Shown here in pieces: positions 1 to 40,356 of a stretch of 40,356 nt of DNA. The stretch's first letter is position 1. Every line of letters begins with the position of its first letter. Source of the DNA: Anaerolineales bacterium (GTDB taxonomy: Bacteria; Chloroflexota; Anaerolineae; Anaerolineales; Villigracilaceae); the NCBI GenBank assembly GCA_016789365.1, contig JAEURH010000025.1, positions 1 through 40,356 of the forward strand. Direction: 5' to 3'. The notes under the pieces are model-generated. The model was given only the letters and a program-made list of their open reading frames with translations, searched no databases and was not told the origin of the DNA. The position numbers and the translations under genes are program-made.

Positions 1-17
1 TAGAACTTTCCAGCCAA

Positions 18-1178
18 ATGGAATTAGAACATGCAGAAGAAACTCGTAACCCCGTTGGTCGAGTAGATGCGAGTGACAACGAGCATCGTATCGAGACCAA
101 ACCTTCATGTTTCACACCTAAAGAGAAACGCGCCGCATTCGCCCACCCTGCTCAACTGCCCAATGGAAAAAATATTGTTTTACTAAAAACATTATTATCG
201 TCCGCATGTGAACGTGATTGCTATTATTGTCCATTCAGAGCAGGTAGAGATTTTCGGCGGGCAACCTTCAAGCCAGACGAGTTCGCAAATTTATTCGGCA
301 AAATGTATCAGCGAGGATTGGTTGAGGGTGTATTCCTCAGTTCAGGCATAGCAGGAGGCGGAGTCCGAACTCAAGATAAACTTTTAGATACAGCAGAAAT
401 CTTGCGTAAAAAACAAAACTTCCGCGGCTATCTTCATCTAAAACTAATGCCAGGTTCTGAAAAAGACCAAGTCTTTCGCGCCATGCAATTGGCTGATAGG
501 CTTTCGGTCAATTTGGAAGCGCCGAACACCGAGCGGCTTGCAAAACTTGCGCCGCATAAAATTTTTATTGAAGAGTTAATGCGCCCGCTTCGTTTCATTG
601 AAGAAATTCGCCGTAACGAACCTGCTTATAAATTTTGGAATGGGAAATATCCATCGGCTGTGACGCAGTTTGTAGCAGGCGGCGCCGACGAAAGTGATTT
701 GGAATTATTAACCACAACGCATTGGCTGATAAAAAATATTCGCCTGCAACGTGCTTATTATTCTGCGTTTCATCCCATCCACGATACGCCGCTTGAAAAT
801 AAACCTGCTGTGAACCCCATGCGTGAACATCGTTTGTATCAAGCTTCATTTTTATTACGTGATTATGATTTTGATTTAGAAGATTTACCTTTTACATCTG
901 ATGAAAACCTTCCGCTTCACTCTGACCCGAAACTTGCGTGGGCAAACCTCAACTTGATTCACTCCCCCATCGAAATCAACACGGCTGATAAACATCAATT
1001 AATTAAAATTCCAGGCATCGGGCTCAAAGGCGCAGAAATTATTTTGAATGCCAGAAGAACGAATAAAATCAATTCATTATCTGCATTGAAGAAACTTCAC
1101 ATCCTCGCCGACAAAGCCGCGCCGTTTATTTTATTAAACGGAAAAAAACCAACAACACAACTTACAATGTCATTTTGA
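18..1178 (+). CDS. Radical SAM protein with C-terminal helix-hairpin-helix
   Basis: This is a radical S-adenosylmethionine enzyme of the group often labelled putative DNA modification/repair protein; its substrate is not known. The iron-sulfur motif C-x3-C-x2-C is visible at C64, C68 and C71 (ACERDCYYC), followed by a conserved PFRAGR stretch. Residues about 320-345 form a helix-hairpin-helix with INTADKHQLIKIPGIG, a fold that usually contacts DNA. Such HhH radical SAM proteins have been linked to nucleic-acid metabolism, but that role is inference here. The reading frame is open upstream of the first ATG to the window edge, so the true start may lie outside. Residues 13-27 are encoded by a dispersed hairpin repeat that also occurs just after the gene, so the N-terminus is unusual. 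A terminator follows at 1283-1310. Confidence 0.8.
   Translation: MELEHAEETRNPVGRVDASDNEHRIETKPSCFTPKEKRAAFAHPAQLPNGKNIVLLKTLLSSACERDCYYCPFRAGRDFRRATFKPDEFANLFGKMYQRGLVEGVFLSSGIAGGGVRTQDKLLDTAEILRKKQNFRGYLHLKLMPGSEKDQVFRAMQLADRLSVNLEAPNTERLAKLAPHKIFIEELMRPLRFIEEIRRNEPAYKFWNGKYPSAVTQFVAGGADESDLELLTTTHWLIKNIRLQRAYYSAFHPIHDTPLENKPAVNPMREHRLYQASFLLRDYDFDLEDLPFTSDENLPLHSDPKLAWANLNLIHSPIEINTADKHQLIKIPGIGLKGAEIILNARRTNKINSLSALKKLHILADKAAPFILLNGKKPTTQLTMSF
55..100. repeat. Dispersed hairpin repeat, copy 1 (inside a CDS)
   Basis: A 46-base imperfect palindrome that begins TTGGTCGAGTAGATG and ends TATCGAGACCAA. It is nearly the same as the copy at 1204-1249, with the same length and the same ends. It lies in frame within the 5' part of the radical SAM gene. 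Confidence 0.75.
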
Positions 1179-1203
1179 TACACGGCATTGCAAGAAAAAC
1201 TCG

Positions 1204-1249
1204 TTGGTCGAGTAGATGTGGGCAAGAGCGAACATTGTATCGAGACCAA
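1204..1249. repeat. Dispersed hairpin repeat, copy 2
   Basis: Second copy of the TTGGTCGAGTAGATG...TATCGAGACCAA element, located 26 bases after the radical SAM stop codon. The two copies have identical 15-base left ends and 12-base right ends and differ mainly in the middle. Confidence 0.75.
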
Positions 1250-1282
1250 CGTAACGAAACAATCTCTAATGATTTTATTTTC

Positions 1283-1310
1283 AAAACATCATTGATGATG
1301 TTTTTTATTT
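1283..1310 (+). terminator. Intrinsic terminator after the radical SAM gene
   Basis: AAAACATCA pairs with TGATGTTTT around a TTGA loop, followed by a T-rich run. It is the only strong terminator between the radical SAM gene and the SET gene. Confidence 0.6.
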
Positions 1311-1352
1311 AATTCATCAATCTTAAAATATTAAATAATATTCATTTAACTC

Positions 1353-1380
1353 TTGTAATTTAATTTATTATGGCTATACT
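1353..1380 (+). promoter_or_regulatory. Possible promoter for the SET-domain gene
   Basis: TTGTAA (1353-1358) and TATACT (1375-1380) with a 16-base spacer lie in a very AT-rich stretch. The REP-like block at 1394-1494 would then fall in the 5' untranslated region. This is read by eye only. Confidence 0.3.
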
Positions 1381-1393
1381 AATAAAAAGATTA

Positions 1394-1494
1394 TGTCATT
1401 GCGAGGAGTAACGCTTGCGTTACGACAAAGCAATCTCAAACGCTGGTTAAAATATTTTCATCCAGAGATTGCTTCGCTTCACTATACAATGACA
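1394..1494. repeat. REP-like palindromic repeat pair
   Basis: Starts with TGTCATTGCGAGGAG...GACAAAGCAATCTC and ends with the inverted form GAGATTGCTTCG...CAATGACA, so the whole block can fold back on itself. Related units occur at 8699-8740, 8804-8875 and 9474-9558. The 1179-1518 gap otherwise holds only the copy-2 hairpin, a terminator and a possible promoter. Confidence 0.8.
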
Positions 1495-1518
1495 AATTAC
1501 TGAATAGGAGAATTGATT

Positions 1519-2001
1519 ATGACAACTATGGAAACACTTGCAATCAAAACTGAAAATAAATTCAGAACATTGGTTACAAAACAAGCCTATAAAAAAGGTG
1601 AAGTGATTTGTTCAATGCCAAGTGAAAACATCACTGACAAACCGAATCGCTTTACAGTACAAATCGCAAGAAATAAACATACCCACGTCGGCAAACTTGC
1701 GGCATTGAATCATTCATGTAGCCCCAACGTGATTTTGGATACAGATAAAATGCAAGTCGTTGCTTGCAAAGATATTGAAAAGGGTGAAGACCTTTATTTC
1801 TTCTACCCTTCCACTGAATGGGAAATGGACGCACCTTTCATTTGTTTATGTGGCGCATCAAATTGTATTCATGTCGTTGCTGGTGCTCGTTTCCTTCCAT
1901 TATCTACGTTAGAGAATCATTATCTCAATCCCCACATCCGTGATTTGATGATTGAGTTGTTGAAGAATACAAAATTGCATTTGAAGAATTTGAAAGGTTA
2001 A
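1519..2001 (+). CDS. Small SET-domain protein (putative lysine methyltransferase)
   Basis: A 160-residue SET-domain protein. The hallmark N-H-S-C-S-P-N motif is at residues 64-70 (SAM binding and catalysis), and GEDLYFFYP at 89-97 matches the second SET motif, in which a Tyr or Phe lines the lysine channel. Cysteines at 109, 111 and 116 resemble a post-SET zinc site. The family normally transfers methyl groups from SAM to protein lysines; the bacterial target is unknown. An in-frame TTG exists at 1513, but ATG 1519 has GGAG eight bases upstream and is preferred. The gene stands alone between a REP-like block and a strong terminator. Alternatively it could be a SET-fold protein with little activity, because the second motif has Phe-Phe-Tyr rather than the usual I-x-Y. 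Confidence 0.75.
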   Translation: MTTMETLAIKTENKFRTLVTKQAYKKGEVICSMPSENITDKPNRFTVQIARNKHTHVGKLAALNHSCSPNVILDTDKMQVVACKDIEKGEDLYFFYPSTEWEMDAPFICLCGASNCIHVVAGARFLPLSTLENHYLNPHIRDLMIELLKNTKLHLKNLKG

Positions 2002-2010
2002 GTTTTAGAA

Positions 2011-2045
2011 GAAATAGCAGGTAAATTACCTGCTATTTCTTTGTT
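2011..2045 (+). terminator. Intrinsic terminator after the SET gene
   Basis: GAAATAGCAGGT (2011-2022) pairs perfectly with ACCTGCTATTTC (2028-2039), followed by a T-rich tail. It starts ten bases after the SET stop codon. Confidence 0.85.
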
Positions 2046-2057
2046 TTCATAAAATCC

Positions 2058-2087
2058 TTGACACATCCCCCGCGCAGGGAGTAAACT
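2058..2087 (+). promoter_or_regulatory. Promoter of the ABC exporter leader
   Basis: A perfect -35 box TTGACA (2058-2063) and TAAACT (2082-2087) are separated by 18 bases. Transcription would start near 2094, a little upstream of the leader ORF's ribosome binding site. Confidence 0.65.
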
Positions 2088-2130
2088 CAACCCACTGCAA
2101 GAAAAATCTCAAGAAAGGAGCGCACGCGAA

Positions 2131-2205
2131 ATGGCAATGACACTCAAATTACGCACCAACATCGATTTCGGATTTGTCCCTCTTCGTGCGCCTATAGACC
2201 GTTAG
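2131..2205 (+). CDS. 24-residue leader peptide upstream of the ABC exporter
   Basis: A short ORF starting ATG GCA ATG ACA and ending CCT ATA GAC CGT TAG. It has a very good ribosome binding site (AAAGGAG, 2114-2120, 10 bases upstream) and its own sigma-70-like promoter. The peptide starts MAMTLKLRTN and ends RAPIDR. It is too short to be an enzyme and is followed within 25 bases by a strong terminator, then the exporter start. This arrangement matches leader peptides that sense ribosome-stalling antibiotics, such as BmrB ahead of BmrCD in Bacillus subtilis. The last codons (2187-2200) can pair with the 5' arm of the terminator, so ribosome position on this ORF would choose between termination and read-through. 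The role is inferred from layout, not from peptide similarity. Confidence 0.65.
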   Translation: MAMTLKLRTNIDFGFVPLRAPIDR

Positions 2206-2242
2206 GTCTTTGTTATCCCTTATTTATTCGGGCTGTGGCGCA
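2187..2242 (+). promoter_or_regulatory. Predicted antiterminator helix
   Basis: TGCGCC (2187-2192) pairs perfectly with GGCGCA (2237-2242). After a one-base bulge, ATAG (2194-2197) pairs with CTGT (2233-2236, one G-T wobble). This helix would destroy the left arm of the terminator at 2231-2259. Its 5' strand lies in the last codons of the leader ORF and would be covered by a ribosome finishing translation. Confidence 0.5.
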
Positions 2243-2259
2243 ATCGTCACAGCCTTTTT
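2231..2259 (+). terminator. Intrinsic terminator / attenuator before the ABC exporter
   Basis: GGCTGTGGCG (2231-2240) pairs with CGTCACAGCC (2245-2254, one G-T pair) around a CAAT loop, followed by TTTTT. It lies between the leader ORF and the ABC start codon at 2283, which is where an attenuator is expected. Confidence 0.8.
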
Positions 2260-2282
2260 GTTTAATATCTTTTGGAGAAAGC

Positions 2283-4112
2283 ATGAACAACACAAACTAT
2301 TTTGACTTTCGTGATTCGCTACATGAAAACCGCCTCGTGGGCTTATGGCGCATGATGACTGATTTTCGCGTTTCATATCTCGCCGCTACGTTTGCACTTG
2401 CAATCTCGGCGCTTGCAAAAACATCTGTTTATCTTTTGCTCAGGCTTTTTGCAGATGATATCCTCATCGGGGGCAGGCAACTTGGCTCTTCACTTACACA
2501 AACCTTTCTTTTAATTGGTTTGGGCTTTGTGTTGCTGGCTTTCATTGAAGGTGGCTTTGCATTTCTTTCTGGACGTTTAGCCGCCTACACTGCTGAAGGT
2601 ATCACCCGCCGTTTGCGAGATTTTCTCTTCGACCATATTCAACGATTAAGTTTTTCGTATCACAGCCAAACCCCAACAGGTGATTTGATTGAACGCGTCA
2701 CATCTGATGTGGATGCGCTTCGCCGCTTCTTTTCTGAACAAGCAATTGGAGTAGGACGCATCGTCTTGCTCTTCTTCATCAACTGGATTGCGATTCTTTA
2801 CATTGACCTAAAACTGGGTCTGCTCTCCGTCATTGTGATTCCGCTCATGCTTTGGGTGTCGTTATGGTTCTTCAAAAAAGTGACCAAAGCCTATGAAGAA
2901 TATCAAGCGCAAGAAGCAGTGCTTTCTACTACCTTGCAAGAAAACTTAACAGGCGTGAGAGTTGTCAAAGCCTTTGCTAGGCAAGGCTACGAAAAAGATA
3001 AATTTGAAAAAGACAATTGGGCAAAATTTTTGAAAGGCAAAATTTTGTTACTCATGCACTCACTCTTTTGGCCCCTTTCAGATATTGCGCTTGGTGCCCA
3101 AATGTTGTTTGGATACATCTACGGCGCCTTTATGGCAATCAATGGCGAAATATCTATTGGTGATTATGTCGCTTATGTCGGTTTGGTAGTCTGGCTGATT
3201 TTCCCAATCCGCAATTTAGGCAGGACAATTGTACAAACATCAACAGGCATGGTTTCGTATGCACGTCTGATGGAAATCACAAAGCAGGAGCGAGAACCTT
3301 TGACCGATGGCAAGATACAGCCCACAGGTCCAGTACGAGGCGAGATTGAATTCAAAGATGTCTCGTTTATCTATTCAGACGGCACAAAGCACGTCATCAA
3401 AAATGTTTCGTTTCATATCAAGCCAGGGCAATCCATTGCATTGTTAGGGTCAACAGGTTCAGGGAAAACATCGCTGGTGAATCTTTTGCCGCGCTTTCAC
3501 GATTACACGGATGGGAGCATTTTGCTAGATGGTGTTGAATTGAAAGATTACCCGCGCAAATATTTGCGTGAACAAATTGGCATTGTGCAACAAGAACCGT
3601 TTTTGTTCAGTCGTTCGATTCGTGAAAATATTTTATATGGTGTTGGAAGAACCGTTTCGCAAGAAGAAATTGAATCTGCCGCCAAAGCCGCCGCCATCCA
3701 TGATGTGATTTTGAGTTTCCCTGATGGTTATAAAACCATTGTTGGTGAAAAAGGTGTCACACTTTCTGGTGGACAAAAACAACGCGTAACGATTGCCCGC
3801 ACGATTTTGAAAAATCCGCGCATTTTAATTTTGGATGATTCAACTTCGGCAATTGATACAGAAACCGAAGCCGCCATTCGCAAAGCACTAGATGATTTGA
3901 TGGAAAACCGCACAACTTTCATTATTGCACATCGCATTCAATCTGTGATGAAAGCCGACATCATTCTGGTATTAGATAAAGGTGAAGTGATTCAAAAAGG
4001 AAATCATAATGAGTTACTTCAACAATCTAATGGCATGTATCGCAAGGTCTATGATATTCAAACCAGAATTGACGAAGAACTTGCGCAGGAAATTATGAAA
4101 TCAGAATTATGA
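2283..4112 (+). CDS. ABC exporter half-transporter, degenerate-site subunit
   Basis: A 609-residue half-transporter with an N-terminal six-helix ABC exporter domain and a C-terminal ATPase domain. Walker A (GSTGSGKTS, about 389-397), a canonical LSGGQ signature (about 492) and Walker B ILILDDST are visible. In Walker B the usual catalytic Glu is Asp (DD instead of DE). This marks the subunit that supplies the inactive nucleotide site in heterodimeric multidrug exporters such as TM287/288 and BmrCD. The likely partner is encoded at 4581. An in-frame GTG at 2235 would give 16 more residues but lies inside the terminator; ATG 2283 with GGAG five bases upstream is preferred. The substrate is unknown; the attenuator upstream hints at a translation-targeting drug. 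The C-terminal codons overlap an AT-rich inverted repeat. Confidence 0.9.
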   Translation: MNNTNYFDFRDSLHENRLVGLWRMMTDFRVSYLAATFALAISALAKTSVYLLLRLFADDILIGGRQLGSSLTQTFLLIGLGFVLLAFIEGGFAFLSGRLAAYTAEGITRRLRDFLFDHIQRLSFSYHSQTPTGDLIERVTSDVDALRRFFSEQAIGVGRIVLLFFINWIAILYIDLKLGLLSVIVIPLMLWVSLWFFKKVTKAYEEYQAQEAVLSTTLQENLTGVRVVKAFARQGYEKDKFEKDNWAKFLKGKILLLMHSLFWPLSDIALGAQMLFGYIYGAFMAINGEISIGDYVAYVGLVVWLIFPIRNLGRTIVQTSTGMVSYARLMEITKQEREPLTDGKIQPTGPVRGEIEFKDVSFIYSDGTKHVIKNVSFHIKPGQSIALLGSTGSGKTSLVNLLPRFHDYTDGSILLDGVELKDYPRKYLREQIGIVQQEPFLFSRSIRENILYGVGRTVSQEEIESAAKAAAIHDVILSFPDGYKTIVGEKGVTLSGGQKQRVTIARTILKNPRILILDDSTSAIDTETEAAIRKALDDLMENRTTFIIAHRIQSVMKADIILVLDKGEVIQKGNHNELLQQSNGMYRKVYDIQTRIDEELAQEIMKSEL

Positions 4113-4120
4113 ATTATGAA
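4104..4120. repeat. Left AT-rich inverted repeat flanking the four-helix gene
   Basis: GAATTATGAATTATGAA is close to the reverse complement of TTCATAATTC-type units at 4538-4569. The pair brackets the four-helix-bundle gene. Confidence 0.5.
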
Positions 4121-4131
4121 AGGAATCAGCC

Positions 4132-4500
4132 ATGAATGAAGTAAAGAATGATTTACGAGAGCGAACAACAGAATTTGCATTGAGAATCGTGAAGTTATAT
4201 CAAAGTTTGCCAAAGTCAACTGAATCACAAGTTTTAGGCAAGCAAGTTTTACGTTCTGGTACTTCAGTTGGCGCACAATTTCGTGAAAGCCAACGAGCAA
4301 AATCTGATGCTGATTTCATTAATAAATTAGAAGGGGTTTTGCAAGAAGCCGATGAAACCGCCTTTTGGCTTGAGTTAATTGTAAGAGCAGGTATTATGCC
4401 CGCCAAAAGGCTCGAACCTCTTCGCAAAGAAATAGATGAAATTATTGCCATCTTAACAACAATTGTCACAAAAGTTAAAAAGCGAATAGGAAAACTATAA
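4132..4500 (+). CDS. Four-helix-bundle protein (S23/IVP-like)
   Basis: A 122-residue helical protein of the four-helix-bundle family first seen in 23S rRNA intervening sequences. Typical features are LRERTTEFALRIVKLYQSLP near the start, the QVLRSGTSVGAQFRE core (about residues 40-55), and a long C-terminal helical pair ending in KRIGKL. The biochemical role of free-standing members is unclear; they bind nucleic acid in some systems, such as the Avd accessory protein of diversity-generating retroelements. No reverse transcriptase or template repeat is present here. The gene interrupts an ABC heterodimer operon and is flanked by AT-rich inverted repeats, so it looks inserted. Translation starts at ATG 4132, with AAGG about ten bases upstream. 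Confidence 0.85.
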   Translation: MNEVKNDLRERTTEFALRIVKLYQSLPKSTESQVLGKQVLRSGTSVGAQFRESQRAKSDADFINKLEGVLQEADETAFWLELIVRAGIMPAKRLEPLRKEIDEIIAILTTIVTKVKKRIGKL

Positions 4501-4537
4501 AAAACGATTTAGGAATTTGTTGTATGAAACTTGAACT

Positions 4538-4569
4538 TTCATAATTCAAAATTCATACTTCATAATTTT
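4538..4569. repeat. Right AT-rich inverted repeat flanking the four-helix gene
   Basis: Contains TTCATAATTC, AAATTCATAC and TTCATAATTT in tandem. It is inverted relative to 4104-4120 and lies just before the ribosome binding site of the second ABC gene. Confidence 0.5.
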
Positions 4570-4580
4570 ACGGAGTAACT

Positions 4581-6470
4581 ATGTCCGAAGAACTTATTGA
4601 ACTCGAAGAAGAAGAATATACCTCTGAACTAACAGCCCCTGTATTCAAAAGAATTATGGGCGTATTAAAGCCGCACTGGAAATGGGTTGTGGGATTCTTA
4701 ATTACGATTGGTCTCACATCCGCATTTGATGCGTATTTCACATATCTCAACAAACAAATGATTGACCAAGGTATTGCGCTCGGAAATAAAGATGTTTTGA
4801 TTCGCATTGCCTGGATTTACGGCTCGTTTATCTTATTGCAATGTATTTTTATCTTCACCTTTATTTACTTGGCAGGTGTTTTAGGTGAGCGTGTGCAATA
4901 TGATTTGAGAAAAATGTTATTCAATCATTTGCAAGAACTTTCGCTCTCGTACTATGCTCAAAATGCGGTCGGAAGATTAATCGCGCGTGTCACATCGGAT
5001 ACAGGTCGTGTATCTGACCTTGTCACTTGGGGCATTGTAGATAGCACTTGGGCGGTGATGAACATTATTACGTCACTGACTTTTATGGCAATCATCAATT
5101 GGAAGTTGGCTTTAATTGTCTCTGCTATCATCCCAATTATGATTTATGTCGCTACCAAATTTCAAAAATATATTTTGGTAGAGTTTCGTCAGAGTCGCCG
5201 TGCCAACAGCAAAATTACAGGCGCATATAATGAAAACATTCAAGGCGTGCGCGTGGTCAAAGCGCTTGGGCGTGAAGATGAAAACTTAGTTGAATTTCAA
5301 CAACTCACTACAACAATGTATCGTGCTTCATATCGCGCGGCTTGGCTTTCGGCGCTTTTCCTACCCACTGTACAAATCATTGCCGCAATTGCGTTGGGTG
5401 CCATCGTTTGGTATGGTGGTGTGCAAATTCAGTTTGGCGGAATTACAATTGGTGGTATTCAAGCCTTCGTTGCCTATCTTACCTTTATGATGTGGCCCGT
5501 ACAAGATTTGGCGCGCGTCTATGCAGAAATGCAACATTCAATTGCATCGGCTGAAAGAATTTTCAAGTTAGCAGACACACCGCCCGATGTTCACAACAAA
5601 CCGAATGCCATCCCAGCCCAAACATTGATGGGTAAGATTGAATTTGAGCATGTGGATTTTTATTATGAAGATAGAAAACCAGTTTTGACTGATTTCACGC
5701 TGACAGTGAATGCTGGCGAGATGGTCGCTCTTGTCGGTCCGACAGGTGGTGGCAAATCAACCATCGTTAATCTACTCTGCCGCTTTTACGAGCCTCAAAA
5801 AGGCGTTATTAAAATCAACGGCATAGATTATACAGATTACACTTTGGAATCGATTCATTCCAAAATTGGGATTGTTCTGCAAACACCACATTTATTCTCT
5901 GGTACAGTGCGCGAGAACATTCGTTATGGAAGATTATCTGCTACCGATGAACAAGTAGAAGAAGCCGCCAAAATTGCTGGCGCACATGATTTCATTGTCA
6001 CATTAGAAAAAAGTTATGAGCACAACGTCGGTGAAAGCGGGAATCTACTTTCAGTTGGGCAGAAACAATTAATTAGTCTAGCAAGAGCCGTGCTTGCCAA
6101 ACCAGAATTATTTATCATGGACGAAGCGACATCAAGTGTAGATACGCTCACGGAGTCATTAATCCAAAAAGGGATGGAAGCCTTGATGAAAGGTCGTACA
6201 TCTTTTGTGATTGCACATCGTTTATCAACGATTCGTCGTGCTAATCGAATTTTGGTCATTGAAGATGGCAAGATTGCTGAACAAGGTACACATGCCGAGT
6301 TATTAAAATTACGAGGACATTACTATCGTTTATATACTCAGCAATTCCGCCACGAGTTGGAAGTGCAATATGGCGTGGCAGAAGAAAGTGATTCAAATGA
6401 AAGAGAAAATGTAACTGCTGACTCGCTGATGGTGAAAAGAGAAAAAGGTGAGGCGGTCGCGGCGGATTAA
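4581..6470 (+). CDS. ABC exporter half-transporter, catalytic-site subunit
   Basis: A 629-residue half-transporter with six membrane helices and a C-terminal ATPase. Walker A is GPTGGGKST (about 387-395), Walker B is FIMDEATSS with the catalytic Glu kept, and the switch His is in FVIAHRLS. The signature is LSVGQ instead of LSGGQ. Together with the Asp in the first subunit's Walker B, this assigns both defects to the same composite nucleotide site, as expected for an asymmetric heterodimeric exporter. Residues 1-25 are very acidic (EELIELEEEE). A hydrophilic charged tail of about 45 residues follows the ATPase. ATG 4581 has GGAG five bases upstream. A strong terminator follows, closing the exporter unit. 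Confidence 0.9.
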   Translation: MSEELIELEEEEYTSELTAPVFKRIMGVLKPHWKWVVGFLITIGLTSAFDAYFTYLNKQMIDQGIALGNKDVLIRIAWIYGSFILLQCIFIFTFIYLAGVLGERVQYDLRKMLFNHLQELSLSYYAQNAVGRLIARVTSDTGRVSDLVTWGIVDSTWAVMNIITSLTFMAIINWKLALIVSAIIPIMIYVATKFQKYILVEFRQSRRANSKITGAYNENIQGVRVVKALGREDENLVEFQQLTTTMYRASYRAAWLSALFLPTVQIIAAIALGAIVWYGGVQIQFGGITIGGIQAFVAYLTFMMWPVQDLARVYAEMQHSIASAERIFKLADTPPDVHNKPNAIPAQTLMGKIEFEHVDFYYEDRKPVLTDFTLTVNAGEMVALVGPTGGGKSTIVNLLCRFYEPQKGVIKINGIDYTDYTLESIHSKIGIVLQTPHLFSGTVRENIRYGRLSATDEQVEEAAKIAGAHDFIVTLEKSYEHNVGESGNLLSVGQKQLISLARAVLAKPELFIMDEATSSVDTLTESLIQKGMEALMKGRTSFVIAHRLSTIRRANRILVIEDGKIAEQGTHAELLKLRGHYYRLYTQQFRHELEVQYGVAEESDSNERENVTADSLMVKREKGEAVAAD

Positions 6471-6478
6471 GTAAACTA

Positions 6479-6519
6479 GGTGACATTCACTTTCGCGAAG
6501 CGGGTGAATGTCACCTTTT
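6479..6519 (+). terminator. Intrinsic terminator after the ABC exporter
   Basis: GGTGACATTCAC (6479-6490) pairs perfectly with GTGAATGTCACC (6504-6515), followed by TTTTA. Confidence 0.85.
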
Positions 6520-7596
6520 AGTATAATTTGCATAAGAACTTTTACATTTGATTTTAAATATTTACCCTTCGGCGGCACTAGACAACTTCCCAACCAACCC
6601 ACTAGCGGACTCACCGACTACGGTTACACAGGCCAACGCAACTTGGATGAAGACATTGGCTTGATGGACTACAAGGCAAGATTTTACTCACCCGTGCTGA
6701 ACAGGTTTATTCAGCCTGATTCGATTGTGCCGAATCCTTATAATCCACAAATGTTTAATAGATTCAGTTATGTAGGAAACAATCCAATTAACTTTAATGA
6801 CCCAACAGGGCATTGTGGATCTAGTTTTACGCTTACTGGTATGATAAATGGTACATCTGGTAGTGGCGGGATTTGTTTAGGACAAAACAGCAAAAATTCA
6901 GGCGGTTCATTTAATGGGCTTGTTATAAATAGTGGTGGTTCTGTTACTATTTCAAGCATATCACCTAATAATAACAACAACCAATCCACACCTAATTCGA
7001 CTATTCCATCAGTGATAAGGTTGCCAGAAGTGCCAGAATTACCAGAGTGTAATATTGTGTGTGATGCACCTGCTTTACCCTATGCTGGCCCCACAAATTC
7101 TGGTGGGAGTTCTAATATAACACCAGATTTTCTTGGTCTATGGTTTGATACATCTGCTAATTGGATAGATAACTCAGTTTTCCTTTTCGATCATGGAGTA
7201 AACGGTCGTGGAAGATATCCATTTCGGCTTCTTAATAGTTTTACATTTAATCCAGGCTTAGAAGCAGGCATTGCCATTTCGGCACAACTAATTGCTGATA
7301 GCAATAATAACCTTTCGCCATATCAACGAATAGCTCGAGCTGGACTTAGCGGAGCGCAGGCAGTTGTAGTCGACCTCGTAACACTACCATTTATTTATGC
7401 CACGACTGCTGCTGGTGCGGGAATTGGAGCTCCTATAGATTCTCCATTTTTACCGTTTGGGGAAGGTATTGGAGCAGTAACTGGCTATGTCGTTGGTTCA
7501 GCAGCTTATAATACTGTAGCAAATCAGTATATAGATAATTATATTATGCCAAGTGTGTATTCCAATTTAGGTTTATATGATCCAAACGGAAATTAG
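6508..7596 (+). CDS. Orphan RHS-repeat core tip with variable C-terminal domain
   Basis: The first about 100 residues are the conserved RHS-associated core: YLPFGGTRQLP, YGYTGQRNLDEDIGLMDYKARFYSP (quoted in part as GYTGQRN and YKARFYSP), FIQPDSIVPNP and NPINFNDPTGH. All of the long YD-repeat body normally upstream is missing, so this is a displaced tip or a 5'-truncated remnant. After the core comes an unrelated, Gly/Ser/Asn-rich linker and a C-terminal domain of about 200 residues that I do not recognise; in RHS proteins this place holds a polymorphic toxin. The listed ATG lies inside the preceding terminator hairpin, so the start is doubtful and expression is uncertain. The next gene is a small membrane protein that could be the cognate immunity protein. 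Confidence 0.6.
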   Translation: MSPFSIICIRTFTFDFKYLPFGGTRQLPNQPTSGLTDYGYTGQRNLDEDIGLMDYKARFYSPVLNRFIQPDSIVPNPYNPQMFNRFSYVGNNPINFNDPTGHCGSSFTLTGMINGTSGSGGICLGQNSKNSGGSFNGLVINSGGSVTISSISPNNNNNQSTPNSTIPSVIRLPEVPELPECNIVCDAPALPYAGPTNSGGSSNITPDFLGLWFDTSANWIDNSVFLFDHGVNGRGRYPFRLLNSFTFNPGLEAGIAISAQLIADSNNNLSPYQRIARAGLSGAQAVVVDLVTLPFIYATTAAGAGIGAPIDSPFLPFGEGIGAVTGYVVGSAAYNTVANQYIDNYIMPSVYSNLGLYDPNGN

Positions 7597-7624
7597 TCTA
7601 TTATTGATAAAGATAGGATTTTAT

Positions 7625-7957
7625 ATGAAAAATAAAAATTTACAAAATAACAAAAAACTTAATGGAATTGATTATGATGATACGATTCTTAAATATACAT
7701 ATATACCTATGCTTGTGGGTGTATTCATAATGCTTTTTAGCATCTTCGTTATACAAACAGGTTTGTCAGCTAAAATAATACTATTTATAGGCATGTTTAT
7801 TATGGGACTTAGTGGTTACTGGCAAGTTAAGTATAAATCTGTTCCAGGCATGCCTCCTTTACGAGGGGGGTGTGCTGTAGTTTTCGGTATTTTTTTTATA
7901 CTAGTATTTTCACTTGGTGCTTTGGTTGGTATATGGTCAGTTATTTTTGATAAATAG
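7625..7957 (+). CDS. Small membrane protein, possible immunity protein
   Basis: A 110-residue protein with a Lys/Asn-rich N-terminus and about three hydrophobic segments (about residues 27-46, 50-66 and 83-107). I recognise no family. It starts 28 bases after the RHS tip gene; ATG 7625 has AGGA six bases upstream and is preferred to an earlier in-frame ATG at 7577 that overlaps the RHS gene. A small co-directional gene directly after an RHS tip is the usual place for an immunity protein, and a membrane immunity protein would fit a membrane-acting toxin. This is positional inference only. Confidence 0.5.
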   Translation: MKNKNLQNNKKLNGIDYDDTILKYTYIPMLVGVFIMLFSIFVIQTGLSAKIILFIGMFIMGLSGYWQVKYKSVPGMPPLRGGCAVVFGIFFILVFSLGALVGIWSVIFDK

Positions 7958-7998
7958 GATTTTTGAGTATTTTTAGTACTTAATTCCCATTCCCTCAA

Positions 7999-8047
7999 TT
8001 CCCCACTATAATTCCGTCCATGACAACCTTCTTCAACTACAAAAGAC
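7999..8047. repeat. 49-base direct repeat, copy 1
   Basis: Starts TTCCCCACTATAATTCCGTC and ends CTTCAACTACAAAAGAC. It holds a TATAAT box (8007-8012) seven bases before an ATG (8020), like the start of a leaderless gene reading MTTFFNY, which stops after 15 codons. Confidence 0.65.
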
Positions 8048-8139
8048 ATGACATGTCTCATTAGAACCTGAATCAATCAGAACTTATGCACGGACACGAA
8101 TCTTAATCTGCACAGGTCACGTTAAGACATGTCATGTTT
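8046..8139. repeat. 13-base inverted repeat within the spacer
   Basis: ACATGACATGTCT near 8046-8058 is the exact inverse of AGACATGTCATGT near 8127-8139. The arms lie between the two 49-base direct repeats. Confidence 0.5.
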
Positions 8140-8179
8140 GTAATTCTCCAATTCCCGATTCCCAACTCCCGTTTTTCCA

Positions 8180-8228
8180 TTCCCCGACTATAATTCCGTC
8201 CATAACAACCTTCTTCAACTACGAAGAC
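8180..8228. repeat. 49-base direct repeat, copy 2
   Basis: Near-identical to 7999-8047 (a one-base indel and a few changes). The ATG is ATA here, yet the frame then runs open to 8300 (TTFFNYEDLTWDEQV...), suggesting the remains of a gene start. The 7958-8258 spacer holds no other gene that I can support. Confidence 0.65.
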
Positions 8229-8258
8229 TTAACTTGGGATGAACAGGTCTCTACCCTC

Positions 8259-8681
8259 TCACAACTTCTGATGCAACGCCAACAACTTATAAGCACTTGA
8301 CCATGGTGTGCCTAAGCGGTGATTATCTGAAACTTCAATCTTATTAAACTTCTCAGCAATTTTTGGCATCAGCATGGCAATCGTCGCCCAATCATCGCCA
8401 AGTACTGCTTCCTTCATCTTCGCCGCATACTGTCCGCTCCACATCCACTCCATCCGAAACTTGTCGGCTTTCACCCAATAATCACGTTTCTCCCACGCCG
8501 CCACCGAAACATCAATCCCGTCGGCAATGGCTTGCAATGCCAAAGCGATATAAGCCGCTTGGTCTTTTGCATCTGGCGTTACTTGTTTTTGTTTTGCCAA
8601 TTCACGAATACACAACACAATCGCTTTCGATAAACGTGTACGTTCTTTTCCAACCGAGTCAGTATTAATCAAACGGCTCAA
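8259..8681 (-). CDS. Hypothetical helical protein
   Basis: A reading frame of about 140 residues rich in Ala, Lys and Leu, with predicted long helices (KAIVLCIRELAKQKQ, AAYIALALQAIADGI, WSGQYAAKMKEAV) and conserved-looking Trp residues. I do not recognise the family. No membrane segment or signal peptide is seen. The open frame extends upstream to 8855 but there runs through two REP-like repeats, so that part is unlikely to be real. Two in-frame TTG codons (8687 and 8681) are the best starts; TTG 8681 has GGAG eight bases upstream. It is the only - strand gene in the left half and is transcribed divergently from the HAD gene, with about 210 bases of repeats between. Confidence 0.55.
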   Translation of the reverse strand: MSRLINTDSVGKERTRLSKAIVLCIRELAKQKQVTPDAKDQAAYIALALQAIADGIDVSVAAWEKRDYWVKADKFRMEWMWSGQYAAKMKEAVLGDDWATIAMLMPKIAEKFNKIEVSDNHRLGTPWSSAYKLLALHQKL

Positions 8682-8698
8682 TGTCAATTCTCCATCTA

Positions 8699-8740
8699 TG
8701 TCATTGCGAGGAGAGCGTTCTTCTCGACGAAGCAATCTCC
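8699..8740. repeat. REP-like repeat unit
   Basis: TGTCATTGCGAGGAGAGCG...CGACGAAGCAATCTCC, the same consensus as at 1394. It lies in the 8682-8891 intergenic stretch. Confidence 0.8.
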
Positions 8741-8803
8741 ACATAAACGCAACTCGCAATAAAGTTTTTTGTTTTTTTACAATCGCGCGATTATACAACA
8801 ATA

Positions 8804-8875
8804 TGTCATTGCGAGTCGTTAGGGGCGAGGTTATCTCGCCCTGTATCGTAACCACAAGCAGGTCGAAGCAATCTC
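8804..8875. repeat. REP-like repeat unit with nested hairpin
   Basis: TGTCATTGCGAG at the left end and GAAGCAATCTC at the right end. Inside, GGGCGAG pairs with CTCGCCC (about 8823-8840), a second short palindrome that widens the unit. Confidence 0.75.
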
Positions 8876-8891
8876 ATGTAAAATATCCACC

Positions 8892-9494
8892 ATGCCAATC
8901 CACGCCGCCATCTTTGATTTTGGAAACGTCCTTGTCAAATGGGATGCTCGCAATTTATACAAACGCTTCTTCCCTGACCTTCAATCTGTTGACTCTTTCC
9001 TGCAACAGATTCACTTCCTCGAATGGAATGCAAAACAAGATGCAGGACGTTCATTCAGCGAAGGCGTAGCCGAATTATCAAAACAATTCCCACAATATGC
9101 CGAATTAATTCAAGCCTATGACACATACTGGGAAGAAAGTCTTGTTGAAGTTTTTGAAGAGACTGTCAGCATAGCCAAAGAATTAAAACAAAATGGCTTA
9201 CCTCTTTACATGCTGACAAATTTTTCAGCCGAGAAATTCCCAATTACCAGAAAAAAATATCCATTCATAGATGAATTGTTTGAAACCATCATCGTTTCAG
9301 GTGAACATAAACTCATCAAACCAGACCCTGCTATTTTTCATCTAACCTTGAAACTCATTAATCACAAAGCCGAAGAATGTATTTTTATTGATGATTCTTT
9401 ACCAAACATCGAAACCGCTCGCAAACTTGGCTTTCATGCCATTCATTACCAATCCCCTACTCAGTTAAAAACTTCATTGCGAGGAGTGCTTTAG
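8892..9494 (+). CDS. HAD-superfamily phosphatase, subfamily IA (YihX-like)
   Basis: A 200-residue haloacid-dehalogenase-fold hydrolase. Motif I FDFGNVLV carries the nucleophile D9, with Gly where many phosphatases have the second Asp, as in YihX-type sugar phosphatases. Motif II is LTNFS (T109), motif III has K143 in KPDPAIF, and motif IV is FIDDSLPN (D167, D168). The substrate is probably a small phosphate ester but cannot be told. The cap is the usual helical C1 type (about 17-85). The last six residues (SLRGVL) and the stop codon come from a REP-like repeat, so the C-terminus appears altered by it. A TAAAAT box sits about eight bases before the ATG, so the transcript could be nearly leaderless. 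Confidence 0.85.
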   Translation: MPIHAAIFDFGNVLVKWDARNLYKRFFPDLQSVDSFLQQIHFLEWNAKQDAGRSFSEGVAELSKQFPQYAELIQAYDTYWEESLVEVFEETVSIAKELKQNGLPLYMLTNFSAEKFPITRKKYPFIDELFETIIVSGEHKLIKPDPAIFHLTLKLINHKAEECIFIDDSLPNIETARKLGFHAIHYQSPTQLKTSLRGVL

Positions 9495-9558
9495 CACGAC
9501 GAAGCAATCCCATACTTAATAACGAGATTGCTTCGCCTTTGCAAGGCTCGCAATGACA
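9474..9558. repeat. REP-like palindromic pair overlapping the HAD 3' end
   Basis: TCATTGCGAGGAGTGC...GACGAAGCAATCCC followed by the inverted unit GAGATTGCTTCG...GCAATGACA. It contains the HAD stop codon at 9492-9494. Confidence 0.8.
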
Positions 9559-9570
9559 AAGAAGAATCCA

Positions 9571-9585
9571 AATCCCGTAGGGATG
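9571..9585. repeat. Short palindrome AATCCCGTAGGGATG, copy 1
   Basis: A 15-base unit with core ATCCC-GTA-GGGAT. The same 15 bases recur at 9621-9635. Confidence 0.7.
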
Positions 9586-9620
9586 GCAGGATTGTAGAAT
9601 AAACGAAATAATAAAATAAA

Positions 9621-9635
9621 AATCCCGTAGGGATG
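9621..9635. repeat. Short palindrome AATCCCGTAGGGATG, copy 2
   Basis: Exact second copy, ending 14 bases before the start codon of the polyprenyl synthase. It could affect access to that start. Confidence 0.7.
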
Positions 9636-9649
9636 ATATAGGACTCAAC

Positions 9650-10684
9650 ATGAATTTACAACAAACCATGCTCACAGCCATCGAAACAGAATTAAAAAAT
9701 CAAATCGCTCGGTTAGACGAATCACACACCAAAGAATTTCACGAAATGCTCACCTATCACATGGGTTGGACGGGTGAAGGCGCAGGTCCAAATGCGGCAG
9801 GTAAACGCATTCGCCCACTCATTACACTGTTATCTACTGCTTCTATTAATAGTAATAATCAAATACATAAAGATATAAACCTAAATTGGCTACACGCAAT
9901 TTCAGCCGCCAGTGCAATTGAACTCATTCACAACTTTTCACTCGTGCATGATGACATTCAAGATAATTCTGAATTACGGCGTGGCAGAAAAACCGTTTGG
10001 ACGAAATGGGGTCAGCCCATGGCTATCAACGCTGGTGATGGTTTGTTTGTGATTGCTTATCAATCTATTTTAGATTTATCTAAGCATTATCCTGCTGAAA
10101 TGGTTGTGCAAGCGACTCAAATCTTAAGTGAAGTTTGTTTGAAACTTACGCAAGGTCAATTTTTAGATATGTCCTACGAAAATCGAAACGACTTATCAAT
10201 AGAAGACTACTGGCACATGATAGGTGGCAAAACCGCTTCCCTGCTCTCCGCTTGCACACACATCGGCGCTCTACTTGGCTACGCGAAGCCAGAAATCGTA
10301 GAGGCATATCGGTTGTTTGGCTATCATTTAGGTTTAGCCTTTCAAGTGCAAGATGATGTGTTAGGAATTTGGGGCGATGAATCTGTAACAGGCAAATCGG
10401 TTGCTAGTGATTTAGTGGAAGGAAAAAATTCGCTTCCAGTTTTATTCGGCTTGTCACAAAACCGACAATTTTCTACTCGCTGGAAGCAAGGTGCTATTAC
10501 CCAAACTGAAGTTGGCGAAGTTGCCAAACTTTTAGAAGATGAAGGCGCAAAAGAATATGCTGAAAAAATTTCAGCCGAGCAAACACAAAAAGCCATGAGT
10601 TATGCCGAGCAAGCCCAACCAGATGGCGAAGCAGGTCAGCTCATGCTGGGGCTAGCAAATATGTTGCTGAAACGGAATCAGTAA
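9650..10684 (+). CDS. Polyprenyl diphosphate synthase (trans-isoprenyl transferase)
   Basis: A 344-residue all-helical isoprenyl synthase that condenses isopentenyl diphosphate with an allylic diphosphate. The first Asp-rich motif is DDIQD (101-105) followed by ELRRGRKTVW. GKRIRPLI (51-58) and the conserved GGKTASLL (192-199) are present. The second Asp-rich motif is QDDVLGIWGDE (about 234-244). Chain length of the product cannot be fixed from the sequence; geranylgeranyl or longer is common for this type, and the residue just before the first motif region (IHNFSLVHDD) lacks a bulky aromatic pair. ATG 9650 is the only sensible start, with AGG about nine bases upstream. No other isoprenoid gene is adjacent. 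It could supply quinone tails, carotenoids or membrane lipids. Confidence 0.88.
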   Translation: MNLQQTMLTAIETELKNQIARLDESHTKEFHEMLTYHMGWTGEGAGPNAAGKRIRPLITLLSTASINSNNQIHKDINLNWLHAISAASAIELIHNFSLVHDDIQDNSELRRGRKTVWTKWGQPMAINAGDGLFVIAYQSILDLSKHYPAEMVVQATQILSEVCLKLTQGQFLDMSYENRNDLSIEDYWHMIGGKTASLLSACTHIGALLGYAKPEIVEAYRLFGYHLGLAFQVQDDVLGIWGDESVTGKSVASDLVEGKNSLPVLFGLSQNRQFSTRWKQGAITQTEVGEVAKLLEDEGAKEYAEKISAEQTQKAMSYAEQAQPDGEAGQLMLGLANMLLKRNQ

Positions 10685-10750
10685 TCCCCCAAGAAAGAAG
10701 CGGGATTAAATCGCGTGATATAATTTAATACATCGTCGAACATCATTCAT

Positions 10751-10821
10751 GCGGGTGTAGTTCAGTGGTAGAACATGTGCTTCCCAAGCACAATACGCGA
10801 GTTCGATTCTCGCCACCCGCT
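10751..10821 (+). tRNA. tRNA-Gly (anticodon CCC)
   Basis: A full cloverleaf: acceptor GCGGGTG/CACCCGC, D arm GTTC/GAAC, anticodon arm TGTGC-TTCCCAA-GCACA with CCC at positions 34-36, and T arm GCGAG-TTCGATT-CTCGC. The discriminator base is T, and the 3' CCA is not encoded. A terminator follows at once. Confidence 0.95.
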
Positions 10822-10824
10822 CTG

Positions 10825-10854
10825 CAGCCGAGTTCTTTTTGCTCGGCTGTTTTT
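10825..10854 (+). terminator. Intrinsic terminator after tRNA-Gly
   Basis: CAGCCGAG (10825-10832) pairs with CTCGGCTG (10842-10849), then a T run. It separates the tRNA from the sensor operon. Confidence 0.85.
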
Positions 10855-10945
10855 GCAATACAGTTGGAATTCTATTTGTAAGGTACCTGTTATGCGTGTA
10901 TCTTGGTATTGAAAGTAAAATTCTGGCTGGAGTTTTAAATTAGAA

Positions 10946-11338
10946 ATGTCAGACTTTAATAAAGGTACGGTTTTGTACGTAGAAGATAATCCGGATAACA
11001 GAAATCTGATTCGGAGAGTCTTAAGTGCTGATGGCTACGATATGATTGAAGCCGCGAAAGCAGAGCAAGCCTTTGAAAAACTTGAGAACGAAAAAATTGA
11101 TTTAATTTTGATGGATATTAACATGCCAGATATGGATGGCTATACTTTAACTGCAAAAATAAAACAAATTGAAAAGTTTTCAAAAATTCCGATTATTGCA
11201 GTAACTGCAAATGTAATGCGCGGAGACCGTGAAAAATCACTGGAAGCCGGGTGTGATGGTTATATTCAAAAACCGATTGATATAGATACCCTCACCCAGC
11301 AAATCGAGCGCTTCATTATAAGGAGCACAAATGGCTGA
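10946..11338 (+). CDS. Single-domain response regulator (CheY/DivK-like)
   Basis: A 130-residue stand-alone receiver domain with no output domain. The acidic pocket E13-D14 (YVEDN), phosphoacceptor D57 (LILMDINMPDMDG), T87 and K109 (YIQKPID) are all present, so it should accept phosphate. The sequence style is close to DivK-like regulators. It is the first gene of a long co-directional run. Its last eight bases overlap the second regulator, which implies coupled translation. The likely phosphodonor is the only histidine kinase nearby (32375-35686), which is inference. ATG 10946 has GGAG 13 bases upstream, a rather long spacing. Confidence 0.92.
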   Translation: MSDFNKGTVLYVEDNPDNRNLIRRVLSADGYDMIEAAKAEQAFEKLENEKIDLILMDINMPDMDGYTLTAKIKQIEKFSKIPIIAVTANVMRGDREKSLEAGCDGYIQKPIDIDTLTQQIERFIIRSTNG

Positions 11339-11789
11339 CAACGAACAAACCCCCGCAGTTTCGGATACGCAACCGATTCGCAAACCGAACATCCCGAAAG
11401 ACGCGGCTGTCTTGGTCGTCGAAGACAATGTATCAAATTTCGTTCTCATCGCCCGCATGTTGGGCTACTTGGGCATTCATTGTGAATGGAAAACATCTGG
11501 CTATGAAGTTGTTGAATATGCCGACACATTACCCCGCCTTGATTTGATTTTGATGGATATTCGTTTACCGTATGAAGATGGCTATGGTGCTTTGAAGAAA
11601 ATTCGCGCTTCAGACCGCTTCAAATCTGTGCCGATTATTGCCGTCACTGCTGAAGCCAGCATGGAACAAATGAAGAAAGCCCAAGATTCAGGCTTTGATG
11701 GATTCTTAGGCAAGCCGTTAGACCCAGACCGATTCCCTGACCAAATCCGCCGCATTCTTAACGGGGAACCTGTTTGGGAATTTACTTAG
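11331..11789 (+). CDS. Single-domain response regulator
   Basis: A 152-residue receiver with an extra disordered N-terminus of about 24 residues containing several Pro. E31-D32, D76 (LILMDIRLPYEDG), T106 and K128 (FLGKPLD) are conserved. No output domain is present, so it acts through protein contacts or as a phosphate shuttle or sink. It overlaps the upstream regulator by eight bases and the first sensor follows after 18 bases. Two paired small receivers next to a kinase that carries two receivers of its own suggest a phosphorelay with several outputs. Confidence 0.92.
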   Translation: MADNEQTPAVSDTQPIRKPNIPKDAAVLVVEDNVSNFVLIARMLGYLGIHCEWKTSGYEVVEYADTLPRLDLILMDIRLPYEDGYGALKKIRASDRFKSVPIIAVTAEASMEQMKKAQDSGFDGFLGKPLDPDRFPDQIRRILNGEPVWEFT

Positions 11790-11807
11790 TTTTATCTACG
11801 CCTCAAC

Positions 11808-14800
11808 ATGACCAAGTCAACACTGCCTGCTATGGATACGAAAGAGATAAATACTAGCCTTACAAGCAAACTTGTAAGAACAATATTTTTTGTTGCTTTT
11901 ATTCCGCTTGCAGGGTTAGTTGGTTTAATATATTTTCGCACACGGGCATTGTTGCTCGAAATCAATTCACCTACTGCTTCTGCTCAAGTTACAGAATTAA
12001 CACTCTTTACTGTATTAGTATCGTTAGGAGTATTTGGTGTTTTATATGCTTTACTCAATTGGGGTGTAAGCAGATTCATTCAACCCCTTCAATCATTAGC
12101 GGATTCTGCTCGCCGTTTTACAGATGGCGATTGGACACAACGAGTAGAAATTTCTAGCAATGATGAAGTTGGTGTAATTGCAAATTCGTTTAATCACATG
12201 GCAGGGCAACTTGGTGAAGTGTACCAATCACTTGAAAAAAAGGTAGATGAACGTGCAAGGCAAATCCGCACTGCCGCAGAAGTAGCACAAAATGTAACAA
12301 CCACGCTTAACTTAGATGATATGCTCAATAAAACCACTGAACTTTTGGTTCAGGAGTTTGGGTTTTATCAAGCCAGTATTTTTCAAATTGACCGCGGTGG
12401 CAAATATGCCGATTTCAAATCAGGTAGTGGACCTGCTACAAAAGAATTGTTCAATAAAAAATATAGGCTTGAAGTCGGTTCCGCTTCTATCATTGGCTGG
12501 GTAGCGGCAAAGAATCAAGCCCGTATTACATCTAATGTGTCTGAAGACCCGCTTCATTTAAGAAATGAGTTGTTACCAGAAACCAAATCTGAAGCGACTG
12601 TGCCAATTTCTTTGGGCAATTTGGTTTTAGGCGTGTTAGATGTGCAAAGTACGCAAGCCGCTGAATTTAGCCCCGATACAGTTGTGATGTTGCAAACGCT
12701 GGCAAGTCAGATTGCTTCAGCAATTCAAACTACTGGTCTCATTGAAGCGAGTCAAATTAACTTTCAAGAGATGGAACGTTTGTATCGCTCTAGCCGATTA
12801 ATTGCTGAGGCGAACAATGAATCTGAAATTTTGAATGTCGGCGGTCAAATCCTTCGTAATGCCCCCTACCCCATCGTAGTATTCAAGGTTGAAAAAGATT
12901 TGTTAAGAGTCATTGCTTCAGCAGATACCACAAGGAATGTTGCTGAAATTGAAGGTTTGCCCACACCAATCAAAGTGCAACCAGAAGAAATTTATGATTA
13001 TCTATTGCGTGGTGTAGCAAATGCTAATTTGATTGATTCACATACGCCAAAAGTTTTCAAAGATTTAATTCACAATTTAGACTTAATGGGTGCAGTTTTT
13101 ATTCCTGTACGCAGAGGCAACACCCTTGCTTCTATTATGATGATTGGTTCAAGGCAACAAACGCTTTCAAATACTTCTATTCAACCCTATATCAACCTTG
13201 CAGATTTAATGTCGGTGGCGTTAGAAAGAGCAGGCGCGGTAAAGGAAACATCTAAACACTTGCATGAAGTAGAAGCATTAGCGTCTATCAACGATTTAAT
13301 TTCATCTGCGGCGGATATGCAAAGTTTTTATCATGATTTGCTAGCAAAGATTAAGCAAATCATTGGTGACTATAACTTAATTGTCGCTTTGTACGATGAA
13401 AAGAGCAATTCAATTAGTATTCCGTTCAGTTATGAAAATGGGCAAGTGATTTCTATTGATTCGTTCCCACTTGGCGAAGGATTAACTTCTATATTGATTC
13501 GCACGCGTCAACCGTTGATGATTGTAGAAGACACTGAAAGAAAATTAGCACAACTTGGTGCAAAAATAGCAGGCAAGCCCGCAAAATCTTGGATGGGCGC
13601 ACCAATGTTGGTGCATAACAACCCGATTGGTGCTTTAATAATTCAAGATTTAGATAGAGAACAAGTTTTTAACGAAGACGATTTGAAGTTTTTCACTACA
13701 TTAGCAGGGCAAGTTGCTGGTGTGATACATAATGCCGCATTGTTAGATGAAAGCCAACGACGTGCATTACAACTTGAAACTGCGGCTGAAATTGCACGCG
13801 ATATTAGCGGTTCACTTGATTTAGATGAGTTACTTGTGAAAGCAGTGGGATTAATCCGCGAGCGATTTAATTTTTATCATGCCGCCATATTTTTGTTAGA
13901 TTTACCTGGCGAGTTTGCAGTGATCCGTGAAGCCACTGGTGAAGCAGGCGCACAAATGAAGCGGGCTGGTCATAAAATTGGTGTGGGCTCAAAATCAATT
14001 GTAGGCTTTGTGACAGGACGTGGAGAGACGTTGGTTGTCAATGACACAAGCAAAGATGCTACATATTATGCGAATCCATTATTACCAGATACTCGCGCAG
14101 AAGCCGCTATTCCATTGAGAGTAGGCGATAGAATACTTGGTGCATTGGATGTGCAAAGCACAAAACCATACTCTTTTTCAGAAGATAACTTACGCAGTTT
14201 ACAAATTTTGGCAGACCAATTAGCAGTGGCTGTTGCCAATACAGAACTGTTTGCTGAAACACAAGAGCATTTATCGCAACATCGTTTGTTGCATCACATT
14301 ACATCTACTGCCGCATCTGGGAGTACATTGGAAGAAGCATTAGAAAGTGCGGTGAAAGGGCTTCAAGTAACACTTGGCGGTGACCGTGTGACGATTTTGT
14401 TGGTTGACCGTGAAAAGAAAATGTTGGAAGTGAAAGCATCGGTTGGATATGCTGAAGACGTAACCGCAACAAACGTAGAAATTGGCAAGGGAGTAACAGG
14501 TTGGGTTGCGGCACACAGACGTCCCCTAAGAATCAGAGACGTAAACGAAGACCCACGTTATATAAAATTCAGTCCAAATACAAAGTCTGAATTAGCCGTC
14601 CCGTTGATTTATCGTAATGAAGTGTTAGGTGTATTAAATGTAGAGAGCGAACAAGTGGATGCCTACACAGAAAATGATGAAGAAATGCTCGGCACACTTG
14701 GCGGAAGCCTTGCGGCAGTGATTGCGAACGCGCGTTTGTTTGAGCAAATTCGCGCACAATCGGAACGCGAGCGTTTGGTTTATGATATCACCAGTAAGAT

Positions 14801-14930
14801 TCGCCGCTCAACCGATATTCAATCGATTTTGATGACAACGGCTAGCGAAATTACTAGAGTAACAGGCGCGCGTTTTACGAAAATTCAAGTGAAACCAACT
14901 GGTAATGGTCAAACGAAAGATGAATCGTAA
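11808..14930 (+). CDS. Membrane sensor with HAMP and about five GAF domains
   Basis: A 1040-residue receptor and the longest of nine sensors. Two membrane helices (about 26-46 and 65-88) flank only about 18 residues, so there is almost no extracellular domain. A HAMP domain (about 89-140) and an ERARQIR coiled coil follow, then GAF modules at about 160-315, 325-480 (weak), 490-645, 655-815 and 825-985. The fourth (NFYHAAIFLLD, LPDTRAEAAIPLRVG) is closest to the third GAF of the downstream kinase. The tail begins a further GAF helix and then stops. There is no kinase, cyclase or methyl-accepting domain. It probably senses a cytoplasmic ligand or the membrane state. ATG 11808 has no clear ribosome binding site; ATG 11832 is an alternative. 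Confidence 0.88.
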   Translation: MTKSTLPAMDTKEINTSLTSKLVRTIFFVAFIPLAGLVGLIYFRTRALLLEINSPTASAQVTELTLFTVLVSLGVFGVLYALLNWGVSRFIQPLQSLADSARRFTDGDWTQRVEISSNDEVGVIANSFNHMAGQLGEVYQSLEKKVDERARQIRTAAEVAQNVTTTLNLDDMLNKTTELLVQEFGFYQASIFQIDRGGKYADFKSGSGPATKELFNKKYRLEVGSASIIGWVAAKNQARITSNVSEDPLHLRNELLPETKSEATVPISLGNLVLGVLDVQSTQAAEFSPDTVVMLQTLASQIASAIQTTGLIEASQINFQEMERLYRSSRLIAEANNESEILNVGGQILRNAPYPIVVFKVEKDLLRVIASADTTRNVAEIEGLPTPIKVQPEEIYDYLLRGVANANLIDSHTPKVFKDLIHNLDLMGAVFIPVRRGNTLASIMMIGSRQQTLSNTSIQPYINLADLMSVALERAGAVKETSKHLHEVEALASINDLISSAADMQSFYHDLLAKIKQIIGDYNLIVALYDEKSNSISIPFSYENGQVISIDSFPLGEGLTSILIRTRQPLMIVEDTERKLAQLGAKIAGKPAKSWMGAPMLVHNNPIGALIIQDLDREQVFNEDDLKFFTTLAGQVAGVIHNAALLDESQRRALQLETAAEIARDISGSLDLDELLVKAVGLIRERFNFYHAAIFLLDLPGEFAVIREATGEAGAQMKRAGHKIGVGSKSIVGFVTGRGETLVVNDTSKDATYYANPLLPDTRAEAAIPLRVGDRILGALDVQSTKPYSFSEDNLRSLQILADQLAVAVANTELFAETQEHLSQHRLLHHITSTAASGSTLEEALESAVKGLQVTLGGDRVTILLVDREKKMLEVKASVGYAEDVTATNVEIGKGVTGWVAAHRRPLRIRDVNEDPRYIKFSPNTKSELAVPLIYRNEVLGVLNVESEQVDAYTENDEEMLGTLGGSLAAVIANARLFEQIRAQSERERLVYDITSKIRRSTDIQSILMTTASEITRVTGARFTKIQVKPTGNGQTKDES

Positions 14931-16517
14931 ATGAATAGTAATTCTTTTAACCAATCTGCTATTAACCCTGAAATTGAGACTCGCCAGTTATACAAAAATT
15001 GGAGAGAGCGCTTCGTTTTCCCATTGCTAATTGGGACTTTAATATTTGGGGCGGCGGCTTTAATCCCAGCCATGATTTCTTCAACGAATGTGGTTTTGGA
15101 TTCGATTTTCATTATCAGCTATTTACTGACTGCCGTTGTTACTGTCATTCGTTTTTCTTATACCATTCGTATGGTGGTTTTCCTCTTAAGCATTTATGTT
15201 TTAGGGATTAGCACCTTAGTTACATACAATGCTCTCGGCGTTGGTTTGTTTTATTTTTTAGCGTTGATTATATTTTCAACAATGATGCTCTCCATTCGAG
15301 CGGGCATTATTGCAATTGTGATTGATGTAATTACATATTTAGTTTTAGGCTGGTTAATGTTAAATGAATGGCTATTGCCATTAAATCCATTGTCAACACC
15401 TGCTAATCTTTTAGATTGGATTAGTGTTGGCGCGGCAACTGTGATGTTTGGCGTGGTCATTATTTTCGGTTTTCGCAGTTTAGAGCGAGAATTTTTTGAA
15501 GCACAAAAACAAATTGATACCACGCTAAACATATTAAAAGAAGAACGCAATAACCTTGAGAACAGGGTGCAAGAACGTACTCAACAGTTGAAAAAAATCA
15601 ATGAGATTGGTAGGAATGTTGTTGAGATTTTAGATTCTGACCAAATCTTTTCACGAGCCTCAAAATTCATTGAAGATGAATTTGATTGTTATTACACAGC
15701 CTTTTATTTAATTGATAGCTCTGGTAAGTGGGCAAGCCTAAGGTTTGCAAGTGGTGAAGCGGGCAAAGTTTTGAAAGAAAACAAACATCGTATTGATTTA
15801 GAAGGTAAAAGCAGCGTTGCTAAATCCATTCGTTCAAAAACCAGCCAAATTGCATCTGAGATTAATCAGATTCGTCTTGAAAATCCGCTTTTACCTTATA
15901 CCCGTTCACAACTTGTTTTACCATTATTAATTGGCGATACGGTTCTTGGTGTATTAGATATGCACTCGAGCAAAGAAAATGCTTTCAGCACACAAGAAGT
16001 AGATGCGTATCAAAACATGGCAAATGGTATTGCTACTGCAATTGAAAACTCACGTTTATTTCAAGAGGCACAACAAAGCCTTGCTGAAATGCGTGCTACG
16101 CAACGTCAGTATTTACAGAGCGCATGGGATTCTCTTACCAGTGACCGCCCACTTGAATATGAGTTAGGTGAAGTGGATGCCGATAGTGAGAATGCACTCC
16201 AAGTTCCACTTGCATTAAGAGACCAAGTGATTGGTGAAATTCAGATGGCAAGCAATGCCGCATGGACGCCAGAACAAAGAAATTTAGTAGAAGCCATTGT
16301 GGCACAGGCTACATTGGCTCTTGAAAATGCTCGTTTGGTAGAAGAGAGTCAATCTAGCGCGGCGCAAGAAAGACTTACTAATGAAATCATTGCCAAAATT
16401 TGGGCATCTGCAAACATGGATAATATTCTACAAACCACAGTGCGCGAGTTAGGGCGTAGTTTGGAAGCCACCGAAGTAGAAATTGAAGTTTCAATGGAAG
16501 AACAAGATGATAGGTAG
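14931..16517 (+). CDS. Six-helix membrane GAF sensor (sensor 2)
   Basis: A 528-residue protein with six hydrophobic helices (about 28-182), a coiled coil with VQERTQQL (about 187-228), one full GAF domain (about 230-380; LLPYTRSQLVLPLLIGD) and a shortened GAF-like module (about 395-470; W399, VPLALRDQVIGEI, LALENARLVEE). The tail (about 475-520) matches the first helix of another GAF. There is no output domain. The start codon directly follows the stop of sensor 1 (gap 0), so translation is probably coupled. The six-helix part resembles no ligand-binding domain that I can name; a MASE-like integral membrane sensor is possible. The GAF core is more divergent than in sensors 4-9. Confidence 0.87.
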   Translation: MNSNSFNQSAINPEIETRQLYKNWRERFVFPLLIGTLIFGAAALIPAMISSTNVVLDSIFIISYLLTAVVTVIRFSYTIRMVVFLLSIYVLGISTLVTYNALGVGLFYFLALIIFSTMMLSIRAGIIAIVIDVITYLVLGWLMLNEWLLPLNPLSTPANLLDWISVGAATVMFGVVIIFGFRSLEREFFEAQKQIDTTLNILKEERNNLENRVQERTQQLKKINEIGRNVVEILDSDQIFSRASKFIEDEFDCYYTAFYLIDSSGKWASLRFASGEAGKVLKENKHRIDLEGKSSVAKSIRSKTSQIASEINQIRLENPLLPYTRSQLVLPLLIGDTVLGVLDMHSSKENAFSTQEVDAYQNMANGIATAIENSRLFQEAQQSLAEMRATQRQYLQSAWDSLTSDRPLEYELGEVDADSENALQVPLALRDQVIGEIQMASNAAWTPEQRNLVEAIVAQATLALENARLVEESQSSAAQERLTNEIIAKIWASANMDNILQTTVRELGRSLEATEVEIEVSMEEQDDR

Positions 16518-18168
16518 AAACAATCCCCCTGTCAATAATGAAGCGCAAAAAACCTTCAATGTTGCTGAATGGCGTGAAGGTTTTATCCTTGCTTTGTTGA
16601 GAATCGGGTGCTTGCTTGGCATTGCTTTAATTGGGGTTTCATTTCCTAACGCCACTGCTAGCGACCGTATTTTGTTTGTTAGTTCATATCTTGGTTTATT
16701 GGCTATTACATTATTACATGTTCCGTATTCAGTTCGTGCTTATGCACTTTTATTCGTATCTTTTGCTATCGGCGTTAATGCGATTCTGGCATGGGGACCA
16801 TGGGTTGACGGTAGTGCCTTCCTTTTAGCAAGTGTTGTGGTTGGCGCATTATTATTTGATAGACGTGTAGATACAGTTATTTTTATAACTAGCATCATAT
16901 TGATGGCTACAGTTGCTGTATTGCAGTCACTCGGGGCATATCAGCTGAGAGCCGAAGCCGCACCAGAAACAACTTCAATTAATTGGCTAGGTTATATATT
17001 TGATTTTGCAGTGATAGGCGGGGTCATCGTTGCGGCAATGGGTCAATTTAAGAATGCGTTTTCTCGTATTATTCAAGATACCCAAACTGCTTTGCGGTCT
17101 GTAGCGATAGAACGTGAACGCTTAGAAGAAAAAGTGGTAGAACGTACTGAAGTGCTTGAGAGCAGAATGTCACAACTTCGTTCGGCAACAACTGCGGCAC
17201 GTTTGGTTGCGGAAATTCAAGACATTCCTGAATTACTAGAAACTTCTACAAAACTTCTCACAGAGAAATTTGGGTTTTATCATGTTGGTTTATTTATTCT
17301 TGATGAATATAAAAAAAATGCGTATTTACAATCAGCATCTTCTGCAAGAGGAAAAGAACTTCTTGGCGAAATATATAATTTAGAAACCAACAGAAAAAAC
17401 CCACTCGCTTTAGCGGTAGAGCAAAATCGCTCAGTCACCACCCTAGATGTAGACTCAAAGAATTTTGTTCCAGACGATAACTTTCCGCTTACACGCTCAC
17501 GCATGGCATTGCCGTTAGCAATACGAGGTGATGTGATTGGGGTTTTAGATTTACATTCAGACCAACCTCGTGCATTTAATATAGAAGATGCAGAAATTTT
17601 ACAAGCACTAACAGACCTTATTGCTATTGCATTTGACAACGTCCGCCTCATTAATGAGACGCAAAACTTGGTCAGCCAACTAGAAGCAAACACCTCCATT
17701 CAAACTCAACGAACATGGAGAAAACTCACTAGTCGTCAAATGCCTGCCTATCAGTACACGCCTGCGGGTGTACGCCCCATATTCAACCGTGCAAAAACAA
17801 GCAACAACGATGTTGATAATAAAAACAGCCTGCTTGTACCATTGGTTTTATATGGACAAACAATTGGTACTATCAAGTTAAAAAGAAAAAGCAATAGCCC
17901 AGATTGGACCGAAAGAGAAAAATCTTTGGTTGAAAAAATTGCCGACCAAGTTTCTTTGGCATTAGAAAACAGCCGCCTTGTGGAAGAAGCACAAAAAAGC
18001 GCTGTACGCGACCAGATGATTGCAAACATCTCTACCCGCATTCGTGAAACGCTAGATATTGAATCAGTTACCCGCACCGCCGCCGCTGAACTTCAGCGCG
18101 TGTTTGACTTAAAAGAAGCCGAAGTTGTGATTGGCTCTCAGTTTGAAAAGCAAGATGGAAAATCTTAA
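16507..18168 (+). CDS. Six-helix membrane GAF sensor (sensor 3)
   Basis: A 553-residue paralogue with six membrane helices (about 26-180), a coiled coil (about 190-228, VVERTEVLE), a GAF domain (about 230-385; FGFYHVGLFILDE, LTRSRMALPLAIRG) and the short GAF-like module with a leading Trp (TWRKLT), a YQYTPAGVRP strand and VPLVLYGQTIGTIKL. The tail is RDQMIANISTRIRETLDIES. There is no output domain. The frame is open from 16483, but ATG 16507 with GGAAG upstream overlaps the end of sensor 2 by 11 bases and is the best start. Within the cytoplasmic GAF the usual E-G-G-x-x-M-L motif of the later sensors is replaced, so the ligand may differ. Confidence 0.87.
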   Translation: MIGRNNPPVNNEAQKTFNVAEWREGFILALLRIGCLLGIALIGVSFPNATASDRILFVSSYLGLLAITLLHVPYSVRAYALLFVSFAIGVNAILAWGPWVDGSAFLLASVVVGALLFDRRVDTVIFITSIILMATVAVLQSLGAYQLRAEAAPETTSINWLGYIFDFAVIGGVIVAAMGQFKNAFSRIIQDTQTALRSVAIERERLEEKVVERTEVLESRMSQLRSATTAARLVAEIQDIPELLETSTKLLTEKFGFYHVGLFILDEYKKNAYLQSASSARGKELLGEIYNLETNRKNPLALAVEQNRSVTTLDVDSKNFVPDDNFPLTRSRMALPLAIRGDVIGVLDLHSDQPRAFNIEDAEILQALTDLIAIAFDNVRLINETQNLVSQLEANTSIQTQRTWRKLTSRQMPAYQYTPAGVRPIFNRAKTSNNDVDNKNSLLVPLVLYGQTIGTIKLKRKSNSPDWTEREKSLVEKIADQVSLALENSRLVEEAQKSAVRDQMIANISTRIRETLDIESVTRTAAAELQRVFDLKEAEVVIGSQFEKQDGKS

Positions 18169-18171
18169 TTG

Positions 18172-19875
18172 ATGAATCAATCATCCACCTCCCTAACCAC
18201 ACAACATGATTGGCGCGAAAGTTTCTTACGCACCACGCTTATCCTTGCATGTGCATTTGGCTTGGTAGCGTTAATATCATCTTATTTCAGTAGCGAACTG
18301 ATTTATTTTGTAATCTATTGTATTGTATATATCATCGTCGTATTTATTACTGTTTTATCTGTAACATATAACGTAAGAGCCATTACCCTTGTAGGGTTAT
18401 TAATTGGTCTTTCGATTTCTGGATTAACCGAAACAGGTTTAATCGGCGAAGCGCGTATCTTTATGTTAACTGCAATTGCGATGGCATCTCTGCTGTTTTC
18501 ATGGAGAATGGGTTGGTATATCACCATATTTGCTATGGTTTTGTATACAATTTTTGGTTGGTTAATTCTAGGTGGTCTTTTGACGATTTCAAATACCACA
18601 ATTGACCCTGGTAATTTAGTTTTGTGGATTACGCGAACATTAGTTTTGTTGCTGGTTGCGGTTCTCGTCGTAAATGCCATTCGCTTAAATCAAACAGAAT
18701 TCGCTAAATCAGAAGAACGTTCACAATCATTCTTAAGTGATTTACAAAAAGAACGAGGCTTACAAGAAGACCGTATTCAAGAACGTACACAGTTATTAGA
18801 CAAACGAACTAACCAATTACGCGCAGTAGCAGATGTAGGTAAATCTATTACATCGTACCGAAATCTTTCAGAATTATTACAACAAACCTCTCGTCTAATT
18901 AATGAAAATTTTGGCTTTTATCATGTTGGTATTTTTTTGTTAGATGAGCGCAAGCAATTTGCTGTATTAACTGCTACAAACAGCGAAGGCGGACAACGCA
19001 TGTTAGAAAGAGGACATCAGCTCAAAGTTGGCGAGACTGGTATTGTGGGTTATGTTGCCGAATCTATTAAAGCCCGTATCGCCTTAGATGTTGGTGAAGA
19101 TGCCGTATTCTTTAACAACCCAGACCTGCCAAGCACACGCTCAGAAATGGCGCTACCACTTGTTGTTGGTGGTCAAGTCCTTGGCGTGTTAGATGTGCAA
19201 AGCACAGAGCCAAATGCCTTTACTGAAGAAGATATTGCTACGCTTCAAATTTTGGCGGAACAATTAGCAGTTGCTATTCAAAACGCCAATTTATTTGCTG
19301 AAACAGAAAAAGCACTAGAAGCCTCTCGCCTCGCTTACGGTGAAGTCAGCCGCGAAGCATGGATTAAGATTCTACGCAACCGCCCTAACATTGGTTATAT
19401 TGCTACACCACCGGGCGTATCACAAACACAAAAGGCGACAGTTGAGCCAAGCATTGCAAAAGCAATTGATACAGGTGACTTAATTCTCGGTAACGATGGT
19501 TTGACCATTAGTGTGCCGATTAAGATTCGTGGGCAATCTATTGGGGCAATTCGTTTGAAAAAACCTGACATTGCAGAAGCATGGTCTCAAGAAGAGACCA
19601 ATTTAGCAGTGACATTATCTGACCAATTAAGCAGTGCCTTAGAAAGCGCACGGTTATATCAAGATTCACAACAACGTGTCGCACGTGAATCATTAGTATC
19701 TGATATTTCTGCTCGATTAAGTGCAGTGACACAAATGGATTTAATTATCCGTGAAACTGTGCAAGAACTTGGAGAAGCACTAGGCAATGCTTCCGTCACC
19801 TTCCAGTTAATAGAAGAGCCGAATGGAAACAAACCAACTATCAGAGAAAATGGAAGCGGAAAGGGGGTTGAATAA
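18172..19875 (+). CDS. Six-helix membrane GAF sensor (sensor 4)
   Basis: A 567-residue paralogue. Six helices (about 14-190) precede an IQERTQLLD coiled coil and a GAF domain (about 225-385) with the pattern shared by sensors 4-9: FGFYHVGIFLLD, N-S-E-G-G-x-R-M-L-E-R-G-H, GETGIVGYV, IALDVG-x-DAVFFNNPDLP, TRSEMALPL, LGVLDVQST. The short module follows (EAWIKILRNRP, GYIATPPGV, VPIKIRGQSIGAIRL), then a GAF-like first helix and a stop. There is no output domain. A TTG at 18169 precedes ATG 18172; ATG is preferred, three bases after the stop of sensor 3. Confidence 0.88.
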   Translation: MNQSSTSLTTQHDWRESFLRTTLILACAFGLVALISSYFSSELIYFVIYCIVYIIVVFITVLSVTYNVRAITLVGLLIGLSISGLTETGLIGEARIFMLTAIAMASLLFSWRMGWYITIFAMVLYTIFGWLILGGLLTISNTTIDPGNLVLWITRTLVLLLVAVLVVNAIRLNQTEFAKSEERSQSFLSDLQKERGLQEDRIQERTQLLDKRTNQLRAVADVGKSITSYRNLSELLQQTSRLINENFGFYHVGIFLLDERKQFAVLTATNSEGGQRMLERGHQLKVGETGIVGYVAESIKARIALDVGEDAVFFNNPDLPSTRSEMALPLVVGGQVLGVLDVQSTEPNAFTEEDIATLQILAEQLAVAIQNANLFAETEKALEASRLAYGEVSREAWIKILRNRPNIGYIATPPGVSQTQKATVEPSIAKAIDTGDLILGNDGLTISVPIKIRGQSIGAIRLKKPDIAEAWSQEETNLAVTLSDQLSSALESARLYQDSQQRVARESLVSDISARLSAVTQMDLIIRETVQELGEALGNASVTFQLIEEPNGNKPTIRENGSGKGVE

Positions 19876-19878
19876 AGC

Positions 19879-21570
19879 ATGTCGCAAAATGTATCTTTCA
19901 AGTCGCGCTTAAGCCGAGTTTATGAAACACTCATTCAACCGCATCCTAGCCTAACCAATGTTGAAGATATTCGCAAAGCAGAATTATTGGCTACGATTAC
20001 TATTATTGTTTCAAGCCTCTTAATTACGGGTGCAATAGTAACAGCACGAAGCGTTACAGTCTTTTTAGTATTACTTACATTCACTGTAAGTTCTTATATG
20101 CTCAGCCGCACAACTTACTATCAAGTTGGGGCTTATATCTTCACTTATTCGTTTACTGCTTTGGGATTCTATACCATACTTAATGGTAGAGCGTCTTCGA
20201 TTGATATTGCTGTAGCAACCACCGTGCATATTGGGATTGTGATTTCAAGCGTATTGCTATCTCGAAGAGGCTTTTTGATTTTGGTGCTTTTAGCCACAGG
20301 TGCGGCATTTACATCGCCTCTGTACTCAACGTTACCTGTGCAATCAACTGATAGTTTTGTTCGTAGTGGAGGGGTTGTATTAACGATTGGTTTAATTTTA
20401 TACGGCATTAACAACTTTCGTGCAAAATTAGAAAAAGAGCAACTTGCAAAATTAACCGAGGTAAACCAAAAACTAGAAGACCTTTCCGCTAGCCAAGAGC
20501 AAAACATTTTAGAGCGCACACAAGCGTTGAAAGAAGCCAGTGAGCAATTACAACAACGTGCTACACGTTTACAATCTATTGCTGAAATTTCTCAAGAAAT
20601 TGTTTCAAGCATCACACAAAAGCCAGATGAAGTACTTGGTCGCATTACACAAATTGTTAGTAAAAAACTTGGGTACTATCATGTCGGCATTTTCTTGTTA
20701 GATAAAGATGAAGAGTATGCAGTGCTTCGTGCCGCAAATAGCCGTGGTGGGCAAAAAATGTTAGCGCGCAGGCACCAATTGAAAGTTGGTGGGGCTGGCA
20801 TAGTAGGATACGCAACACAAAGTGGTCGCCCACGCATTGCATTAGATACAACAACTGATGCTGTTTTCTTCAACAATCCTGATTTGCCAGAAACTCGTTC
20901 CGAAATTTCTTTACCGCTTAAGTATGGCAATAAAATTCTTGGCGCGTTAGATGTGCAAAGTTCTCAACCGAATGCTTTCAAAGATGAAGATGTAGATACA
21001 TTAAGTGCCTTAGCCAATCAAATTGCGATTGTAGTTAAAGATATTCAAAATGCAGAAGACATAAAATATGGCGTTGCAAATCGCAATATCAAATTTTCGC
21101 AGAGAGATACAAAACAAGGATATTCCTTTCAACCCGATGGAAGCATTATTGTGACTGCATTGCCACAAAATAATCCGCAATTAGAAAAAGCCATCGCTTC
21201 TGGCGAGACCGTCATCCTGAGTGCGCCTTCGAAAAACTCTCAGCCTACCATTGCTGTTCCCGTTAAATTCCGTGAGCAAATAATTGGCATCATTCACATT
21301 GAAGCCAGTGAGAACAATAGAAATTGGACAGAGGATGAAGTCACATTGGTTCAAGCCATTTCAGACCGCGCCGCTTTAGCCTTAGAAAATGCCCGCCTAC
21401 TGGAAGATAGTCAACGCCGCGCATCGAAAGAACAAGCTATTGGCGAAATTTCAACAAAAATTACCGCTAGCACAGATATTGAAGCCATTTTGCGTACAGC
21501 CGTCCGCGAGCTAGGAACTCAAATTAGCGGCACCCAAGTAACAGTTGAGATTGGAGGCGGCAAAAAGTAA
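19879..21570 (+). CDS. Six-helix membrane GAF sensor (sensor 5)
   Basis: A 563-residue paralogue with six helices (about 32-180), a coiled coil (ILERTQALKEASEQLQQR) and the conserved GAF type (YYHVGIFLLDKDEE, NSRGGQKMLARRHQLKVGG, IALDTTTDAVFFNNPDLPE). The E of the E-G-G motif is R here, and DVG is DTT, so its pocket differs slightly. The short C-terminal module lacks the leading Trp found in the others but keeps GYSFQPDG and VPVKFREQIIGIIHI. The tail is GEISTKITASTDIEAILRTAV. No output domain is seen. ATG 19879 begins three bases after the stop of sensor 4. Confidence 0.88.
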   Translation: MSQNVSFKSRLSRVYETLIQPHPSLTNVEDIRKAELLATITIIVSSLLITGAIVTARSVTVFLVLLTFTVSSYMLSRTTYYQVGAYIFTYSFTALGFYTILNGRASSIDIAVATTVHIGIVISSVLLSRRGFLILVLLATGAAFTSPLYSTLPVQSTDSFVRSGGVVLTIGLILYGINNFRAKLEKEQLAKLTEVNQKLEDLSASQEQNILERTQALKEASEQLQQRATRLQSIAEISQEIVSSITQKPDEVLGRITQIVSKKLGYYHVGIFLLDKDEEYAVLRAANSRGGQKMLARRHQLKVGGAGIVGYATQSGRPRIALDTTTDAVFFNNPDLPETRSEISLPLKYGNKILGALDVQSSQPNAFKDEDVDTLSALANQIAIVVKDIQNAEDIKYGVANRNIKFSQRDTKQGYSFQPDGSIIVTALPQNNPQLEKAIASGETVILSAPSKNSQPTIAVPVKFREQIIGIIHIEASENNRNWTEDEVTLVQAISDRAALALENARLLEDSQRRASKEQAIGEISTKITASTDIEAILRTAVRELGTQISGTQVTVEIGGGKK

Positions 21571-21583
21571 TTGCCGAGAAATA

Positions 21584-24508
21584 ATGAATATTCCTTCTCA
21601 GTCTCCTAATCAAATACGATTAAATCAAAATGGGTCCGCAATTGTCGCTATTCTATTAATTGCTTCGGCTCTTTCTGCATTGATGTTTGCATATTTCGGT
21701 TTCACAAATAATTTGCCTTTGCTATATCTTCCAGCAATTTCTTTTACACTAACCGTTTATGTTGACTTGGTTGCTTTATCATTAATTCGGCAAGAGCGTA
21801 CAAATTTAGCAATGTTAATTATTGCCATTGTTTTTATTATTAATGTATCTTTGGCAATGGTTGCAGTGCAAGGGTTAGGTTTAATAATTGCTATTTCAAC
21901 AATCTTTGTTCTTTTAGCAATTGTTGGCTTAGCAATGACTCCCAATTACACAACATCTGGTTTAGCGGTTGCATTGTTGCTTGGCATACTTATGTATGCT
22001 TTTGATTCAGTGCTAGGCACAAATCGAATTAGCGTGCCACAAATATCGGTATATTCACCTTATATCGTATTGGCAATTGTGTTACCAATTTTTGTGGTAT
22101 TTATTCGTCAATTTAATAACCTTAGTTTACAAACCAAGATTACATTAGGTATATTGTTAACTGGCGGAATGATTGTTGCCACGATTGCTTTCTTTGGTCT
22201 GGAGCGTACGGGTGAAATCATCAATAATATTTCAGGAAAGTATGAAACCAGCGTTGCAGACCAAACCGAATCGGAGATTTTGAGTCGTGTACAGGCAGAA
22301 GCCAACAGAGCAAATTTAATATTCTCAAACACACAAGAAGGTTTGATAACTCTTGCAGAATACCGCTCAAACTTTGAAGATAAAAAAGTTTTCTTTATAC
22401 AAAACAACTACTGGAACTCAGCCGAGCGCATCTTTCAACTTTCTGGCGGGCAGTTTGGCAATTCTGGCACAGACCCTGCTTCAATTTTCATCCCAAACAC
22501 AGTGACAGTAGATGAAGAAATGTTGGCAGATATAAATACCAGTATTTATTTAGACTTTTTAGCACCTAACTTTTTAGAAGTCAACCCACAAGTCGTGGCT
22601 GTGTACTATATCAGTGCAACAGGTTATACCATTTACTATCCAAATACAAATCTAGCACAAAACGTCCCTCCAGATTTTGACCCACGCACAGAAGCGTTCT
22701 ACACAATTGCAACCCCTGAAAGAAATCCTGACGGGTTGCCACAGTTGACAAATCCTTACCAAGACCCAGCAGGTGCAGGGGAAATTGTTACATTATCTGT
22801 GCCTGTATATAACTCAGGTGAGTTCAAAGGAGTTATGGGAGCAGATATAGCACTTACGAGCATTGTAGATTTGGTCTCAACTATTCAATTAACAGAATCA
22901 GATTTTGCATTTGTGATTGATAAAAATGGTTTTATTATTTACATGCCAGAAAAAGGGTATCAAGATTTTGGGATCGAACAACGCGAATCAACCAGTTTGT
23001 TAACTAGACAATCGTTATTCGATACAGAAATTCCAAATTTAGAATTTGCCGCACAACGCATTGTTTTCAACCAAGCCAATTTAGTAGAAGTACCCATTGG
23101 CGGTATCAACACCTATGTTGCTAGTGCGGTATTACCTACAACACAATACAAACTTGTATTCTTCGCACCGGCTGATGAATTAAATACGGCTATTCTGGCT
23201 TCACGCCAAGAGGTGCAAAATGAAATTCAAGTGGCACTCCAAAATGCTGGGCTTATCTTAATCGGTTTATTCATCGGCGCATTACTCGTCAGTTTGGTAG
23301 TTGGGCAAGTGATTACACGCCCTGTCCGAAGGTTGACCAATACAGTAGAAAAAGTTACCAGTGGAGATTTGAGCGCTCGTGCTGAAATTGAAACACAAGA
23401 TGAAGCGGGTTTGTTAGCAAGGTCATTTAATGAAATGACTGCACGATTAAGCGACACGCTTCAGGGGCTAGAAGGAAAAGTTGCTGAACGCACTGCTGAA
23501 CTTGAAATTATTAGTCAAAGCAATGCCAAACGTGCCGCAGAGTTTGAATCAATTGCGCGTATTTCTCGCATCATTAGTTCAACACAAACATTAGATAAAC
23601 TATTGCCGCAAATTGTGCAAAACATTTCGGAAGAATTTGGTTTTTACCACGTCGGCATTTTTCTGTTAGATGTGCATAAAGAATACGCCGTGCTTGTTGC
23701 CGCAAACAGCGAAGGCGGAAGAAGAATGTTGGAGCGAGGTCATCGCTTGAAGGTTGGCGAAACAGGTATCGTCGGGTTTGTGACGCGCGCAGGTCAACCT
23801 CGCATCGCACTAGACGTGGGAGCTGATGCGGTTTTCTTCAACAACCCCGATTTGCCTGAAACTCGCTCTGAAATTGCTTTACCCCTTAGGGTTGAAGCGG
23901 AAATCTTTGGCGCATTAGACGTGCAAAGCACAAAAACCAACGCCTTTACAGATGAAGACATAAGTATTCTTTCGGTATTAGCAGACCAAGTAAGTATTGC
24001 TATACAAAATGCGCGTTCGTATCAACAAAGCCGAGAAGCACTAGAACAAGCCGAAACAACAGCGGCGCAAATGATTGAACAGCAGTGGAGTGATTTTTTA
24101 CGTCGTCAAAACATAACCCAATATCACTTTGACGGCGTAGAAGCACGCCAGCAATTCACAATAGATAAACAAACCCGTAACCTTGCGATTCCATTAATTT
24201 TACGCGGCGCGCAAATTGGTACGTTAAAACTAACGGCGGCTGACCCTGATAAAACTTGGGATGAAGATGAAATAGCCATTGCCCAAGCCACAGCCGAAAG
24301 AACTGCGCTAGCAATTGAAAATGCTCGTTTACTACAAGAAGCACAAAAACGTGCCACAAAAGAGAGAACGATAGGTGAAATTTCTACAAAAATTGGCAAC
24401 ACCATTAGTTTGGAATCGATTATTAAAACGGCTATTCAAGAAATTGGAAACACTCTGCCCGGTGCAGATGTTGCTATTCAATTTACACAGGAATCATCTG
24501 AGCAATAA
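21584..24508 (+). CDS. dCache-HAMP-GAF sensor with extra membrane helices (sensor 6)
   Basis: A 974-residue receptor. Helices at about 20-205 are followed by an extracytoplasmic dCache-type domain (about 215-545; VAVYYISATGYTIYYPN, TNPYQDPAG, FAFVIDKNGFII), a further helix (about 553-577), HAMP (about 578-632), a coiled coil, and a GAF (about 650-815; LERGHRLKVGETGIVGFV, IALDVGADAVFFNNPDLPE). The short module and GAF-like tail follow. The amino-acid-binding pattern of dCache_1AA is only partly kept: the Arg position is E370 and the Trp is F372, while Y373, Y392, D394 and D421 are present. So the ligand is probably not a standard amino acid. The frame is open from 21545, but ATG 21584, 13 bases after sensor 5, gives the natural N-terminus. 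Confidence 0.85.
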   Translation: MNIPSQSPNQIRLNQNGSAIVAILLIASALSALMFAYFGFTNNLPLLYLPAISFTLTVYVDLVALSLIRQERTNLAMLIIAIVFIINVSLAMVAVQGLGLIIAISTIFVLLAIVGLAMTPNYTTSGLAVALLLGILMYAFDSVLGTNRISVPQISVYSPYIVLAIVLPIFVVFIRQFNNLSLQTKITLGILLTGGMIVATIAFFGLERTGEIINNISGKYETSVADQTESEILSRVQAEANRANLIFSNTQEGLITLAEYRSNFEDKKVFFIQNNYWNSAERIFQLSGGQFGNSGTDPASIFIPNTVTVDEEMLADINTSIYLDFLAPNFLEVNPQVVAVYYISATGYTIYYPNTNLAQNVPPDFDPRTEAFYTIATPERNPDGLPQLTNPYQDPAGAGEIVTLSVPVYNSGEFKGVMGADIALTSIVDLVSTIQLTESDFAFVIDKNGFIIYMPEKGYQDFGIEQRESTSLLTRQSLFDTEIPNLEFAAQRIVFNQANLVEVPIGGINTYVASAVLPTTQYKLVFFAPADELNTAILASRQEVQNEIQVALQNAGLILIGLFIGALLVSLVVGQVITRPVRRLTNTVEKVTSGDLSARAEIETQDEAGLLARSFNEMTARLSDTLQGLEGKVAERTAELEIISQSNAKRAAEFESIARISRIISSTQTLDKLLPQIVQNISEEFGFYHVGIFLLDVHKEYAVLVAANSEGGRRMLERGHRLKVGETGIVGFVTRAGQPRIALDVGADAVFFNNPDLPETRSEIALPLRVEAEIFGALDVQSTKTNAFTDEDISILSVLADQVSIAIQNARSYQQSREALEQAETTAAQMIEQQWSDFLRRQNITQYHFDGVEARQQFTIDKQTRNLAIPLILRGAQIGTLKLTAADPDKTWDEDEIAIAQATAERTALAIENARLLQEAQKRATKERTIGEISTKIGNTISLESIIKTAIQEIGNTLPGADVAIQFTQESSEQ

Positions 24509-24528
24509 GCATTGCTTAGGAGCATACG

Positions 24529-26265
24529 ATGTTTACAAGTTTCTTAAATTACTTTCGCAGTGATGATGACAAAGACCCGTCTTTCATTCGGCTAACACGC
24601 AATATTTTATTATTCGTAATTGCTGTTTGCGCTGCATTGTTACCATTGGTGACGGGAATCGTCGGCGGTGAAGATGCACGCAACCCACTTGCTTTTGTTG
24701 CTCTTAGTATTATTGTAGTACTTGAGTTAATTTCTCTATATTTTGTATATAGAGGGAACCTCACTATGACTAAGATTGTTGTACCGATAGCATTGCTTCT
24801 AGCAGTTGCAGTGATTTCGTCCGAAAGAAATGGTTTAAAAAACACCGCCATTGTAGCAATTCCGGTCATTTTAGTTATTTCAGCGATTCTGCTTGGTAGG
24901 CGTTCCCTTTTCTTAACCATGCCACTTGCTCTTGCTTGTACATTATTCATAGCCTACATGGATTTGAATGGCAGAACCGAATACACGCCTGCCGGTTTAG
25001 ATGATGCAATTATTATTCCTGTATTAATAATAGGCGGGGCAGGCATTATTCACTTGCTAATTCAACGGTTAAATGAAAACATTGAAAGGGCGCGCGCCAG
25101 CGAAGAAATTCAAAAACGTGAAAATGCTCAATTAAATGAATTGCAGGCTTCGCTTGAACAACGTGTCAGCGAGAGAACGGTTGAATTACAGCAGGCAAAT
25201 CAAATCAACGAAAGACGCGCTCGTCAATTTCAAGCAGTGGCTGAGGTGACGAAAGTCATCTCCTCTATTCAAAATCTTGAAACCCTTTTGCCAAAAATTT
25301 CTGAAGTCATTAGTGAGCAATTCAATATTTATCACACGGGTATTTTCTTATTAGATAATCAAAAGCAATATGCTGTGCTTCGTGCCGCCAATAGTTTTGG
25401 TGGTAGGAAAATGGTAGAACGCGGACATAAACTGCTCATCGGGCAGACAGGTATCGTCGGCTTTGTTACTGCCACCGGGCAACCACGCATCGCACTAGAC
25501 GTGGGAGCTGATGCGGTTTTCTTCAACAACCCTGACCTCCCCAACACCCACTCTGAAATGGCACTCCCCCTTCGTTATGCTGGTGAAATCATCGGAGCAT
25601 TAGATGTGCAAAGTACAGAGCCAAACGCTTTCACGCAAGATGATGTGGAAGTGCTTTTCACATTAGCCGACCAAGTGGCTGTAGCAATTAACAATGCTAC
25701 AACCATTGAAGAAGCGCGAAATGCTTTAGCAGAAGCACAAATAGCAATTCGCAAATCCACTTTAGAAGCGTGGCAAGTGTTAAGACCGAAAAATTTAAGC
25801 GTTGGCATGGAACTGAAAGAGTCTGCGATTAAGCCGATGGACAACCCATTACAAGGTGAGCATATTCAAGAAGCCCTTTCCAAAGGGATAACAGTGTTTA
25901 CCAATGGAAATGAGAAAGAAAGCAGATTGGCTATTCCCCTGCGCTTGCGTGGGCAAGTGGTAGGCATTGTTAACATCAACGCCCGTAATCAACATGAGTT
26001 GAGTCAAGACGATGTGGAAATTGCGGAGTCGATTGCCGAACGCCTCTCACTTGCAATTGAAAATGCCACTCTGCTTCAAGCCGCACAATATCGTGCAGAC
26101 CTTGAACGTGTGACAACAGATATCACCAGTCGCATCAGTTCTTCAACAAGGTTTGAGACGATACTGCAAACTGCCGCGCAAGAATTGAGCAAGGCACTAG
26201 GCGGTTCTGATGTGTTGGTGCAAATTGAACCTGTGGCATTAGAGTTAAGTGCTGGCAATGAATGA
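24529..26265 (+). CDS. Six-helix membrane GAF sensor (sensor 7)
   Basis: A 578-residue paralogue with six helices (about 20-190), a long coiled coil (VSERTVELQQ) and the conserved GAF (about 235-395; FNIYHTGIFLLDN, RKMVERGHKLLIGQTGIVGFV). The stretch encoding IALDVGADAVFFNN is identical at DNA level over 47 bases to sensor 6, a sign of recent gene conversion. The short module has EAWQVLRPKNL and IPLRLRGQVVGIVNI. The tail is TDITSRISSSTRFETILQTAAQEL. There is no output domain. AGGAG lies seven bases before ATG 24529, one of the clearest ribosome binding sites in the operon. Confidence 0.88.
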   Translation: MFTSFLNYFRSDDDKDPSFIRLTRNILLFVIAVCAALLPLVTGIVGGEDARNPLAFVALSIIVVLELISLYFVYRGNLTMTKIVVPIALLLAVAVISSERNGLKNTAIVAIPVILVISAILLGRRSLFLTMPLALACTLFIAYMDLNGRTEYTPAGLDDAIIIPVLIIGGAGIIHLLIQRLNENIERARASEEIQKRENAQLNELQASLEQRVSERTVELQQANQINERRARQFQAVAEVTKVISSIQNLETLLPKISEVISEQFNIYHTGIFLLDNQKQYAVLRAANSFGGRKMVERGHKLLIGQTGIVGFVTATGQPRIALDVGADAVFFNNPDLPNTHSEMALPLRYAGEIIGALDVQSTEPNAFTQDDVEVLFTLADQVAVAINNATTIEEARNALAEAQIAIRKSTLEAWQVLRPKNLSVGMELKESAIKPMDNPLQGEHIQEALSKGITVFTNGNEKESRLAIPLRLRGQVVGIVNINARNQHELSQDDVEIAESIAERLSLAIENATLLQAAQYRADLERVTTDITSRISSSTRFETILQTAAQELSKALGGSDVLVQIEPVALELSAGNE

Positions 26266-26283
26266 AATGGTTTTGGAGTTTGT

Positions 26284-29127
26284 ATGACAGAGCATAGGCA
26301 CGAATCAGAAATTTTATCTTCACAGCAACGCACAGCCAAAGCAGTTACACTAATACTCTTTGTATTAATGTCTTTGGTTTCCATTTACACGTTATTTTTT
26401 GTGCAAAGTGAAGATAAGACTATCATTGATAATATTATGATGCCCTGTGTAGCATTAAGTGCAGGATATGGATATTATCTATCCCGCAAAGGCAATCATA
26501 TACGCGGCATCTATGTGCTTCTGGCTGTAATTTCCATAGCATCTCTTTTGTATCCACTAGCGGCAGATAATGTGGGCTGGCAAACTGCTATTGTGATGGC
26601 ACTGATATCCACGGCAATTGCGAATGGAACTTTGCCAACTCAATCTGCAATTAGAATTTCAATTGGCGCTTTTGTTTTTGCAATTTTGATTGTGCTGATT
26701 GAATTATTTGCCCCTGGAGCAACAAGTATTCCTACTACTTCGGCATCCATTGTCGTTACAGCAGTTTTAGCAATTATTTATTTGGGCATTATTTTTTATC
26801 GCTTCCGTCAATATGCTTTACAGACAAAACTTATCATTACATTTATCGCTTTGAGTATCATCTCGGTAAGTGCAGTGGGATTTGCGATTAACCGTTTGAT
26901 ATTAGGTGAGCTAACCACCAGAGTCAACGAACAGTTAAGCGAGGTGGCAAACACTTCAGCAACTTCTATTAGTCAAGAATTAATTTCTCAAGTAAATCTA
27001 CTTCAAACACTTTCACTTGATGCTTCTTTGAAAAACACCCTTGCTGAAAGAACTCCAACTGCTGATTTGTCAGAAATTGAAAGACTCGACCAATCATGGC
27101 GGCAAGCAGTTAACGCAAACAATACAAATCAATTAATGCGTTCTGTCCTTCAAAATGAATTATCCAGCACATTACTTGAGTTTAAGTCAAATTTCCCTGC
27201 ACATGTTGAAGTATTTGTAACGGATATAAAGGGTGCCAATATTGCTTCAACAGATATTACTTCTGATTATTATCAAGCGGATGAAGAATGGTGGCAAAAA
27301 GCCTATAACAATGGACGCGGCGCGGCTTTTATTAGCCAACCTATTTTTGATAGAAGCACAGAGACGCTTTCAGTGCAAATGGCTGTGCCAATTTTCGACT
27401 CACAAAATGAAAACATTCTAGGCATTCTGCGCACAACTGTTAATTTAGAAATACTCGTTCGCATATTGGAATTGGGTAGACCTGGTGAAACTGGTCGCAC
27501 TGAAATTTATTTACCAGATGGCAGAGAGTTAGAACTTCATCTTGAAGAAGATGGTGAAGTTGAATTAGAAATTGAAGATGCGCCATTAGACATTATTGAA
27601 ATGCTCAAGAAGAATCAAATGTTTATGGATACAGTTCACGATGGCGAACTTGTCTTGGTTGCACAATCGTTCTTGTCAACACAAGAAGAAACACCTGCCG
27701 CAAATGCACTGCAAAATTTAGGTTGGCGTGTGGTTACATTACAAAGCCGTAATGATGCTTTAGAAACTGTAGCAAATGTATCGCGCCTTTCACAATTAAT
27801 TGGTCTCGCCGCCATTGCACTTGCAAGTTTGTTAGCCATCTTAATGACGCAATATCTTACCAGACCCATTGCCCGCCTTACCCAAATTGCAGAACAAGTT
27901 TCATCTGGCAATTTACAAGCACGGGCTGAGGTCGAATCGCCAGACGAAATTGGAACCCTAGCAACTTCGTTTAATCGCATGACCAATCAATTAAGCGAAA
28001 TCTTGCTCAATCTCGAAAAGCGTGTTGCCGAAAGAACCACCGACTTAGAAATCGCACGTCGCCAAAGCGATAAACGTGCCAATCAACTTTTGGCAGTTGG
28101 TGAACTTTCCAAATTCGTCAATAGTGAACAAAATGTAGAAACTCTACTTGCATTAGTCACACGTTTGGTCAGCGAGCGTTTTGGTTTTTATCACACTGGT
28201 ATTTTCTTGCTTGATGAAACCAAGCAATATGCCATTTTACAAGCCGCAAACAGTGAAGGTGGTCAGGCAATGTTGAAGCGTGGACACAAACTAAAAGTCG
28301 GCGAAAGCGGAATCGTCGGCTATGTAGCCCGCTTCGGGCAACCACGCATCGCACTAGATGTGGGGCTTGATGCGGTTTACTTCAACAATCCTGATCTCCC
28401 CAGCACCCGCTCTGAAATGGCACTTCCACTCAAATTGCGTGATGAAGTCATTGGCGTATTAGATGTGCAAAGTGAAAAACCTGGCGCCTTCACCGAAGAT
28501 GATGCAAATACTTTAAGCATTTTGGCAGACCAAATTGCCATCGCCATTGAAAATGCCCGTTTATTCTCACAAACGCAAACCACTTTGAGCGAAGTGCAAG
28601 CCTTATACCGCCAAAACTTGCAAGAAGGTTGGAAAACCTTCAGCCGTGAAGAAGGAATGGTAGGATTCATCCAAAGCCTCTCTGGCGGCAAGAAAATCAC
28701 CGAGCCTGTTGGCTCAGCAGAAATTCAGCAAGCCTTGAATCGCGGCGAAACAATGGTAATTCAACCCAACGGAAAATCTGAAGAACCTGCCATCGTAGTG
28801 CCAATTAAACTTCGTGGTCAGGTAATTGGCGTGATGCGCATTAAAGCCCCAGAGCAAGATAAACAATGGACCACGAATGAAATCAATCTTTCAGAAGCGG
28901 TTTCAGAGCGCTTATCACTTGCACTTGAAAATGCCCGTCTCATTCAAGAATCACAACGTCAAGTTATTAAAGAGCAAGCCATCAGCGAAATCACCAGCAA
29001 AATTGGCTCATCTATTAACTTAGAAAATGTGTTACAAACCGCAGTAGAAGAGTTAGGTCGCTCCATCCCTGGCTCAGAAGTCATCATCAAATTGAAAGAG
29101 GATAATGTAAATGGAGGCTCAGGATAA
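26284..29127 (+). CDS. Seven-helix, Cache-like, HAMP, GAF sensor (sensor 8)
   Basis: A 947-residue receptor. About seven helices (about 17-205) precede an extracytoplasmic Cache-like domain (about 210-500; FPAHVEVFVTDIKGANIAST, YYQADEEWWQKA, FISQPIFD), a membrane helix (about 505-525), HAMP (about 525-580), a VAERTTDLE coil and the conserved GAF (about 605-765; FGFYHTGIFLLDE, IALDVGLDAVYFNNPDLPS). The short module has EGWKTFSREEG and VPIKLRGQVIGVMRI. The Cache-like domain lacks the R-x-W-Y amino-acid pattern and carries an acidic insert (LEEDGEVELEIEDAPLD). No output domain is present. GGAG is seven bases before ATG 26284. Confidence 0.86.
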   Translation: MTEHRHESEILSSQQRTAKAVTLILFVLMSLVSIYTLFFVQSEDKTIIDNIMMPCVALSAGYGYYLSRKGNHIRGIYVLLAVISIASLLYPLAADNVGWQTAIVMALISTAIANGTLPTQSAIRISIGAFVFAILIVLIELFAPGATSIPTTSASIVVTAVLAIIYLGIIFYRFRQYALQTKLIITFIALSIISVSAVGFAINRLILGELTTRVNEQLSEVANTSATSISQELISQVNLLQTLSLDASLKNTLAERTPTADLSEIERLDQSWRQAVNANNTNQLMRSVLQNELSSTLLEFKSNFPAHVEVFVTDIKGANIASTDITSDYYQADEEWWQKAYNNGRGAAFISQPIFDRSTETLSVQMAVPIFDSQNENILGILRTTVNLEILVRILELGRPGETGRTEIYLPDGRELELHLEEDGEVELEIEDAPLDIIEMLKKNQMFMDTVHDGELVLVAQSFLSTQEETPAANALQNLGWRVVTLQSRNDALETVANVSRLSQLIGLAAIALASLLAILMTQYLTRPIARLTQIAEQVSSGNLQARAEVESPDEIGTLATSFNRMTNQLSEILLNLEKRVAERTTDLEIARRQSDKRANQLLAVGELSKFVNSEQNVETLLALVTRLVSERFGFYHTGIFLLDETKQYAILQAANSEGGQAMLKRGHKLKVGESGIVGYVARFGQPRIALDVGLDAVYFNNPDLPSTRSEMALPLKLRDEVIGVLDVQSEKPGAFTEDDANTLSILADQIAIAIENARLFSQTQTTLSEVQALYRQNLQEGWKTFSREEGMVGFIQSLSGGKKITEPVGSAEIQQALNRGETMVIQPNGKSEEPAIVVPIKLRGQVIGVMRIKAPEQDKQWTTNEINLSEAVSERLSLALENARLIQESQRQVIKEQAISEITSKIGSSINLENVLQTAVEELGRSIPGSEVIIKLKEDNVNGGSG

Positions 29128-29128
29128 G

Positions 29129-31582
29129 ATGAATAACTTTAGCCTTCGCTTCATTGATTGGTTTAATCGCCTCAACCTACGCTCCAAATTGACTCTCAGC
29201 AACATGTTGATTACTCTCTTCGTCATTTTGAGTTTAGGCGCTTATGTGTATTACCGAACACAACAGGCGGGCATTCAATTAACCTCGCAACTTGAAGAAA
29301 ATATCCGTGACAGAGTAGAAGAAAACTTAGCATCTACCAGTAGCGAACAAGCGGCATTGTTAAATAGTTTTTTTACCACCTTAAGTGGCGATACCGCCGT
29401 TATAGGTTCTACTGTTGAAGATATTTTGAATAAACGCACTAGCCTTGATAGTGGCATGTATTGGGATGCAAACACATCACTGCTACGTTTGGAAAACGGC
29501 AGTTGGGATAATGATAATAATGAAGCATCTTCTATCTTCATCCCAGCCGATGTGCCACTCACTGACACGCTCGTTCGAAAATTAAATTCGCTCAAACATA
29601 CCGAATTAATGATTCCGTCATTCCTTAAAGATAACCCCGATATTGTGGCAATTTATTTCGGTGGCATATTAAAAGAAACAGTTTACTATCCAAACATTGA
29701 TTTGGCGAATATTGTTCCGCCAGATTTTGACGTGACCGGACGTGTTTGGTATGTGGATGCAAACCCACAAAACAACCCAGAAAGAAAAGTAGTTTGGTCT
29801 ACGCCTTATCAAGATGCGGCCTTAAACGGCTTGGTAATTACTACAAGTGTACCTGTATACAATTCTCAAAATAGATTCCAAGGCGTTGCCGCTATGGATG
29901 TGCAGTTAAATCAAATCACCAATATGGTTGGGAATATTCGCGTCGGCGAAACAGGTTATGCTTTTCTAGTAGATGCAGATAATCGTTTAATGGCATTACC
30001 CTCACAAGGCTATATTGATTTTGGCATTACGGATGCCACTCAAAACTTTGGTCAAGTGATGGATACGTCTACGTTGCCTGATGCCCCTGTAGAGTTGTTT
30101 GAAATTTTGAATCAAGTTTCCGCTGGAGAAAGAGGCGTTTTTAATATCGCATTAAACGGAAATGAAAGATTTGTCGCATTTCAGCAAGTGCCAGAAGTAA
30201 ATTACAAATTAGTCATTGTGGTTCCATCAAATGAAATGTTAACTGAAACCGCCATTGTTAACAGTCAAATTCAACAAGAGACTAGAAACACAATTGCAAT
30301 TAGTCTTTTATTAATCGCAGGTATTTTTGTTTTAGCTTCTATTACATCACTGGCTATTGGGAATAGGCTAACTACGCCTTTACAATCGCTGACGCGCGTT
30401 GCCAACGAAATTATTGCAGGTAATTTTGATGCCAAAGCAGAAGTTGAAACGAAAGATGAAATCGGTACCCTTTCAACTACATTGAATTCGATGACCACCA
30501 ATATCAAAGACATGGTGCAGTCACTCGAACAAAGAGTTCACGAACGAACTGCCGAACTGCAAGAATCTTTGGAAAAGAATGAAAGACGTAGCAAACAATA
30601 TGAAGCCATTGCTAAAGTATCGCAAGCCATTAATGCCACCCAAAACTTGCAAGAATTATTGCCACAAATTTCGCAAGTAATTAGCCAACAATTTGGTTTT
30701 TATCACGTTGGTATTTTCTTAAACGATGCAGGGAATCAATATGCTGTGTTAGGTGCCGCTAACAGTGAAGGTGGTAAGCGCATGTTAAAGCGCGGACATC
30801 AATTAAGAATCGGCGAACAAGGTATCGTGGGTTACGTCACTGGAACAGGCAGACCACGCATTGCTTTAGACGTGGGAAGTGATGCGATTTACTTCAACAA
30901 CCCTAACCTACCAGAAACACGCTCTGAAATGGCACTGCCCTTAACCATTGCTGGTCAAATCATTGGCGCGTTAGATGTGCAAAGTACAGACTCCAATGCC
31001 TTTACAGAAGAAGATGTAGATGTATTAAGTACATTAGCCGAACAAGTAAGTTTGGCAATTCAAAACGCGCGTTTGTATGAACAAACTCAAAAATCATTAT
31101 CAGAAGCAGAAGCAGTTTCACGGCAGTACTTCACCGAAACATGGAAGTCACTTTCACAAGAAAGCCGCATCGCTGGTTATCGTTACACACCTGCTGGCAC
31201 TGCACCCATCTCAGAAGAGAACCTGCCTGAAATCGCCAACACAGACCGAAGAAGCATTACAGTACCCATTACCATTCGCGGGCAAACAGTTGGTGAACTA
31301 GCCGTGCTTGTGCCAAAGCAAGAACATATCAAAGCCGACCAAATGGACTTGATTCATGCCGTAGCAGACCGTGTCGGCATCTTTGCTGAAAATGCAAGGC
31401 TATTCGATGAAACCTCTCGCCGTGCAGAACGTGAACATTTAGTATCAGATATTACGGCAAAAATTCGTTCCACCAACGACCCACGCGAAATGCTAGAAAC
31501 AGCAATTAAAGAATTACGCGAAGCATTAAATGTTTCGCGCATTGAAATCGTGCCACAAAAAGTTACATCATCAGATAAATAA
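29129..31582 (+). CDS. dCache-HAMP-GAF sensor, predicted amino-acid receptor (sensor 9)
   Basis: An 817-residue receptor with the classic layout: helix (about 20-42), dCache domain (about 45-385), helix (about 388-412), HAMP (about 412-465), VHERTAELQ coil, conserved GAF (about 490-650), short module (W672, YRYTPAGTAP, VPITIRGQTVGEL) and a GAF-like tail. In the dCache part R205, W207, Y208, Y227, D229 and D257 match in order and spacing the universal amino-acid-binding motif of dCache_1AA receptors such as PctA. An amino acid or amine ligand is therefore predicted. There is no methyl-accepting or kinase domain. ATG 29129, one base after the stop of sensor 8 with AGGA upstream, is preferred; ATG 29111 in the same frame is possible. 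Confidence 0.88.
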   Translation: MNNFSLRFIDWFNRLNLRSKLTLSNMLITLFVILSLGAYVYYRTQQAGIQLTSQLEENIRDRVEENLASTSSEQAALLNSFFTTLSGDTAVIGSTVEDILNKRTSLDSGMYWDANTSLLRLENGSWDNDNNEASSIFIPADVPLTDTLVRKLNSLKHTELMIPSFLKDNPDIVAIYFGGILKETVYYPNIDLANIVPPDFDVTGRVWYVDANPQNNPERKVVWSTPYQDAALNGLVITTSVPVYNSQNRFQGVAAMDVQLNQITNMVGNIRVGETGYAFLVDADNRLMALPSQGYIDFGITDATQNFGQVMDTSTLPDAPVELFEILNQVSAGERGVFNIALNGNERFVAFQQVPEVNYKLVIVVPSNEMLTETAIVNSQIQQETRNTIAISLLLIAGIFVLASITSLAIGNRLTTPLQSLTRVANEIIAGNFDAKAEVETKDEIGTLSTTLNSMTTNIKDMVQSLEQRVHERTAELQESLEKNERRSKQYEAIAKVSQAINATQNLQELLPQISQVISQQFGFYHVGIFLNDAGNQYAVLGAANSEGGKRMLKRGHQLRIGEQGIVGYVTGTGRPRIALDVGSDAIYFNNPNLPETRSEMALPLTIAGQIIGALDVQSTDSNAFTEEDVDVLSTLAEQVSLAIQNARLYEQTQKSLSEAEAVSRQYFTETWKSLSQESRIAGYRYTPAGTAPISEENLPEIANTDRRSITVPITIRGQTVGELAVLVPKQEHIKADQMDLIHAVADRVGIFAENARLFDETSRRAEREHLVSDITAKIRSTNDPREMLETAIKELREALNVSRIEIVPQKVTSSDK

Positions 31583-31620
31583 TAAAAAGTGATTTTGTGT
31601 AATTGAAATAAAGAGGAATT

Positions 31621-32409
31621 ATGTTAAAAACAATCGCAGTATCAAATGAAAAAGGCGGCGTGGCAAAAACCACCACTACCCTTTCACTCGGAGCCGCACT
31701 AGCAGAATTAGGCAACCGCGTTTTATTAATTGACTTAGACGCACAAGCCAACCTGACATTAGGTGTAGGTTTTGAACCTGGCGAAGCAGAATTAACTTCC
31801 AGTCATATTATGCTAGATAACACACCGATATTAAGCGTACGCCGCAAAACCGAAATTGAAAACTTAGATTTGATACCATCCAGTTCGCGCATTGAAACAT
31901 CCGAACAATTTTTGCCAGTGCGCACCAATTACACAACCATTTTACAAAGAGCCATGAAAGGCGCACCAAATCTTCCTTACGATTACATCGTGCTAGATTG
32001 CCCACCTGCATTAGGTGCTATCACCCGTAACGCACTCGCCGCCGCAGATATATTACTAATTCCAACCCAAGCAGAATATTTCTCTGCTTATGCCTTGCGA
32101 AACATGATGGGCTTAATTCGCAGAACGCGCGAAGTGGATAACCCAAATCTCGCTTATCGAATCTTAGTTACCATGTTAGATAGAAGAAATAAAACGCATC
32201 GCAACATTCACGAGCAACTCAGAAGCACATTCGGCACAGGTGTATTAAGCACCGTCATCGAGTTAGATACAAAATTACGCGAAAGCCCAATTGCAGGGTT
32301 ACCCATTACACACTATAAATCTGGCGCGCGCGGCTCTACCCAATACCGCGTATTAGCACAGGAGTTAATGCAATATGTCCAAGAAACAGAAAACAAACAA
32401 GCGGCTTGA
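31621..32409 (+). CDS. ParA/MinD-family ATPase
   Basis: A 262-residue P-loop ATPase of the ParA type. The deviant Walker A KGGVAKTT (11-18, signature Lys K11), DLDAQANLTLG (about 39-49) and the Walker B region VLDCPPALG are present. ParA proteins bind DNA non-specifically and move or space cargo when a partner stimulates ATP hydrolysis. No parB or parS is nearby. The gene lies between nine receptors and their presumed kinase and overlaps the kinase gene by 35 bases, so it is more likely an array-positioning ATPase (like PpfA with cytoplasmic chemoreceptors in Rhodobacter) than a chromosome partitioner. GAGG lies before ATG 31621. No terminator separates it from sensor 9. Confidence 0.92.
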   Translation: MLKTIAVSNEKGGVAKTTTTLSLGAALAELGNRVLLIDLDAQANLTLGVGFEPGEAELTSSHIMLDNTPILSVRRKTEIENLDLIPSSSRIETSEQFLPVRTNYTTILQRAMKGAPNLPYDYIVLDCPPALGAITRNALAAADILLIPTQAEYFSAYALRNMMGLIRRTREVDNPNLAYRILVTMLDRRNKTHRNIHEQLRSTFGTGVLSTVIELDTKLRESPIAGLPITHYKSGARGSTQYRVLAQELMQYVQETENKQAA

Positions 32410-35400
32410 TAAGCTCTTTCAGGATATTCAACCCGAAAACAATGATTCGGGAAAAAAGACCAAGCCTCCCGTTAAGAAAGAAGCGGTCGTTCCTCCGCCT
32501 CTTTCCACGCCCAAGCCTGTTTCTAAATCTGATGCCTCGTCTTTAACCCCATCAAAACTGCCTGCCATCAAACAAACTAGCAAATTGGTTTTGCCAGAAA
32601 TTGTGGCACCCATGCCTGATTCAAATGGTGGCTCTATTTATGCCGCTAATTTCCAAGTGAGTGAAAGCGATTGGGCAACCTTACGCCTCATTGACGAAAC
32701 TGGAAACCGTGCCTGGACAACCGATGAGCAATTGCTAATAAAGCAAGTCACCGACCAACTTTCATTAGCATTAGAGAATGCTCGCTTATTTCAAGAAACA
32801 CAAAGACGTGCACAAGAGTTAACCGTTGTTAACCAAGTCGTTTCATCGGTTTCGGCTTCGTTAGATTTGAAAAATACGCTCCAAACGATTGCAGATAATT
32901 TAGCGCAATTACTGAATGCGGGTCATGTTGGCATTACATTAATGAATGAAGATAAGACTCAACTCATTCTGACTGCTGATGCGAGTCTAAATTTTGAACG
33001 TTCAAATGATATTGGTTTGGCAATTCCTATTAAGGGAAGCCCAGCCACCGAAGAAGTGATTCGCTCGCGTAAACCTTTGTTCATCAAAGATGTGGAAAAC
33101 AATCCATTGACAGCGAACATCAAAGAAATCCTTAAAAAACGCGGTACAAAAAATTTATTGATATTGCCCTTACTGGCTGAAGATGAAGTGATTGGAACCA
33201 TCGGCGTAGATTTTTATGAGCCAGAACGTGTTGTTACAAAAGATGAAGTTGGCATTCTTGAAACAATTGTGTTCCAAACAGCAACTGCCATCCAAAAAAG
33301 CCAACTATTTGAAAAAATTGAGCAATCAGAAACAAACCTGCGTGCATTATTCTCTGCGATGGATGATGTCGTTATGGTAGTTACAAAAGATGGAAAGTAT
33401 GACCAAGTTGCTAACACAAATCCATCCGTCATGTTTCGCCCCGCCAGTGATTTGGTTGGGAAATATATGCACGAAATATTAGACAAAAGACTGGCTGATT
33501 ATTTTGTAGAAAGTATTCAAAAGACACTCGCTGGCACAGATAGAGTCCAAATTGAATACGAACTTGATGTTGAAGGTGAAAAAAGTTGGCGTTTAGCAAA
33601 CCTCACTAAACTTTCAGAAGACAAAGTTTTCTGGGTAGCAAGGGATATTACCGAACGCAAAAAAGCAGAAGAAGCCATTCAACGCCGCAACCAATACTTG
33701 GCTGTGTCGGCTGAAATTGGAAAAATCGTCACTTCTACATTAGACCTCAACACCATTTTTGCAAAAACAGTAAGCCTGATTACAGAACGCTTTGGCTTTT
33801 ATCATGCTGCTATCTTCATTGCAGAAGAAACAGGTTTCAATGCAGTCTTACGAGAAGCCACTGGTGAGGCAGGGGCTGAAATGAAAAAGGCTGGTCACTC
33901 TTTGGCAATTGATGATAAATCTATTGTAGGTAAAGTTTCATCAAATGGTGAGCCTGTTATCGTCAACGATACTGCCCAAGACCCACTTCATAAATTTAAT
34001 CCATTGCTTCCAGAAACACGAGCAGAAGCCGCAATTCCGCTACGAATTGGTTCACGCATTATCGGTGTGATTGATATTCAATCAAAAAGTGCAAATGCTT
34101 TTAGTGAAGATGAAATTTCAGTTCTACAAACCTTAGCCGACCAAGTGGCTGTGGCAATTGATAACGCGCGTTCGTTTGAACTTTCACAACAAGCTGTGAT
34201 GGAAATGCGTGAGATTGACCGCTTGAAGAGTCAATTCCTTGCTAACATGAGTCATGAATTGCGTACACCTTTGAACTCCATCATCGGTTTTTCTCGCGTC
34301 ATTCTTAAGGGGATAGATGGTCCTGTTACCGAATTAATGCAACAAGATTTGACAGCGATTTACAACTCTGGTCAACATTTGCTTGGTCTCATTAACGACA
34401 TCCTCGACCTCGCTAAAATTGAGGCGGGCAAAATGGAATTGGCGTTTGACGAAGTCAACATCACAGATTTATCAGCCAGTGTGCTATCTACCATGAGCGG
34501 TTTGATTAAAGATAAATCGATTCAAATGAAGCGTAACATTGAACCTGAGTTACCTCCTGTTAAGGCAGATGCGATTCGCATCCGTCAAGTGATGATTAAC
34601 TTATTGTCGAACGCGGCAAAATTTACCGAAGAAGGTGAAATTACCGTCGAGGTTGGTTTATATAAAAATAATGGACGCAATGAAGTTAAAGTAAGCGTAA
34701 TTGATACAGGTGCAGGTATTTCCAAAGCCGACCAAGAAAAACTCTTCCAACCATTTTCACAAGTGGATGCTTCACCCACACGCAAGACTGGTGGTACAGG
34801 TTTAGGCTTATCCATTTGTAAACAATTAATCAATATGCACGGTGGAGAAATTTGGGTTGAATCAGAAGAAGGCAAAGGCAGTAAATTCCATTTCACCTTA
34901 CCGATTTATCCAAAAGAAGGCGAAACCATTGCTGGAGAAAAAGTCATCTTAGCCATTGATGATGATATGCAAGTCATCAGTTTGTACGAGAGATATTTGC
35001 ATCCGCAGGGCTATCAAGTTGTCCCATTGACAGATGCGTCTCGTGCTGTTGAAAAAGTAAAACAACTCAAGCCATTTGCCATCACACTAGATATTATGAT
35101 GCCCGGCATTGAAGGCTGGACAGTTTTAGATGCGTTAAAAAGTGACCCAGACACACGTCACTATCCTGTCATTATTTGTAGCATCATTGAAGATTTAGAA
35201 AAAGGATTCAACCTCGGCGCATCAGATTATTTAGTCAAACCAATTCTTGAAGAAGATATTGTCAATGCGTTGGATAAATTAAATACCGACGGTTCAATTC
35301 GTGAAGTGTTAATTATTGACGATAACCCCAATGACTTACGCTTGATTGGAAAAATGTTGATGGATGATGGCAGATATAAACCGATTCTGGCTGATAGCGG

Positions 35401-35686
35401 ACAAAGTGGCTGGAACATTATCAAATCGGGTAACCCGCCTCATGCCATTATCCTCGACCTGTTTATGCCAGACCTCGACGGATTCCAGCTCCTCGAAAAA
35501 TTACAAGGCGATAAAAAACTGCGTGAGATTCCTACCATTGTAATCAGCGGTATGGAAGTAACCGTAGAACAAAAGAATCAATTGAAGGAATTTGGTCAAC
35601 GCTTGCTAACAAAAGGTTCTTTCAACGAAAAAGAATTACTCACATCCATTCAAAGGTCTTTGGAAAGAATTCAAAATTCAAAATAA
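32375..35686 (+). CDS. Soluble GAF/PAS hybrid histidine kinase with two receivers
   Basis: A 1103-residue cytoplasmic hybrid kinase without membrane helices. In order: a basic, Pro-rich disordered tail (1-80) that opens with NKRLDKLFQDI; half of the short GAF-like module (about 92-140, LALENARLFQE); GAF (about 155-310); PAS (about 320-430); GAF (about 440-600); dimerisation domain with phospho-His H627 (SHELRTP); ATPase (about 730-845; NLLSNAAKF, DTGAGI, GGTGLGLSI); receiver 1 (D906, K955); receiver 2 (D1028, K1080). It is the only kinase in the cluster. ATG 32375 has GGAG ten bases upstream and overlaps parA by 35 bases. I infer that it collects signals from the nine kinase-less sensors and feeds the small regulators and the threonine synthase receiver. 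Confidence 0.93.
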   Translation: MSKKQKTNKRLDKLFQDIQPENNDSGKKTKPPVKKEAVVPPPLSTPKPVSKSDASSLTPSKLPAIKQTSKLVLPEIVAPMPDSNGGSIYAANFQVSESDWATLRLIDETGNRAWTTDEQLLIKQVTDQLSLALENARLFQETQRRAQELTVVNQVVSSVSASLDLKNTLQTIADNLAQLLNAGHVGITLMNEDKTQLILTADASLNFERSNDIGLAIPIKGSPATEEVIRSRKPLFIKDVENNPLTANIKEILKKRGTKNLLILPLLAEDEVIGTIGVDFYEPERVVTKDEVGILETIVFQTATAIQKSQLFEKIEQSETNLRALFSAMDDVVMVVTKDGKYDQVANTNPSVMFRPASDLVGKYMHEILDKRLADYFVESIQKTLAGTDRVQIEYELDVEGEKSWRLANLTKLSEDKVFWVARDITERKKAEEAIQRRNQYLAVSAEIGKIVTSTLDLNTIFAKTVSLITERFGFYHAAIFIAEETGFNAVLREATGEAGAEMKKAGHSLAIDDKSIVGKVSSNGEPVIVNDTAQDPLHKFNPLLPETRAEAAIPLRIGSRIIGVIDIQSKSANAFSEDEISVLQTLADQVAVAIDNARSFELSQQAVMEMREIDRLKSQFLANMSHELRTPLNSIIGFSRVILKGIDGPVTELMQQDLTAIYNSGQHLLGLINDILDLAKIEAGKMELAFDEVNITDLSASVLSTMSGLIKDKSIQMKRNIEPELPPVKADAIRIRQVMINLLSNAAKFTEEGEITVEVGLYKNNGRNEVKVSVIDTGAGISKADQEKLFQPFSQVDASPTRKTGGTGLGLSICKQLINMHGGEIWVESEEGKGSKFHFTLPIYPKEGETIAGEKVILAIDDDMQVISLYERYLHPQGYQVVPLTDASRAVEKVKQLKPFAITLDIMMPGIEGWTVLDALKSDPDTRHYPVIICSIIEDLEKGFNLGASDYLVKPILEEDIVNALDKLNTDGSIREVLIIDDNPNDLRLIGKMLMDDGRYKPILADSGQSGWNIIKSGNPPHAIILDLFMPDLDGFQLLEKLQGDKKLREIPTIVISGMEVTVEQKNQLKEFGQRLLTKGSFNEKELLTSIQRSLERIQNSK

Positions 35687-35702
35687 ATGATATGATTTGA
35701 CT

Positions 35703-35733
35703 ACGCCGCCGTAAACGGCGGCGTAATTATTTT
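35703..35733 (+). terminator. GC-rich hairpin between kinase and threonine synthase
   Basis: ACGCCGCCG (35703-35711) pairs perfectly with CGGCGGCGT (35716-35724) around a TAAA loop. The tail AATTATTTT is only partly T-rich, so it could be a leaky terminator that lowers expression of the last genes. Confidence 0.5.
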
Positions 35734-35756
35734 ACTCATCAGGAGACTCACTCAAC

Positions 35757-37406
35757 GTGTCCTTCATCATCAAATGCCTAGACTGTGGGCATAATGCACC
35801 CTACTACCCTACTTCTACCACTTGCCCAAAATGTAACAGCCAATGGCGTGAAGCAGAATACGATTATGAATTAATCGGAAAAACATTGCTTTCCAAATTA
35901 GTTGGAAGAAGCTCAGACCTATGGCGTTATAAAGAACTATTGCCAGTCCGAAACCCAAATATCAGCCTTTCATTAGGTGAAGGTAATACACCTTTAGTGC
36001 GTGCTGTGAATTTGGGAATGATGCTCGGTTGCCCCAACATTTACATCAAAGATGAACGCCAAGGACCGACGGCTTCTTTCAAAGACCGTCAAGCGGCAGT
36101 GACGATTGCGGCATTGAAAGAAGCCGGGATTACAGAATTAGTAGCCGCTTCTACTGGGAACGTGGCAATTGCTTACTCCGCGTATGCCTCTCGCGCAGGG
36201 ATGAAGTTGTGGGCATTTGTCACCAGCCTTGTGCCCGGAGTCAAGATGCGTGAAATCGCGTTGTATGGCAGTCAAGTTATCAAAATCACCGGTTCGTATG
36301 ACCAATGTAAACAAGTAGCGGCAGAGTTTGCTCGTCAACGAAAATTGTATTTAGATATGGGCGCACGCACGATTACATCTATTGAGGCGATGAAAACGAT
36401 TGCGTTTGAAATTTCTGAACAACTGACTGCTATTCAAGGCGCAGGCGAAGCAACGCCATGGCGCACACCAGATTGGTATGTGCAAGCCATTAGTGGTGGC
36501 ATGGGACCGATTGGCGTTTACAAAGGGTTTCGTGAAATGCAACAAATGGGCTGGACGGATAAAATCCCTGCCTTTGCGCCGATTCAAACCGAAGGTTGTG
36601 CGCCAATGGTCAATAGTTGGAAAAAGGGATTAGAAAAAGCAGAACCAGTATTAAACCCAAAAACAAGAATTGAAACCTTAGCCACTGGTGACCCCGGACG
36701 TGCTTATGAATTTTTGCGTGCGCATGTCAATAATACAAATGGTGTTTTTGAAAGCGTCAGTGATGAAGATGCGCATCGGGCTATGCACGTCTTAGCAAAA
36801 ATGGAGGGCATTTCTGCTGAACCTGCCGCAGGTGTAGCCTTTGCAGGTTTATTCAAATTGATTCGTGCAGGTGTTATCAAGCCAAGTGATACTGTCGTGG
36901 TGAATTGCACAGGTCACACGTTACCTGCTGAACCGATTGTATTAGGCGATAACTGGTCACGCGATGTCAAGTTCCCATCTACCGAAACACCACAAGAAGG
37001 TTTGCTATCAGCATTAACAGAAGTTGCCCCAGAGCGCTTTCCGAAAATTGCAATTGTAGAAGACACCACCGAAGCACGCCGTTTGATTCGCCGCATTTTA
37101 CAATCGCAAGGTAATTTCACAATTTTAGAAGCCGCCAATGGGCGAGAAGGTTTGGAATTAATTCAAAGTGAATTACCTGATTTAGTTGTGATTGATTTAA
37201 TGATGCCTGAAATGGACGGCTTCACAGTGATTGAAGAACTGCGTAAAAAACAAGAGACTGCTACTATCCCCGTCATTGTAGTAACTGCGAAAGAACTAAC
37301 TCCTGATGAAAAAAGTCGTTTAGGAGGGCATATCCAAGCTTTGTTACAAAAAGGTGACTTTTTGAATGATGAGTTCCTTGAAGAAGTAAAATCACTCATT
37401 AAGTAA
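35757..37406 (+). CDS. thrC: Threonine synthase fused to a response-regulator receiver
   Basis: A 549-residue fusion. Residues 1-30 form a Cys4 zinc ribbon (C7, C10, C23, C26). Residues about 40-405 are a PLP-dependent threonine synthase: GEGNTPLVR, K109 in TASFKDR (PLP Schiff base), ASTGNVA phosphate loop, and the C-terminal NCTGHTLPAEP. It would convert O-phospho-L-homoserine to threonine. Residues about 428-549 are a complete receiver: E435-D436, phosphoacceptor D480 (VVIDLMMPEMDGF), T510 and K532 (LLQKGDF). The receiver is most like receiver 2 of the upstream kinase in having LL-x-KG-x-F instead of the usual KP. A GTG start at 35757 has AGGAG 11 bases upstream. Phosphorylation may control activity or place the enzyme at the array. 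This fusion is unusual. Confidence 0.9.
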   Translation: MSFIIKCLDCGHNAPYYPTSTTCPKCNSQWREAEYDYELIGKTLLSKLVGRSSDLWRYKELLPVRNPNISLSLGEGNTPLVRAVNLGMMLGCPNIYIKDERQGPTASFKDRQAAVTIAALKEAGITELVAASTGNVAIAYSAYASRAGMKLWAFVTSLVPGVKMREIALYGSQVIKITGSYDQCKQVAAEFARQRKLYLDMGARTITSIEAMKTIAFEISEQLTAIQGAGEATPWRTPDWYVQAISGGMGPIGVYKGFREMQQMGWTDKIPAFAPIQTEGCAPMVNSWKKGLEKAEPVLNPKTRIETLATGDPGRAYEFLRAHVNNTNGVFESVSDEDAHRAMHVLAKMEGISAEPAAGVAFAGLFKLIRAGVIKPSDTVVVNCTGHTLPAEPIVLGDNWSRDVKFPSTETPQEGLLSALTEVAPERFPKIAIVEDTTEARRLIRRILQSQGNFTILEAANGREGLELIQSELPDLVVIDLMMPEMDGFTVIEELRKKQETATIPVIVVTAKELTPDEKSRLGGHIQALLQKGDFLNDEFLEEVKSLIK

Positions 37407-37410
37407 CAGC

Positions 37411-37444
37411 AATGAATACAACACATCCGCAGATTGTGTTCATT
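37411..37444 (+). other. Weak hairpin between threonine synthase and exporter
   Basis: AACACA (37420-37425) can pair with TGTGTT (37435-37440), with AATG/CATT further out. No T run follows, so it is not a convincing terminator and read-through into the transporter is likely. Confidence 0.3.
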
Positions 37445-37461
37445 AACAAAGGTTGATATTC

Positions 37462-38409
37462 TTGTTAAAAAAACAAACTGCCGGAATTACAGCGGCTTTT
37501 AGTTCTGCACTATTTTTAGGAATGGCTCCCGTATTCGGGAAACTTGCCATCACATACGGATTTTCACCACTAGAAGTGGTGGCATTACGCACAGGCTTTG
37601 CCGCTAGCATTATGTTTTTGGGGATATTCATTTTTTATCGTCGCTACTTATATATTTTTCCAATTGGCTTAGTAGGTTGTGTTCTAGCAGGGGCAATCAA
37701 CGGAGTTGGTTCAATATTTTATTATCTCGCTTTAGAACGGTTAGATGCTAGTGTGGGTCAATTGCTATATTCGTTATATCCTTTTTTTGTTGCTATTTGG
37801 CTAGCACTAGACCATCAACCCCCAAGCCGTTTAACAATTTTTAGAATCATCCTCGCCGCCATTGCAGTACTACTACTTACTAGCGTACCAGATAAAAAAG
37901 CAGATACACTTGGCGTGGTAATGATGTTAATTGGTGCAATGTTATACGCTTTACATTTACCCATCAACCAACGCGTGTTATATGAAGTACCTGCTCCAAC
38001 AGTTGCATTATATACATTACTTTCAATGAGCGCAGTTGTCATTCCAGTATACTTAATCTTTGACCGTACCCTTCCCGCATCAGATGTTTCTTGGTTGCCA
38101 ATCATTGGTCTAACATTCGTAACAGTATTTTCACGAATTGCATTATTTCTTGGTGTAAAGAAAATTGGCGGCATGCAAACTGCCTTATTAGGTCTCGCCG
38201 AACTATTAATTGCTATCTTTTTCAGTAATCTCTTACTTGGAGAAAGTTTATCGCTCACACAATGGCTTGGCGCGCTTGGGCTTAGCATCAGTCTAATTCT
38301 CGTCATGTACGAAAGCCCCACTCCCCCAACCCATAGCGGAAAAACAGGCTGGTTCTCGTGGATTCGTCCACCCAGTTTGCCAAAAGAGACTTTTGGTCCG
38401 TATGAATAA
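37462..38409 (+). CDS. EamA/DMT-family transporter
   Basis: A 315-residue integral membrane protein with about ten helices in two EamA repeats (GMAPVFGKLAITYGF...RLDASVGQLLYSLYPF in the first; LFLGVKKIGGMQTALLGLAELLIAIF in the second, both quoted in part). The family includes metabolite and amino-acid exporters such as RhtA (threonine/homoserine). Its place just after a threonine synthase fusion, 55 bases downstream and with no strong terminator between, fits export of an amino acid; the substrate is inferred. There is no ATG start. TTG 37462 with AAAGG nine bases upstream is preferred to TTG 37453, which touches that site. A bidirectional terminator follows. Confidence 0.82.
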   Translation: MLKKQTAGITAAFSSALFLGMAPVFGKLAITYGFSPLEVVALRTGFAASIMFLGIFIFYRRYLYIFPIGLVGCVLAGAINGVGSIFYYLALERLDASVGQLLYSLYPFFVAIWLALDHQPPSRLTIFRIILAAIAVLLLTSVPDKKADTLGVVMMLIGAMLYALHLPINQRVLYEVPAPTVALYTLLSMSAVVIPVYLIFDRTLPASDVSWLPIIGLTFVTVFSRIALFLGVKKIGGMQTALLGLAELLIAIFFSNLLLGESLSLTQWLGALGLSISLILVMYESPTPPTHSGKTGWFSWIRPPSLPKETFGPYE

Positions 38410-38412
38410 AAA

Positions 38413-38438
38413 AACCGCCTCACACTAGAGACGGTTTT
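38413..38438. terminator. Bidirectional terminator between exporter and tpx
   Basis: AACCG-C-CTC (38413-38421) pairs with GAG-A-CGGTT (38428-38436) with one C-A mismatch. A-rich on the left and T-rich on the right, it can serve both converging genes. Confidence 0.7.
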
Positions 38439-38486
38439 CGCTTCATAACTTAATTGGAAGTTGATTCTGTTTATTCAACTTTTATT

Positions 38487-39011
38487 TTAACCCAAAGCTT
38501 TTTTCGCTTCCGCAATCACTTCATCATAATTTGGTTCATCGCCCAACGCAGGTAAATAATTAACATAAGTCAACTTACCTTCACGATTAACAATGAAAAC
38601 AGAACGGCGTAAATAACGGCGTTCTTTTATTAAGATACCATACTTGATTCCAAATTCCGCATCCAATACATCTGAAACCACTTTTACGCGTTCCACACCT
38701 GCCGCGCCACACCAGCGTTTTTGTGCCATCGGAAAATCACAACTGACGGTGTAAATCACAATATCATCGCTTAGTTTTGAGGCTTCTTCATTGAATCGGC
38801 GTGTTTCGCGGTCACACACATCCGTATCTAACGAAGGTACAGCAGATAAGATAATGACTTTACCTTTATCATCCTGCAACGGATTCACTTTTGCCCAGCC
38901 TGCAATCACAGATGTAAATTCAGGCGCAACATCGCCAACTTTTACTTCATCACCCAATAAGGTGACAAAATTATCACCAAGTTTGAAAACATTATCTCGA
39001 ATTGTTGTCAT
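38487..39011 (-). CDS. tpx: Thiol peroxidase (atypical 2-Cys peroxiredoxin)
   Basis: A 174-residue Tpx that reduces hydroperoxides using thioredoxin. The peroxidatic Cys is C66 in VPSLDTDVCDRETRRFNEE, and the resolving Cys is C101 in FPMAQKRWC, as in Escherichia coli Tpx; a further Cys at 91 is also present. Length and order fit the family. It has no signal peptide and is probably cytoplasmic. On the - strand the start ATG has TTGGAG about eight bases upstream. It converges with the EamA gene at a shared terminator, and a large palindrome separates it from the aldehyde dehydrogenase upstream, so it is probably transcribed on its own. Confidence 0.95.
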   Translation of the reverse strand: MTTIRDNVFKLGDNFVTLLGDEVKVGDVAPEFTSVIAGWAKVNPLQDDKGKVIILSAVPSLDTDVCDRETRRFNEEASKLSDDIVIYTVSCDFPMAQKRWCGAAGVERVKVVSDVLDAEFGIKYGILIKERRYLRRSVFIVNREGKLTYVNYLPALGDEPNYDEVIAEAKKALG

Positions 39012-39061
39012 TTTATTTTCTCCAATTTATGTTTAATAATTATTTTACTTGATTTATTGTC

Positions 39062-39123
39062 TGACCGCAGATCGCAGACAGAAGACCGAAAAAAAAATGG
39101 TCTGCGATCTGTTGTCTGCGGTC
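39062..39123. repeat. Large imperfect palindrome
   Basis: GACCGCAGATCGCAGAC (from 39062) faces GTCTGCGATCTG-TTG-TCTGCGGTC (to 39123), a long hairpin with an A-rich loop. It may end transcription of the aldehyde dehydrogenase. Confidence 0.75.
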
Positions 39124-39127
39124 AAAA

Positions 39128-40356
39128 TTATTTTCCAGCAATTCCTACAACAGACTTTCCACAAAATACATCGAAGGTTTCGAGTGTACCTTCTTCTCCA
39201 AAACCACTCAAGCCCCAAGCAGGGCGTGGCGCATCCACATTTAATTCGAGCAGACTCACCCCATTGACTTTGACTCCACCTGTATTCATTTTGCGAGCAA
39301 TCTCCATTGCATGTGATTCATCTTTTGAATAAACATAGCCACCAAGTCCATACGGAGTTTGATTGGCGAGTTTAATCGCTTCATCATCTGACTTGAAACT
39401 GTGTACTGTTGCAACGGGTCCGAAAATTTCTTCGAGTGTTTCTTCGGGTGCGACATCAGTTATCAGCGTAGGAGAAAGATAGTAGCCAGCAGAATCAGGT
39501 GTCGGCGCGGAATGATGCGTTTGTCCGCCTTTTTTCTTTAAGTTGTTAATCGAATCCACAATGCGACCTTTATGAACTTCATTAGCAAGCGGTCCAAGTT
39601 GTGATTCGGTTGACATCGCATCACCAATTTTGATTTGCTTGAATTTATCTAATGCGGCTTTGACGACTTGCTCTTGAATTGATTCATGCACAACGAGACG
39701 GCCCAACGCGCGACACCATTGACCATTGAGAGTTGTCATGCCTGCAATGATGCCATCAGCAACTTTATCAATATCTGCATCTTGCAGAACGACCATCGCA
39801 TTGTTGCCACCAAGTTCAAGTTGTAAAGATTTGAAATCATTTGCACAAGCGGCGGCAACTGCTCGCCCACCTTGCAAACCGCCAGTGAATGAAACTGCAC
39901 GCACACGTTTATCAGTGACGAGTTTATTACCAACTTCACTGCCACCATTTACGATTTGAAATAGACCTTTTGGCAGACCTGCGGCTTCGAGTCCATCAAC
40001 GAGAAGCAAACAAGAATACGGAGCCCATTCAGTAGGTTTGAGAATGACAGGGCAACCTGCGGCAAGTGCATTGGCAATTTTATGCGCGGCAAGCGCGGCG
40101 GGAGAATTCCATGGAACAATACAAACTGCAACACCTAATGGCTTTCGTAACACTTCAACATCACCATGTGGACCTGGCACTTTTGTAACAGCATATCCAC
40201 TTTTCAAAACGCCAGCGGCGGCTTTGAATGCAAGCCACACAATGGCATTGACAAAACTTGTGGTGCTAAACACAATACCTGTGTTATATGATTCAACGGC
40301 GGCAATCATTGGTTCGAGACCCATTAAGTGATTTGCGGCATTATCAAGAATCTCAG
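39128..40356 (-). CDS. Aldehyde dehydrogenase, N-terminus cut by window edge
   Basis: An NAD(P)-dependent aldehyde dehydrogenase. Visible are VCIVPWNSP and ILKPTEWAP (cofactor domain), SFTGGLQGGR, the catalytic Glu in LELGGNNAMV, the catalytic Cys in NGQWCRALGR, and EEIFGPVATV. The first ATG in the window (40324) is not the start: the frame stays open with DNAANHLMG-like sequence to the window edge, and about 80 residues usual for the family are missing. Within the FTG loop, Gly replaces the usual Ser (FTGG for FTGS), and R follows C where most have small residues. The substrate cannot be told. No partner gene is seen. Confidence 0.9.
   Translation of the reverse strand, partial: EILDNAANHLMGLEPMIAAVESYNTGIVFSTTSFVNAIVWLAFKAAAGVLKSGYAVTKVPGPHGDVEVLRKPLGVAVCIVPWNSPAALAAHKIANALAAGCPVILKPTEWAPYSCLLLVDGLEAAGLPKGLFQIVNGGSEVGNKLVTDKRVRAVSFTGGLQGGRAVAAACANDFKSLQLELGGNNAMVVLQDADIDKVADGIIAGMTTLNGQWCRALGRLVVHESIQEQVVKAALDKFKQIKIGDAMSTESQLGPLANEVHKGRIVDSINNLKKKGGQTHHSAPTPDSAGYYLSPTLITDVAPEETLEEIFGPVATVHSFKSDDEAIKLANQTPYGLGGYVYSKDESHAMEIARKMNTGGVKVNGVSLLELNVDAPRPAWGLSGFGEEGTLETFDVFCGKSVVGIAGK

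What the first reader, a model, noticed from the sequence alone, without database searches (positions are those of the whole stretch)
10946..37406. A 26.5-kb operon of nine output-less GAF receptors, one kinase, ParA and a receiver-tagged enzyme
The sequence shows 14 co-directional genes with gaps of 0-70 bases and several overlaps. Nine are membrane receptors with GAF domains but no kinase, cyclase or methyl-accepting domain. Only one histidine kinase is present, soluble and itself built of GAF, PAS and half-GAF parts. Two free receivers and a receiver-tagged threonine synthase can act as outputs. I infer a multi-receptor array in which many sensor proteins feed one kinase, working like chemoreceptors but without MCP or CheA/CheW parts. 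I know of no described system with this composition.
Basis: partly seen in the sequence, partly recalled or inferred. Interest (0 to 1): 0.88.

Follow-up and report, generated by a model that had tools for sequence, protein, structure and literature searches.

The report
ParA-linked many-receptor, one-kinase sensory operon
A long gene cluster, kept across a large group of bacteria, encodes many membrane sensors that have no output of their own beside a single signalling enzyme and a DNA-partitioning motor, which suggests a sensory array built from parts unlike the known bacterial chemotaxis array.

Summary
Fourteen co-directional genes (10946-37406) encode two free receivers, nine membrane GAF receptors without output domain, ParA, one soluble hybrid kinase, and a threonine-synthase-like enzyme fused to a receiver. 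ParA is followed by the kinase in 57 of 61 family loci; 42 family operons that reach their starting receivers hold 3-13 receptors, median 9. 456 of 457 receptor ORFs end in one shared tail, and the kinase begins with a segment homologous to it.

(1) The gene after ParA carries a ParB-like N-terminal peptide (KRLDKLF): 57 of 58 versus 22 of 1121 other genes. It sits on the kinase in this family, on a membrane receptor in five more distant loci. (2) One relative without ParA and without other strong tail matches carries receptor S1 fused to the kinase inside the shared tail.

Best explanation: many receptors feed one kinase by direct contact, and ParA spaces or partitions the complex, as PpfA/TlpT does for cytoplasmic chemoreceptors, without MCP, CheA or CheW. 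Contact and clustering are inferred. Counter-examples exist: G116, G097, G051.

The parts
10946..11338 (+). REC1, free single-domain receiver
   Evidence: Pfam Response_reg 4.6e-31; REC-REC pair starts the operon in relatives
11331..11789 (+). REC2, free single-domain receiver; 82% identical to its counterpart in the reduced operon of G015
   Evidence: Pfam 5.5e-21; identity
11808..14930 (+). S1, output-less membrane receptor: 2 TM, HAMP, four GAF domains, tail
   Evidence: tail match 75.8 bits; found fused to the kinase in G015
14931..16517 (+). S2, output-less receptor: MASE11, GAF, tail
16483..18168 (+). S3, output-less receptor: MASE11, GAF, tail (TTG start; start uncertain)
18169..19875 (+). 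S4, output-less receptor: MASE11, GAF, tail (TTG start)
19879..21570 (+). S5, output-less receptor: about 6 TM, GAF, tail
21545..24508 (+). S6, output-less receptor: multi-TM, dCache, HAMP, GAF, tail (TTG start)
24529..26265 (+). S7, output-less receptor: 6 TM, GAF, tail
26284..29127 (+). S8, output-less receptor: multi-TM, dCache-like (under cut-off), HAMP, GAF, tail; cytoplasmic part modelled (28000-29124)
29111..31582 (+). S9, output-less receptor: dCache, HAMP, GAF, tail
31621..32409 (+). ParA, small ParA ATPase with deviant Walker A KGGVAKTT, no ParB in the operon
   Evidence: Pfam AAA_31 1.9e-48; invariant K11 and K16 in alignment A1 of 8 sequences
32375..35686 (+). HK, soluble hybrid histidine kinase: ParB-like N-terminal peptide, linker, half-GAF, GAF, PAS, GAF, HisKA, HATPase, REC, REC
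32375..32434 (+). ParB-like basic N-terminal peptide of HK (M-S-K-K-...-N-K-R-L-D-K-L-F); the first 35 bases overlap parA
   Evidence: 56 of 57 family kinases; column conservation; 57 of 58 against 22 of 1121
32435..32629 (+). variable, Pro-rich, predicted disordered linker of HK (about aa 21-85)
   Evidence: pLDDT under 50 for aa 18-39 and 41-85; unconserved in A4
32630..32857 (+). half-GAF (two strands) and 46-residue helix of HK, homologous to the receptor tail
   Evidence: kinase 32681-32956 scores 70.2 bits to the tail model; model; fusion junction
35757..37406 (+). threonine-synthase-like PLP enzyme fused to a C-terminal receiver
   Evidence: PALP 1.1e-64, Response_reg 4.5e-21; below the thrC cut-off

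Best explanation
A many-receptor, one-kinase sensory complex. Each receptor senses with its own N-terminal part (Cache, MASE11 or another membrane domain; in some relatives a periplasmic binding protein gene stands among the receptors) and ends in a GAF, a long helix, a minimal GAF and a second long helix. That tail is a truncated copy of the input stalk of the one operon kinase. Receptors and kinase associate through this shared stalk, so that receptors set the activity of the kinase, which passes phosphate to its own receivers, to REC1 and REC2, and to the receiver-tagged PLP enzyme. The basic ParB-like peptide at the kinase N-terminus, on a disordered linker, touches ParA and stimulates its ATPase, so that ParA spaces or partitions the receptor-kinase complexes. 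Shown: gene content, conserved order, shared tail, conserved peptide next to ParA, adaptor on kinase or on receptor by lineage, one natural S1-kinase fusion. Inferred: physical contact, ParA stimulation, clustering, direction of phosphate flow.
For: Conserved order. 456 of 457 receptor ORFs end within 45 aa of the tail model's end (eight are the window's own training members). 54 receptor C-halves (53 chosen from 131 usable of 156 found, plus S8) all carry GAF and none an output domain. In the own genome the best tail matches after the eight training members are two receptors of a second kinase + PALP-REC locus, S1, and the N-terminus of this kinase (70.2 bits; next 58.6). ParB-like peptide in the gene after ParA: family 57 of 58 vs 22 of 1121 other genes; order/class 13 of 17 vs 2 of 202; named loci 41 of 46 vs 7 of 339. 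The same peptide sits on a membrane receptor in L118, L124, L127, L128, L129. Register matches ParB of relatives, MAQRKGLGKGLDALI. G015: S1 aa 483-1015 (61%) joined to HK aa 112-844 (53%), no ParA orthologue, one weak tail match elsewhere. Presence and absence: 10 of 10 ParA-positive genomes tested have 6-15 tail matches; of 25 ParA-negative genomes 17 have none and 4 one weak match. PALP-REC orthologue in 10 of 10 vs 3 of 21. Own genome: no MCP or CheW match. Modular positively charged ParA-activating peptides and the TlpT/PpfA precedent: passages of PMC7993993 and PMC3964821.
Against: No experiment, and no complex could be modelled here. GAF-helix chains are generic, so the kinase N-terminus exceeds other GAF proteins in the tail search only modestly (70.2 vs 58.6 bits; 99 matches in all). 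G116 and G097 (L046, L047) keep ParA, 78-79% identical, with no operon around it. G051 keeps receptors (six tail matches, five of them in one contig run) with unrelated genes where ParA and the kinase should follow (L307). The own genome has many other kinases (55 HATPase matches). The fusion is one case from one draft genome, and it keeps a motif-like RRLEAIF near its start although ParA is gone. Part of the kinase peptide is encoded in the overlap with parA. MCPs occur in 11 of 41 genomes searched, the own one included in the 41, so absence of chemotaxis is not general; the own genome is only 86.5% complete.
Confidence: 0.6

Rival explanations
1. Receptors modulate the kinase (or several kinases) by forming mixed pairs through their GAF helices, as single complexes, without any higher-order cluster. 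ParA has a separate task.
For: Shared tail and kinase stalk, tandem-GAF fold with long helices like PDE5, CyaB2 and phytochromes, natural fusion of one receptor to the kinase, ParA kept without the operon in L046 and L047.
Against: The ParB-like peptide is strongly tied to the gene after ParA and sits on kinase or receptor by lineage. G015 has neither ParA nor other strong tail matches.
Confidence: 0.2
2. The operon is only a co-expressed set of sensors. Each acts through other kinases or through bound small molecules, and the operon kinase is one sensor among ten.
For: Many kinases elsewhere in the genome. G051 keeps receptors without the kinase downstream.
Against: High-scoring C-terminal tails in this genome were found only in the operon and at C22, both with a kinase and PALP-REC. 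Receptors, ParA and PALP-REC largely occur and are absent together. The fusion joins S1 to this very kinase.
Confidence: 0.12
3. ParA with the kinase peptide partitions the kinase itself with the nucleoid, as a cell-cycle or segregation signal, and the receptors are incidental inputs.
For: The peptide sits on the soluble kinase in this family. At L120 a ParA of this kind is followed by a TPR protein with a near form of the peptide. ParA persists alone in L046 and L047.
Against: In five loci of other Anaerolineae the peptide sits on a transmembrane receptor. Of 25 ParA-negative genomes, 21 have no tail match or one weak one.
Confidence: 0.1

Closest known systems
Cytoplasmic chemoreceptor cluster of Rhodobacter sphaeroides with PpfA (ParA) and TlpT
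   Same: ParA encoded next to the receptor-kinase genes; [quoted passage not shown])
   Different: No MCP signalling domain, CheA or CheW in the operon. The peptide is on a HisKA hybrid kinase (or on a GAF receptor in other lineages), and the receptors are membrane proteins. TlpT sequence not compared
ParC/ParP-localised chemosensory arrays of Vibrio
   Same: A ParA-like protein localises a many-receptor array (start of the abstract of PMC5706961 seen in a listing; passage of PMC9178275)
   Different: MCPsignal and CheW were sought in the own genome and not found; ParP and CheA were not searched by name
Hybrid histidine kinase phosphorelays (BarA/TorS/LuxQ type)
   Same: HisKA, HATPase and receiver domains of the operon kinase
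   Different: No membrane sensor of its own; sensing would lie in nine separate output-less receptors
Tandem-GAF regulators (PDE5, CyaB2, phytochromes)
   Same: Fold of the receptor cytoplasmic part: GAF, long helix, GAF, long helix
   Different: The chain stops where an effector would start
ParB and other ParA/MinD ATPase-activating proteins (PomX, MinE, TlpT, McdB)
   Different: Cargo is a sensory kinase or receptor; activation not tested

Membership tests
Chemosensory (MCP-CheA-CheW) array | MCP signalling domain in receptors | tested here: not met
   No MCPsignal match in S1-S9, none in 54 receptor C-halves, none in the own draft genome
Chemosensory (MCP-CheA-CheW) array | CheW coupling protein | tested here: not met
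   No CheW match in the own genome, which is 86.5% complete
Chemosensory (MCP-CheA-CheW) array | CheA-type kinase (Hpt, P3, P4, P5) | tested here: not met
   The operon kinase is HisKA-HATPase-REC-REC. CheA elsewhere in the genome was not searched by name; its CheW-like P5 domain (recalled) should have rung
Chemosensory (MCP-CheA-CheW) array | Many receptors clustered with one kinase | not testable with these tools
   Genetic linkage only; needs imaging
ParA/AAP cargo-positioning system | ParA with deviant Walker A and both lysines | tested here: met
   KGGVAKTT, K11 and K16 invariant in 8 sequences
ParA/AAP cargo-positioning system | Partner with short basic N-terminal peptide | tested here: met
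   56 of 57 kinases, mean net charge +3.5, minimum +1, in the first 12 residues of those 56; 57 of 58 vs 22 of 1121
ParA/AAP cargo-positioning system | Stimulation of ATPase and cargo movement | not testable with these tools
   Needs biochemistry and imaging
Two-component phosphorelay | HisKA, HATPase and receivers with phospho-acceptor Asp | tested here: met
   Pfam matches; Asp and Lys present by eye in REC1, REC2, both kinase receivers and the PALP receiver (sequences; which residues are key is recalled)
Threonine synthase (ThrC) | Score over the curated thrC cut-off (TIGR00260) | tested here: not met
   153.7 vs 167.1; another gene reaches 306.7

The most novel reading that the evidence does not exclude
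A second, independently built class of bacterial receptor array: up to 13 interchangeable output-less GAF receptors and one HisKA kinase form a membrane-attached cluster through a common helical stalk, and an orphan ParA, driven by a ParB-like peptide that evolution has placed on the kinase in one lineage and on a receptor in others, spaces and inherits the cluster. Its outputs include a receiver-controlled metabolic enzyme.
Probability: 0.45. Interest if true: 0.92.

Novelty: new variant of a known kind. Interest (0 to 1): 0.82.

Why it matters
Chemotaxis arrays are the textbook case of many receptors sharing one kinase. A parallel solution from unrelated receptors and an ordinary HisKA kinase, with its own ParA adaptor, would show which array principles are general (common stalk, shared kinase, inherited clusters). 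It gives specific handles: a peptide of about 15 residues to test on ParA, a defined receptor tail, and a natural fusion that marks the likely contact. The operon is widespread in Anaerolineales (filamentous and hard to culture, recalled) and also sits in the named strain Anaerolinea thermolimosa IMO-1, so it can be tested. Ten literature searches with various aims turned up no description (open-access papers only, seen as listings).

Tried and rejected
Promoter and terminator scan over 10400-30000: numbers near those of shuffles (44 vs 46.4; 22 vs 19.3), so no evidence for or against internal transcription units. PADLOC on five of the fourteen proteins: two marginal matches, no defence reading. 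PDB sequence search with the first 102 residues of the kinase: nothing. Foldseek says only tandem GAF and phytochrome-like; pdb_via and viral libraries were not used. The tail model is partly a GAF model and rings 99 times in the genome, so I used only high scores and C-terminal position. The claim that the PALP-REC gene is the threonine synthase of the cell was rejected.

Rows dropped: L084 (0 receptors, another context) and two order-level loci (L115 with 4, L116 with 2 receptors) were left out of the family count of 42; of the 45 rows 38 reach two receivers, the rest one. In one search loci without a usable ORF after ParA (family: L046, L047, L054; order/class: L123, L130, L132; named: L211) are outside the denominators; L054 does carry the peptide. 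Misses inside the denominators: L084; L120, L126, L131, L133; L238, L239, L242, L243, L246. By eye L120, L126, L131, L238 and L239 show a near form; the others do not. L230 fell under the ParA score limit and has a near form. L032 is broken in the assembly or gene call. I fetched 60 of the 94 other ParA-bearing family genomes. The named loci overlap with the family set.
Full report
What is there. The window is a whole contig (C177) of a 3.8-Mb draft genome, 86.5% complete. Close named relatives are Anaerolineales genomes (ParA 97-98% identical in UBA2317 and new MAG-271), and a genome of the same genus group (G100) is listed as Candidatus Villigracilaceae AMX68 (matched by its 17188-base contig). 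Fourteen plus-strand genes lie between 10946 and 37406 with gaps of -35 to +70 bases. Pfam confirms the content: two receivers, nine membrane receptors with GAF and no output domain, ParA, a soluble kinase with GAF, PAS, HisKA, HATPase and two receivers, and a PALP enzyme with a receiver.

Conservation. I searched ParA in 120 genomes of the family, the own one included. 95 hold an orthologue of 58% identity or more over nearly the whole length; apart from one fragment at 66% (G020), the next matches are at 45% or less. I fetched surroundings for 60 of the other 94 and added the window. Of these 61 loci, ParA is followed by the kinase in 57, a PALP enzyme was found in 55, with its receiver in 49; several of the rest were cut by the 20-kb stretch. 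The four without a kinase hit are L046, L047, L084 and L083; in L083 the protein after ParA has the peptide and GAF domains, and the named record of the same genome (L223) shows the kinase domain in the next gene. Upstream stretches for 40 loci show that the operon starts with REC-REC and S1. In 42 family operons that reach at least one starting receiver, the window included, there are 3 to 13 receptors, median 9 (after leaving out L084 and two order-level loci). The same order occurs in the order-level loci L114-L116, in Anaerolinea thermolimosa IMO-1 (L228) and in an A. thermophila MAG (L237). In more distant Anaerolineae (L124, L126-L129) the order is REC-REC-kinase-ParA-receptors.

Receptor tail. 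456 of 457 receptor ORFs end within 45 residues of the end of a tail model built from S2-S9. 54 receptor C-halves (S8 and 53 chosen from 131 that met my length and tail limits among 156 found) all have GAF and no output domain. Within the window the first GAF domains of S4-S9 are 63.8% identical on average (S2-S9 49.5%), the sensory parts of S2-S9 28.6% (global alignment). In the own genome I fetched 20 stretches with GAF proteins (not every GAF protein). Two further tail-ended receptors lie at C22 beside another kinase and another PALP-REC gene; the other GAF proteins in these stretches carry a kinase domain or end otherwise, by eye often like GGDEF or HD-GYP proteins (those signatures are recalled, not scanned). 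The tail model finds, after its eight training members (164-217 bits), the two at C22 (88.9, 83.3), S1 (75.8) and the N-terminus of the operon kinase (70.2), then other GAF proteins from 58.6 down, 99 matches in all. AlphaFold gives GAF, a 53-residue helix, a minimal GAF, a 46-residue helix and a short terminal helix (mean pLDDT 81); Foldseek matches tandem-GAF proteins and phytochromes. The kinase N-terminal part (mean pLDDT 72) starts with a low-confidence helix (6-14), a disordered stretch to residue 85, two strands, and a 46-residue helix.

ParB-like peptide. The kinase N-terminus reads MSKKQKTNKRLDKLFQDI. In 56 family kinases the column of the final F is invariant (56 of 56), the residue before the first L is R in 54, the first L is L or I in all; conservation falls off within about 12 residues. 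ParB proteins of relatives could be read in 8 of 25 loci fetched (the others were on the other strand, cut, or of another kind); three begin MAQRKGLGKGLDALIPGG, the rest are close variants. In that form K9, L11, D12 and L14 stand in the same register as in the kinase (by eye). The peptide marks the gene after ParA: 57 of 58 in the family against 22 of 1121 other genes (14 of 464 GAF or tail proteins); 13 of 17 against 2 of 202 at order and class level; 41 of 46 against 7 of 339 in named loci, which overlap with the family set. In L118, L124, L127, L128 and L129 it sits on a transmembrane HAMP-GAF receptor (Pfam for L118, L124 and L128); in L120 a near form sits on a TPR protein. So the adaptor stays with ParA and changes its carrier. 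Papers read in passages describe such modular positively charged N-terminal activators, among them TlpT for PpfA (PMC7993993; PMC3964821; PMC9178275). I did not compare the TlpT sequence. Part of the peptide is encoded in the 35-base overlap with parA in the window; L231 has an overlap of only 20 bases and still has the motif.

Presence and absence. With the tail model at E 1e-19 or better, the 10 ParA-positive genomes that I chose have 6 to 15 matches each. Of the 25 genomes without a full ParA orthologue, 17 have none, four have one weak match (at most 82.1 bits) and four have several. Ten of the 17 are at least 90% complete. Of the four with several, G104 ends inside the operon, G103 and G062 lie on short contigs or contig ends, and G051 shows a run of receptors followed by unrelated genes. 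The PALP-REC orthologue (72% identity or more) is in 10 of 10 and in 3 of 21 ParA-negative genomes tested (the four with several tail matches were not tested): G020, whose ParA is a fragment; G029, where the kinase runs to within 0.8 kb of the contig end; and G015. G072 has only a 49% paralogue.

A natural fusion. In G015 (94% complete; locus L313) the order is REC-REC-kinase-PALP-REC, with no ParA between. The 1259-residue kinase aligns over residues 31-567 to S1 483-1015 (61%, 684 bits) and over 503-1252 to the operon kinase 112-844 (53%, 789 bits). The switch falls at about residue 550, inside the helix that S1 and the kinase share. The disordered linker and the C-terminal receivers are not in it, and the genome has one other, weak tail match (78.8 bits). 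A motif-like RRLEAIF remains near its start, of unclear meaning. This is one case from one draft genome.

Mechanism. The simplest reading is that receptors and kinase run side by side through the shared stalk, that the kinase is the one output, and that ParA, touched by the basic peptide, spaces or partitions the complex. That the peptide can sit on kinase or receptor fits a single cargo. Outputs would be the free receivers and the receiver-tagged PLP enzyme. The steps from contact to clustering are inference.

Against. G116 and G097 keep ParA without any operon around it, beside homologues of the polyprenyl synthetase and HAD genes that precede the operon in the window (L046, L047). Whether they hold receptors elsewhere was not tested. 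G051 keeps receptors alone at that place. GAF-helix chains are generic. Other kinases abound (55 matches). No MCP or CheW was found here, but 11 of 41 genomes have MCPs, so both kinds of system can coexist.

Standing. It works like a ParA-positioned receptor array but fails the tested defining features of the MCP-CheA-CheW family. It meets the sequence features of a two-component system and of a ParA with an activator peptide. Ten literature searches gave no description of it; subscription papers are not covered. I file it as a new variant of a known kind, and keep the bolder reading as the novel case.

Noticed in passing
G000 C22, locus L287: Second, smaller module in the same genome: two tail-ended receptors, a membrane GAF kinase and another PALP-REC gene; in relatives (L131, L132) a ParA stands in a like module.
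   Followed up: partly
L046, L047 (genomes G116, G097): ParA orthologue kept alone beside homologues of the polyprenyl synthetase and HAD genes that precede the operon in the window; the rest of the operon is not there.
   Followed up: partly
L307 (genome G051): Receptors kept but followed by unrelated genes instead of ParA and kinase.
   Followed up: partly
L083 7006-7998; L132 12614-13840; ORFs of about 320 aa in the joined loci of L041, L042, L049, L050, L055, L064, L070, L090: Genes for periplasmic binding proteins lie among the receptors (ABC_sub_bind and Peripla_BP_6 in the two scanned), suggesting ligand delivery to some receptors; the other ORFs of about 320 aa were not scanned.
   Followed up: partly
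L120 10574-13057: A ParA 45% identical to the window's is followed by a TPR protein with a near form of the N-terminal peptide, so the adaptor may be used on other cargo too.
   Followed up: partly
L223 (same genome as L083): The kinase seems split in two adjacent genes; the peptide is on the first, the kinase domain on the second.
   Followed up: no
L200, L204, L206-L208, L213, L215 downstream of the EamA gene: A converging receiver gene, in most of these seven followed by a kinase gene, stands after the EamA gene, a conserved flank.
   Followed up: no
window 37453-38409: EamA-family transporter gene 46 bases after the PALP-REC gene; a homologue lies in 38 of 60 fetched family loci (others may be cut), so it may belong to the operon.
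   Followed up: partly
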